Below, in pieces: positions 1 to 44,307 of a stretch of DNA of 44,307 nucleotides. The notes under the pieces were generated by a model. That model was not told the origin of the DNA, made no database searches, and saw nothing but the letters and a program-made list of their open reading frames with translations. The first letter of the stretch is position 1. Each line of letters opens with the position of its first letter. Made by a program: the position numbers and the translations under genes. This stretch comes from Bacteroidota bacterium (lineage in GTDB: Bacteria; Bacteroidota; Bacteroidia; Chitinophagales; Saprospiraceae), in the NCBI GenBank assembly GCA_016234735.1, contig JACRAN010000200.1, positions 1 to 44,307 on the forward strand. The letters are read 5' to 3'.

Positions 1-626
1 AAGCCCACCGCCAGCCCGACGTAAAGTTGCCGCTCCGTGTGCGCCTCGAGCAGCAACCGGGCGGTGCAGACGATCCCAGCCAACACAATCACGGCCATCA
101 TCACCAAATTGGTGCTGATTTCATAGGCTCCCAACCCACCGAGGTTGAGGGTGAAGGTGTCGAAATTGAAAAGAACGGCGTTGATGACGGCCATGCCCGC
201 CAACCCGCCCATGCCCGCTGCGTGGGCGCTGATTTTGGTGAAATTGTTCAGGAAAAACGAGCCAAACAAGGCGATGGTAGCCCCCAGTACCGCAATCACG
301 AACGGCTTGGGAATTTCCGGGTTGCTCTTGAAATTGATGAACATCCAGAGGTAAAAAACGCCGGTGAGGATGTACGGCCCGATGCGCTCGTGCCGGTCCC
401 GTAGTTCCATCGATTCGACCATTTTCAGCGATTTCATCAAAAAAACGGCGAAAATCGGCATCAAAAAAGTGGACAGGAACACCAGCAACACCAATTTCCA
501 ATGGTCGGCAATCGTGTAAACGCCGAACTGGTAGGGGTTGACCACCAGCAGCAGCACGAGCATGTACGTCACGATGAGCAACGGGTGAAACAGGATGGAA
601 ATGATTTTTGCCGGGATGCGGAGCAT
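1..626 (-). CDS. PAP2-like integral membrane protein (3' end outside the window)
   Basis: An open frame runs from an ATG at 626 to the window edge without a stop, giving 208 residues. It begins MLRIPAKIISILFHPLLIV and contains about five or six hydrophobic segments. Three places resemble the PAP2 phosphatase signature: RDRHERIGP (motif 1 region), SAHAAGMGG (motif 2, normally SGH) and ARLLLEAHTERQLYVG (motif 3, normally SR...H...D..G). The usual Asp of motif 3 is Gln here and the SGH glycine is Ala, so catalytic activity is uncertain. PAP2 proteins normally dephosphorylate lipid phosphates at the membrane. The gene lies downstream of tRNA-Arg on the same strand, separated by a terminator-like hairpin. 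A longer reading in another frame over the same DNA is a shadow. The fold assignment is inference from these motifs. Confidence 0.72.
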   Translation of the reverse strand, partial: MLRIPAKIISILFHPLLIVTYMLVLLLVVNPYQFGVYTIADHWKLVLLVFLSTFLMPIFAVFLMKSLKMVESMELRDRHERIGPYILTGVFYLWMFINFKSNPEIPKPFVIAVLGATIALFGSFFLNNFTKISAHAAGMGGLAGMAVINAVLFNFDTFTLNLGGLGAYEISTNLVMMAVIVLAGIVCTARLLLEAHTERQLYVGLAVG

Positions 627-660
627 GGGTTTCAATGAAAAAAGACATTGCGAAGCTAAA

Positions 661-700
661 CAAAAAAACCGTAAGCCATTGGTTTTAAATGACTTACGGT
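661..700 (-). terminator. Intrinsic terminator downstream of tRNA-Arg
   Basis: Arms at 668-680 and 688-700 pair over 13 positions, with one G-U wobble in the minus-strand RNA. The stem is followed by seven Ts on the minus strand (668-662). This is a standard intrinsic terminator placed 16 nt after the tRNA 3' end. Confidence 0.8.
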
Positions 701-715
701 AGGTTGATTTTGTTT

Positions 716-790
716 TGGTAGTCCCGACGGGAATCGAACCCATATCTAAAGTTTAGGAAACTTCCGTTCTATCCGTTGAACTACGGGACC
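716..790 (-). tRNA. tRNA-Arg (anticodon CCT)
   Basis: On the minus strand the 75-nt sequence folds as a complete cloverleaf. The acceptor stem GGTCCCG pairs with CGGGACT. The D stem is GTTC/GAAC, the anticodon stem GAAGT/ACTTT has loop TTCCTAA, and the T stem ATGGG/CCCGT has loop TTCGATT. The loop gives anticodon CCT, which reads AGG (Arg). The 3' CCA is encoded (716-718). A terminator follows directly. Confidence 0.95.
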
Positions 791-794
791 TTGC

Positions 795-933
795 GATTTC
801 GGATTTCGGATTTCGGATTTCGGATTGGGCGCCAAAACCATCAGTTTTCAGGTTCCGGCGGGTCATCCGAAATCCGAAATCCCACATCCGAAATCGTTCC
901 GGGCGGCAAATTTAAGCCGAAATCCGAATTTCC
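795..933. repeat. Heptameric quasi-palindromic repeat upstream of tRNA-Arg
   Basis: Positions 795-826 are iterations of the 7-nt word GATTTCG. Positions 865-895 carry the inverse complement (words such as ATCCGAA), and another partial copy lies at 917-933. The arms are separated by about 38 bp. The element sits between the tRNA and its likely promoter, so it may be transcribed in the pre-tRNA leader. The short reading frame it creates on the plus strand (FRISDFG words) is a product of the repeat, not a gene. Confidence 0.85.
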
Positions 934-937
934 CAAT
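907..937 (-). promoter_or_regulatory. Candidate promoter for tRNA-Arg
   Basis: The minus strand reads TAAATTTG at 914-907, matching the Bacteroidota -7 consensus TAnnTTTG. An imperfect -33 element (ATTG, 937-934) lies 19 nt upstream. It lies between the fructosamine-kinase stop and the tRNA and would give a leader of about 110 nt. Confidence 0.4.
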
Positions 938-955
938 TGCCCGATTCCGCTAATT

Positions 956-1849
956 TCAAATTAGCTGCCCCAACGCTGAACGCACCGACCCAACGTACCC
1001 GCCGCCGAACAGGTTCACATGCACCAGCAGGTAGTAAAGTTGGTACACAGGTAGCCGCTGCTCGAAGCCCGGTGCAAGCGGCCACGCCGCCTCGTAGCTG
1101 CGGTAAAACGGGCGCTCAAAGCCCCCGAACAAGCGGCTCATGGCCAGGTCCATTTCCCGGTGGGCGTAGCTCACGGCGGGGTCGATGAGCACGGGCTGCC
1201 CGGCAGTGCTGCACAGGAAGTTGCCGCTCCACAAATCGCCGTGGGTGAGGGCAGGCGGCTCGGCAGGGCACAGGTCGGGCAGCTTTTTGAAAAGTATTTC
1301 AAAATCCTGAAAATCAGCGCTTTGCAAGCGGTTCGATTGCTTTGCGAGGTCAAGCTGTGGCAGCAGCCGTTCGTGAATGTAGAACGATGCCCAGGTGTCA
1401 TGCTGGCTGTTGGATTGGGGCAGGGAGCCGATGAAATTGTCGTGGCCGAGGCCGAATTTTTCGGCGGAGGAGCGGTGCAGGTGGGCCAGACCGGTACCGA
1501 ATTTTTCCCAAAAAACGGGTGGCCGGAAGCCGGTCTCGATGAATTCGAGCAGGAGGAAAGCGCCCTGCGGCGTTTCACCGAAACCGAGGACGGCGGGCGT
1601 TCGCAGCGCCCCGGCGGAAGCCAGCAGCCCAAGTCCGGCAGCTTCCGTCCCGAACATCCGGCCAGCCTGCGGACCGGTGTTCGTTTTCAGGAAAAAACTG
1701 CCCGTCGGAGCCTCCAGCCGGAAGGCTTGGTTGATGTCGCCGCCGCTCACCGGCTGCACGGAGCGGATGTCCGTGCCGAGGATGTCGCGGCAGCGCAGCA
1801 GGATTTCGGCGGGAACTTGGGACGGCAGCATGGGCGGTTTTTGCCTCAA
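956..1849 (-). CDS. Fructosamine/ketosamine-3-kinase family protein
   Basis: This 297-residue protein has the APH-like kinase features of the fructosamine-kinase family. It shows an N-terminal GGDIN nucleotide-loop region (about residue 38), FFLKTN with the ATP-contacting Lys, and the Brenner motif HGDLWSGN (about residues 204-211). IDPAVSYAHREMDLAM follows and holds the metal-binding Asp. The C-terminus is YQLYYLLVHVNLFGGGYV. Length and motif order fit the bacterial family. Members phosphorylate protein-bound ketosamines so that glycation adducts break down; the substrate here is unproven. It starts 37 bp after the mbtH-like gene on the same strand, so the two are probably co-transcribed. 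Its stop codon lies in a small palindrome (950-966). Confidence 0.92.
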   Translation of the reverse strand: MRQKPPMLPSQVPAEILLRCRDILGTDIRSVQPVSGGDINQAFRLEAPTGSFFLKTNTGPQAGRMFGTEAAGLGLLASAGALRTPAVLGFGETPQGAFLLLEFIETGFRPPVFWEKFGTGLAHLHRSSAEKFGLGHDNFIGSLPQSNSQHDTWASFYIHERLLPQLDLAKQSNRLQSADFQDFEILFKKLPDLCPAEPPALTHGDLWSGNFLCSTAGQPVLIDPAVSYAHREMDLAMSRLFGGFERPFYRSYEAAWPLAPGFEQRLPVYQLYYLLVHVNLFGGGYVGSVRSALGQLI

Positions 1850-1886
1850 AAATGCAGCAACGGGTCAACATTTTTCAGGGAAAAAA

Positions 1887-2129
1887 TCACTCGCCTTGCT
1901 CGGCTTGCCGCTCCCGCTCCATCTCCTCCATTTTCTTGCGCAGGCTCAACGGGCGCATGTCCGTCCAGACTTCCTTGATGTAATCCAAGCATTCCTGTTT
2001 CGGCCCGCTTTTGCCCACGTCGTTCCAGCCGAGCGGGTTTTCCCTATCGGCAGGCCAGATGCTGTACTGTTCTTCGTGGTTCACCACCACTTTGTAGATG
2101 GTGGTGTCTTCCCTGTCTTCCCATGCCAT
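1887..2129 (-). CDS. MbtH-like NRPS accessory protein
   Basis: The chosen ATG at 2129 gives 80 residues starting [18 protein letters not shown] longer in-frame reading exists upstream, but it crosses the likely promoter and lacks family similarity. The MbtH signature is complete: [11 protein letters not shown] near the N-terminus, GWNDVGKSG in the middle and the [10 protein letters not shown] block near residue 60. MbtH proteins bind and activate adenylation domains of non-ribosomal peptide synthetases in the cytoplasm. No NRPS gene occurs in the window and the nearest partner is a fructosamine-kinase-like gene, so this is an orphan copy. The charged C-terminal tail ([14 protein letters not shown]) is slightly longer than in minimal family members. 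Confidence 0.93.
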
Positions 2130-2206
2130 GATGCTGAAATTTTGATGGTGAAAGTTGATACTGTGGATTGTGTGAACGAAACTCGTCCACGCCAATCCAC
2201 GACCCC

Positions 2207-2237
2207 CAAATTTAGCAAAAGTCGAAGATTTGGGAAA
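2207..2237 (-). promoter_or_regulatory. Candidate promoter of the mbtH - fructosamine kinase unit
   Basis: The minus strand reads TAAATTTG at 2214-2207, with a TTTC at 2237-2234 19 nt upstream. This is close to the Bacteroidota TTTG/TAnnTTTG promoter. It would give a leader of about 70 nt and supports the start at 2129. The rest of 2130-2323 shows nothing recognisable. Confidence 0.5.
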
Positions 2238-2323
2238 ATGCCACCGATAACCCCATGCCTCAGCCGTTAATTGTCGGACGAGGAAACCACCAAAACTTTC
2301 GGACAGGTGGTTTCCAAAACGGT

Positions 2324-5300
2324 TCATTGGACAATGATTTTTTCAAAAAAACGCCTCGTGCCGCTCCAGACTTGCAAAGTGTAAACTCCCGCAGCCAAGC
2401 CACTGACATCCAATGCGTTAGTACCGCTGCCGACGGTCATCGAGCGAACGAGTTGCCCCGCCGGGGTGAACAGGCTCACCGTGATTTCCTCCTCTGTGTT
2501 TTCCGGCAAAAGCAAGGTCAGTCCGCCGTCGCTGACGGGGTTTGGGAAGGCCCTGAGATTTCCGAAATCTTGAAGATTTCGGAAATCTGCGCTCACCACT
2601 TTCGAGAACTCCTCCCCGCCGTCAAAATCCACTTGCCGCAAGCGGTAGTAGTTCATGCCGGGCAGTGGTTTTTCATCCAAAAAAGAATAGTCGTGGGCTG
2701 CGGTGGTCGTGCCGTTTCCTGCCACGAAACCCAGCATTTCCCAGGCTGCGCCATCGCTGCTGCGCTGCACCTCGAAGCCCTGGTTGTTGGTTTCGCTGGC
2801 GGTCGCCCATTCCAAGCGCACCATTTCGCCTTCGGCAAATGCCTGAAAGTCAACCAGTTCAACCGGCAGCACCAAGGCATTGAGCGTGACCTTCGTGCTG
2901 GTGTAGCTCACGGTAAAACTGATGCCCGACACGGGCGGGATGGTCACGCTGGCAAAAGTGCCCGTGCGGCTGCCGAAGGTCATGATGTCGAAGGTCTCGC
3001 CGCCGGTGGGGGTGAAGCTGCCCCAGTTCACCACGAGGCTGGCGCTGCTCAACGTGGCTGCGCCGGAAATGGCGAGCACGTCGTGCTGCGTGCCGGGCGT
3101 CGTGCCGTTGATTTCGCAGTGATAGGCTGCGGCAGTGAGGTCGTAATCATGCGAAACAGTCAGTGTGCCGGGGCTGGTGCCGGGTCGGAGGGTGGCTCCG
3201 GCAGGCGTGTAAAGCTGCCCAGTGTTGTTGATGGTACCGCTGCCTTTGAGCGCACACTCGATGTGCAGGGCTTTGCCGGCGGCAATGTTCAGCGTGCCGT
3301 CCACTTGGAAGGAGGAATTCCCGTGGAAAAAGGTCAGGAAGCCGTTCTGGTTGAAAATATTGGAATTGGTGATGTTCAATTGGAAGTGCGATGTGAAGTT
3401 GCCATTGGTGTTGATGGTGCCGGTGTTGGTCAAAATGGTGTAGCCTGAGCCGGGGGTGATATTTGCAAAACTACCGTTTAAAGTTAAGGTGCCCGAATTG
3501 ACGATGGCATTGACAAAGTTGCTAAAAAAGTCGAGTTGGTCCACGAACGTGCAAGTGCCTGTGTTCGTGAAGGTGTAGAACTGACCAAGGGTAAACCCGT
3601 TGTTCGTAATCGTTCCGTTGTTCAGAAAGTTGGCGCCAAGCTGTATCCTGCCGCCGGTCGTAGATACAAAGGCGCCATCATTGACCGTCGGGCCTCTAAA
3701 AAAGGCGGATGCGTTCTCGATGGAAAATATGGCACCGGCGTAGTTGTTCACCGTGCCGTTGGTTGCCCAAAACGTACTGTGAATCGTCAGCGTGCCGTAA
3801 TTGTGGATGGCAGAACCGTTCTCGCCGGCGATGTTTAACACGCCCGTCTGGTGGCGCAAGTCGGGCGCATGGTTGTTCAGCACGCCGTACAAAAGCAGCG
3901 TGCCATTGTTGCAGGCAATCGCCCCCCGGTGCGTCAGCGTGGAGCCGCCCGACACTTGCACGGTGCAGTTGACAATGTGGAAAGTGCCGCCGGTTTTGTT
4001 TTCAAAAATGCCGCCGCCAGAGATGGTTGAGTTGGCCGAAAAAATCAGCAAGCCGCTGTTGTTGTTGAAAACGCTCGTTGCGCCCGCCACCGTGATTGCC
4101 TGCCCGGTGAGGTCGTCCGCATTCTGAAAAGTCCCGCCGTTGACGGTCAAAGTGCCGCTGCCGCTCAAATCACCGTTGTTGAAGACCTCTCCGCCCGTTT
4201 GCAGCAGCGTGCCATTGTTCACGATGCCGCCGGAGTTGGTGAGGGTGCCTGCGCTCGTCAGCGTCCGACCGGAAGCGATGGTAAACGGCTGGCTGGCCGT
4301 GAGTTGCCCGCCGCTGTTGTTGTTCAATGTGCCGCTGTCGTAGGTGAAATTTTGGCTGAAGTCCAAAACTCCGCCGCTGTTGTTGTTCAAGGTTCCGCCG
4401 GTGAGGGCGAGCGTCAATTGGCTGCTGTGCGTCAGGTTTCCCGTGTTGTTCAACGTGCCGCCCTCGATGCTGAAAGTGCCCGTGCCGGAGGTGGAGCCGA
4501 CCGTCCCGGCGTTGTTGAAGACCACGCCCGAACCCAGCGCGAATGCCGCCCCGTCGTTCACCCGGAAAGCTCCGCCGCTGCTGACGCTGAGGGTTGCCCC
4601 GCTCGCGGGGGCAAGCGTTCCCGCATTCAGGTCCAAAATACCCGACACGTTTGTTGCCGAAGCGCCACCGAGCGTGAAACTGTTGGCTGCCCCGATGGTC
4701 ATTGTACCGCCCAGGGTCAAGGTTCCCAGGTTGTTCAAAACGCTGGTGTTGATGATGGTCAGGCTTTTCCCGGTGGGAATGACCAGCGTACCGCCCGCTT
4801 CCACGTTGACGACCTGGATGCCGAAAAGGAAGTCTTCGTCGAGGGTCAGCGTGGCAGCATTTTGCACGTTGATGGTGCCCTGCGGGAAATCGAGGTCAAT
4901 GACCGTGCCGCCGCCGCTCAGGCTCACCGTCATGTTTGCACTGAGGTTGACGGTGGCTTGGTTGATGCCTAGCAAGCCGTTGTTCGGCGAGAAAATGCCG
5001 CCGAGGTTCAGCACCGCCGCCGCCCCGGTCATTTGCAGCAGGGCATTCAGGTTCAGGGTGCCGCCGGTGTTGTTGCTCAAGTTGCCGTTGTTCATGGTCA
5101 GGGTGGCGTTGAGGTTCAACGTGCCGCCCGTGTTGTTGGACAAGGTGCCGTTGACAGTCAGGGCGGCGTTGCTGTTCAGGGTTCCGGCATTGGCGATTGC
5201 GCCGCCCGTTGTCGTGAGGGCATTTTGGATGGTCAATGTCCCGCCTGCGAGGTTGTTCAGGTTTCCGGCGGAAAGCGCCAGCGTCGTGGCGGTGTTGGAG

Positions 5301-6784
5301 AGTGTGCCGGAGTTGTTCAGCGTTCCGTCCGCCACCGACAAAGTGCCGTTGCCGGACAGGCTGCCCGATGCCTGGTTCAACGTGGAACCCGTCGAAAGGG
5401 TCAGCGTCTGCCCGTTCAGGTTGAGGTTTGCCCCGGTGTTGTTGTTGAAAGTGCCTACCGTGAAACTGGCATTCGTCGAGAGCTTGAAAAGCCCACCGCT
5501 TACGTTGTTGAACGTGCCGTTGAGCTGCACGGTGAGCGCCGGTGCCCCGCCATGCTCGATGGTTCCGGCGTTGTTGACGGTGCCGCCCGATTGGATGTTC
5601 AAGGTGCCCGTTTGCCCCATCGCTACGCCGACGGAACCCGTGTTGGTAAGCACGGCATTGACGGGCACAATCAGGCTGGCGGCATTGTGCAGGTTCAGTG
5701 TGGCAGCGTTGGAAAGGGCAAATCCGCCGGGCATTGTCAAGCCGGTCAGCAAGTCCACGGTGCCGCCAGTATTGTTGTTGAGCGCCCCGCTGTTGAGGTT
5801 CAACGTAAGGACGGCGCTGTTGTGCGCAAGGCTCCCGGTGTTGTTGAAGGTGCCGCCATCGAATTGGAAAATGCCTGTGCCGGAGGTGGCAGCGACCGTC
5901 CCGGCGTTGTTGAAAATCACGCCTGAAGTGAGGTAAAAATACGAGCCGTCGTTCACCCGGAACGCCCCGCCGTTGCCGACGGCGATGATGCAAGCGCCCG
6001 CCGGGGACACGGTATTGCTGGAATTGATGCTGAAAATGCCGTTTACGTTGAGGGTGCCCCCGTTGAGGAAAAACGAACTGTTGTTTACGTTGAAAGTAGC
6101 GCCGGGGTGGACGGTCAACGTGCCGCTGTTATGGCTGACATTGCCGGAGCTGAGATTGAAATTGTGGTAAAAGTGCAGTGTCCCGCTGTTGGTGAAAGAG
6201 GAAGTGGACGGCTTTTCAATGACCATCCCGGCGCTGCCGAGGGTACCGCTGTTGATGCTGTTGCCGCCGAAACTAAGGGTTCCGTTCCCAGTGACGGTGC
6301 CGCTGTTGTCGAGCATGGCGTTGCTCACCACGGCGTTGACGTTCATCTGCCCGGCATTGCTGATGGCTCCTCCGCAGAAGAAATCGGCGTTGAAAGTGAG
6401 CGTACCTGCTCCCGTATTGTTGATGCTACCACCGCCGGGCATGGAAAAGGTAAGCCCGCCCGCCCCGGCGTGGACGATGGAGCCGTTGTTGATTAAAATT
6501 CCCTGCGTAAAGTTGAGTGTGCCGCCCGTGGCGGTGAGGCTGCCGTTGATTTCAAGCCCGCCGCCGCTGCTGAAATTGACGGTGTTGTTTTCAAGGTTGC
6601 AGTCGCCGTTGATGGTGACGGAGCTGAAGCCAATGTTCAAACCGGGGTAGCCGGGCGACCATTTCGAGGCATCGTCCCAGTCGCCGGGACCGGTGAAGGT
6701 CCAGGGCTGTGCGTTTGCCGTGAGGCAAAAAGAGAAAATGAAGGCGAAAAGGAGGAGTGCGGTGTTGCGGAAAAGTACGTCCAT
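2324..6784 (-). CDS. Giant secreted repeat protein with T9SS sorting domain
   Basis: From the ATG at 6784 the protein has 1486 residues. The start was chosen because a clear signal peptide follows at once ([19 protein letters not shown]... ending near residue 26). Most of the chain, about residues 60-1250, is a low-complexity array of short beta-strand words such as [19 protein letters not shown] and FNNAGTV, as in right-handed beta-helix or filamentous adhesins. A fibronectin-like segment follows ([33 protein letters not shown]). The end is a T9SS type A sorting domain ([30 protein letters not shown], final EKIIVQ). It is predicted to be secreted and surface-attached, perhaps for adhesion or matrix. 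The C-terminal 170 residues are nearly identical to the protein at 18920. Long plus-strand frames opposite it are shadows of its repetitive codons. Confidence 0.9.
2556..2588. repeat. In-frame palindrome in the T9SS protein
   Basis: Two 15-bp arms (2556-2570 and 2574-2588) are perfect inverse complements around a 3-nt centre, and each arm is itself palindromic (AGATTTCCGAAATCT). It codes for residues [11 protein letters not shown] just before the sorting domain. The same element is at 19155-19187 in a paralogous position. Confidence 0.85.
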
Positions 6785-6922
6785 GAAAAAAATTTTAGGG
6801 GCAAATCTGCGGGTTTCCTTTGCCGGAGGCAAGAAATGGGGATGGACAACGCATGGACAAATAGCAACCGCCTTTCATTTTCAGGCGTGAAACTTTCGAA
6901 AAATCTTGCGTTTATTTGTTGG
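6785..6922. other. Divergent intergenic region
   Basis: This 138-bp space separates the giant T9SS gene (minus) from the TPR/HTH regulator (plus) and must hold both promoters. No good TAnnTTTG box is visible on either strand. The nearest plus-strand match is TTTATTTG close to the regulator's start. Confidence 0.4.
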
Positions 6923-8419
6923 ATGAAATGGAAAACCCATCTATTGCTATCGTTATTCCTCGCACTCGAAGCAAGTGCCCAAACCGCTGCGATAGACTCC
7001 CTCAAAACAGTTGCCCAGGCCGCCGTTCGGCAAAACGACCGCCGTGCCGAAGCCGTCGCCCTACGCCAACTGGCGAGGGAACAGGCCGACATGGGCAATG
7101 CCATCGAAGCGCTGCACAATGCCCAGCGGGCGCTCCAAATCTTCGAGTCTTTGGGAGAAAAGTCAGAGGTTTTCAACACCTACAACTCGCTGCTCGCCGT
7201 GTACCAGCAGTTGCACGATGGGCAGCAAATCATCGAAATCGCTACCAAAGGCATCGAGTACTCCAGAGGAACAGCCGATACCTCCCTGTTGATTGTCATG
7301 ACAACGGCACTCGGCATTGGCTACGACGAAACCAACCAGGACGAAAAAGCAGTCGCTTGCTACCTGGAGTGCATCGCACTGGAAGAAGCAATCGGGAAGT
7401 CTTCCGCACTGAGCCACGGCAACGTCAGCAGCAGTTTTTCCTCCCTCGGAAAATTTGACGAAGCCATCCGCCACGCCCGGCTTGCCTACGAAATCGCCCT
7501 CCCGAATCAAGATACCATGGCGATGGTGCTCGGCAAGTTGAACGAGTCCTACGCACTCGCCCTCAGCGGGCGGGGAAATGAAGCCCTTGATGCTACGGGT
7601 CAAACCGAAGCCTTGGCTGCCTCGCTCCATATTTCCAGCCTCGACCGGGACATCGTTTACCTGAAATCGCTCGGATTCGCAGGAAAAAAGGATTTTGAGA
7701 AAGCCTACCGCTACCATTTGCAATATTTCCAAATGGACAGTACCCTTTCCTCGGCAGAGCGAAACGCCCATTTCGCCGAACTCGAAGCCGTCTATCAGAC
7801 CAAAAGAAAAGAGGTGGAAAATGCCCAATTGAGCGCCGACATAGCCCGTCAGCGGACGTGGCTCGCAGCCATCACAGGGGCAGTGTTGCTGTTGGGTGCG
7901 GCAGTTTGGTTTCAACGTAAACGCCTGAAAATCAATGCCAAACTGCTTGAAACCGAAAAAACCCTTGCCAAAACCGAACGGCTGCGGGCTTTGGAGGAAA
8001 TTCAATTTTTCCAGCGGGAACTCGACGATTACACGCAGTTGCTCATCGAAAAAAACCAGGCAATCGAGGCGCTTAAAGCCGGATTGGAGACCGCCGCTCT
8101 TTCGGAAAACGCAGCTTCCGAAAAGGAAGACCTTCAAGCCCAACTCATGCAGGCAACCATCCTGACGGAGGCCGACTGGCGCAATTTCCGCCAGAAATTC
8201 GAGCGGGTACACGGCGGTTTTTTTGAAAAAATGGGGCAGGAAGTCCCCGATGCCACCGAAGCCGAACAACGCCTCGCCGTACTGACCAAGCTCGAACTGT
8301 CCAACCCCGAAATAGCCGCCATGCTCGGCATCTCGCCCGAAAGCGTGTCGAAGACCCGCTACCGCCTGCGCAAAAAACTGGGCGAACGGGACTTAGGTGC
8401 GGTGCTGCGGGAGATTTGA
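6923..8419 (+). CDS. TPR - transmembrane - coiled-coil - HTH regulator
   Basis: The start is placed at the ATG at 6923 (MKWKTHLLLSLFLALEASA), which gives a signal sequence; upstream in-frame codons lack one. The 498-residue protein has a periplasmic TPR-like helical region (about 25-305). One membrane helix follows (about 310-330, WLAAITGAVLLLGAAVWF), then a coiled coil. The C-terminal domain has the block ATILTEADWRNFRQKFERVH and a helix-turn-helix LSNPEIAAMLGISPESVSK (about 460-480). This layout suggests a membrane-bound one-component regulator that senses through its TPRs and binds DNA from the membrane. Paralogues lie at 31070 and 35591. It diverges from the giant T9SS gene, an obvious candidate target. 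The signal it senses is unknown. Confidence 0.85.
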   Translation: MKWKTHLLLSLFLALEASAQTAAIDSLKTVAQAAVRQNDRRAEAVALRQLAREQADMGNAIEALHNAQRALQIFESLGEKSEVFNTYNSLLAVYQQLHDGQQIIEIATKGIEYSRGTADTSLLIVMTTALGIGYDETNQDEKAVACYLECIALEEAIGKSSALSHGNVSSSFSSLGKFDEAIRHARLAYEIALPNQDTMAMVLGKLNESYALALSGRGNEALDATGQTEALAASLHISSLDRDIVYLKSLGFAGKKDFEKAYRYHLQYFQMDSTLSSAERNAHFAELEAVYQTKRKEVENAQLSADIARQRTWLAAITGAVLLLGAAVWFQRKRLKINAKLLETEKTLAKTERLRALEEIQFFQRELDDYTQLLIEKNQAIEALKAGLETAALSENAASEKEDLQAQLMQATILTEADWRNFRQKFERVHGGFFEKMGQEVPDATEAEQRLAVLTKLELSNPEIAAMLGISPESVSKTRYRLRKKLGERDLGAVLREI

Positions 8420-8435
8420 GGGTTGTACTGCCGGG

Positions 8436-8690
8436 CAGCTTGGGATTAATGTCGCTCCACGATTTTTTTTTAAAAAACGCCCCTCGCCATCCCACACCTG
8501 CAAGGTGAAAAATCCCTGCCGCTAATCCGCTGACATCCAATGAATTAGCGAGACGATACCGACTGTCGCCGAGCGCACAAGTTGCTCCCCCGGGCCGAAC
8601 AGGCCCGCCACGATTTCTCCTTTCATGTTTCAGGCAGAAGCAAGGTCAACTCGCCGTCCGCCAGAGGCGGATGGGGGAAGCACTGAGTTT
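8436..8690 (-). pseudogene. Decayed T9SS C-terminal sorting domain
   Basis: Read on the minus strand, the DNA still encodes pieces of a sorting domain in more than one frame. These are FPHPPLADGELTLLLPET then a stop, GEQLVRSATVG in another frame, and finally AAGIFTLQVWDGEGRF with a stop before it. The order and wording match the sorting domains at 2324 and 18920. At least two frameshifts and internal stops show it is dead. It lies just downstream of the tail-collar gene at 8698 and converges on the TPR/HTH regulator. Confidence 0.8.
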
Positions 8691-8697
8691 ATCCCGC

Positions 8698-9216
8698 TCA
8701 TCCCCTCGACGGGAAAACCCCCTCCATGCAGATGATGTAGTTCAGCCCCAGATACGGCTGCCGGATGTCGAAAGGCTGGCTGCCACCAACGGTGCCAATC
8801 ATGCCTGGCGCCATGTTGGTGTTGGCTGTTTCGTCGTAGAAACCGTTGTCGGAGGCGCTGGCACCGAGGTAATTGCCGCTGGGATGGTCGCCGCCTGCGA
8901 ATTGGTTGCTGGCCATCACCGGATGCGAGTGCATCGGCATGTTGGCAATGGTAAGGGCGGTCGATTCCGAGCCGCCCGTTTCGCCCAACTGAAGGTCGGA
9001 AAGCCCGGGGCCTTGGCCCGTACCGGCAGGCACCCTGCCCCGCAGGTCGGGCAGTGCGAAGGTGGTCTGTCCGTCGCCGCCGTAGGTGGTGCCGAGGATG
9101 GAAAACAAGGCGGTGTTTTGGGCGATAGAGAGCAATTGCCCGTTGCAAAATGCCCATCCACGGGGTGCGAAGTTGCCCGCGAAGAGTACCACTGAACCGA
9201 TAAATGATTCGTACAT
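8698..9216 (-). CDS. Phage tail-collar domain protein, cytoplasmic form
   Basis: This 172-residue protein belongs to the tail-collar/microcystin-dependent protein (MdpB) family. It begins MYESFIGSVVLFAGNFAPRG and shows GWAFCNGQLLSI, ILGTTYGGDGQTTFALPDLRGR and the C-terminal YLGLNYIICMEGVFPSRG. Unlike the paralogues at 16725 and 29954 it has no signal peptide. The collar fold comes from short tail fibres of phages; the role of free-standing bacterial copies is not established. It follows the cold-shock gene by 41 bp and is probably third in an operon with the DUF1573 protein. No other phage gene is present, so a prophage is not supported. Confidence 0.9.
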   Translation of the reverse strand: MYESFIGSVVLFAGNFAPRGWAFCNGQLLSIAQNTALFSILGTTYGGDGQTTFALPDLRGRVPAGTGQGPGLSDLQLGETGGSESTALTIANMPMHSHPVMASNQFAGGDHPSGNYLGASASDNGFYDETANTNMAPGMIGTVGGSQPFDIRQPYLGLNYIICMEGVFPSRG

Positions 9217-9257
9217 AGTTGATTGTTTTGAATGGTGAATGAATGTGAATGTATTTG

Positions 9258-9449
9258 TCAGGCAAGCCGCACGTCCACTGCGTTCATGCCCTTTTTTCCT
9301 CTGGCAGTTTCATAGGTGACGATGTCACCTTCTCTGATTTGGTCAACCAGCCCTGAAACATGAACGAAGATTTCCTGACCTGAAGCTGAATCTATGATGA
9401 AGCCGAAGCCTTTAGCTTCGTTGAACATCTTGACTGTTCCTTTGTACAT
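9258..9449 (-). CDS. Cold-shock domain protein (CspA family)
   Basis: The start at 9449 (MYKGTVKMFNEAKGFGFI) gives a typical 63-residue single-domain cold-shock protein; a longer frame adds seven unrelated residues. RNP1 (KGFGFI) and RNP2 (IFVHVS) are intact. Such proteins bind single-stranded RNA or DNA in the cytoplasm as RNA chaperones. It starts 17 bp after the stop of the DUF1573 gene and ends 41 bp before the collar gene, so it is probably the middle gene of an operon. A second cold-shock domain at 14951 carries a signal peptide. Confidence 0.94.
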   Translation of the reverse strand: MYKGTVKMFNEAKGFGFIIDSASGQEIFVHVSGLVDQIREGDIVTYETARGKKGMNAVDVRLA

Positions 9450-9466
9450 TTTGATAGGATTTAGGT

Positions 9467-9892
9467 TCAATGGCCGCCATTCAATCCGCCGGTGCTGACA
9501 GGTACGCTTTCCTGCGTGGGCGGTGCTTTGACTTCGCCTTTGATGGTCAGCGTATGGGTGTCAGGTGTCTCGTTGGTTGTCAGCGTCACCGTTTTGTTGA
9601 AATTGCCCACCCGCTGCGTGTCGTACCGCACGTCAATATTGGCGCTTTCGCCCGGCATGATGGGTTCTTGCGGATAAGTCGGCACGGTGCAGCCGCAGGA
9701 GCCTTTGGCGGTTTTGATGATGAGTGGCTCGTTGCCCGTGTTGGTGAACTTGAAGTGGCGGACGGGGTCAGCGCCTTTTTCAATCTTGCCGTAGTCAATG
9801 GTGGTGACCTCAAAGGTCATTACGGGGCCTTGCGCCTGTGCAGTGACGGCAACGAAAGCGAGGAAGCTGAGGCTGAAAAAAAACTGTTTCAT
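9467..9892 (-). CDS. Secreted DUF1573 protein
   Basis: The ATG at 9892 gives 141 residues with a clear signal peptide (MKQFFFSLSFLAFVAVTAQA). The mature part is a single Ig-like DUF1573 domain: YGKIEKGADPVRHFKFTNTG, the hallmark GSCGCTVPTYP and IDVRYDTQRVGNF. DUF1573 domains are common exported proteins in Bacteroidota with no fixed function. The upstream frame to 9958 would cross the probable -7 box, so it was not used. This is the first gene of an operon continuing into the cold-shock and collar genes. Confidence 0.92.
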   Translation of the reverse strand: MKQFFFSLSFLAFVAVTAQAQGPVMTFEVTTIDYGKIEKGADPVRHFKFTNTGNEPLIIKTAKGSCGCTVPTYPQEPIMPGESANIDVRYDTQRVGNFNKTVTLTTNETPDTHTLTIKGEVKAPPTQESVPVSTGGLNGGH

Positions 9893-9932
9893 TGTTAAAG
9901 GATTTAGAAGTGAAGATTTTTTTAAGACGGGG

Positions 9933-9992
9933 CAAATATGAGGCATACTAACCCACATGAGCGTCGCAACTTACCTATACGAGCGTATCAGC
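9933..9992 (-). promoter_or_regulatory. Promoter and direct-repeat operator of the DUF1573 operon
   Basis: The minus strand shows CATATTTG at 9940-9933, one base from TAnnTTTG. Immediately upstream lie two direct repeats with the plus-strand core GAGCGT (9959-9964 and 9981-9986), exactly 22 bp apart. The second copy extends as TACCTATACGAGCGTATC. The same motif recurs upstream of the LamG operon. Placement in the -33 region suggests an activator site. Confidence 0.55.
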
Positions 9993-10024
9993 AGTGAAAA
10001 AAGAACGGAGATTGGGGCAAGTTG

Positions 10025-12598
10025 CTAAACAATTTCACTCCGCTCCCGCCACAACCTCGCTTCCACCGCACCTGCCATTGCCTCCGGTTGCAACTGCCCA
10101 CCGAGGAAATCATTGACCCGCATGGCCGCCAAAAATGGGCTTTCCACCGCTTCGGAATACGGCTGGTAAAATACTTCAACATTCGGTTTTTCCTGCGCCC
10201 AGGCTTTCACTTTTTCCAAAGTCTGTTCGTAAGATTTCACCAAATGCAACGGCAGCGTGTCCTCCCGGACAGCTTTGCCCCGAAGGGGTGAACCTTTTCG
10301 GGCGAGCATTTTTTGCTGCGAGCGCACCACTTCCAGCACGTCACGCTCCATGAAAATGACTTTGTAGCGCCAGTTCACCGGCAGGTGCGGCAGCAGGTGG
10401 GCGATGACTTTCACCGCCTTGCCGCTGGCTTGTGGCAGCCAGCTTTTGTTTTTTGCCAGATTTTTGACCGCCTCGTGTTCGTAGTAGCCGCGCAGGTTGC
10501 TCTCGTCCGCCTGCCGCTCCCGGTCAGTGAAAACCGCCATGCCGCCCGCTTCCAGCATTTGCATCATCATCGAAGTGCCGCTGCGCGGCAAGCCGCTCAC
10601 CACGACGATTTCACCCCGGATGTTTTTTTCAAAATCCAGCCGGTACTTGTTGGCCTTGCCGGGCTGCTCCAGAAATTGCGAATAAATCGAAATAAGCCGC
10701 TCCCGCGCTATGTTCATGCCGGGCGCGAGGCGAAGGCACACGTCGAAAGCATTGGCAGCGTCTTCGTAGCGCTGCATCGCCAGCAGCGTTTCGCCGAGGT
10801 AAAAATGGGCGGCGGGCTGGTAGTACATCAGCCCGATTGCCTGCAAAAACGCCGCAGCCGCTTCTTCGTGGCGCGTCATGCGGTAGCGGCAGACGCCAAG
10901 GGCATACCATGCGCCGACTTCTTCCGGGTCTTGCAAAATGGCAGCTTCGAGGACAGCTTCCGCTTCCGCCAACTTGTTCATTTGCAGGTAGGCATTGGCG
11001 ACGCGCTGACGCAGGTGGGGCTGCCCGCCCGCTTCCTTTTCCACTTTTTGAAACAGCGCCAGCGCCTTGAGCGGGCGCTCCTCTGCCAGCAGCAGTGTGC
11101 CTTCCAGCACGTCCAATTGCGGGTTTTCCCGGTCGAATGTATCCCGGATGTGGTTGACAACCTGCCTCGCTTTTTTGAATTTTCCGACGTTTTGGCAAGC
11201 ATTCGCCAAGTACGTTGCGAAGCGCAGAACGGACGGGTTCTCGCCGTGAAGTTTTTCCAAAAGCCGGATGCCTTCGTCCCACTGCTGTCCGTCGAGGTAA
11301 GCACGGGCGAGGTTAAAGTTGTTTTCGTCCAGCGTTTCCTTCACGGCTTTCCCCAGGTCGCCGCCGGGGTCGGCGATGTAGCCGAGGTCAATGAGCTGCT
11401 GCAATTCCGCTTGCATGTCCTCATCGCTCTGTTCGATACTCGAAATCCGACATCCGAAATCCGACATCCGAAATCCTTCCATGTTTTCCCAACTTTGGAT
11501 GGTCTGGATTTCCGGCTCGCTTTCAAACGCCTGCACGAGCACCTTGCCGTCCATGTCCTCTGCCACGGGCAACCCGAACAAGGTGAGCAGCGTCGGCATC
11601 ACGTCGAGCAGGCTGGCACCGAACAGCAGCTCGTCTTTTTTGATGCCGGGACCTTGCATCGCAATGATGCCGAACGGGCTGTGCTCGATGGCGGGTCCCG
11701 CAGGTTCCTTCGGGATGGATTTCGGGCGGTTGTGGTCGGGGTGGAAGCCGTGGTCGCTGATGAGCATGACCGTCGTGTCGTCGCCTGCCAGTTGGAGCAG
11801 GCGGGCGAGCATCATGTCGTGGAACCGGTACCCGCTCGCCACCACGTCCTTGTACAATTCAAAATCCTGCATGGAAACATGTTCCCGGCGTGGCGGGTGA
11901 TATTTCATGAAACCATGGCAGAAGTGGTCGATGGCGTCATAATAAACGGCCATGAAATCCCATTCCTCATTTTCCAAAATATAGGTGGCTGCGCTGTGAA
12001 TGGTGGAACAGTCGGCGATAACTTTGGCGATGGAGGTCAGCCGCCGGTCTTTTTTTTGGTCGATTTTTTCAAAACCCGGCACGAACGGCTGGATGTGGTT
12101 GCCCGTCAGTTCGTGCGGATGCACCCTGAGTTTTGCAAAAAAATCCGCCTTTTCGGCGGGATGCACGGTGCCTTTCACCAAGTTCCAGGGCTGACCGGGG
12201 CGCATTTCGGCTCGCTGGTAAAAATTGGAAATCATGTTGCCGTTGACCGGCTCGGCGGGGTGCGAGGGCCACCAGCCGACGACGTGGGTTTTCAACCCGT
12301 GCTGCGTCAGGATGTTCCAGATTGCCTTGCATTTGCGGCTGGTGTTGTAAATTGGGCGGATGCCCTTGCCGCTTGGGTCGGGTTCGGTGAAGCCGTGGAT
12401 GCCGTGCTTGTAGGGCCGCTTGCCGGTGGCGATGCTCGTCCAGAGCATGGGCGAGAGGGGCGGGTCGAGGGTTGCCATTTTGCCCTTCACGCCACCTTCG
12501 ACGAGGCTTTGCAAGGCAGGCATCAGCCCCTCGTCCATGAGCGGGTTGATGACTTTCCAGTCGGCGGCGTCCCAGCCAATGAGGAGGACTTTGGACAT
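10025..12598 (-). CDS. Alkaline-phosphatase-superfamily + TPR + sulfotransferase fusion
   Basis: The 857-residue protein has three parts. Residues 1 to about 370 are a type I phosphodiesterase/alkaline-phosphatase-like domain: GWDAADW at the N-terminus, LSPMLWTSIATGKRPYKHG with the nucleophile region, YYDAIDHFCHGF and SDHGFHPDH as metal ligands. About 390-620 are TPR-like repeats (FYLGETLLAMQRYEDAANAF). About 655-857 are a sulfotransferase-like domain with the PAPS-binding P-loop VVSGLPRSGTSMM. No signal peptide is seen, so it is probably cytoplasmic. A role in making or trimming a sulfated or phosphorylated extracellular polymer is possible but unproven. A heptameric repeat is inserted in frame at the first domain junction (about 374-387). 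Another repeat touches its start codon. Confidence 0.88.
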   Translation of the reverse strand: MSKVLLIGWDAADWKVINPLMDEGLMPALQSLVEGGVKGKMATLDPPLSPMLWTSIATGKRPYKHGIHGFTEPDPSGKGIRPIYNTSRKCKAIWNILTQHGLKTHVVGWWPSHPAEPVNGNMISNFYQRAEMRPGQPWNLVKGTVHPAEKADFFAKLRVHPHELTGNHIQPFVPGFEKIDQKKDRRLTSIAKVIADCSTIHSAATYILENEEWDFMAVYYDAIDHFCHGFMKYHPPRREHVSMQDFELYKDVVASGYRFHDMMLARLLQLAGDDTTVMLISDHGFHPDHNRPKSIPKEPAGPAIEHSPFGIIAMQGPGIKKDELLFGASLLDVMPTLLTLFGLPVAEDMDGKVLVQAFESEPEIQTIQSWENMEGFRMSDFGCRISSIEQSDEDMQAELQQLIDLGYIADPGGDLGKAVKETLDENNFNLARAYLDGQQWDEGIRLLEKLHGENPSVLRFATYLANACQNVGKFKKARQVVNHIRDTFDRENPQLDVLEGTLLLAEERPLKALALFQKVEKEAGGQPHLRQRVANAYLQMNKLAEAEAVLEAAILQDPEEVGAWYALGVCRYRMTRHEEAAAAFLQAIGLMYYQPAAHFYLGETLLAMQRYEDAANAFDVCLRLAPGMNIARERLISIYSQFLEQPGKANKYRLDFEKNIRGEIVVVSGLPRSGTSMMMQMLEAGGMAVFTDRERQADESNLRGYYEHEAVKNLAKNKSWLPQASGKAVKVIAHLLPHLPVNWRYKVIFMERDVLEVVRSQQKMLARKGSPLRGKAVREDTLPLHLVKSYEQTLEKVKAWAQEKPNVEVFYQPYSEAVESPFLAAMRVNDFLGGQLQPEAMAGAVEARLWRERSEIV
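11441..11476. repeat. In-frame heptameric repeat in the phosphatase fusion
   Basis: CGAAATC and CGACATC alternate with an exact 7-nt period for five units. On the minus strand it codes for FRMSDFG-type residues between the phosphatase and TPR domains, in the same frame as the whole gene. The word matches the repeat beside tRNA-Arg (795-933). Confidence 0.88.
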
Positions 12599-12599
12599 G

Positions 12600-12664
12600 A
12601 TATTGGAATTAGGAGATTGGAAATTGGGGAAATTGGAAATCAGGCGGTTGGAAATGGAATTGGG
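12600..12664. repeat. Heptameric direct repeat at the phosphatase start
   Basis: Iterated words such as GATATTG, GAATTAG, GAGATTG and GAAATTG start 2 bp upstream of the phosphatase ATG (12598). They run into the 3' end of the preceding small gene. Related words in inverse orientation lie at 12843-12906. Confidence 0.75.
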
Positions 12665-12834
12665 GTTGTCTTTTGAGCCTTGTTAGTGATTATACGCCGC
12701 TTCTCCCGCCAGAGCATCAGCCCGGCGTAGCCAAGGGCGAGCAAGCCCAACGAGCCGCCTTCGGGGATGTCGTATGCCTCGCCCCTTTCGGTTTTGAGCG
12801 AGGCGGAGGCAGTATTTTCAGGTTGCTTTTTCAT
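12640..12834 (-). CDS. Short protein with PEP-CTERM-like C-terminal anchor
   Basis: From the ATG at 12834 the product has 64 residues: a polar N-terminus (MKKQPENTASASLKTERGEAYD), then IPEGGSLGLLALGYAGLMLW and the basic patch REKRR. The order PEG motif, hydrophobic helix, basic residues is that of PEP-CTERM sorting signals recognised by exosortases. No cleavable signal peptide precedes it and there is almost no cargo, so it may be a detached tail. It lies 66 bp downstream of a T9SS protein whose cargo resembles PEP-CTERM proteins I know from this phylum. No exosortase is in the window. The reading frame is supported; expression is not. Confidence 0.55.
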   Translation of the reverse strand: MKKQPENTASASLKTERGEAYDIPEGGSLGLLALGYAGLMLWREKRRIITNKAQKTTPIPFPTA

Positions 12835-12842
12835 GTAGGTTC

Positions 12843-12906
12843 GATATTGAGAAATTTGAAATTCAGCGACAATAATTTCTAATTTCTCAATATCCAATTT
12901 CTAATC
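12843..12906. repeat. Heptameric quasi-palindrome overlapping a stop codon
   Basis: Arms at about 12843-12862 and 12874-12894 are inverse complements with one mismatch over about 20 bp, built of 7-nt words such as TTCTAAT and TTCTCAA. The right end supplies the stop codon (12901-12903) of the T9SS gene. Confidence 0.8.
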
Positions 12907-14115
12907 TTCGACCACCAGCTTGCGGTAAATCCGCTCCGTGCCGTTGTTCATTTTTACAAAATACACCCCGCCCGGCAGCCCGGAAAAGTCGAACGACAGC
13001 TCATTGCCGCCCTCAACAACCGAACGCCGTTCCCGGCGCAATTCCTTCCCGGCAGCATCGTACACCGCCGCCTGCCACTCGCCGCTTTCCTTCACTGTAA
13101 AATCGAGGCGCACCTGTCCTGCGTCCGCGGGGTTCGGGTAAAACTCGCCCGCCGCAGCGCCCTTGCCGCCGACCGTGACCGTGACCACAGGGCTGAAATC
13201 GAACTGCCCGTCGTAGTCCACCTGGCGCAGGCGGTAGTAGTAGGTTTTCCCTTCTCGGAGGTTTTTGTCGTCGTAGAAATATTCCTGGAAGTCGGTGGTC
13301 GTGCCATTGCCTTCCACCCAGGCGAGGGAGCGGAAGCTCGTGCCGTCTTCGCTGCGCTGGATGTCGAAACCGGCGTTGTTTTGCTCCGATGCGGTCTGCC
13401 AGCGAAGCTGCACGTCCTGCACTCGCAACGATGCGGTGAAATTGGTCAATTCAATGGGCAAGGGCATTTCACCAGCGGTGATGCCCACGCCGGCGGTGCT
13501 TTCATACGCCCAGTCGTGGATGACGATGTGGTTGACAGAATAGAAAGTAATTCTAACCCAGGCGTAGTGCGTCCCACTTCCTATCGCTCCCCTCACACCC
13601 AGAAACTTAGTTTGCCCAAAGAGGCCATCCCAATGCGCAAAAGGTGCGTTGATGGGCTGTCCGTCCGCCATGAGGTTTCTACTACCAACTTCATTCCATA
13701 TACCTGTAGCATTGAAGGAGAAACCGGCATTTCGAGCAAAAGGAAGCACGTAGGCACCAGTAAAACTAGTATCTCCATTAAATCCATCTACATTAAAACC
13801 ATTACCTGTATAGTTCCCGTCATTCACGTTCAAATTTCCAAATGTCGTAAAGGAAAACCTGACATCATTGCCTCCGGCATTATTAATATCAATGTTCCGA
13901 ACGGGAAACGTGGCATTCAGTGTAATATCCTCCGGGTTTGTATAAATAACCGCCCCTTCCGCAGGCGAAATGCCCGCCAAAAAAGCAGCACCTAACGGTA
14001 ACATCACAGATGAGGCGGCAACAGGTTTCAGCAGTGCTTTTGATTGTTTGGCGTAGGTGTGGAGCAGCCGTTCCAGCGAAGCGTCGCCCCTTTTTGATAG
14101 TGTGTGCGTATTCAT
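12901..14115 (-). CDS. Secreted protein with T9SS type A sorting domain
   Basis: The ATG at 14115 gives 404 residues. The N-terminus is long and polar (MNTHTLSKRGDASLERLLHT), then a hydrophobic segment ends near SPAEGA, an extended signal sequence. The cargo (about 60-235) has the wording of a beta-rich exported family (DINNAGGNDVRFSF, FLGVRG, HYAWVRI, IHDWAYESTAGVGITAGEMP). A fibronectin-like segment follows ([32 protein letters not shown]). Then comes the sorting domain (FYPNPADAG, LSFDFSGLPGGVYFVKM, ending RKLVVED). The cargo DNA (about 13530-13960) is visibly richer in A+T than the DNA for the sorting domain, suggesting separate origins. Function unknown; predicted outside the cell. Confidence 0.88.
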   Translation of the reverse strand: MNTHTLSKRGDASLERLLHTYAKQSKALLKPVAASSVMLPLGAAFLAGISPAEGAVIYTNPEDITLNATFPVRNIDINNAGGNDVRFSFTTFGNLNVNDGNYTGNGFNVDGFNGDTSFTGAYVLPFARNAGFSFNATGIWNEVGSRNLMADGQPINAPFAHWDGLFGQTKFLGVRGAIGSGTHYAWVRITFYSVNHIVIHDWAYESTAGVGITAGEMPLPIELTNFTASLRVQDVQLRWQTASEQNNAGFDIQRSEDGTSFRSLAWVEGNGTTTDFQEYFYDDKNLREGKTYYYRLRQVDYDGQFDFSPVVTVTVGGKGAAAGEFYPNPADAGQVRLDFTVKESGEWQAAVYDAAGKELRRERRSVVEGGNELSFDFSGLPGGVYFVKMNNGTERIYRKLVVED

Positions 14116-14311
14116 AAGTAAAGGGTTGGGTACTGTCGGCGGTTGTCGTCGCTGGCCCAAAAAGCCATGCGTCACCGTCACAGGGGGAGACTTTTCAAGT
14201 ACTTAGGGGGGAGATTGGTGTTTAAACAAAAACTGCACCTAAAATTAAGCGGCCCGGCGAACCGCCTTCGGGGACGCTGAGATGGCTTTGCGCTGGCAGG
14301 GATGCGCTCAT

Positions 14312-14349
14312 AACAAAACAGGCTGCGCCAAATGGCACAGCCTGTTTTT
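14312..14349 (-). terminator. Intrinsic terminator of the secreted-protein operon
   Basis: Arms 14315-14329 and 14334-14348 form a stem of about 14 bp with one mismatch and a 4-nt loop, flanked by T runs on both strands, so it can act in both directions. It lies 38 bp after the last gene of the eight-gene run. The rest of 14116-14311 holds no recognisable element. Confidence 0.8.
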
Positions 14350-14387
14350 GTTCCGCTTTAGGAACTAAAAAACGGAAATGAATCCGC

Positions 14388-14894
14388 TCATTGCTGCACC
14401 TCGTACTCGATGCCCCGGATGCCGTCGGTGAAACCGTAGAGGTTGAACTTGCTCTCGAATTTGCCTTCGCCCATCACGATATCTTCGAGCCACCAGGCGC
14501 TGCCTTTTTCTTCGTCAATCACGCCGTCGTCGGTGGGTTCGAGGATTTTGACGCTCTGCCCGTCGAACGACCATTGGCCCTTCAGTTCTAGCGGACGGAC
14601 CACCAACTCGTCGTTTTCAGTGTAATACGAGACGTACAGCAGGTCGCAGGTGCCGTCGTCGTGGAAGACGATGGTCTCCGGCACGAGTTGGGCAAGCTCG
14701 GTCTGGCGGGCGTACTGGGCATCTTCCGAAAACTCTTCCGACTCTAATTCCTGGTTGTTGAACCAATGGATTTCACGAAGCTCCCAGGTGCGGCTGCCGC
14801 CGCCGGTGAGCGATTGGGCAACGTCCTGAGCGAAGCCCCGGTAGCCTGCGGACACGCACAGGCACACCAGCAGGATGGATTTGATATTTTTCAT
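14388..14894 (-). CDS. Exported protein of unknown function
   Basis: The ATG at 14894 gives 168 residues with a signal peptide (MKNIKSILLVCLCVSAGYRGFAQ). The mature part is rich in acidic and aromatic residues. Strand-like pieces (RTWELREIHWFNN, ETIVFHDDGTCDLLYVSY, LKGQWSFDGQSVKIL) recall lipocalin-like beta-barrels of Bacteroidota, which contain a similar 'effect, then W-x-F-D-G' pattern. That relation is only suggestive. It is the last gene of the run beginning at 21790 and is followed by a terminator. Confidence 0.8.
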   Translation of the reverse strand: MKNIKSILLVCLCVSAGYRGFAQDVAQSLTGGGSRTWELREIHWFNNQELESEEFSEDAQYARQTELAQLVPETIVFHDDGTCDLLYVSYYTENDELVVRPLELKGQWSFDGQSVKILEPTDDGVIDEEKGSAWWLEDIVMGEGKFESKFNLYGFTDGIRGIEYEVQQ

Positions 14895-14950
14895 TTTTCT
14901 TTTGATTGTTGCGTTGAAAGTGATTTGGTGAAAAGAAAGCCGCTGGGTTT

Positions 14951-15289
14951 TCACACCAATTTCACCACGTTTTTTGCCTGAACCCCTTTCGGTCCTTCCA
15001 CCACCTCGAATCTTACCCGGTCGCCCACGCTCAGGGTCCTGAAACCCTCGGTAATGATGTTGGTGTGGTGAACGAACACGTCAGAGCCTCTTTCCCGCAC
15101 GATGAAGCCGTAGCCTTTGGCTTCATTGAACCATTTGACGGTTCCCCGCTCGGGGACCGTTTTTTCCGGTTGTGCGGCGCAGGTATCTTCGGCGCATGGA
15201 ATTGGGAAAACGCAGGGTTGCCCGGTTCCCGGGTTTGCGAAACTGACCACGGCGGTCAGCAGAAATACGAATGCAAATAATTTTTTCAT
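14951..15289 (-). CDS. Cold-shock domain protein with an N-terminal signal peptide
   Basis: This 112-residue protein starts MKKLFAFVFLLTAVVSFA, a canonical signal peptide with a cleavage site near residue 18. A short Cys-containing linker follows (CVFPIPCAEDTC), then a full cold-shock domain from about residue 48. RNP1 (KGYGFI) and RNP2 (VFVHH) are intact and the end is AKNVVKLV. Cold-shock proteins are normally cytoplasmic RNA chaperones; an exported one is unusual. All neighbours in the run are exported, which fits secretion. The three Cys could form a disulfide outside the cytoplasm. An internal start is unlikely because the two parts are joined in one frame with no good ATG before the domain. 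Confidence 0.9.
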   Translation of the reverse strand: MKKLFAFVFLLTAVVSFANPGTGQPCVFPIPCAEDTCAAQPEKTVPERGTVKWFNEAKGYGFIVRERGSDVFVHHTNIITEGFRTLSVGDRVRFEVVEGPKGVQAKNVVKLV

Positions 15290-15357
15290 GTTGATAGTAT
15301 TTAGAATTTAAAGTTCCAGTGAAGACAGTTGATTTTCAGAAGATTGAAGGTGAGGTT

Positions 15358-15744
15358 TTATTTCGTTTTCACCAACAGCACGGGCGATTTGTTCGCCAGC
15401 GCCTCCTCTGCGGTGCTGCCCCAACACGCTGTCAGGTTCCCGTTTTTTTGGGTAAAAAAAACAAAGTCCCGCTTCCGGCAGGAGTCGTTGCGGATGCCCC
15501 CGTCCGAACTCAGCACATCAATTTCCTTGTAGAGAAGCTTCGTCCCGGTCGTTTGCAGCAGCGACACACAACTGCAAATCCCGCCGTAAGTGACTGCCAC
15601 GCCCGACCGCTCGAACCGGAACTTGACGGGGCAGGCGATATTTTGCACCGTGCCTGTGCCTTCGTAAGTGCCCAATTTTATCCCTTGCGCAAGCACGATG
15701 CACGAGCAGGCACAGATGGTCAATGTGGACAGCAGCTTTTTCAT
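15358..15744 (-). CDS. Exported Cys-containing protein of unknown function
   Basis: The ATG at 15744 gives 128 residues with a signal peptide (MKKLLSTLTICACSCIVLAQG). The mature chain holds several Cys (NIACPV, GGICSCVSLL, NDSCRKRD, LTACWG), which could pair in the periplasm or outside. No family is recognised. Upstream codons in frame come from the quasi-palindromic repeat at 15762-15824 and were not taken as coding. It lies between an unknown exported gene and the signal-peptide cold-shock gene, all on the same strand. Confidence 0.8.
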   Translation of the reverse strand: MKKLLSTLTICACSCIVLAQGIKLGTYEGTGTVQNIACPVKFRFERSGVAVTYGGICSCVSLLQTTGTKLLYKEIDVLSSDGGIRNDSCRKRDFVFFTQKNGNLTACWGSTAEEALANKSPVLLVKTK

Positions 15745-15761
15745 TGGGCGATGATTGTGAT

Positions 15762-15824
15762 GTTGATGAAGGTTGATGAGGTTGATAAAAAGTTGATTAT
15801 CAATCTCATCAACTTTTATCAACC
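15762..15824. repeat. Quasi-palindrome of GTTGAT words
   Basis: The left part (15762-15796) repeats GTTGAT at spacings of 9-11 nt. The right part (15799-15824) carries the complement ATCAA words. Arms 15771-15796 and 15799-15824 are imperfect inverse complements. It fills the gap between two exported-protein genes. Confidence 0.7.
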
Positions 15825-15829
15825 CTATT

Positions 15830-16636
15830 TTAAAACCTTGTGAGCGTCAGCGGCCCCGCCGAGTTAGGCGACTGGAATTCGAGGACAATTTCGTCGGCAT
15901 TTTTCACCGTCACCGTCCAGGTTTCTTCGTCGAAAAGCCCGTCCGCTTTGAAGGTGTAGATGTCGTTGTCCTGGCTGTCGTAGCGGAAATCCTTGGTGGA
16001 TTTGGTGCCGTCCTTGGCGACGTACTCGTAGCTGGCTTTGGGCGCAGCGCCCAGTTCCAGCGTGAGTGCCACGCCGCCGCCGTCCTGGTGGGTGCCGACA
16101 TAGACGTTGGCGGGAATGGCGCCGATAGCTGGTGCTGCTGCGCCGCCCACTTTTATCAACCGGCGGTAAAACATGATGCCGTTGTCGCCGTCCTGCGAGG
16201 TCCAGCGGCCCTCTAAATATTCGTAAGTGCCGTCCTCCAGCAGCGTCATTGTGCGGTTGATGGTGTTGGCAAAATTTGGCCCCGTAATCCGCTTGGTTGG
16301 CTGCCAGACGAATAAGCCAGTGGCGGGGTTGAAGCTGCCTCCGATTTCATAATGGCCCGGCGTTGCCTTGCCGTATTTCTCCGCCGTGCGCCAAGTGCCT
16401 GCAATTTGGTCGTCCGTGCCATCCAGGTATAATTCCGTGACGTAAGTGAAAAAACCTTGCGGCAGGTTGTAGTTGTAGCTGCGGGTGTTCCAGTCGAAAG
16501 TCATGTCCTTCGGGAATGGCTTTTTCTGAACGACTTGCACACCCTCCCAGTCGCCGTTGAGGGTTTGGGCGGAGGTGGTGCCGGGCATTGCGAAAGCAAA
16601 TGCAGACAGCAACAGGAGGAAAAATGACTTTTGCAT
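15830..16636 (-). CDS. Exported protein of unknown function
   Basis: The 268-residue product starts with a signal peptide (MQKSFFLLLLSAFAFAMPGTTSA). The first half has strand-like segments of the type seen in exported lipid- or sugar-associated proteins (LNGDWEGVQVVQ, GTWRTAEKYGKATPGHYEIGG, YEYLEGRWTSQ). The second half repeats a similar rhythm (NVYVGTHQDGGGVALTLEL ... GPLTLTRF). I do not recognise the family. It stands between the palindromes at 15762 and 16662 and belongs to the eight-gene exported run. Confidence 0.82.
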   Translation of the reverse strand: MQKSFFLLLLSAFAFAMPGTTSAQTLNGDWEGVQVVQKKPFPKDMTFDWNTRSYNYNLPQGFFTYVTELYLDGTDDQIAGTWRTAEKYGKATPGHYEIGGSFNPATGLFVWQPTKRITGPNFANTINRTMTLLEDGTYEYLEGRWTSQDGDNGIMFYRRLIKVGGAAAPAIGAIPANVYVGTHQDGGGVALTLELGAAPKASYEYVAKDGTKSTKDFRYDSQDNDIYTFKADGLFDEETWTVTVKNADEIVLEFQSPNSAGPLTLTRF

Positions 16637-16661
16637 GGTTGAAATGATGATGGTTGGTTAG

Positions 16662-16694
16662 AACGTCGGCGGGGTTTGAAACCCCGCCGACGTT
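16662..16694. repeat. Perfect hairpin, AACGTCGG family
   Basis: A perfect stem of about 15 bp (outer AACGTCGG, inner CGGGGTTT paired with AACCCCG) with a 2-3 nt loop lies between the collar gene and the next gene of the run. The outer stem is shared with the tandem element at 30960-31051, while the inner stem differs on both sides. Confidence 0.85.
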
Positions 16695-16724
16695 GTGGAA
16701 AATAGAGGCGACAGGAAAAACGGT

Positions 16725-17312
16725 TCATTGCCTGCTTGGGAAAATCCCCTCCAAGCAAATGATGTAATTCAAACCGAGGTAGGGCTGCATATTATTAACG
16801 GGTTGAAAGCCTCCATTCGACACGGCAGATCCGGGAGTCATTGATACATTTGGATTTACCTGACGATAAATCTTCGCACCGTTTTCAGGTTTTGCCAATA
16901 CCGCATTGGTTGGGTCGTCCGTGTCACCGGGTTCATTGGTAGCCCTCAATGTCGATTGGAATTGGATTGATGGCATTTGAGTTGTGGTGAGCCTGATGGT
17001 TTCCGATCCACTCGACTCGCCCAGCACGTAATTGGAAAGCCCCGGACCTGTACCGGGCTGCACTGGCACCCGCCCCCGCAAATCGGGCAGGGCAAAGTTG
17101 GTCTGCCCATCGCCGCCGTAGGTGGTACCCAAGATAGCGTACACCGCTTGGTACTGGTTGATTGGGAGCAACTGCCCGGTGCAATATGCCCAGCCACGTG
17201 GCACAAAATTACCAGCGAACAGGCGGATTTCGCCGATGTAGCCGTCTTGTGCCTGGCTGGTTTGGCTCATGCCCATGAGGGCGAACAGGAGAACAAAAAT
17301 TGATTTTTTCAT
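16725..17312 (-). CDS. Exported tail-collar domain protein
   Basis: The 195-residue product has a signal peptide (MKKSIFVLLFALMGMSQTSQAQ) followed by the collar/MdpB domain. Recognisable blocks are IRLFAGNFVPRGWAYC, ILGTTYGGDGQTNFALPDLRGR and the end YLGLNYIICLEGIFPSRQ. The middle differs from the copy at 8698 and resembles the one at 29954 (DDPTNAVLA). It is exported at least to the periplasm, so its fibre-like domain may work outside the cell. It is the fourth gene of the exported run, 72 bp after the pentapeptide gene. The function of such exported copies is not established. Confidence 0.9.
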   Translation of the reverse strand: MKKSIFVLLFALMGMSQTSQAQDGYIGEIRLFAGNFVPRGWAYCTGQLLPINQYQAVYAILGTTYGGDGQTNFALPDLRGRVPVQPGTGPGLSNYVLGESSGSETIRLTTTQMPSIQFQSTLRATNEPGDTDDPTNAVLAKPENGAKIYRQVNPNVSMTPGSAVSNGGFQPVNNMQPYLGLNYIICLEGIFPSRQ

Positions 17313-17384
17313 TGTTTAAAATTTAAAGGATTTTGCCTACTCTGTTGTTGTTCCGCTTTTCGGCATCGGCGGATTTGTGGTCGG

Positions 17385-18278
17385 TCAATCGTTCACTATC
17401 CCCCCATATTTTTTCCAGTAGTCGAAGTTAATGCCTTTGGTTTTGGAGCGACTGACAATCGCCCCGCTCAATTTCGCCCTGGTCTCTTGATCCAACCACT
17501 TAAAACGCTCCTCCGATGACTCCTTGGGCAAACCGTTCTCGTAGAACAAACTCGAATACCCCCCGCTCACTCTCGCCCCGGTCAAATCCGCCCCGGTCAA
17601 ATCCGCTCCGGTCAAATCCGCAGAGGCCAAATACGCAAGGGTCAAATTCGCCGCGCTCAAATTCGCCGCGCTCAAATTTACCTCTCTCAAATTCAGCCCG
17701 TACAAATTCAGCCCGCTCAAATCCAGCCCGCTCAAATTCGCCCCTCTCAATTTCACCTCGCTCAATTTCGCCCCGCTCAATTTCGCCCCGCTCAATTTCG
17801 CCCCGCTCAAATCCAGCCCACTCAAATCCAGCCCATTCAAATCCACCCCGCTCAAATCCACCTTGGTCAAACTCGCCCCGCTCAAACTCGCCCCGCTCAA
17901 TTTCGCCCCGCTCAAATCCGCCCCGCTCAAATCCGCCTTGGTCAAATCCGCCTTGGTCAAATCCGCCCCGCTCAATTTCGCCCCGCTCAATTTCGCACTG
18001 CTCAATTTCGCCCCGCTCAATTTCGCACTGCTCAAATTCGCCCCCCTCAAATCCGCCTTGGTCAAATCCGCCTTGGTCAAATCCACCCCGCTCAATTTCG
18101 CCCCGCTCAATTTCGCACTGCTCAATTTCTTTTCACCTGACCTGGCTATATTTTCCCAGCACTCCCTTTGCTTTGAGGGGTGAATGGTTTTGCAATCCTG
18201 CGCCGCCGCTTGCGGCAGGCTGAAAAATGCGAGACAAAACAGGATGCCTGCGCCGGTGATGATATGGTTCGTTTTCAT
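17385..18278 (-). CDS. Exported pentapeptide-repeat protein
   Basis: The 297-residue product has a signal peptide (MKTNHIITGAGILFCLAFFSLPQAAA). A short Cys-containing segment (DCKTIHPSKQRECW) follows, then about 40 consecutive pentapeptides (residues about 50-255) of the type A-K/D/N-L-S/T-G/K. Such repeats fold as a square right-handed beta-helix. A polar tail of about 40 residues closes the protein. The DNA shows a near-perfect 15-bp periodicity (TCAAATCCGCCCCGC-like units), so unequal crossing-over may change its length. Most studied members are cytoplasmic; this one is exported. Role unknown. The plus-strand frame of NSPRS-type repeats is a shadow. Confidence 0.93.
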   Translation of the reverse strand: MKTNHIITGAGILFCLAFFSLPQAAAQDCKTIHPSKQRECWENIARSGEKKLSSAKLSGAKLSGVDLTKADLTKADLRGANLSSAKLSGAKLSSAKLSGAKLSGADLTKADLTKADLSGADLSGAKLSGASLSGASLTKVDLSGVDLNGLDLSGLDLSGAKLSGAKLSGAKLSEVKLRGANLSGLDLSGLNLYGLNLREVNLSAANLSAANLTLAYLASADLTGADLTGADLTGARVSGGYSSLFYENGLPKESSEERFKWLDQETRAKLSGAIVSRSKTKGINFDYWKKYGGIVND

Positions 18279-18314
18279 TGTTCGATAAATTTTAGAAGTG
18301 AAAAAAATGGTGGT

Positions 18315-18866
18315 TTATTCCGACCTTTTGAAACTTTCCAGTGCCATCAGGATGTCGCCGAAATGCTGCTCCATGCCCTCTTCGGTACCGTAGGTCAGAA
18401 CAACCACGATGGCGTCGTCACCGTCCACGGGGGTTTCGAGGATGTCAACGGCTATTAAAATTGGCGCTTTGGTGTCATCCTTCAGTGTGCCGGTTCCCCC
18501 GGTCGAGAGCAGGGTCAGCCCGTTGACTTCACGGCTTTCCTGCGGGTCGGTCAGTACCAGCCCGTCGCAAAAGGAGTTAGCCACCTCCTGGATGTTGGCA
18601 ACCACTTCCGGTACGGTATGGAATTCCGAAACTTTCGCCAGGATACTGATGGCTTTGTCCGGCGAATAGCCCATTATGAAATAGGCATCCTCCTGGCCAA
18701 TCCAGTCTTTGGCGAAGCCCATCGTCAGCCCGGCGCTGCTCATGTTCAGCCATTTGGCGGGTTGTGGCGGTTGCCATTCCGGTTGTTCCGCTTGTTCGTC
18801 CTGCGCTTGCAGGGCAGCGGTTGCCAGCAGCAGGCTGGGGAGGAGGAAAAATTTGATTGATTTCAT
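18315..18866 (-). CDS. Exported protein of unknown function
   Basis: The ATG at 18866 gives 183 residues starting with a signal peptide (MKSIKFFLLPSLLLATAALQAQ). The mature part begins with a Pro/Gln-rich linker (EWQPPQPAKW). A compact domain follows whose wording (AGLTMGFAKDWIGQEDAYFI, VLTYGTEEGMEQHFGDILMALESF) resembles small domains that bury a fatty or protein ligand. No family is named with confidence. It lies 53 bp after the LamG T9SS gene and 36 bp before the pentapeptide gene, so it is probably co-transcribed with both. Confidence 0.82.
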   Translation of the reverse strand: MKSIKFFLLPSLLLATAALQAQDEQAEQPEWQPPQPAKWLNMSSAGLTMGFAKDWIGQEDAYFIMGYSPDKAISILAKVSEFHTVPEVVANIQEVANSFCDGLVLTDPQESREVNGLTLLSTGGTGTLKDDTKAPILIAVDILETPVDGDDAIVVVLTYGTEEGMEQHFGDILMALESFKRSE

Positions 18867-18919
18867 GTTGAAAAAGGATTTTTGAAAAGTTGAAAAATTC
18901 AGTGAATTTAGAAAACAGT

Positions 18920-21790
18920 TCAATGAAGTAACACGATTTTTTCAAGAAAGCGGCCTGTACCGTTCCACGCTTGCAACGTGTAAATGCCCTCCGCCAGGTC
19001 GCTGACATCCAGTGTTTGAGTGCCACTGCCACACGATGCCGTGTGTACCAGTTGCCCTGCCGGACTGAACAACCGCACCGTGGTTGTTTCCTCCGAGTTT
19101 TCAGATAAAAACAGCGTTAGTTCGCCACTGCTGGCGGGGTTTGGGAAGACCCTGAGATTTCCGAAATCTTGAAGATTTCGGAAATCTACGCTCACCACCT
19201 TCGACAACTCCTCGCCCCCGTCGAAGTCCGTTTGCCGGAGGCGGTAGTAGTTCGTGCCGGGCAGCGGTTTTTCATCCAAAAAAGAATAGTCGTGCGTCTC
19301 GCTCGTCGTGCCTCTGCCAGCGACGAAGCCAATCTCCGTCCATCGTCCACCGTCTCCCGTCATCCGCTCGACGTGGAAGCCTTCGTTGTTCAGTTCGCTG
19401 GCGGTTTGCCATTCCAGCAGAACGCCGTTCTCCATTTCTCTTCCGGTAAAGCTGACCAACTCCACGGGTAGCGGTGAGGTGACAGTTACCCTGACGGTGT
19501 TCCCGCCGGGGTAAGTCACGCTGACACCAGTCACGTTGCCTGCGCCGGTGTTGGCGAAAGTGATGTTCCCACCCGAAAACGTGCCGCTCACCGTGCCTGC
19601 CGTGAGCACATCGAAGGTGGCACCGTTGGCGGCGGCGTAGCCGAAGATGAAATGGATTTTGGAAGAAGCGCCGATGGTCGCTGTGCCGCTGATGGCGAGG
19701 TGGTCGTAGTTCGTGCCTTGCACTGTGCCGTTGATTTCGCAGTTGTAAGTGGCGCTGCCGAGGTCGAGCGAGCCGGTGACGGTAAGCTTGCCGGGGCTGT
19801 TGCCGGGGTTGACGGCGGCGGTGGCGCTGTTGGTAAACGTGCCGCTTTGGGTGAGTGTGCCGATGCCATTGAAAGTGGCGTTGTTCGTTGCCGTACCGCC
19901 GGAATTGACGTTGAAAAAGTTGTCGGAATTGCCCACCGTCACCGTGCCGTCATTGGTGAAAGTCGAGCCGTTTTTCACCGTGAAATTGCAGGTGCCGGGC
20001 ATTGTCAGGGAGCCGGTCGAGTAGTTGTTGAAAATGCCCGAAGTGCCTGCGGTACGACTGACGAATGAACCGTAATTGTTGAGCGTGCTCGAAGCGCCGA
20101 GTTGGATTTGAGCGCCATTGCCGCCGTCGGTTATCGTGCCACCCGCGTTGTTGTTGACGGTGCCTTGCCAGGTGCTGCCTGTGCCGGCGTGCATGGTTCC
20201 GCTGTTGTTGATGGTGCCGCCAACATTGAAAGTCTCGGCGCAGGCAGGGCAGGAATAGGAGCCTCCCGAAAGGATATTCAACATTCCGCCTGAATTGTTG
20301 GTCATGTAAAATGCCGTGTAGCTGCCGGAAATGTCCATCGTGCCGGCATTGGTGATGCGCCCCTGCGAGATGGAACCGCTTGCCTGCACGGTCAGCGTTG
20401 CCCCGGAGTTGATGGTGATGAAAGTATTCAGGCTGGGGCTGAGGGCTTTGCCGCTGTTGACGGTCAGGCTTGTTCCCGAAGGGAAGGAAATCGTCACGTC
20501 GTTCATCGTGCAATTGGCGGCGATGACGACGGCATCGCCGCTCGCTAAACTCGTCGGGACGGTTCCCGTGCTCCAGTTCGAGGCAGTTGCCCAATCGGAA
20601 TTGGTGGTGCCATTAAAGTTGTAGTTCGTAAAGCCCGTGCCTTGCACGGCAAAATTGTAATCCGCCTCGTCGCAATCGTTGTTGTTCACATGGATGACCG
20701 CCGAGCGGGTTCCCGATGCTGTTGGTGTAAACGTAGCAATGAAAGTCGTGCTGCCACTTCCACCGATGGTCGCTGGAAGCGAAATGCCTGATACGACAAA
20801 CTCACTTGAATTGGTGCCTGTCACCGTAATTGTACTGACGGTTAAATTTGATGTTCCTGTATTTTGAATGGTAAAAGTTCGCTGAAATGAGCTGTTCACG
20901 GCGACCGAGCCGAAGTCGGTATGGTCGGCGGTGGAGGGCGTGTTGTCGCCGTCGGCGATGCTTTGTCCGTTGCCTTGAAGATTGATTTCGGGGAGACTCG
21001 GCGAACAAGCGCCACCCGTGATGCCACCCGGCGCTACGAAATTGGAGGTCGCGCCGTTGAGCGCAAAATTGAACAGCGTCGCGTCGTTGGCGCCGCCGAT
21101 AAGCGTTGCGTCGTCCGTCAGGGCCGTGATGCCCGTGTTGTCGCCGCCCGCCGTGCCTTGGTTGCATTTGAAATAAACCTGCAGATTGTCCGAAGTCGCC
21201 GAAACCTCGCAATCTTTCAATTGTGAAATCTCGTCGGCGCAAAGTGTGCGGTTCCAAAAACGGATGTCGTCCATGCTCCCCAACAAGTTGGTCGTGCCGT
21301 TCGCATAGAGCGAGCTGCGACCGAGGTAGCCCGCCGAGCCAAAACTCGCCGCGCCTGATTGGGTAAACGTGGCTACTTGCACGCCGTCAATATAGCATTT
21401 CGCCTCCTGCCCAACGCCTGCCCACGTCATGGCGACGTGCTTCCAACTGCCGCCCGTGAACGAAAGGGCAGCGGACTGGCTGCCCACTCCGCCAGCGCGG
21501 AAATAAATGCTCGAACCGTTGCTCCAAAGGAAAATGGCGGTGTTCTCGCTGCCTATTTCGGTCAACATCGAGGCGTTGTTGGGCTGCGAGGCCTCCGCAT
21601 TCATCCAAAAAGAGATGGTGCCCGCTGTCGCCGTCATGCCCGAAGTCGAGAAGCTGGCGTAATCGTCCGTGCCGTCAAAATGGAGGGCTTCGCCAGTTTG
21701 TGTGAAACCGCTGTTTGTTGCGAAAAGGAAACCCGCCATCAGGCAAGCGGCGACCATATTTTTAGTGAAAAGGTGTAACAATTTTTTCAT
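18920..21790 (-). CDS. Secreted LamG + choice-of-anchor-D + repeat protein with T9SS sorting domain
   Basis: This 956-residue protein has a signal peptide (MKKLLHLFTKNMVAACLMAGFLFA). A LamG/concanavalin-like domain follows (about 33-230; LHFDGTDDYASF, GSMDDIRFWNRTL). Next is an ASPM/SPD-2/Hydin-like Ig domain (about 270-390; DFGSVAVNSSFQRTFTIQN, NNDCDEADYNFAVQG). A beta-repeat region follows (about 400-720; NNSGTMHAGTG words). It ends with a fibronectin-like segment and a T9SS sorting domain (FPNPASSGELTL, LDVSDLAEGIYTLQAW, EKIVLLH). The last 170 residues nearly match the protein at 2324. It is predicted to be a surface or matrix protein, perhaps carbohydrate-binding through LamG. It heads the eight-gene exported run, with an operator-like repeat array and interleaved palindromes upstream. 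Confidence 0.92.
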   Translation of the reverse strand: MKKLLHLFTKNMVAACLMAGFLFATNSGFTQTGEALHFDGTDDYASFSTSGMTATAGTISFWMNAEASQPNNASMLTEIGSENTAIFLWSNGSSIYFRAGGVGSQSAALSFTGGSWKHVAMTWAGVGQEAKCYIDGVQVATFTQSGAASFGSAGYLGRSSLYANGTTNLLGSMDDIRFWNRTLCADEISQLKDCEVSATSDNLQVYFKCNQGTAGGDNTGITALTDDATLIGGANDATLFNFALNGATSNFVAPGGITGGACSPSLPEINLQGNGQSIADGDNTPSTADHTDFGSVAVNSSFQRTFTIQNTGTSNLTVSTITVTGTNSSEFVVSGISLPATIGGSGSTTFIATFTPTASGTRSAVIHVNNNDCDEADYNFAVQGTGFTNYNFNGTTNSDWATASNWSTGTVPTSLASGDAVVIAANCTMNDVTISFPSGTSLTVNSGKALSPSLNTFITINSGATLTVQASGSISQGRITNAGTMDISGSYTAFYMTNNSGGMLNILSGGSYSCPACAETFNVGGTINNSGTMHAGTGSTWQGTVNNNAGGTITDGGNGAQIQLGASSTLNNYGSFVSRTAGTSGIFNNYSTGSLTMPGTCNFTVKNGSTFTNDGTVTVGNSDNFFNVNSGGTATNNATFNGIGTLTQSGTFTNSATAAVNPGNSPGKLTVTGSLDLGSATYNCEINGTVQGTNYDHLAISGTATIGASSKIHFIFGYAAANGATFDVLTAGTVSGTFSGGNITFANTGAGNVTGVSVTYPGGNTVRVTVTSPLPVELVSFTGREMENGVLLEWQTASELNNEGFHVERMTGDGGRWTEIGFVAGRGTTSETHDYSFLDEKPLPGTNYYRLRQTDFDGGEELSKVVSVDFRNLQDFGNLRVFPNPASSGELTLFLSENSEETTTVRLFSPAGQLVHTASCGSGTQTLDVSDLAEGIYTLQAWNGTGRFLEKIVLLH
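19155..19187. repeat. In-frame palindrome, second copy
   Basis: This is the same 33-bp element as at 2556-2588 (two AGATTTCCGAAATCT-type arms), in the same position relative to the sorting domain and again coding for [11 protein letters not shown]. Confidence 0.85.
19336..19366. repeat. In-frame heptameric repeat in the LamG protein
   Basis: Words CCGTCCA, TCGTCCA, CCGTCTC and CCGTCAT follow each other with a 7-nt period. They code for the MTGDGGRW segment where the paralogue at 2324 has SSDGAAW. The word is the same as in the histidine kinase at 24102-24211. Confidence 0.75.
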
Positions 21791-21800
21791 TGGATTTCAT

Positions 21801-21877
21801 TTTTAAAAGTGAAAGAATGCGCCGGGGCGTCCCGATAGCTATCGGGATTCACTTTTAAAATGCAGGCCGCCCCGGCG
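21801..21877. repeat. Interleaved inverted repeats in the LamG leader
   Basis: Three inverted pairs occur. A is TTTTAAAAGTGAA (21801-21813) with its complement at 21848-21860. B is CGCCGGGGCG (about 21820-21829) with CGCCCCGGCG (about 21868-21877). C is the hairpin CCCGATAGCTATCGGG (21831-21846). A and B cross, so as RNA they could form a pseudoknot. Confidence 0.7.
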
Positions 21878-21884
21878 AATGCCA

Positions 21885-21984
21885 CAAAGGTGGGTGGGAG
21901 GTGGGTGCATGGGTGTCTCAACCTACCTGCACGGGCGTATCCGTACCTGCACAGGCGTATCAAACTACCTGCATGAGCGTATTA
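21885..21984 (-). promoter_or_regulatory. Promoter and direct-repeat operator of the exported-protein run
   Basis: The minus strand reads CACCTTTG at 21892-21885 (one base from TAnnTTTG). Upstream are three clear direct repeats, TACCTGCACGGGCGTATC (from 21924), TACCTGCACAGGCGTATC (from 21944) and TACCTGCATGAGCGTATT (from 21966), plus a weaker copy from 21906. Core spacings are 22, 20 and 22 bp. The motif matches that of the DUF1573 operon (9949-9992). The array suggests cooperative binding of a regulator on one face of the helix. Confidence 0.6.
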
Positions 21985-22037
21985 GGCGGAGAAAAAAGGA
22001 GAAAAGGAGATAAAAAGAAGGTTTTTGAAAAATTGAT

Positions 22038-22073
22038 TAAATTTGCAGATTAGAAATTGAACTTCTAATCTGC
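22038..22073 (+). promoter_or_regulatory. Promoter and dyad of the ATPase gene
   Basis: TAAATTTG (22038-22045) fits the Bacteroidota -7 box. Right after it, GCAGATTAGAA (22045-22055) and its exact complement TTCTAATCTGC (22063-22073) form an 11-bp dyad that covers the expected transcription start and ends 5 bp before the ATG. It could be an operator. Its words resemble the repeats at 12843. Confidence 0.55.
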
Positions 22074-22078
22074 AAGAA

Positions 22079-23245
22079 ATGATACCACGTTTATTGGGTC
22101 AGCAAATACTAGCGGCTGCACAGAAAATGCCAGTCGTCGCTGTTACCGGCCCTCGGCAGAGCGGCAAGTCAACGCTGGTGCAGCAAATTTTTCCCGAATA
22201 CAGTTACGCCAACCTTGAAGATATTGAGCAACGAAAATTTGCCAAAGACGACCCAAAAGGTTTCCTCCTGAACCTTGGCGAAAAAGCCATCATTGATGAG
22301 GTGCAACACTCCCCCGATTTGCTTTCCTACATTCAAGTGACCGTTGATCGGCAAAAGATGGCGGGGCAGTTTGTCATTTCCGGCTCGCAAAACCTGCTGC
22401 TCATGGAAAGCGTTTCCCAGAGCCTGGCCGGTCGGGTCGCCATTTTCAACCTGCTCCCTTTTTCGCTGGAGGAAATCCAGGACACTTCCTTCGCCTTGCC
22501 TGCCTACGAAGATTATCTCGTCAAAGGATTTTACCCCCGCATCTACGACCTCAACCTCGAGCCGACTGCATGGCTGCTCGATTACATCCAAACTTATGTG
22601 GAACGGGACCTACGGCAGGTGGTAAATGTCAGTGATTTGGGAGCTTTCCGGCAGTTCCTCGAAATCTGCGCCGGGCGTATCGGACAGTTGGTCAATTTCT
22701 CCGACATGGGCAGTCTCGTCGGTGTCTCGTACCAGACCATCAACAAGTGGCTGAGTGTGCTGCAAACCAGCTTTATAGTTCACCTCCTGCGCCCCTACCA
22801 CCAGAACTACAACAAACGCATCGTCAAAACCCCCAAACTTTATTTCTATGACACGGGGTTGGCCTGCGCCCTGATGAACCTTCGGAGTGTGGATGACCTG
22901 AACCGCCACTTTGCCAAAGGCGCTTTGTTTGAAAATTTCGTCGTCAATGAAATCCTCAAAAACCACCTCAACCGCAACCTGCATCCCAGACACTATTTCT
23001 GGAATGCTGCCGGAGCGCACGAAATTGACCTGCTGTTGGACAAAGGTGGCAGGCTACTGCCCATCGAAATCAAGTCGGGCAGGACTATCAACCCACATTT
23101 TTTTGACAGCCTCAAATATTTTCAGTCCCTGTCAGGTGCATTGCCGGAAGACAGCATTTTAGTGTACGGAGGTGAGGAAACTCAAAAACGCAGCCTGGCA
23201 CAAGTGGTGGGCTGGCGAAAATTAGGTGATATTCCTTTGCAGTAG
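22079..23245 (+). CDS. AAA-type ATPase with DUF4143 domain
   Basis: The 388-residue protein has Walker A GPRQSGKST (about residues 24-32), Walker B AIIDEVQ (about 69-75) and a sensor-like FVISGSQNLLL (about 99). The DUF4143 C-terminal half shows TYVERDLRQV, LGAFRQFLEICAGRIGQL, SYQTINKWLSVL and the nuclease-like end EIDLLLDKGGRLLPIEIKSG. This family is very widespread, often solitary and sometimes linked to toxin-antitoxin-like or defence contexts; its function is not fixed. The last motif (E-I-D ... I-E-I-K) matches the PD-(D/E)XK nuclease pattern. The gene converges with the histidine kinase at 23252, with only 6 bp between the stop codons and no terminator. Confidence 0.93.
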   Translation: MIPRLLGQQILAAAQKMPVVAVTGPRQSGKSTLVQQIFPEYSYANLEDIEQRKFAKDDPKGFLLNLGEKAIIDEVQHSPDLLSYIQVTVDRQKMAGQFVISGSQNLLLMESVSQSLAGRVAIFNLLPFSLEEIQDTSFALPAYEDYLVKGFYPRIYDLNLEPTAWLLDYIQTYVERDLRQVVNVSDLGAFRQFLEICAGRIGQLVNFSDMGSLVGVSYQTINKWLSVLQTSFIVHLLRPYHQNYNKRIVKTPKLYFYDTGLACALMNLRSVDDLNRHFAKGALFENFVVNEILKNHLNRNLHPRHYFWNAAGAHEIDLLLDKGGRLLPIEIKSGRTINPHFFDSLKYFQSLSGALPEDSILVYGGEETQKRSLAQVVGWRKLGDIPLQ

Positions 23246-23251
23246 GTTCAT

Positions 23252-26200
23252 TCATTCCAAATACTCCGACGGGTACTTCCCAAACCGCTCCTTGAACTGC
23301 CGGGAAAAATGCTCCACCTGCCGGAAGCCCACCTCGTAGGCAACGGCTTTGACGGAGCGGCCCTCCCCCGTTTCGAGCAGCAGGCGGGCCTGGCGGAAGC
23401 GGGCCTCGTCGAGGTACTGGGCAGGGGTCAGCCCGGTCAGTTTTTTTACCTGGCGGAAAAACTGCGCCCGGCTCATGGCGAGGGCGTCGGCGAGGGTTTC
23501 TGCGGTGAGGCTGGAATCGGAAAGTTTGCCGTTGACGAGGTGTTCGAGGCGCTCCAGCCAGTCAATATCTTCTTTCGTTTGATTGACGATTGATCCCGAC
23601 TGAAGTCGGGAACGATTTACGATTGCTTCAGTTGCCGGTTCCGGTTCCCCCAATCGTAAATCGTCACTCGTAAATCGGAAATCCGCTGACCGTTGCCTGT
23701 AATTCTTCAACAAATTCTCCACCCTCAACAGCAATTCTTCTTCTTCAAACGGCTTGAGCAGGTAGTCGTCCACGCCGATGCGCAGCGCCCGCAGCTTGTC
23801 CTGTGCGTCCGCACGGGCGGTGAGCATTACGACGGGGATGTGCCGCCAGCGGTCGTCGCCCTTCAGTTTTTCGAGCAACTGAAAGCCGTCCATCACGGGC
23901 ATCATGATGTCGGAAAGGATGAGGTCGGGCAAGTTATGAGTTATGAGTTTTGAGTTTTGAGTGGCACCACTCGTAACTCCTGACTCAAAACTCAAAACTT
24001 CCAAAGCGGTCTGCCCGTTTTCGGCGGTGAGGACATTGTATCTTTCTGAAAGTAAGGTTTGGATGTAATCCCGCAGGCTGGCGTTGTCCTCCACCACTAA
24101 AACGGATGACGGATGACGGGAGACGGTGGACGGAGCGGTAATTGTGCCAAGTTCCTGATTTTCAACCACATCGTCCTCCCCGTCCACCGTCTCCCGTCCA
24201 CCGTCCACCGTAGTTCCCATAATTTCCTTCCTCGGAATTTCCACGAAAAACGAACTGCCCCGGTCGGGTTCGCTTTCCGCCCAAACCTTGCCCTGCATCA
24301 GTTCCACGAGTTCCCGGCAGAGCGCCAGGCCAATGCCCGTGCCGCCCTCAGTCGCCGCCCCCGGCTGGTTGGTTTGGTAGAACCGGTCGAAAACATGCGG
24401 CAAATCTTCCGGGTGGATGCCCCTGCCCGTGTCGCTGACCGTCAGGCGCAGGCTGTGGGCGAGGTCCTCGACCACCACCGACACGCTGCCCCCGGACGGG
24501 GTAAATTTCAGCGCATTGGACAGCAGGTTGTTGAGGATGGTTTCCAGCTTCGGGGCATCGAGTTGAAGTTGCAGCCCCCGCTCGGCTTTGTATTGAAACG
24601 AAAACCGGATGCCCTGCCGCTCGGCGTGGCTCTCGAACGCCGCCACGATGCGCCGCAGGAACGGGAACAGCGCCACCGAGGCTTCTTGCAATTCCAATTT
24701 GCCCGCCTGCACCTTGCTCAGGTCGAGGATTTGGTTGACCAATTTGAGCAGCGACTTGCCATGCGTTTGGGCGGTTTTCAGGAACGTAAAGTCCTGGTTT
24801 TCAAGGCGGTTGCGCTTGAGCGCCGAACCGATGGGGCCGAGCACGAGCGTCAGCGGGGTGCGCAGTTCGTGACTGACGTTGGCGAAGAAACGGGACTTCA
24901 TTTCGTCCAATCGGCGCAGTTCGTCCGCCTGTTTTTCGATGAGGTTTTTTTGCTCCGCAATTTGCCGCCTGCCCTGCCGCTGTTTCAGGAACGCATAAAA
25001 CGCTCCGGCGAACAGCAGGAACAGCGCACCCGCCAGCCCGAACAGCAGCCAGCGTTGGCGCTTTTGTTGCGCCAGCAAAATCTCCGTCTCGCGGGTGCGC
25101 AGGCGGGTTTCCATTTCGGTGAGCAGGGCGGAGTTGCGGTTGGTGTAGCCCTTCACCTGCTCGTTGAACGCCTTGCGGTAGTATTCCAGGGCCAGTTCCC
25201 GGTCGCCCAGCTTCTCGGCGATTTCGGCGTAGGTCTGGTAAAAATAGCCCAGTTCCGCCTTGAAGTTGCAGTAGGTTTTGGCCGAATCCATCATTTCCAG
25301 CGCTTTCACGAAGTTGTTTTTCTGCATAAAAACACCGGCCAACTGCTCGTACATGTTTTGGGTCAGGCCACGGTCGCCCAGGGTCTTCGCCAACTCGATG
25401 GAGTGCATGGAAAGCGGCAGGGAACGGTCGAAGTCGCCCTTGTTTTGGAGGTAAATCCCCAGCAGGCGGACGCATTGCATCCGGCTTTTCAGGCTGGCAT
25501 TCGGGCGCAGGAGCGCAACGGCTTTTTCGGTGTAATCGAACTCCCTGCCCACCTGCGGCGTACCGTCGTAGCTGAGGCCGATGGCCGTCAGTTCCGAAAT
25601 CATGGCGGCGGTGTCCCGCAGGTTTTCATAGATTTCCAAAGCCTGCAGGTGGAAGGGCACGTTCTTCTCCGGCACCACCATGTAGAGGTCCCTCGATGCC
25701 CGCCCGATGACACCCAACGCCTTGGCTTCCAGCAGTTTATCGTTTTCGTTCCGGGCAATGGCGAGGGCCTCCTGCGCCAGCCGCAGCGTCTCGTCGAACT
25801 GTTTTTTGCCATGCACCACCCAGGCTTCGGCGAGGTTGGCCCAGCCCTTGAACTGGCCGTGTTTCGTGGCAAGGGCTTGGAGTTGGCGGGCTACAGTGAG
25901 CGCAGAATCCTGGTACTCGAAGGCGTTGAGGGTGCGGGATTTTTCAAACAGCCATTGCAGGTGGCCGCTTTTGTTTTTTTGGGCAAAAGGCTCCAGTTCG
26001 TCGAGCAGTTGGAAGGCGCATTTTTCGTCGCCCTGCTCCCGCATCGTTTTCACATCGGCCAGCCAGCGCTGTATTTCAGGATTGCCAAGTTCCCGGATTT
26101 CGTTTTGGAGCGATTGCAGCGGACAGGGCAGCACCGTGAGGGGCAGGGGCAGGATTTCTTGCTGAATTTTTTGAAAAAGTGCGCCGACCCGCGCTTGGCT

Positions 26201-26305
26201 CGGAGACGGGGAAGGGTTCGACCCGCTTTCCTGAGCATTCAAAGGAAGCAACAACAGGGCATTGAAAGCACCGCAAAGAATGGACTGAATGCAATTTTTC
26301 GTCAC
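23252..26305 (-). CDS. Hybrid histidine kinase with TPR sensor, receiver and AraC output
   Basis: The start is set at GTG 26305 because a -7 box lies at 26333-26326, inside the longer frame, and paralogous leaders start alike (MTKNC). The 1017-residue protein has a signal peptide (1-25), a periplasmic TPR region (about 30-410) and one membrane helix (about 417-438). HisKA follows with SHELRTPL (phospho-His about 480). HATPase has NNLLSNALKF, DTGRGI and GTGIGLAL (about 590-660). The receiver has VVEDN, phospho-Asp in LILSDIMMP and Lys in LLKPF (about 737-855). An AraC-type HTH ends it (915-1017, GFRQVEHFSRQFKERFG). It should phosphorylate its own receiver and control transcription from the membrane. 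Three palindromic repeats are inserted in frame (about residues 698-734, 769-791 and 878-908), the middle one inside the receiver. Confidence 0.93.
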   Translation of the reverse strand: MTKNCIQSILCGAFNALLLLPLNAQESGSNPSPSPSQARVGALFQKIQQEILPLPLTVLPCPLQSLQNEIRELGNPEIQRWLADVKTMREQGDEKCAFQLLDELEPFAQKNKSGHLQWLFEKSRTLNAFEYQDSALTVARQLQALATKHGQFKGWANLAEAWVVHGKKQFDETLRLAQEALAIARNENDKLLEAKALGVIGRASRDLYMVVPEKNVPFHLQALEIYENLRDTAAMISELTAIGLSYDGTPQVGREFDYTEKAVALLRPNASLKSRMQCVRLLGIYLQNKGDFDRSLPLSMHSIELAKTLGDRGLTQNMYEQLAGVFMQKNNFVKALEMMDSAKTYCNFKAELGYFYQTYAEIAEKLGDRELALEYYRKAFNEQVKGYTNRNSALLTEMETRLRTRETEILLAQQKRQRWLLFGLAGALFLLFAGAFYAFLKQRQGRRQIAEQKNLIEKQADELRRLDEMKSRFFANVSHELRTPLTLVLGPIGSALKRNRLENQDFTFLKTAQTHGKSLLKLVNQILDLSKVQAGKLELQEASVALFPFLRRIVAAFESHAERQGIRFSFQYKAERGLQLQLDAPKLETILNNLLSNALKFTPSGGSVSVVVEDLAHSLRLTVSDTGRGIHPEDLPHVFDRFYQTNQPGAATEGGTGIGLALCRELVELMQGKVWAESEPDRGSSFFVEIPRKEIMGTTVDGGRETVDGEDDVVENQELGTITAPSTVSRHPSSVLVVEDNASLRDYIQTLLSERYNVLTAENGQTALEVLSFESGVTSGATQNSKLITHNLPDLILSDIMMPVMDGFQLLEKLKGDDRWRHIPVVMLTARADAQDKLRALRIGVDDYLLKPFEEEELLLRVENLLKNYRQRSADFRFTSDDLRLGEPEPATEAIVNRSRLQSGSIVNQTKEDIDWLERLEHLVNGKLSDSSLTAETLADALAMSRAQFFRQVKKLTGLTPAQYLDEARFRQARLLLETGEGRSVKAVAYEVGFRQVEHFSRQFKERFGKYPSEYLE
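23581..23680. repeat. In-frame heptameric palindrome between receiver and AraC domain
   Basis: CGATTTACGATTG (23613-23625) and its complement CAATCGTAAATCG (23651-23663) flank a short spacer. Around them 7-nt words (AATCGTA, AATCGTC, ACTCGTA, AATCGGA) repeat, and TCCCGACTGAAGTCGGGA forms a small hairpin at 23594-23611. Confidence 0.8.
23931..24000. repeat. In-frame heptameric palindrome inside the receiver domain
   Basis: The left arm repeats AGTTATG and AGTTTTG and the right arm carries ACTCAAA-type complements; the whole 70 bp keeps a 7-nt period. It adds about 20 residues between the second helix and the third strand, just before the phospho-Asp. The same word recurs at 35528-35597. Confidence 0.85.
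24102..24211. repeat. In-frame heptameric palindrome between HATPase and receiver
   Basis: The left arm (24102-24133) repeats GGATGAC and GGTGGAC. The right arm (24180-24211) repeats CCGTCCA and CCGTCTC. Both keep a strict 7-nt period and are inverse complements except for a few bases. It encodes the Gly/Asp/Thr-rich linker TTVDGGRETVDGE. Confidence 0.85.
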
Positions 26306-26325
26306 AGGTGATAGGTCACTTTCCA

Positions 26326-26333
26326 CAAAGATA
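26326..26333 (-). promoter_or_regulatory. -7 promoter box of the hybrid kinase
   Basis: TATCTTTG on the minus strand matches TAnnTTTG and ends 20 nt before the GTG start. The surrounding context TGCTATCTTTGTGG is conserved upstream of the regulators at 31070 and 35591. Confidence 0.7.
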
Positions 26334-26411
26334 GCATTGGATTTTGCTATCCGACTGCTAAATTCGGGGGTGCGGAAGCGCCCGCTCCTGCCGCTGCTCA
26401 TCCCCTGCTTG

Positions 26412-26564
26412 CCTCTTTGGGGCCTGGATTGTCAACAGGTACACCCCGCCCGGCAGTCCGCTCAGGTCAATCTCCTTGCGGAAAGCGCCGCCTTCCAGCG
26501 ACAGCGCCTGTGTTTTCACCTCTCTCCCGCTTTTGGCTTTACCACTTAGAGGACATGCGTGCAA
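26412..26564 (-). pseudogene. T9SS sorting-domain remnant
   Basis: On the minus strand a short frame contains GREVKTQALSLEGG and KEIDLSGLPGGVYLLTIQAP, which is the end of a T9SS type A sorting domain. There is no cargo, signal peptide or upstream half-domain, so it is a fragment. It lies between the last lipoprotein gene and the promoter of the hybrid kinase, like the remnant before the regulator at 31070. Confidence 0.65.
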
Positions 26565-26606
26565 AGGGTTTGGTGAGAAGTTAGGAGGTAACTTGCCCAG
26601 CAGGTT

Positions 26607-27374
26607 TTACTCCGACCCGCAAGCGATTTTCGCCAGCACCCACTTCCCGTTTTCCTGCACCAACTCGAAGTCGTGCTCTTGCGGGCTGCCGCCCTCCGTC
26701 CCCCTCATCGTGGCGGACACCCGTTCTCCCGCCAAGTCAATAAACACAGGCGATTTCGTCCAAAAATCAAGCTCCCAATCTTGTGCGCAGAAGTAGGGGT
26801 CGTGGTCGAGGCAGGACGGCGGCTCATCTTTCGGTTCGTTTTGCCATAGTTTTTCGCAATTTTTATAAAAGGCTTTTCGTCCCTCGATAAATGCATTGCC
26901 CACAAAACCGCTGGCTTTGATACGTCCAAGATAAGCCTCCAATTTCACCAAGTCCAGTTTCAGGTGCTGGCCTTTGTCGTCGAGGAAGTTAAATTCCGCT
27001 TCTTCGGTCTGGCTGAAGGTACCGTACCAGGTGTAAAATCCGTGGATGACCGCTTCGCTTTCTTTTCTGGCGGCAGCGGTGGCAATGGATTCGGCGATGA
27101 TGGTGCGAATTTCCCCACGCGTGCCCATCAGGATTTCTTCGCCGAAATGGACGGGGATGGAGTCGGGCAGGTTTTCCATTTTGGTCAGGGTGTCGTACAA
27201 GGAAGCCTGGAAGTCTTCAAAGTCTTGCACCTGCCTGCCAAAAAGGGTGATGCCGCCCTGGTTGTCCACGACGACCCAGGCGTTGGCAGTTTCGGTCGTT
27301 TTGCCAGCGTTGTTGCAGGCGTTCCATGCTAGAATGCCCATCAGGATGGCTGAAAAAAGGATTGAATTTTTCAT
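26607..27374 (-). CDS. Lipoprotein with ExbD-like N-terminal module
   Basis: The 255-residue product has a lipoprotein signal (MKNSILFSAILMGILAWNAC, lipid Cys about residue 20). Residues about 32-105 form the module shared with the next two genes: VVDNQGGITLFGRQVQDFED, NLPDSIPVHF and MGTRGEIRTIIAESI. Its strand-helix rhythm resembles the periplasmic part of ExbD/TolR; that is inference. The C-terminal half (about 110-255) is different from the neighbours and contains four Cys (NCEKLW, SCLDHDPYFC) and an end like nuclear-transport-factor folds (FELVQENGKWVLAKI). Function unknown. It is the last of four lipoprotein genes after the collar gene at 29954. Confidence 0.85.
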   Translation of the reverse strand: MKNSILFSAILMGILAWNACNNAGKTTETANAWVVVDNQGGITLFGRQVQDFEDFQASLYDTLTKMENLPDSIPVHFGEEILMGTRGEIRTIIAESIATAAARKESEAVIHGFYTWYGTFSQTEEAEFNFLDDKGQHLKLDLVKLEAYLGRIKASGFVGNAFIEGRKAFYKNCEKLWQNEPKDEPPSCLDHDPYFCAQDWELDFWTKSPVFIDLAGERVSATMRGTEGGSPQEHDFELVQENGKWVLAKIACGSE

Positions 27375-27429
27375 GGATTGTGGTTGATTTGAAATTTATT
27401 GATTCATGTTGGTTTTGAGGGAGTTCTCA

Positions 27430-27460
27430 GGTTTGACAACTTTTCAAAAGTTGTCAAACC
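27430..27460. repeat. Perfect hairpin, TTTGACAACTTTT family
   Basis: Two 15-bp arms (GGTTTGACAACTTTT and its complement) with a single central base lie between two lipoprotein genes. The same core is at 29858-29889. Confidence 0.85.
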
Positions 27461-27476
27461 TCTCAAATCCCTACTT

Positions 27477-28490
27477 TCAAAGATTGATTTTGGAAAGCGG
27501 TCCCAGTTCCTCGAAAGGAATTAGAACCTCCGTTTCGCCCATGGCGTAGGGCATGATTTCGTAAGGAATGTAGAAGAGGAAAAGCCCCTCTTCCGTCAGG
27601 CCGTAGTTGGCCGGGAGGACGAACGGGAAGATTTCGTCAAAATTGAAGCCTTCCTTGAAAACATCGGCCTTCACTTCCCGGACTTTCTTTTCCGCCAACG
27701 CCTGAACCTCAGCTTTATCGGTCACGAGGTCGTCCCAAGTGAGCAGTTTGCCCGTTTTGACGTCGAAGGTGTTCAGCGCCTCCGTGGGGCTGTCGTGCGC
27801 CCCGCCCATGTAGGTGTTGCCGTTGATGGCGAGGGTGAGGTACTTGCCGTTGTTGAACACGACTTCACTGCCAGTCCTTGCTTCGAAGGCACCGGCCATG
27901 ACTGAACCTTCTGCCTCTGTCTTAAAGTCATCATGGTTTTTGAAAAAAGCCTTGGCAGCCTCGTCGAGGGAGGTGGACTTGGTATCGGCCTCCGCATTTT
28001 CCAAAATTGCGAACAGGTAACTGTTCACCCAGGCGCTCACGTTTTCCACCAGCGCCTTTTCCCCTTTAGTGACAGCGGGGTAGAGCAGGTCAATCACGGC
28101 ACAGTCCATGCGGGTCTCGTCGTCCTCGGCCTTGTTGCAGTCTTTGCCCTGCTGCTTGCGGAACACCTGCTGCTCGACCGTGGGCGCCAGCTTGACCAGC
28201 TTGGCAGCTTCGATAGCCTCGGCAGCGATGGTTTCCACCTCCTGTCTGGTGCCCATGCCTACTTCGCCCTCGAAGCTGATGTCCATCTTTTCGGGAATGG
28301 TTGCCATGTTTGCAAGCGAGTCCATCAGCACGGTTTTCAGCGTTTCAAAGTCCGGCACGGGCTGGCCAAAAGCGGTGATTTCGCCTTTTTGGTTGACGGT
28401 GACCATGGCATTGTCCTTGTTGTTTTGGCAAGCGGCCCAGCAGAGGAGGCTTGCCAAAACAAGGGTTTTGATGATAGTCTGGATCTTCAT
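27477..28490 (-). CDS. Lipoprotein: ExbD-like module + DUF3298/RsiV-like domain
   Basis: The 337-residue product starts MKIQTIIKTLVLASLLCWAAC, a lipoprotein signal. The shared module follows (about 29-95; VTVNQKGEITAFGQPVPDFE, ISFEGEVGMGTRQEVETI). The rest resembles the DUF4163/DUF3298 pair of RsiV-type proteins: LTLAINGNTYMGGAHDSPTEALNTFDVKTGKLLTWDDL and a C-terminal EEGLFLFYIPYEIMPYAMG. In RsiV this fold binds lysozyme; most DUF3298 proteins have no known ligand. It sits in the periplasm or outer membrane. It is flanked by hairpins at 27430 and 28512. Confidence 0.87.
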   Translation of the reverse strand: MKIQTIIKTLVLASLLCWAACQNNKDNAMVTVNQKGEITAFGQPVPDFETLKTVLMDSLANMATIPEKMDISFEGEVGMGTRQEVETIAAEAIEAAKLVKLAPTVEQQVFRKQQGKDCNKAEDDETRMDCAVIDLLYPAVTKGEKALVENVSAWVNSYLFAILENAEADTKSTSLDEAAKAFFKNHDDFKTEAEGSVMAGAFEARTGSEVVFNNGKYLTLAINGNTYMGGAHDSPTEALNTFDVKTGKLLTWDDLVTDKAEVQALAEKKVREVKADVFKEGFNFDEIFPFVLPANYGLTEEGLFLFYIPYEIMPYAMGETEVLIPFEELGPLSKINL

Positions 28491-28511
28491 TTTGAATGAA
28501 TTGAAATAGGT

Positions 28512-28560
28512 TAACTCAAGTTGTGACCCGTTCCTACGGAACGGGTCACAACTTGAGTTA
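28512..28560. repeat. Perfect 23-bp hairpin between lipoprotein genes
   Basis: Arms beginning TAACTCAAGTTGTGACCC pair over 23 bp with a 3-nt loop. No T run follows, so it is more like a dispersed palindromic element than a terminator. Confidence 0.85.
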
Positions 28561-28594
28561 GGTTAATTTGATAACAACATTGAAATACAGTGGC

Positions 28595-29293
28595 TCACTC
28601 GCAATCGTCGGCGGCCATCCCTTCGGGAAAAGCCGTCTTCGCAACGCCGTACTCCTTCCACCAACACATGTACGGCACGTCGGTCGCCCCAACGGAACTG
28701 GCCAGCACCTTCCATGCGCCGCCCTCGTTTTTTAGCAAGCCGAACACGTCGTCGGAGAAGACCCCGCCCTCGTACTCCCTGGCGAAGGGCGTTTTGGAAA
28801 AATCAAAAGGCGAGCCGTCGGGGTTCGTCAACTTTGCCCAAAGGAAAGCGACGCCGCCTTCGGCGTGGTACATTTCCACTTGCAGTCCGACGGGGTTTTT
28901 CAGTTCCCGCTCCACTGCCGGGCGCAGCGCATCTGTCACGGGCTTGTAACGGGCGCCCCTTGCCGCTTGCAGGGCTTCCGTGATGATGGTTTCAACCTCC
29001 TGGCGGGGGCCCATGCCCACTTCGCCCTCGAATTTTGGAACAATGCTGTCGGGCAGCGGCTCCTGCTTCGCCAACGAGGTGGACAGCCCGGCGGCCAAGT
29101 CTTCAAAACTTGCCAGTTTCGAGCCGTTCAGCGTGATTTCACCCTGCTGGTTGACCACAATCACGTCGCCTGTGGCGGGTGCGGCGGGCATGGTTTCAGT
29201 GGAAGCGGGGGCATTGGCAGGCTGGTTCCGGCAGGCCACGAGTGCCATGATGCCCACGAGCAGCAAGCACTTGTTCAGGAACAGGATTTTCAT
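28595..29293 (-). CDS. Lipoprotein with ExbD-like N-terminal module
   Basis: The 232-residue product has a lipoprotein signal (MKILFLNKCLLLVGIMALVAC). A Pro/Ala/Thr linker follows, then the shared module (about 45-115; VVNQQGEITLNGSKLASFED, FEGEVGMGPRQEVETIITEAL). The C-terminal domain (about 120-232) differs from both neighbours: QVEMYHAEGGVAFLWAKLTN, a nuclear-transport-factor-like strand pattern ending WKVLASSVGATDVPYMCWW. Together with 26607 and 27477 it forms a tandem family with a constant N-terminal module and different C-terminal domains. Role unknown. Confidence 0.85.
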   Translation of the reverse strand: MKILFLNKCLLLVGIMALVACRNQPANAPASTETMPAAPATGDVIVVNQQGEITLNGSKLASFEDLAAGLSTSLAKQEPLPDSIVPKFEGEVGMGPRQEVETIITEALQAARGARYKPVTDALRPAVERELKNPVGLQVEMYHAEGGVAFLWAKLTNPDGSPFDFSKTPFAREYEGGVFSDDVFGLLKNEGGAWKVLASSVGATDVPYMCWWKEYGVAKTAFPEGMAADDCE

Positions 29294-29349
29294 TTTCTCA
29301 AATTTTGAGGATTGAAATTTGGCTAATTAAACGTTATCGAACTGTCTGG

Positions 29350-29832
29350 TTAGCACCCACATTCTCCATAAATGTTCTTGGATATGGTTTGCCCGCTATT
29401 TGCTTTAATGGTCATGGTTCCTTTTTGCTGCCAGGTCTCGTCAATTTGTCCAACTTTGGTCATGTCAATGGTAACCTCATATTGGTCATTGGCGAAAGTC
29501 TTGACCGTGCGTTCACCCATTGAAGTGTCTGATTTCATTTCAAATTTTGTCATCGCTCCATGAAGGCTGACGAAAGCAGTCTTCTCATAATTATCGGCAT
29601 AAATGTACTTCCCGCTTTTGAATTCAGCTTCGTCATTGGAAAAATAACAGGCGCAGCCGTCAATTTCCGGTGGGAAAGTTGAAAAAGTGTCAATGGTCAA
29701 TGCCGGGTCGTCCGTTTTTAAACGGTCAGCCTGCGTTGTGTTTTCGCTTGAATTGCCTGGTCCGCAAGCAAATAAAAAAGTCAGCGCAATGGCTGTAAAA
29801 AATGTCGGCAGAAGCCTGTTGTTATTTTGCAT
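29350..29832 (-). CDS. Lipoprotein of unknown function
   Basis: The ATG at 29832 gives 160 residues with a lipoprotein signal (MQNNNRLLPTFFTAIALTFLFAC). The mature part contains GCACYFSNDEAEF, KYIYADNYEKTAFVSLHGAM and a C-terminal GECGC. The wording recalls a conserved exported Bacteroidota family without known function. Codons upstream of the chosen start come from the hairpin at 29858. The gene is more A+T-rich than most of its neighbours. It lies between the third collar gene and the ExbD-like lipoproteins. Confidence 0.82.
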   Translation of the reverse strand: MQNNNRLLPTFFTAIALTFLFACGPGNSSENTTQADRLKTDDPALTIDTFSTFPPEIDGCACYFSNDEAEFKSGKYIYADNYEKTAFVSLHGAMTKFEMKSDTSMGERTVKTFANDQYEVTIDMTKVGQIDETWQQKGTMTIKANSGQTISKNIYGECGC

Positions 29833-29857
29833 TGTCAGCTTGTTTAAGTTGATGATT

Positions 29858-29889
29858 AAATTTGACAACTTTGAAAAGTTGTCAAATTT
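29858..29889. repeat. Perfect hairpin, TTTGACAACTTT family, second copy
   Basis: 15-bp arms (AAATTTGACAACTTT and complement) flank a 2-nt loop. The core is shared with 27430-27460. It lies between the collar gene and the lipoprotein gene. Confidence 0.85.
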
Positions 29890-29953
29890 TAAACCTGTGG
29901 GAAAGACAAGGGGTTGCCTAAACAAACCGCAAGGCAACCCCATTTTCTTTTGA

Positions 29954-30538
29954 TTATTGCCTCGACGGCCAAATCCCCTCTGTGCAGATGATGTAGTTCA
30001 CGCCCAGATAGGGCTGCAGAATTTCAATAGGTTGTCCACCTCCATTAGAGCGAATAGCAGAGAGACTCATGTTTGTATTAGGACTTCCCAACGACTTATA
30101 AATCATTGTCCCGTTATCGGGCATTGCCAGCACGGCATTGGTTGGGTCGTCGGTATCGGCCATTTGATTCGTTGCCAGCAGTTGCGGGGCGGCTGGTGAC
30201 ATTTGGGACGCAAGCAGGGTGACATATTCTTTTCCGCCCGTTTCCCCTAATTCATAGGTAGAAAGCCCCGGACCTGTACCTGTATGCACCGGCACCCGTC
30301 CCCGCAAATCTGGCAAGGCAAACGTGGTTGTTCCGTTGCCGCCGTAAGTGGTGCCCAAAATGGAAAACAATGCCGTGTTTTGGCTGATTGAAAGAAGCTG
30401 CCCGTTGCAAAGTTGCCAGCCGACTGGTGCATAATTGCCAGCAAACAGGCGGATTTCGCCGAGGTAGGCATCTTGTGCCTGGCTGGTTTGGCTCATGCCT
30501 GCCAAAATAATCAGGAAAGCAAAAATTGATTTTTTCAT
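29954..30538 (-). CDS. Exported tail-collar domain protein
   Basis: The 194-residue product is closely related to that at 16725. It has a signal peptide (MKKSIFAFLIILAGMSQTSQAQ), then IRLFAGNYAPVGWQLC, ILGTTYGGNGTTTFALPDLRGR, DDPTNAVLAMPDNG and the end YLGVNYIICTEGIWPSRQ. The collar domain is fibre-like. Here it would act in the periplasm or outside. It leads the four lipoprotein genes downstream. A small dyad (TTGCCGC/GCGGCAA, 30554-30570) lies in its leader. Confidence 0.9.
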   Translation of the reverse strand: MKKSIFAFLIILAGMSQTSQAQDAYLGEIRLFAGNYAPVGWQLCNGQLLSISQNTALFSILGTTYGGNGTTTFALPDLRGRVPVHTGTGPGLSTYELGETGGKEYVTLLASQMSPAAPQLLATNQMADTDDPTNAVLAMPDNGTMIYKSLGSPNTNMSLSAIRSNGGGQPIEILQPYLGVNYIICTEGIWPSRQ

Positions 30539-30671
30539 CGTTAGTGAATTTGTTTGCCGCAGTGCGGCAATGGTTAAAATTAAAAATCCCGTTCATCTGC
30601 GCCAGTCCGATAATCCCGACTGCCCCATGCGATTAGGATAGATTACAATTCAATTACTCGAAGTCCACTGC

Positions 30672-30836
30672 CTACCGTATCCGTTCCAGCCGCTTGTCCA
30701 ACTCCATGTTCCGGTACTCGAAATAGCGATGGATGCCATACAGCAATCCGCCAATCAGCAGCGCCCAGAACAACCAATAGTGGATAGTTGGGTAGTTGGA
30801 TTTTATTTTTGAAAAAGTGAGTTTCAGCACGGTCAT
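30672..30836 (-). CDS. Small single-pass membrane protein
   Basis: From the ATG at 30836 the product has 54 residues: a short basic N-terminus (MTVLKLTFSKIKSN), one membrane helix (HYWLFWALLIGGLLYGIH) and a charged tail (RYFEYRNMELDKRLERIR). It is clearly paralogous to the small protein at 35278, which has the same tail. Both lie a short way downstream of a TPR/HTH regulator on the same strand, which argues that both are real genes and suggests a role with the regulator. Function unknown. Confidence 0.75.
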   Translation of the reverse strand: MTVLKLTFSKIKSNYPTIHYWLFWALLIGGLLYGIHRYFEYRNMELDKRLERIR

Positions 30837-30959
30837 CGCCTTTCGATTTCGACCCCACAAAGAAGGGGGAAGCCCAGGCAGGAAAGCAAAAAAAGGCGGT
30901 GACAAAAAGGTGACAACCTCGTGATGGTGAGTTATTTACTTGAAAATCAATGTTTTATA

Positions 30960-31051
30960 AACCTCGAACGTCGGGGAGGTTTTGAACCTCCCCGACGTTG
31001 TTGGCAACCTCGAACGTCGGGGAGGTTTTGAACCTCCCCGACGTTGTTGGC
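30960..31051. repeat. Tandem pair of 46-bp hairpin elements, AACGTCGG family
   Basis: Two identical 46-bp units (starts 30960 and 31006) each contain AACGTCGGGGAGGTT and its complement, forming a 15-bp stem with a 3-nt loop. The outer stem matches 16662-16694; the inner stem differs on both sides. They lie just after the stop of the regulator at 31070. Confidence 0.9.
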
Positions 31052-31069
31052 TGACTTCCGACATATTGG

Positions 31070-32833
31070 CTATTCCATTTTCCGCCGCAGCCGCAGCTTG
31101 GTTTGGTTGATGGTATTCCGGTTGACGCCCAACATGTTCGCCATTTCTTGTGCGCCGAGGTCGAGTTTTTCGAGCACCAGTAGGCGGGTCTCGGCGGGGG
31201 TCAGGTCGGGGAACTGCGCCCGCTGCCGGGCGATGAAACCGGGGTGGACTTTCTCGAACACTGCCCTGAATTTCACCCAATCGTCCTCGGTGAGGATGGT
31301 GGCGTTGGTGAGTTGTTCCAGGTATTCGCTGTGCTTACCTTGGTCGGCGAGTTTTTCGTTTTCGAGGCGGAGGTTTTCCACCAGTTCCGATTTTTCACGA
31401 AAGCCCTGGGTCAGCGATTCCAGGTCGTTTTTGGCGACTGCCAATTCTGCTTCTTTTTGGCGGCGTTTGATTTGCAATCGGCGGTAGCTGCCGTAGGCTA
31501 GCAGCAGCACCAACAGCAGGATGACCAGCGTCGCATTGCGGAGCAGCAACTGCAACTGCTTTTCGTTTTCCACCACCTGCAACCTTTCCGCATATTTTTC
31601 CGCCTCGTAGCGCTGCTGTGCCTGGGCGAGTTTGTGTGCATCGTTCCGTCGGTCGAGGCTGTCTTGTAGGGTTTGGGCGAGGCGGGTGTAATGTAGTGCG
31701 GCACCTGCTTCGCCCCGCATTTCATGGTATTTTGAAAAATGCTGGTATAGTTGGAGGGGTTTGAAGTAGTCGAGTTGGCCTTGTGGCTCAAGGCTTTTCT
31801 GGATGCCCGAAGCACGTCGCAACAGGGTATCTGCTTCGTCCAACTTGCCCAATTTTAGTTTAATGGGGATGAGCACCATCAATGCACTGAACTCATTCTG
31901 AAAAGAGACGATGGGACTCAATGAGTTCTGACTTTTGCTGAGTTCGTAGCCCTTTTTGGCATACGCCTCGCCCTCCGCAATCTTCCCCTGTTCGATAAGC
32001 AACGCAGCGATGTCAATAGCCGCAAAGTTCTGCCAGAAGCGGCTCCACAACTGCCCTTCCTGGTCTCCCGCTTGCAAGCTTTGATGGTACTGGAGTATTT
32101 TCTGTGCGTACGCAATGGATTTGTCGTAGTCCTTCTGCTGCTTCCAATAAGTCTGCAAATAACTCAACACCTGGGTGTAATAAAACCCGCCCTCATCGGT
32201 CGGTTCGATGTAACGCTCCGCTACCGTGAGGTACTTGAACGCCTTGTCCGTGTCTCCCAAGTCCCATAAAAATTGGCTGAGGCTGAACAGGATGCTGACC
32301 ACGTCATAATCCTTGAATTTTTCAAAGCCAATGGCCTCCATCCGTTCGAAGGTTTTCTGAACCTCCACGTACTGCTGCTCATTGGTCAGTTTCTTGGCTG
32401 CACTGAGGTCATTCACTAAAAAATGGTGTGCCACCACTTCTTCTACTTCGTAGCCGCTTTGCTTTGCCTCCGCCTCTATTTCCGTAAAAATCACCGTGCC
32501 GTTTTTCCCTTCGGGGATTTTGAACCCTTGAGTCCCAGAGACCTTGCACACGTAGTATTTCAAAGCAAGCACGCTGTGCCGGTCGTTTTCCGCTACGGCA
32601 ATGGCGAGCATCCGGTCGAGCAGGATAGTCAGGTCGGCCCCACTGCCTACTTTCCAAAATGGCAAATCATGGACGAAACGGTAGCGCTCCGGTGGGGCCA
32701 TTGAGCGGAAAGTGTGTTCGTCCCAGCCGGACGGTTGGGAAGGTTTCGCACCGCCTTCCTGGGCATTCAAAGGAAGCAACAGCAGGGCATTGAAAGCACT
32801 GCAAAGAAGGGACAGAAAGAAGTTTTTCGTCAC
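31070..32833 (-). CDS. TPR - transmembrane - coiled-coil - HTH regulator
   Basis: Start GTG 32833 (MTKNFFLSLLCSAFNALLLLPLNAQ) gives a signal peptide. An upstream GTG closer to the -7 box is out of frame. The 587-residue protein has a long TPR-like periplasmic region (about 40-420), a membrane helix (about 430-450, LVILLLVLLLAYG) and a coiled coil (about 455-500). The C-terminal block is ATILTEDDWVKFRAVFEKVH, with HTH LGAQEMANMLGVNRNTINQ (about 555-575). It is closely related to 35591 along the whole length and to 6923 in the C-terminal part. It is probably a membrane-bound transcription regulator. The small membrane gene at 30672 follows, and the collar/lipoprotein genes beyond are plausible targets. 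Confidence 0.88.
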   Translation of the reverse strand: MTKNFFLSLLCSAFNALLLLPLNAQEGGAKPSQPSGWDEHTFRSMAPPERYRFVHDLPFWKVGSGADLTILLDRMLAIAVAENDRHSVLALKYYVCKVSGTQGFKIPEGKNGTVIFTEIEAEAKQSGYEVEEVVAHHFLVNDLSAAKKLTNEQQYVEVQKTFERMEAIGFEKFKDYDVVSILFSLSQFLWDLGDTDKAFKYLTVAERYIEPTDEGGFYYTQVLSYLQTYWKQQKDYDKSIAYAQKILQYHQSLQAGDQEGQLWSRFWQNFAAIDIAALLIEQGKIAEGEAYAKKGYELSKSQNSLSPIVSFQNEFSALMVLIPIKLKLGKLDEADTLLRRASGIQKSLEPQGQLDYFKPLQLYQHFSKYHEMRGEAGAALHYTRLAQTLQDSLDRRNDAHKLAQAQQRYEAEKYAERLQVVENEKQLQLLLRNATLVILLLVLLLAYGSYRRLQIKRRQKEAELAVAKNDLESLTQGFREKSELVENLRLENEKLADQGKHSEYLEQLTNATILTEDDWVKFRAVFEKVHPGFIARQRAQFPDLTPAETRLLVLEKLDLGAQEMANMLGVNRNTINQTKLRLRRKME

Positions 32834-32852
32834 GGGTGAAAGGCACTTGCCA

Positions 32853-32860
32853 CAAAGATA
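32853..32860 (-). promoter_or_regulatory. -7 promoter box of the regulator at 31070
   Basis: TATCTTTG on the minus strand ends 19 nt before the GTG start. It lies in the same conserved context (GCTATCTTTGTGG) as the boxes at 26326 and 37378. Confidence 0.7.
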
Positions 32861-32968
32861 GCAGGGATTTTTACTCTCAGGCTGCTAAATTCGGGGGTGC
32901 GGTAAGTACCCGCTCTGGTCACTCCTCCATCGAATTGCTGGATGTTTTGCCAGTGAACCACTCCCAGT

Positions 32969-33289
32969 TCAAGACCACAACCCCCGCCGCCAGAACCGCT
33001 GTGAGAAAAAGGTCGTCCATGTCTTCTTTTTTTTGGTGGGTGAAACAATGAGAGCCCTCGTCTCGGAAAAATTCCCGCAGCGGACAAGCACCGAATAACA
33101 TCCGCCCGGCAGGGCAGGCAGGTTCAACCCCATCGTGCCGCCGCTCCGCGGCAGGCTGTGGGTGGACTGGTAAAGAAGTGGTGCGCCATCCTTCGACCGG
33201 ATTTGCACCGAAACAGGTTGTTTAACTTCCCCGACACATGCCAGGAATACCCGCCCGTCTTCCATCGGCGGATTGGGGAAGAGTTGGCC
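32969..33289 (-). pseudogene. T9SS sorting-domain remnant
   Basis: Right after a stop codon, the minus strand reads SGQLFPNPPMEDGRV and continues through NLPALPGGCYSVLVRCG and ALIVS. This is a whole sorting-domain layout (PNP entry motif, LP-GGxY strand, basic end) without any cargo or signal peptide. The frame then runs on into unrelated lysine- and tryptophan-rich codons. It is a cut-off 3' end of a lost secreted protein, upstream of the regulator at 31070. Confidence 0.7.
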
Positions 33290-33407
33290 CGATTATGATT
33301 TCTGTGTTTTCGGGCATGGCTGCATGTCTTGAAGGCTTGAAAGTGAAAAGACCTCTGGGGACAAGAAGCCCCCGGAGGTTTTCTAAATTTCTTGAAACTG
33401 CCATTCG

Positions 33408-35183
33408 TCATTTGGCAATGACGAAGCGTCTGGTGATGTTTTCGCCATTGGAAATAGCGCTCACGAAATAGATGCCACTGCCGAAGCGGTTGTCATCTAA
33501 GCTGACTTGAGCAGCCACCTGACCCTCTTCCAACCTTTCTGTCCAAACCACCCTTCCGAGTTGGTCTTGAATGGTCAGCATGACGGCTGATTCCATGCCG
33601 TGCAGGTGGATGTTGACTTCGTTGCCGGCAGGGTTCGGGAACAGTTCGAGTTCGATGCCAGTAGCAACTGCCATGGCATCGCCAACGGGAGCTATCATGT
33701 TCTGACCGCAAGAGGCGTTGCCGCATGGGCCGATGTAGTCGCCGTGGTTGATATGCGCCTGAACGGCACTGTAGCTGATGCAGAGCGTGTTGTTTCCGTT
33801 GTGGCAGACAGAGACTTTACTGTTGTTGTTTCCGCACTTCCACGCTGCGATGATTTGGTTGAAAGCAGGCGGGTATTTACAATCGGGCAAACCGTCGTTG
33901 TTGTTGTCCACCGAGTCATCGCCGCCGGGGCAAACGTCGCAGGCATCGCCGACGCCGTCGCAGTCGCTGTCGGTTTGAGAAGGATTGGCGGTGTTGTCGC
34001 AGTTGTCGTTGCAATTGGCAATTCCGTCACCGTCGTTATCCGTATCCGCTACGCCGCAGCCACACTGTCCGGGAGCAATTTTGTTCGGGTCGTTCGGGCA
34101 GCCGTCGTTGCAGTCCGCCGTTCCGTCGCCGTCCGTGTCAACATCGGAAACACCACAACCACAGATGCCGGGAGCGGTTTTGTTCGGGTCAAGCGGGCAG
34201 CCGTCGTTGCAGTCGGCCGTGCCGTCGCCGTCCGTGTCAACATCGGAAACACCACAACCACAGATTCCGGGAGCGGTGTTGTTCGGGTCGTTCGGGCAGC
34301 CGTCACAAGCATCGCCCGTGCCGTCGCCATCCGTATCCGCCTGGTCGGCATTGGCATCGTAAGGGCAGTTGTCTTCTTCGTCGCAGATCCCGTCGCCATC
34401 ACCATCGGAACAACTACCAATGTCTGTTCCGCAGACATAGTTAGAGGTAGTTCCCGTCAATGCCAGATTTGTAATGGTGGCATCATTGCCGCTGCCCGTT
34501 GATGCCAAATTAGGCGTAACCGAAATGCTAGTGTTGTTCCCATTTGGAACTCCCTCATTAAAATCATAATAAACGAGCAGGCCACTTTCGCTTCCTGATA
34601 GGTGCGTGTTCATTGTAGCTTGGATGTCCGCTTGCGATCGTGCGATGTTCCAAATGCGCACTTCGTCAACAGTTTGATTTGAGTGTAGGACAAAAACCCG
34701 TTCTGATGACACGAGATGTCGGCGATTGATGGATACTACACTGCTTGAGCCGGTACCGTCTAAATTTCCGTCCACGTATATTTTGGCAGCAGTGGGCCCC
34801 GTACCGTTCACGACCATTGCTATATGATGCCATTGATTGTCGCTTACGTTAGTAGCTCCATTTACGCTTATCCCATCGGTCCCCCTCACTTTTCCTGTGC
34901 CATCCCAATTCAATTGCGTACGTGAACCAGAACCTCCAAAAGGGCCAAAATCGCTTGCCGTGATGATGCCCCTAAATCCGGAATTAATTACAGAAGTCTT
35001 GAGCCAACACTCCCAAGTGAAGGTAGTCCCCACATTTATCAAACTGTTTGTAACGAGCCTGTCGTTTGTACCATCGAAATGCATGGCGACGCCATCGCAT
35101 TGTGCGGAAACATTGCTGAATGTTTGAAGGACAAAGAGTGAGGCAATTAAGAAGTTGCGAAAAAAGAAAATGCTTTTTTTCAT
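33408..35183 (-). CDS. Secreted LamG + thrombospondin type 3 repeat protein with T9SS sorting domain
   Basis: The 591-residue product has a signal peptide (MKKSIFFFRNFLIASLFVLQTFSNVSA). A LamG-like domain follows (about 30-240; MHFDGTNDRLV, DEVRIWNIARSQADIQATM). Several calcium-binding thrombospondin type 3 repeats come next (about 258-415; DTDGDGTADCNDGCPLDPNK, GICGCGVSD). A Cys module follows (KVSVCHNGNNTLCISY, HINHGDYIGPC). The T9SS sorting domain ends it (FPNPAGNEVNIHL, GSGIYFVSAI, RRFVIAK). Calcium probably stiffens the stalk between the LamG head and the cell-surface anchor. The LamG part of the gene is more A+T-rich than the repeats. It follows the small membrane gene at 35278. Confidence 0.93.
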   Translation of the reverse strand: MKKSIFFFRNFLIASLFVLQTFSNVSAQCDGVAMHFDGTNDRLVTNSLINVGTTFTWECWLKTSVINSGFRGIITASDFGPFGGSGSRTQLNWDGTGKVRGTDGISVNGATNVSDNQWHHIAMVVNGTGPTAAKIYVDGNLDGTGSSSVVSINRRHLVSSERVFVLHSNQTVDEVRIWNIARSQADIQATMNTHLSGSESGLLVYYDFNEGVPNGNNTSISVTPNLASTGSGNDATITNLALTGTTSNYVCGTDIGSCSDGDGDGICDEEDNCPYDANADQADTDGDGTGDACDGCPNDPNNTAPGICGCGVSDVDTDGDGTADCNDGCPLDPNKTAPGICGCGVSDVDTDGDGTADCNDGCPNDPNKIAPGQCGCGVADTDNDGDGIANCNDNCDNTANPSQTDSDCDGVGDACDVCPGGDDSVDNNNDGLPDCKYPPAFNQIIAAWKCGNNNSKVSVCHNGNNTLCISYSAVQAHINHGDYIGPCGNASCGQNMIAPVGDAMAVATGIELELFPNPAGNEVNIHLHGMESAVMLTIQDQLGRVVWTERLEEGQVAAQVSLDDNRFGSGIYFVSAISNGENITRRFVIAK

Positions 35184-35277
35184 GACAAGTAAATTTTAAT
35201 GATGATGAATGTTAGTGAAATTGAAAAGTGAATGGATGTAACCGGTATTTGGGAATCTCATTCGAGTTGGCGAAACA

Positions 35278-35445
35278 CTATCCGCGAATCTGCTCCAGCC
35301 GCTTGTCCAGTTCCTGATTCCGGTGCTCAAAATAGCGGTGCAGCCCGTAGCCCAACACAGCGACCACCAGCGCCCAGGCGAGCCAGTAGCGCAGCGCCGA
35401 CCAGTATGTTTTTTTCGTTCTTTCATTGTCATGCGATGTGACCAT
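35278..35445 (-). CDS. Small single-pass membrane protein
   Basis: The ATG at 35445 opens a 55-residue frame ending at 35278. It has a polar start (MVTSHDNERTKK), a membrane helix (YWLAWALVVAVLGYGLH) and the tail RYFEHRNQELDKRLEQIRG. The tail and helix position match the protein at 30672, which is strong evidence that this short frame is coding. A longer frame over the same DNA in another register is a shadow. It is 145 bp downstream of the regulator at 35591. Confidence 0.78.
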   Translation of the reverse strand: MVTSHDNERTKKTYWSALRYWLAWALVVAVLGYGLHRYFEHRNQELDKRLEQIRG

Positions 35446-35527
35446 GTTCGCAGATTAACTGCCGCAAAGGAGGCGGGAAGCGGTGGGAAAGGCAAGGAAA
35501 AGCAGTGGACAAAAAGTGGACAAAGTA

Positions 35528-35597
35528 AGTTATGAGTGATAAGTTATGAGTTATTTAGCGACACACGGTTCGTAACTCATAACTCAAACCTCATAAC
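35528..35597. repeat. Heptameric quasi-palindrome overlapping a stop codon
   Basis: The left arm repeats GTTATGA and GTGATAA; the right arm has GTAACTC, ATAACTC and ATAACCC. Both keep a 7-nt period. The right end provides the stop codon (35591-35593) of the regulator. The word is the same as in the receiver domain at 23931. Confidence 0.85.
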
Positions 35598-37357
35598 CCC
35601 GAAGCGGTTTTCTTCCGAAGCCGCTGTCCCGTTTTATAGACGGTGTTGAGGGAAACCCCCAGCATGTTCGCCATTTCGTGGGCGCCGAGACCGAGTTTTT
35701 CCAGCACGAGGAGGCGCAGTTCGGCGGGCGTAATATCAGGATAGGCAGTTTTTTGTTCGGCGATGAAATCGGGGTGTACCTTCTCGAACACGGCCCGGAA
35801 CTGTGACCAGTCCTCCTCGGTGAGGATGACGGAGTGGGTGAGCTGCTCCAGGTATTGGCTGCGCTCGCCGGAGCGGGAGAGTTTTTCGATTTCGAGGCGC
35901 AGGTTTTCCACCAGTTCAGATTTTTCCCGGAAATTTTTGGTGAAGGTTTCGAGGTCGTTTTTGGCAGACTCCAGTTCCGCTTCCCGCTGGCGGCGCAGGT
36001 GTTGCTGGCGGTGAAACCAGCCGAATGCCAGCGCCAGCACGAGCGCCAGGATGAGCAGGGCGGCGTTGCGCAGCCATTTTTGCAGTTCCTTTTCGTTTTC
36101 CACGAGGCGCAGTTGCTCGGTGTATTTCTCGGCATCGAGGCGCTGCTGTATCTGCTCGAACTTGCGGGCGTCGTTGCGGCGGTCGAGGCTGTCCTGCAAG
36201 GTTTGGGCGAGGCGGGTGTAGCGCAGGGCGGCGGCGGCATCGCCCCGCAGTTCGTAGTACCGGGCGCAGTTGTTGTAAAATTTGAGGGGCTCAAAATAGT
36301 ATTGGTCAATTTTGGCGTCTGTGTCCAACTTTTTCTGAAGCTCCTCTGCCCGGCGGATGAGGACGGCAGCTTCGTCCAACTTGCCCGTTTTCAACTTGAT
36401 GGCGAGCAGCACCTGCGAGGCGTCGTACTCGCCCCGCAGGGAAGCGAAGGGGCGACCGGGGTAGCCCGCCTTGCTCGACTCATAGCCCTCGTCGGCATAC
36501 TGCTCGCCCTCCTCCAGCTTGCCCTGCTCGGCGAGCATGCTGGCGATGTCGAGCGAAGCGAAACCCTCCCAGAACCGCCGCCGCCATTCGGTTTCCGGGT
36601 GGGTAGTGACGAGTTCCCGGCTGAATTGCAGGATTTTTTGGGCATATCCGATGGCTTTTGGATAATCTTTTTTCCGTTGATAATACGTCTCCAAGTAGTT
36701 GAGGACGAGGATGGTGTGGTACTGCCCTTTTTCCGTGAACTGAATGAAACGCTCCGCCACGCCGAGGTACTCGAACATTTTCTCCAAATCCTCCAGCCCA
36801 TACATGAACTGGCTCAGGTCAAACAGGATGCCTTCCCCCTCGTAGTCCCTGAATTGCTCGAAGCCCAGATCCTCCATGCGCCCGAAGGTGTTCAGCACCT
36901 CGGTGTACTTCTGCTCGATGGGAATTTCATTCAGGTCGTATTTTTCAAAAACGATGTAGTGACGGGCTACGACCGTTTCCACCTCCCATTCATGTGCGGT
37001 CGCCAATACTTCCATTTCCGACAGCAATTGCAGGATGTCCGCTTGCTTCAATTTCAGCTTGCTTCGTTGGTGGTATTGGTGGAGCTTCAGCGCAAATGCG
37101 GTGCGGGAGTCGTTTTTTGCCGCTGCGATGGGGAGGAATTGGCGGAGGGCAAGCGAGACGGTGGCGGAGTCCGATTTCCAGAAAGGAAAATCCCGAGCGA
37201 AGGCGAAGCGCTGCGCCGGGGACATGGAGCGGAACGCCTGCTCGCCCAAAACGGGCGGCTGGGAAGGGTTCGACCCGCCTTCCTGAGCATTCAAAGGAAG
37301 CAACAGCACGGCGTTGAAAGCACCGCAAAGAAGGGACAGAAAGCAATTTTTAGTCAC
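35591..37357 (-). CDS. TPR - transmembrane - coiled-coil - HTH regulator
   Basis: Start GTG 37357 (MTKNCFLSLLCGAFNAVLLLPLNAQ) was chosen to match the paralogues; an in-frame GTG at 37378 is possible but overlaps the -7 box. The 588-residue protein has a TPR-like periplasmic region (about 40-420), a membrane helix (about 430-450, ALLILALVLALAFGWF) and a coiled coil. The block VILTEEDWSQFRAVFEKVH and HTH LGAHEMANMLGVSLNTVYK (about 550-572) follow. It is nearly collinear with 31070. It is likely a membrane-bound regulator, with the small membrane gene (35278) and the T9SS gene (33408) downstream. Confidence 0.88.
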   Translation of the reverse strand: MTKNCFLSLLCGAFNAVLLLPLNAQEGGSNPSQPPVLGEQAFRSMSPAQRFAFARDFPFWKSDSATVSLALRQFLPIAAAKNDSRTAFALKLHQYHQRSKLKLKQADILQLLSEMEVLATAHEWEVETVVARHYIVFEKYDLNEIPIEQKYTEVLNTFGRMEDLGFEQFRDYEGEGILFDLSQFMYGLEDLEKMFEYLGVAERFIQFTEKGQYHTILVLNYLETYYQRKKDYPKAIGYAQKILQFSRELVTTHPETEWRRRFWEGFASLDIASMLAEQGKLEEGEQYADEGYESSKAGYPGRPFASLRGEYDASQVLLAIKLKTGKLDEAAVLIRRAEELQKKLDTDAKIDQYYFEPLKFYNNCARYYELRGDAAAALRYTRLAQTLQDSLDRRNDARKFEQIQQRLDAEKYTEQLRLVENEKELQKWLRNAALLILALVLALAFGWFHRQQHLRRQREAELESAKNDLETFTKNFREKSELVENLRLEIEKLSRSGERSQYLEQLTHSVILTEEDWSQFRAVFEKVHPDFIAEQKTAYPDITPAELRLLVLEKLGLGAHEMANMLGVSLNTVYKTGQRLRKKTASGL

Positions 37358-37377
37358 AGGTGATAGGTCACTTTCCA

Positions 37378-37385
37378 CAAAGATA
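37378..37385 (-). promoter_or_regulatory. -7 promoter box of the regulator at 35591
   Basis: TATCTTTG on the minus strand ends 20 nt before GTG 37357, in the conserved context shared with 26326 and 32853. Confidence 0.7.
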
Positions 37386-37459
37386 GCATGGGGTTTTAAC
37401 TATCCGGCCCCAAAATTCAGGTGTTCGGAAAGCGGCCCTCCTCGTGAAATTTTCAGGTT

Positions 37460-38428
37460 TCACTCAAACGAAAAATACAGTTCCAGCCGTTGCCAGTCTT
37501 CGTCTTTGAAGCCCGCTTTCACTTTTTTCACGCTGGCGAAGTCTGTGAAATTCCCGTGCTGCACTCGATAGTTGAAAATCACCGTCGCCTGAAAACTGCT
37601 GAGGTATGGGTGCTTTTTTAGCTCGTCCAGCGTGGCGGAGTTGATTTTGATGGGACGGAAAACAGGTGAACCGGCCTGCAATTGCGGCAGCATTTCCTGG
37701 AACACGCTGTCGGGCAGGCCGAACGTTTCGCTCACTTGCTGCGGCGAGGTGAAGCCGCCGAGCTTCTCCCGGAAGTTGACGATGCGGCGCGCCCAGCCGG
37801 GGCCGATGCCCCTGATTTGTTGCCAGTCCTCCGCCGTCGCCCGGTTGATGTCCACCAGCACGGCGCTGTTTTTCTTCGCAAACTGTGGGGTGGAAGACGG
37901 CTGATTTTCGTTGCCAAAAGCTGTTACATTGGCCTGATTATCAGTGCTTTTTGAAAAATTGTTGGCCTCACGGCCCCGCTCCGGGAACTGCGCCCAGGCT
38001 TGCAGGCGCTGGTAGTCCTCCTCCCTCAGCCCGTAGATTTTCTGCAAATCTTCCTTCTTGTAAAACCGCCCGCCTTTGTCCCGGTAGTTCAGCACCGTCT
38101 GGGCAGTGCGGGCCGAGAGGCCGAGGCGCACGAGGTCGTCCTTCGAGGCGGTATTCGGGTCGAAGGCAAAAGTTTCGGCCTCCGCCTCAGTTGCCGTGCC
38201 CCGACGGGAAGCAACGAAGCCACCTGCTTTTTCGGCAACCGGCACAGGCAAAATCGCAGATGCGGTTTGCTGCACCGGCACGAAACCAGCCTTTCCGTCA
38301 GCCTTGAAAAACAGGAGAAATGAAAGTGGCGCAAAAAACACCGACACGCAGAGCAAACCCAGGATAATGGCGGCATTCCGCTCCAGTCGGGTGTAGTAAA
38401 AATACTCGTGCAGGGAGTAGGTTCTCAT
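37460..38428 (-). CDS. ComEA-like helix-hairpin-helix membrane protein
   Basis: The ATG at 38428 gives 322 residues; the longer frame would pass through the promoter. After a short cytoplasmic start (MRTYSLHEYFYYTRLERN) there is one membrane helix (about 20-40). Three ComEA/HhH units follow. They are FDPNTASKDDLVRLGLSARTA (about 92), DINRATAEDWQQIRGIGPGW (about 194, with the classic GIGPG hairpin) and IKINSATLDELKKHPYLSSF (about 270). HhH units bind DNA backbones. ComEA captures DNA during natural uptake, but many Bacteroidota proteins of this layout have no proven role. It stands alone, with its own promoter, back to back with the sensor at 38926. Confidence 0.9.
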   Translation of the reverse strand: MRTYSLHEYFYYTRLERNAAIILGLLCVSVFFAPLSFLLFFKADGKAGFVPVQQTASAILPVPVAEKAGGFVASRRGTATEAEAETFAFDPNTASKDDLVRLGLSARTAQTVLNYRDKGGRFYKKEDLQKIYGLREEDYQRLQAWAQFPERGREANNFSKSTDNQANVTAFGNENQPSSTPQFAKKNSAVLVDINRATAEDWQQIRGIGPGWARRIVNFREKLGGFTSPQQVSETFGLPDSVFQEMLPQLQAGSPVFRPIKINSATLDELKKHPYLSSFQATVIFNYRVQHGNFTDFASVKKVKAGFKDEDWQRLELYFSFE

Positions 38429-38489
38429 AGGTGTCCTCGTTTGGTTTGGAGTTTTTGGAGGGGTAAACACGACGCCAAAAACTTGTTGA

Positions 38490-38521
38490 CAAATATAATC
38501 CAGCCAGAAAACCGTGTCAAA
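38490..38521 (-). promoter_or_regulatory. Promoter of the ComEA-like gene
   Basis: On the minus strand TTTG (38521-38518), then 20 nt, then TATATTTG (38497-38490). Both elements and the spacing match the Bacteroidota consensus. It lies about 60 nt before the ATG at 38428 and supports that start. Confidence 0.8.
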
Positions 38522-38877
38522 TATTGTTTTCGGGTATAAAAAAAGCTTGCCGTATTTTGCCCTCGGAAAAGCCGATACCGGCAACAACATGGCATCAACT
38601 ATACCTCTAAGTTTTATCATTGAAAAGCGGTTCAACGAACCCAAATTCGGTGACTATACCCGCCAGGACGGAAGAAGAGCGGGCAATAACATCTTACAAA
38701 CGGTCCCTCAAAACTGACCCTCTCCATGCAACCCTGCCAACTGGCAACGCCTGTAGATAGCCGTTAGAGGAGGGGAGGTTGAATACTGCGCATTTCAGGA
38801 TGGAAATGATTTTGGAGCTGGCAAAATGAATCCAAACCTTCCAAACACTCGTCCGAAGCCCTCGAATACTCATTGAA
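38522..38877. other. Intergenic region without a clear gene
   Basis: Between the ComEA promoter and the sensor kinase lies a 67-codon plus-strand frame (38514-38717, contains PLSFIIEKRFNEPKFGDY). It has no recognisable family, signal or start context and it overlaps the ComEA promoter. I could not support it as a gene. No repeats or terminators stand out. Confidence 0.4.
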
Positions 38878-38909
38878 TTGGAGCAATCCGCCCAGGCTTC
38901 TTACTTTTA
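38878..38909 (+). promoter_or_regulatory. Candidate promoter of the propeller sensor kinase
   Basis: TTGG (38878-38881), 20 nt, then TACTTTTA (38902-38909) is one base off TAnnTTTG. It would start transcription about 10 nt before GTG 38926. Confidence 0.4.
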
Positions 38910-38925
38910 TCTCTTAAAAAAACAC

Positions 38926-41900
38926 GTGCAAAAGCTGGCGGCATATCTCCTGGCATCCTTCCTGGCGGCTTCGACGGCGGAGGCGCAGCCCTTCAATTTT
39001 GTTCGCTACACGGTGGACGACGGGCTGCCATCCAACACCGTCTATTCGCTCGTGCAGGACAACCTCGGCTACCTCTGGATGGGCACGGCGGACGGGCTGT
39101 GCCGCTTCGATGGAACCTCGTTCACTTATTTCAGGGAGATGCCCGGCGAGGTGAATACCGTCAAAGGCGAAAAATTCCTGACGCTGCGCAAAGACCGCTC
39201 CGGCAATATCTGGGCGGGCACGGAAAACAGCGGGCTGAATTTCATCAGCTCCAAAACCGGGGAAATCACAAACTACCAGTACGCTCCCGGCGACACGGCC
39301 TCGCTCAATTCCAATCAAGTCACCTGCATTTTCGAGGACCATCGGGGCAGGCTCTGGGCAGGTGCCCAGGGGCTGAACCTGCTCGACCGGCAGAGCGGGC
39401 GCTTCCGCCGGGTGCTGCTTTTCAAGGACGAGGCAGCGCTGAAAAAGTACAACGGCTGGCAACTCGAATTCCTCGATTGGGCGCAAGACCCCGCCGACAG
39501 CGCCGTCGTGTGGCTGACCGCCGCTTACGGCATCTGCCGCTTCAACGTGGAGACTTTTGAAGCCCGGTACTTCTTTCCTTCCGATAAACCAATTGCCTTC
39601 AGAGCGTCCTTCCTCGACGACGACGGCTTCTTGTGGCTGACCGACTGGGGCACCGGCTTGCACCGCTTCGACCTCAGCGAGGGGACTTTCGAGCTTTTTA
39701 AATGCGGCGCAGGCGGCAGTGACGTTTACGGCTGCCAGAACGCCGCAGGCATCATGCCTTTTGACAAAAACCGCCTGCTGGTGGCGTCCGAGAACGCAGG
39801 CTTGATGTTTTTTGAAAAAAAATCCGGCCAATTTACCCACCTCTCCGGCTTGCCTTTGCAAAACGAGCTGCCGACCGCTCCCCGGCAATTCTTCAAAGAC
39901 CGGGACGGAAATTTGTGGATAACCACCATTGACAACGGCTTGTACTGCCTGCAGCCGCAGCGCCAGGTTTTTAAAAAAACACCCCTCGAAGGCAACATTC
40001 TGCAAGCCATCCGGCATCCCCTCGAAGACCGGGTGTACGCTTGCTCGGAGGAGGGGGTTTTGTATGTTTTGGATGAAAAAAAACTGCGGGTAGAAGCCTT
40101 CTCCGACCCTGCTCCTTCCGTGCCGAACACGCCTGGCTTGGCTGATTTGGCGGTCGGCAAAGACGGGCAACTTTGGATTTTGGGCTATCACGACCTGTAC
40201 AACTGGCAGAAAGGCGACCTCTCCCTGAAACCCCTCGCCTGGCAAAGCTGGAAAAAGGCACTTGGAGCTTATGGCTACTTTTGGGACTTCGCTTTCGACC
40301 GGCAAAACCACCTTTGGATGAGCACCCAGAGCGGCGGCCTGGGGCGGCTCGGCCCGGAGCGGCAAACGGTTCAGATTTACCGCTTTGAAAAGGATAACCC
40401 CCACTCCCTCGCCCATGACTATTCCATCAGCCGGATTTTTGTGGACAATAAAGACAACGTGTGGGGCGCTACCGCCAATGCTTTTTTTTATTACGACAAG
40501 AAAAACGGCCTTTTTTTCAACTCGCCCGAACCACCCGCCGTGTCCGGCGGGGGAAGGGTGTTCACCGGCAGCAGGGGCTTCGCCCAGGACAAGGCAGGCA
40601 ACATTTGGATGACCGCCGGGCTGAACCGCATTGGCTTCGTCCGCCCCGGCGACCCGGTTGACGCGCCCGTCCACATCGTAAAAACCAGTGTGCCGCTGCC
40701 TTCTGCCAGGGTTTGGGGAATGCTGGCCGGCCCCGACGGCAACATTTGGATAGGTTCCGATGCCGGGTTGACGAGAATCAACCCGAAGACTTACGCCGCC
40801 GAACACTACGGCGAAGCCTACGGGCTGTCTGCCGTCAACAACCTGAGCCTCGCTGCCAACGGCGAAATCTTCGCAGCAGTTTCGGGCGGCTTCTTCCGCT
40901 TCCATCCCGACAGCGTGGCGCTCCCCGCCAAAGCGCCCGTGCCTGTGCTCACCGGCTTCAAGGTGTTCGACAAGCCTTACGGCGACGGCATTGCGCCCTC
41001 CTTTTTGGAAAACGTGCGGCTGAGCTACCGGCAAAACTTCTTCTCCTTCGAGTTCAGCGCGCTCGATTTCACGAGCAAGGGGCGGAAAGAGTTTTCCTAC
41101 AAGCTGGAAGGCTTGGAAAAGGACTGGGTGATGGCGGGCGAGCGGCGCTACGTCGCTTACGCCAATCTGCGCGGCGGGGATTATGCCTTTAAAGTAAAGG
41201 TGAGAAACGAGGCGGGGCATTGGAGCGAACCGTTGTCGCTGCCCATTCGCATCATTCCGCCCGTTTGGGAGCGCTGGTGGTTTTGGGCGCTCGTGCTGCT
41301 CTCGCTGGCATCCGCTGTTTATGGCATTTACCGGTACCGGGTCAGCCAGATACGGCGGGAGGAGGCGATGAAAACCGTCTTCCACAAGCAATTGGCAGAG
41401 ATGGAAATGAAAGCGCTGCGGGCACAGATGAACCCGCATTTCCTTTTCAACTCGCTCAACGCCATCAAGTTTTATGTTTTAAAAAGGAGCAAGGAAAAGG
41501 CGGCGGATTACCTCACCGATTTCGCACGGCTCATCCGCTTGGTGCTGCACAACTCCTCACAGCAACTCATCACGCTGGAGCAGGAGCTGGAGGCGCTGGA
41601 ACTTTACATCCGCATCGAGCGCCTGCGCTTCGACGAGCAGTTCGATTTTGAAATAAAAACGGAGCCGGAAGTGGATGCCGAAAATTTTCTCATCCCTCCG
41701 CTGCTTTTGCAGCCTTACGTGGAAAATGCGATATGGCACGGCTTGATGCACAAGAAGGACGGCAAAGGCAGGCTGCTCGTCGGGATTGAGCAGGAAAACG
41801 GCGCCCTTCGCTGTGTCATCGAGGACAACGGCATCGGCAGGGAAAAGGCGAGGGAGGTGAAAAGCAAGTCCGCCCAGCGCAGCAAAAGCATGGGCATGAG

Positions 41901-42036
41901 CATCACCCGAAACCGCATGAACATCAGTCAGCTTTTGACCAACATGCACTTCGACGTGCAAATCGAAGACCTCGTGGACCCGCAGGGCAATGCCGCCGGA
42001 ACGAAGGTGGTCATTTCCATTCGCTCGAATGTCTGA
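38926..42036 (+). CDS. Beta-propeller / Y_Y_Y sensor histidine kinase (LytS-type)
   Basis: The preferred start is GTG 38926 (MQKLAAYLLASFLAASTAEA, a signal peptide); a TTG at 38878 in the same frame would add 16 residues. Of 1036 residues, about 20-690 form two-component-regulator propeller repeats (FVRYTVDDGLPSNTVYSLVQD, GYLWMGTADGLCRFD, GNLWITTIDNGLYCL). A Y_Y_Y domain (about 700-775; FSYKLEGLEKDW, YVAYANLRGGDYAFKVK) and a membrane helix (about 783-805) follow. The His_kinase domain has MNPHFLFNSLNAIKFY (phospho-His about 836) and a HATPase with PYVENAIWHGL and DNGIGREKA. It should sense an extracellular ligand and phosphorylate the LytTR regulator that follows 83 bp later. Confidence 0.93.
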   Translation: MQKLAAYLLASFLAASTAEAQPFNFVRYTVDDGLPSNTVYSLVQDNLGYLWMGTADGLCRFDGTSFTYFREMPGEVNTVKGEKFLTLRKDRSGNIWAGTENSGLNFISSKTGEITNYQYAPGDTASLNSNQVTCIFEDHRGRLWAGAQGLNLLDRQSGRFRRVLLFKDEAALKKYNGWQLEFLDWAQDPADSAVVWLTAAYGICRFNVETFEARYFFPSDKPIAFRASFLDDDGFLWLTDWGTGLHRFDLSEGTFELFKCGAGGSDVYGCQNAAGIMPFDKNRLLVASENAGLMFFEKKSGQFTHLSGLPLQNELPTAPRQFFKDRDGNLWITTIDNGLYCLQPQRQVFKKTPLEGNILQAIRHPLEDRVYACSEEGVLYVLDEKKLRVEAFSDPAPSVPNTPGLADLAVGKDGQLWILGYHDLYNWQKGDLSLKPLAWQSWKKALGAYGYFWDFAFDRQNHLWMSTQSGGLGRLGPERQTVQIYRFEKDNPHSLAHDYSISRIFVDNKDNVWGATANAFFYYDKKNGLFFNSPEPPAVSGGGRVFTGSRGFAQDKAGNIWMTAGLNRIGFVRPGDPVDAPVHIVKTSVPLPSARVWGMLAGPDGNIWIGSDAGLTRINPKTYAAEHYGEAYGLSAVNNLSLAANGEIFAAVSGGFFRFHPDSVALPAKAPVPVLTGFKVFDKPYGDGIAPSFLENVRLSYRQNFFSFEFSALDFTSKGRKEFSYKLEGLEKDWVMAGERRYVAYANLRGGDYAFKVKVRNEAGHWSEPLSLPIRIIPPVWERWWFWALVLLSLASAVYGIYRYRVSQIRREEAMKTVFHKQLAEMEMKALRAQMNPHFLFNSLNAIKFYVLKRSKEKAADYLTDFARLIRLVLHNSSQQLITLEQELEALELYIRIERLRFDEQFDFEIKTEPEVDAENFLIPPLLLQPYVENAIWHGLMHKKDGKGRLLVGIEQENGALRCVIEDNGIGREKAREVKSKSAQRSKSMGMSITRNRMNISQLLTNMHFDVQIEDLVDPQGNAAGTKVVISIRSNV

Positions 42037-42037
42037 T

Positions 42038-42120
42038 GCTGTTGGCATTTGGCTATTTGCTATTGGCTTTTCGAGGCTAATGGCTAACAGCCAAATGCCA
42101 ACAGCCAATAGCCAATAGCA
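42038..42120. repeat. Heptameric quasi-palindrome between sensor and regulator
   Basis: GCTGTTGGCATTTGGCT (42038-42054) pairs exactly with 42089-42105, and TGCTATTGGCT (42058-42068) pairs with 42110-42120; the two pairs are interleaved. Words such as TTGGCAT, TTGGCTA and TTTGCTA follow a 7-nt period. The last base is the A of the regulator's ATG. Confidence 0.85.
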
Positions 42121-42887
42121 TGAAAAAAATACCCGCCATCATCATTGACGACGAAAAATTCTGCATCGAGACTTTGCAATGGGAAATCGAGCAAAACTGC
42201 CCGGAGGTGGAGGTCGTCGCTACTTGCCAGAGCGGGGAAGAAGGCATCGCTGCCATCGAACGGCACCAGCCCAGCGTGGTTTTTCTCGACATCGAAATGC
42301 CCTACATGAACGCTTTCGAAATGTTGCAGGAATTGGGCAGCATTGATTTCGACATCATTTTCACGACGGCTTACGACCAGTTCGCCATCAAAGCCATCAA
42401 GGTCAGCGCGCTCGATTACCTGCTCAAGCCCATCGGCAAAGAAGAATTGGTGGCTGCCGTTGCGAAGCTCAAATCGAAAAAGGAAAAAGGCGTCTCCGGC
42501 AAGAGCCTGCGCCTGCTGATGGAGCAATTGCTCGTCAACCAGCACGAGGTGCGCAAAATCGCCCTGCCCACCCTCGAAGGGCTGGAATTGGTGCGCCTCG
42601 ACCAAATCGTGTTCGTCGAAGCCGACAGCAACTACACGCATTTTCACCTGCTTTCAGGTAAAAAAATCATCATCTCCCGCACGTTGAAGCAAGTGGAAGA
42701 AATGCTGGCAGACCAGCCCGCCGAAGGCGGGTTCTTCCGGGTGCATCAGACTTATTTGGTCAACCTCCACCACGTGGAGCGCTACCACAAAGGCAGCGGC
42801 GGCAGCCTCGACATGGTAAATAATGCCGTGGTGCCGGTAGCCAAAAGCCGCAAGGAATTGTTGATGCATCACTTGCAGATAATTTGA
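42120..42887 (+). CDS. LytTR-family response regulator
   Basis: The 255-residue protein has a receiver domain (1 to about 120): the acidic pocket IIDDE (about 8-12), phospho-Asp in VVFLDIEMP (about 57), Thr in IIFTTAYDQ and Lys in YLLKPIGKEE. A LytTR DNA-binding domain follows (about 150-250; QIVFVEADSNYTHFHL, TLKQVEEML, FFRVHQTYLVNLHHVERY, VPVAKSRKELL). LytTR proteins bind pairs of direct repeats about two helical turns apart. It is the cognate partner of the sensor at 38926. Its start codon abuts a palindrome that could hide the ribosome-binding region. Repeats upstream of 9892, 21790 and perhaps 43040 are candidate targets. Confidence 0.95.
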   Translation: MKKIPAIIIDDEKFCIETLQWEIEQNCPEVEVVATCQSGEEGIAAIERHQPSVVFLDIEMPYMNAFEMLQELGSIDFDIIFTTAYDQFAIKAIKVSALDYLLKPIGKEELVAAVAKLKSKKEKGVSGKSLRLLMEQLLVNQHEVRKIALPTLEGLELVRLDQIVFVEADSNYTHFHLLSGKKIIISRTLKQVEEMLADQPAEGGFFRVHQTYLVNLHHVERYHKGSGGSLDMVNNAVVPVAKSRKELLMHHLQII

Positions 42888-42939
42888 CGGCGACTTCCAA
42901 TACTCGCCGAAACCGGCCTTTCACTTGTCCATCCTGCCC

Positions 42940-42986
42940 ATACGCTCATTCCGTTTGTTTTGCCTGTGCTCCCGGCGGTATTTTTG
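42940..42986 (+). promoter_or_regulatory. Promoter of the small T9SS gene with a possible regulator half-site
   Basis: TTTG (42954-42957), 21 nt, TATTTTTG (42979-42986) is a full Bacteroidota promoter. Just upstream, 42940-42949 reads ATACGCTCAT, the exact complement of ATGAGCGTAT found in the repeat array at 21973-21982. Confidence 0.65.
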
Positions 42987-43039
42987 AAAAAATTGTAACA
43001 TGGACTGCCAATCCATGCACCTTCCAAAATGTCAGCGTT

Positions 43040-43537
43040 ATGAAAAAATTCCTCTTCCTTTTGCTCATCGCCTCAGCATTGGCAGGCCCAGCCGCGTCGC
43101 AAACGCTTGCCATTCAGGTCGTTGCCGCCGCCGGAGACACCTTCACCGCCGCCAACGGCGCCGAACTCGACTGGACGCTGGGCGAGCCGGTGGTGGAAAC
43201 CTTCGCCAACCAGGCTGTGCTGACGCAAGGCTTTCACCAGGCGTTCGACCTGGCGACGCCCGTGCTCGAACAACCCCTCAGCGACATCCTGCTGAAGGTG
43301 TACCCGAACCCCGCAAGCAACCGGCTCACCATCGAGGCCGAAGCGGCAGCGCCTTTGCGGGCGCAGCTTTTCGACCTGTTCGGTCGCCTCCTGTTGACCG
43401 TCCAATTGCAAAACCGGACGGAACAATTGGATGTGAGCCACCTGCCTGCGGGAACTTTCCTGTTGAGTATCCTTGAGGAGCGTCCCGATAGGTATCGGGA
43501 GGTGCAGGTTTTTAAAATTCAAAAGTTCAGTTTCTGA
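43040..43537 (+). CDS. Small secreted protein with T9SS sorting domain
   Basis: The ATG at 43040 gives 165 residues with a signal peptide (MKKFLFLLLIASALAGPAASQ). The short cargo (about 22-80) has the pattern AAAGDTFTAANGAELDWTLGE and VLTQGFHQAF, typical of a small Bacteroidota family found upstream of long repeat proteins. A sorting domain follows (VYPNPASNRLTIEA, LFDLFGRLLLTVQL, LDVSHLPAGTFLLSI). Near the end a TCCCGAT palindrome (43483-43500) codes for the residues RPDRYRE, then VQVFKIQKFSF. The next gene starts 13 bp downstream, so the two are probably co-expressed and may act together at the surface. Confidence 0.88.
   Translation: MKKFLFLLLIASALAGPAASQTLAIQVVAAAGDTFTAANGAELDWTLGEPVVETFANQAVLTQGFHQAFDLATPVLEQPLSDILLKVYPNPASNRLTIEAEAAAPLRAQLFDLFGRLLLTVQLQNRTEQLDVSHLPAGTFLLSILEERPDRYREVQVFKIQKFSF
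43481..43502. repeat. In-frame palindrome, TCCCGATA family
   Basis: TCCCGATAGGTATCGGGA (about 43483-43500) is an imperfect palindrome inside the coding region. It closely matches CCCGATAGCTATCGGG at 21831-21846, which is intergenic. Confidence 0.75.
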
Positions 43538-43550
43538 AAAAAATAAAAAC

Positions 43551-44307
43551 ATGAAAAAGCTAATTCTCTCCGTTGCTTTTCTGGCGGGTTGCTTCGTCAC
43601 CTTGTTGGCGCAGGCACCGCAGAGCTTCAAGTACCAGGCAGTCGCCCGCGATGCCAACGGGCAAATCATCAAAAACCAGGTCGTCGGGCTGCGGCTCTCC
43701 ATCCTGGAGGGCGGCGCAAGCGGCACCCTCGAATACCAGGAGACCCACCACCCGGTTTCGAGCGACATCGGCGTGTTTTCCGTCAATGTCGGCATGGGCA
43801 CCGTGCTCTCCGGCTCGATGGGCAGCATTGCCTGGGGCAGCGACGAGCACTGGCTGCGGGTGGAAATGGACGCCTCCGGCGGCAGCACTTTTCAACTGAT
43901 GGGCGCTTCGCAACTGCTCTCCGTGCCCTACGCCCTCCACGCTGAAACCGTCGCCGATAACGACGATGCCGATGCCGACCCTGCGAACGAGTTGCAGACC
44001 ATTTCAAAAACGGGGAACACCGTGACGTTGAGCAACGGCGGCGGCTCCTTCACCGATGCTGTGGACGATGCGGACGCCAGCGCCACGAACGAATTGCAGA
44101 CCATTTCGAAAACTGGGAGCACGGTGACGTTGAGCAACGGCGGCGGTTCTTTCACCGATGCTGTGGACGATGCGGACGCCAACCCCACGAACGAATTGCA
44201 GACCATTTCAAAAACTGGAAATACGGTGACGCTCTCCAATGGCGGCGGTTCTTTCACCGACGCTGTGGACGATGCGGACGCCAACCCCACGAACGAATTG
44301 CAGACCC
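43551..44307 (+). CDS. Secreted tandem-repeat protein (3' end outside the window)
   Basis: An open frame starts at ATG 43551 and runs off the window after 252 residues. It has a signal peptide (MKKLILSVAFLAGCFVTLLAQ). The domain common in large exported Bacteroidota proteins follows (SFKYQAVARDANGQIIKNQ, LRLSILEGGASGTLEYQETH, FSVNVGMG, HWLRVEMDASGG, LLSVPYALHAETV). From about residue 145 comes an array of 34-residue repeats beginning ELQTISKTG and holding TVTLSNGGGSFTDAVDDAD. Repeats of this type precede tail-fibre-like or collagen-like regions in other exported proteins. It is likely a long surface protein. The minus-strand frames over it are shadows. Confidence 0.9.
   Translation, partial: MKKLILSVAFLAGCFVTLLAQAPQSFKYQAVARDANGQIIKNQVVGLRLSILEGGASGTLEYQETHHPVSSDIGVFSVNVGMGTVLSGSMGSIAWGSDEHWLRVEMDASGGSTFQLMGASQLLSVPYALHAETVADNDDADADPANELQTISKTGNTVTLSNGGGSFTDAVDDADASATNELQTISKTGSTVTLSNGGGSFTDAVDDADANPTNELQTISKTGNTVTLSNGGGSFTDAVDDADANPTNELQT
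43985..44307 (+). repeat. 102-bp tandem coding repeats
   Basis: The unit beginning GAACGAGTTGCAGACC recurs at 43985, 44087, 44189 and 44291, exactly 102 bp (34 codons) apart. Copies differ by few bases. The array is cut by the window end. Confidence 0.93.

Follow-up and report, generated by a model that had tools for sequence, protein, structure and literature searches.

In Xanthomonas, heptamers of the word GGGAATC are dispersed in arrays of most commonly four units, 89-93% of them are intergenic, and they have been explained by G-quadruplexes (Rehm et al. 2015, PMC4692102). According to the same report, the two genomes contain 70 and 75 close convergent pairs, always on opposite strands, and the single or paired type is usually kept between the two species. 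A second heptamer, TAACTGA, forms direct repeats in Beggiatoaceae, cyanobacteria and Bacteroidetes, mostly just upstream of start codons; for the main genome, one indirect repeat is reported as compared to 169 direct sets (MacGregor 2015, PMC4679880). The cyanobacterial STRR sequences, including GGGGA(C/T)T of Nostoc, have a period of seven as well, and a plasmid sample of Kovacikia contained 20 such arrays in 300 kb. REPINs and REP elements with their RAYTs are short dispersed units that occur as singlets and as inverted pairs with variable loops, and the Rickettsia palindromic elements, which are longer and not known to be heptameric, are inserted in frame in genes. Finally, the DRT10 systems produce tandem-repeat DNA with system-specific words: Their repeats are of variable length (9 nt in Eco3DRT10), and the product is described as extrachromosomal single-stranded DNA (PMC12632851).

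Here, we have studied heptameric arrays in a 44,307-nt stretch of a Bacteroidota genome (the window; genome G000) and in further sequences of this and other genomes. As far as the Xanthomonas heptamers are described in the report cited above, our arrays resemble them in the heptameric build, the predominance of four units, the dispersal and the convergent pairs. The palindromic pairing of heptamers, which the initial annotation of the window had regarded as new, has thus a precedent in Xanthomonas (PMC4692102). In contrast to the one G-rich word of Xanthomonas, there are dozens of words here, including words free of GG, as well as neighbours with two words, in-frame copies in proteins, and differing words at homologous sites. 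The many-word, partly in-gene arrays are therefore a variant that goes beyond the convergent heptamers of Xanthomonas. With TAACTGA they share the heptamer, the patchy spread over distant groups and 7-nt indels, whereas TAACTGA, in the published account, is one word in mainly direct orientation. They differ from the cyanobacterial repeats in their pairing: 400 kb of two cyanobacterial plasmids contained no complementary pair, and hence none to score for polarity, and few paired repeats have been reported in Nostoc. Unlike REPINs, the arrays are built of tandem heptamers and are not linked to Y1 genes. As with the Rickettsia palindromic elements, palindromic arrays are also found in frame in genes.

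The initial annotation had listed at least ten loci in the window (see Table). By eye, six of them have an inverse-complement partner (795, 23613, 23932, 24102, 35528 and 42042), whereas 11441 and 19336 are single arms, 12600 is a degenerate single array and 12843 a looser hairpin. A possible further locus at 22045 had to be dismissed: this hairpin is ordinary and lacks the period, with distance-7 matches at 16 of 44 positions. The automatic test for complementary pairs was passed by four loci (795, 23932, 35528 and 42042); 24102 fails it because the words of its arms disagree at two letters. At 23613-23683, the 5' arm is short (about 1.5 words), and the 3' arm contains the dispersed unit GATTTAC-GANTGAC-GATTTAC. 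The receiver domain with the 23932-23999 pair has about 17 residues more than a PDB relative, and the array at 11441-11476 lies in a variable loop with a net gain of 12 nt relative to three homologues. The arrays are scattered between genes and also inside protein-coding genes.

Table. Heptameric arrays and pairs in the window.
Feature	Position	Strand	Context
5' (G-rich) arm, GATTTCG x4 + GATT, 32 nt	795..826	+	4 bases beyond tRNA-Arg gene (716-790, minus)
3' (C-rich) arm of the 795-895 pair	865..895	-	spacer 38 nt
Single arm, GATTTCG/GATGTCG alternating	11441..11476	-	inside Phosphodiest-TPR-sulfotransferase ORF (10025-12598, minus)
Degenerate TTGGAAA-type single array with indels	12600..12640	+	directly upstream of start codon of ORF 10025-12598
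Loose heptameric hairpin	12843..12905	+	overlaps 3' end of ORF 12901-14181 (minus); only part of its 3' arm scores
Single C-rich arm, CCGTCCA word	19336..19361	-	inside ORF 18920-21790 (minus)
GATTTAC-word pair	23613..23683	+	open frame between receiver and HTH_18 domains, hybrid histidine kinase
GAGTTAT-word pair, ~70-nt hairpin	23932..23999	+	in frame inside receiver domain
GACGGTG/GACGGAT arms, spacer 46 nt	24102..24211	+	in frame between HATPase_c and receiver domains
GAGTTAT-word pair	35528..35597	+	overlaps 3' end of ORF 35591-37378 (minus)
TTGGCTA-word pair	42042..42119	+	fills gap between sensor kinase ORF (38878-42036) and LytTR response-regulator ORF (42120-42887)

The arrays clearly exceed chance. 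At a loose score (at least 8), the window contains 16 period-7 arrays, whereas 100 first-order Markov shuffles gave a mean of 0.81 and a maximum of 3. Complementary inverted pairs number four in the window, and the shuffles yielded none. The control at this score covered period 7 only; among other periods, 6, 9 and 12 gave nine, seven and six arrays, respectively, and no pairs. At a stricter score, period 7 ranked first among the periods 4-15 in three of four sequence sets; in the window alone, it came second (four arrays) to period 15 (six arrays). Twenty stretches that were picked by contig number alone (191 kb) yielded 14 arrays of period 7, six of period 14 and five of period 8 at the stricter score, and one shuffle per stretch gave no period-7 array at the same score. 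The tandem 7-nt unit exceeds the other periods, and a minor class of octamers is also present. In a 795-kb sample of this genome, which was partly chosen for holding GATTTCG on either strand, this word accounts for 51 of 155 arrays. The observation of the initial annotation is thus confirmed: The family of 7-periodic inverted repeats, with words that differ and in part recur at distant loci, is real and exceeds chance.

Close pairs are convergent on opposite strands, and they match the type described in 2015 by Rehm et al. The 795-kb sample contains 56 close pairs of arrays, 42 complementary, two direct and 12 neither. In 41 of the 42 complementary pairs the G-rich strand is in the 5' arm (G-first), one is a tie, and none is C-first. 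When GATTTCG was left out everywhere, 60 pairs with 34 words and no duplicates from all 169 sources comprised 57 G-first, one C-first and two ties. The 48 stretches from a pattern search cannot support the polarity of GATTTCG since the pattern demands this word before CGAAATC; in the 40 other-phylum stretches, which stand for ten genomes found by the GATTTCG...CGAAATC pattern, the own words were G-first in ten cases and C-first in one. The 20 number-picked stretches contain four complementary pairs, three G-first and one tie. Octamer pairs fit the rule less well (six G-first, two C-first, one same-strand and one tie; ten complementary). As to the 12 neighbours that are not complementary, 11 are G-first and one is same-strand; six are only two letters short of complementarity, and the other six are made up of five G-first and the one same-strand case. 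Adjacent arms may thus bear different words, with the polarity mostly kept.

The length of the arms is similarly constant: They mostly comprise four or five heptamers (about 30 nt), whether or not the word contains GG. Among the 182 arrays with a score of at least 10 in the sample of G000, 82 round to four units and 54 to five, and the share with a length of 26-35 nt was 60% for words lacking GG (52 arrays), 63% for those containing GG (97 arrays) and 73% for those containing GGG (33 arrays). With GGG in the cyclic word of 33 of the 182 arrays and no GG in 52, a GGG-type G-quadruplex word is not the rule. The arrays could be functional structures under selection. G-quadruplexes have been proposed for Xanthomonas and Nostoc, and arrays for the binding of a regulator for TAACTGA; the G-rich strand, the preference for four units and the intergenic positions would fit. 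Yet many arrays are located in loops of proteins, where the word differs per species, and we consider selection of this kind very improbable. G-quadruplexes are unlikely to be the general reason because words without GG (15 of the 42 pairs), GAGTTAT and GATTTAC among them, agree with the others in unit number and pairing.

One irregular sequence provides a view on how the arrays spread. The irregular 22-mer GATTTACGANTGACGATTTACG occurs in 37 copies in G000 and is present in nine of 13 genomes searched; reversed controls gave no match. The 34 distinct contexts that were read, out of 77 matches, have exactly one extra heptamer upstream in 22 cases and ATT directly after it in 31, followed by unrelated flanks, and the 22-mer usually has one fixed place within a 32-nt unit. 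This GANTGAC unit is found at many unrelated loci, singly or paired, and we can therefore conclude that at least the GANTGAC family disperses as whole units. Across the whole array sample, 56 irregular 24-mers were shared as compared to 26-96 in a heptamer-permuted control. The idea that loci share irregular arrays in general was thus rejected, and it is only the GANTGAC family that speaks for whole-unit copying.

Template switching at hairpins, as suggested in the initial annotation, would require no movement at all: Slippage would iterate a word in place, the nascent G-rich strand would snap back and the complementary arm would be copied, and words would recur due to mutation bias or selection. 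Such fold-back copying predicts mirrored variants, and among the 88 informative of 116 pairs the inner-end register of variant heptamers was better than the 7-shifted one in 57, worse in 26 and equal in five (sign test 0.0004). The G-first polarity could follow if only G/T-rich nascent strands self-prime, and the concerted change in place described below, the failure to find a common enzyme and the lack of sharing of most irregular arrays beyond the permuted control are in agreement with this idea. However, it does not account for the irregular 32-nt unit in its many copies, for adjacent arms of different words with the polarity kept, and for arm lengths that are single-peaked rather than open-ended. 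Moreover, the variable base of the shared unit differs between the arms in five of six exact pairs of G000; in other genomes it agrees in three of three pairs. Template switching may thus have shaped the subset of pairs with mirrored variants; given the different-word neighbours, the independent arm variants and the one unit at many unrelated loci, it is insufficient as the sole origin, and we regard slippage and fold-back copying as a rather unlikely general explanation.

In coding sequences, the arrays at homologous sites differ in their words. Sixteen of the 42 pairs lie in frames that are open through them (12 of 14 GATTTCG pairs, four of 28 with other words); these are open frames rather than annotated genes, and the test favours stop-free words such as GATTTCG, which has no stop in any of the six frames. 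Homologous loops of a PKS/NRPS-type protein bear different words in related species: Ten of 11 sites of word turnover are located in its frame of 3,231 codons and one in the neighbouring ORF, with arrays in three to seven genomes each and 11 genomes in total. Words that share a site resemble each other only slightly more than expected (2.27 vs 2.50, permutation p 0.0035). In one array, all four heptamers read TGATTGG in G001 and GGATTGG in its relative G013, the two being 85% identical there. The pattern GAGTTNT was found in only two of 17 genomes with the GATTTCG palindrome, as GAGTTCT and GAGTTGT, and the other words are therefore mostly lineage-specific. The matches in other phyla are mostly from metagenome bins, with misbinning possible, and two are Algoriphagus isolates.

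We suggest that the loci represent very short elements, dispersed in the genome, which are copied as whole units and then evolve in concert. A unit would have about 29-33 nt, i.e. four to five heptamers with one G-rich strand, and each lineage would harbour several unit families with their own words. Whole units would be copied to new places, either alone or as two with their G-rich strands converging on the spacer, and each pair would therefore read as a hairpin. Once settled, an array may evolve in concert, with a base change spreading through the heptamers via slippage or conversion so that the word is altered and place, length and direction are not. Inside genes, the survivors would be in-frame, stop-free copies, mainly in tolerant loops. 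This proposal builds on the observed period, length and polarity, the recurring irregular unit, the in-frame sites, the differing words at homologous sites and the case of concerted change; from these we infer whole-unit copying for all words, by transposition-like or templated insertion by an enzyme. Several findings count against it: The searches for RVT_1 and Y1 did not reveal a mobilising enzyme, the spacers are mostly unrelated between copies, and the irregular 24-mer control and the near-expected likeness of words at a site give no support. No target-site duplication was established among homologues of 66-85% identity, which are too distant for exact insertion ends. We hold the explanation with moderate confidence, since half of the pairs scored as non-complementary miss complementarity by only two letters and the case for whole-unit copying comes from one family.

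Two types of enzymes were considered. A RAYT (Y1 HUH transposase) or another transposase could mobilise the arrays in the manner of REP/REPIN or MITE elements, which are likewise dispersed and occur singly or as inverted pairs around a variable loop, and G000 has two Y1 matches. Yet the arms are tandem heptamers whose words differ, no Y1 transposase was found at E <= 1e-5 in the array-bearing genomes G004 and G013, and arrays lie within 600 bp of a Y1 gene at three of 20 loci, as compared to 22% expected at the density of G000, and at none of four more. A RAYT/REPIN origin was thus rejected for lack of linkage, and the wider group of such elements seems improbable. Alternatively, a reverse transcriptase could use a short RNA template to extend both 3' ends of a break with G-rich heptamers before the ends are rejoined, similar to telomerase; mutation of the template would alter the word and keep the period. 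From this attractive idea one would expect the G-first polarity as well as pairs whose arms differ in their words and, by one-sided addition, single arrays, and telomerase-like repeat synthesis is known in bacteria from DRT10, as far as described (PMC12632851). However, RVT_1 had no match at E <= 1e-6 in G000 (99% complete), in contrast to DRT10, or in five array-bearing genomes of the same genus, a search that divergent reverse transcriptases could escape. Nor is there a consistent purity gradient toward the inner, growing end (deviation 0.037 outer and 0.053 inner in G000, 0.060 and 0.047 in other phyla), and the fixed irregular heptamer of the unit needs copying of DNA rather than iteration of one template. 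We have therefore set this explanation aside as quite improbable.

Heptameric arrays have so far been explained differently in each group, by slippage, G-quadruplexes or regulator sites. The convergent polarity and the narrow arm length hold over many words, and therefore any single explanation must meet both; together they argue against G-quadruplexes as a general reason. It is tempting to speculate, if only tentatively, that the arrays belong to a broad, hitherto unrecognised class of mobile elements that are ultra-short (about 32 nt), have a period of 7 and are seen in about seven phyla, with fixed convergent pairing, a machinery yet to be found and the ability to rewrite loops of conserved proteins. 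The heptamers of Xanthomonas, and perhaps also their counterparts in Nostoc and Beggiatoaceae, would then be members. The in-frame copies are a route for the loops of conserved enzymes to gain and change sequence, and the units, if mobile, would rank with the smallest mobile DNAs.

Period 7 is the dominant feature of the repeats studied here. The initial annotation had described at least ten places in the window at which a 7-nt word is iterated with small changes, in most cases followed by its inverse complement. Both Tandem Repeats Finder and a scoring scan (match at distance 7, +1; mismatch, -2) recovered period-7 arrays at the named loci, except for 22045, listed there as possible, which is without 7-nt periodicity. 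At a score of at least 8, the window (contig C118, 44,307 bases of a 4.88-Mb draft in 359 contigs) contains 16 arrays and four complementary inverted pairs, and this exceeds chance: 100 first-order Markov shuffles averaged 0.81 arrays, never more than 3, and contained no pair. The family extends to a sample of the source genome (G000) of 794,966 bases, about 16% of the total, made up of the window and three sets of 20 stretches, of which only one was selected on contig number alone. In all four sequence sets, period 7 is more frequent than in the matching shuffles. At a score of at least 12, this sample holds 155 arrays of 37 words: GATTTCG accounts for 51 arrays, the GATTTAC type for 13, GGGAATT and AGGGATG for 10 each and GAGTTAT for 9. 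Neighbouring arrays at most 60 bp apart (n=56) are complementary in 42 cases, direct in two and neither in 12. A smaller class of octamer arrays forms inverted pairs too, so period 7 is dominant rather than absolute.

Two regularities, in length and in polarity, stand out. Arm length peaks at about 29-33 nt, and the number of heptamers per array is similar whether the word contains no GG, GG or GGG. For GGGAATC heptamers of Xanthomonas, Rehm et al. 2015 (PMC4692102) report four units as the commonest count, a bias that they tie to G-quadruplexes, and count 70 convergent close pairs in one genome and 75 in another. In Nostoc they report few pairs. Among 47 inverted pairs separated by at most 200 bp, the spacer measures 0-24 nt in 40 and 38, 48, 75 or 112-115 nt in the others, and spacer sequences, compared by eye, are mostly unrelated. 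In G000, the 5' arm is the G-rich one (G-first, i.e. convergent) in 41 of the 42 complementary pairs, and the remaining one is tied. Since GATTTCG examples from other phyla had been picked in that orientation, this word was excluded from the count across all sources. The other complementary pairs, with 34 words and no duplicates, comprise 57 G-first, one C-first (the opposite) and two ties: 27 G-first and one tie in G000, 15 and one tie in GATTTCG-palindrome loci of named genomes, 10 and the sole C-first pair in 40 stretches from other phyla, and five G-first in 20 stretches of same-genus genomes. Non-complementary neighbours in G000 are G-first in 11 of 12 cases and same-strand in one; six of these miss complementarity by two letters, and the remaining six are still G-first in five cases and same-strand in one. 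The picture is less clean than in G000 for the same genus (n=6: four G-first, one C-first, one same-strand) and for other phyla (n=11: seven, two and two, respectively). As such neighbours are mostly G-first, convergent polarity does not seem to depend on complementarity of the arms.

Coordinates of arrays and of other repeats observed alongside them
Sequence	Position	Feature
Window	11441	Array in a variable loop; net +12 nt versus three homologues
Window	23932	Pair inside the receiver domain of a hybrid histidine kinase; about 17 added residues relative to PDB 12aw
Window	17561-18129	15-nt period array within ORF 17385-18278 (minus), a candidate pentapeptide-repeat protein by resemblance
Window	30960-31051	46-bp direct repeat, two perfect copies, internal inverted repeat (AACCTC...GAGGTT)
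Window	34068-34334; 43962-44306	Tandem repeats of about 99 and about 102 nt, probably within ORFs
G000	L042:8329; L060:5819; L068:3207; L082:4827	Octamer-period class (GGTTTGAG, TTTCATTG); inverted pairs, mostly, though not always, G-first
G000 and relatives	near L046:1600	Loop with heptamer arrays in G000, G008 and G009; other palindromic element (arms like ACACGGACTGCCAGTCCGTG) in G001, G004, G007 and G012
G016 (same family)	e.g. C31:81684; C41:314167	CCAATCA arrays of well over ten units, in contrast to the four-unit arrays of the window's genus
Pyrinomonadaceae bin	L108:5484-5942	Consecutive heptamer hairpins with similar spacers; possibly an element duplicated along with its spacer

An exact-pattern search placed GATTTCG palindromes in 48 stretches of named genomes, mostly bins, whose record titles name Bacteroidota, Acidobacteriota, Chloroflexota, Pseudomonadota, Planctomycetota, KSB1 and Desulfobacterales; bins of Saprospiraceae and Chitinophagales are frequent among these records. 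In a sample of 395 genomes of the phylum, a 25-nt single-arm pattern matched six, and among 40 relatives a 21-nt pattern matched nine, all of the same genus (both counts include G000); thus, this word is patchy. A patchy distribution has also been described for TAACTGA repeats (MacGregor 2015, PMC4679880, where earlier surveys of long simple repeats are cited). Period-7 arrays occur in seven of ten other-phylum genomes whose stretches were picked by contig number, many being built from their own words, and two cyanobacterial plasmids have period 7 and no complementary pairs. In a literature search largely outside subscription journals, convergent heptamer pairs built from many words were not reported for this group in any title or abstract retrieved, nor was the turnover of heptamer arrays inside proteins.

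Arrays do occur inside proteins. Of the 42 pairs, 16 have a reading frame that stays open across the pair and for at least 50 codons upstream and 30 downstream. GATTTCG pairs (14 in total) make up 12 of the 16, and as this word is stop-free in all six frames, the test favours it. At the receiver-domain loop that holds the window pair at 23932, homologues in other genomes, which may be paralogues, carry different heptamer arrays or none. A 16-kb region of contig C16, examined alongside 13 same-genus genomes, contains a 3,231-codon frame with matches to ketoacyl-synthase, acyltransferase, aminotransferase, condensation, AMP-binding, PP-binding and thioesterase domains, the product being a hybrid PKS/NRPS-type protein. 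Eleven sites carry arrays in at least three genomes (three to seven each; 11 genomes altogether), ten within this frame and one in an adjacent ORF. Some homologues, e.g. in G002, G003 and G005, are without arrays, and one and the same loop often carries different words between genomes. Words at one site resemble each other only slightly more than permuted words do (2.27 versus 2.50, p 0.0035). Polarity at shared sites agrees in 129 of 185 cross-genome comparisons, and selection on the loop peptide may underlie this shared direction.

The relatives G001 and G013 are 85% identical across 11 kb of this region. At one site, both have an array in the same place and register; one genome has T and the other G at the same position of every one of the four heptamers, and the arrays differ at three more places. 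Such a change is concerted evolution within an array, clear in this one case. A second array is identical between the two, with a similar irregular array at that site in G000, and two more shared sites have diverged in a less clear pattern.

Copying of whole units is supported by the dispersed sequence GATTTACGANTGACGATTTACG, which has 37 copies in G000 and is present in eight of 12 other genomes searched; reversed controls gave no matches in the same search. In the 34 distinct contexts examined, out of 77 matches, the conserved portion is about 32 nt: upstream there is exactly one extra heptamer in 22, none in seven and more than one in five, and ATT, frequently then G, follows immediately 3' in 31. 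Flanks beyond this unit are unrelated, and it is found both singly and paired. In pairs with two exactly matching arms, the variable base is the same in one of six in G000 and in three of three in other genomes. Across the whole array sample, irregular 24-mers common to loci showed no excess over a heptamer-permuted control, which counts against whole-unit copying. Telomerase-like synthesis of repeats is known in bacteria from DRT10 (PMC12632851); RVT_1 at E <= 1e-6 had no matches in G000, G003, G004, G006, G009, G012 and G013 (completeness of G006, G012 and G013, 78-85%). Y1 transposase at E <= 1e-5 had two matches in G000 and none in G002, G004 and G013. Arrays lie within 600 bp of three of 20 Y1 genes taken from the match list, versus 22% of random G000 places, and near none of four additional Y1 genes. 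Overall, the initial observation stands and extends beyond the window. The firmest results are the rules on polarity and on arm length, and the weakest point is the mechanism of mobility. The reading that fits the heptamer arrays best is that of very short dispersed elements, forming one family and evolving in concert.
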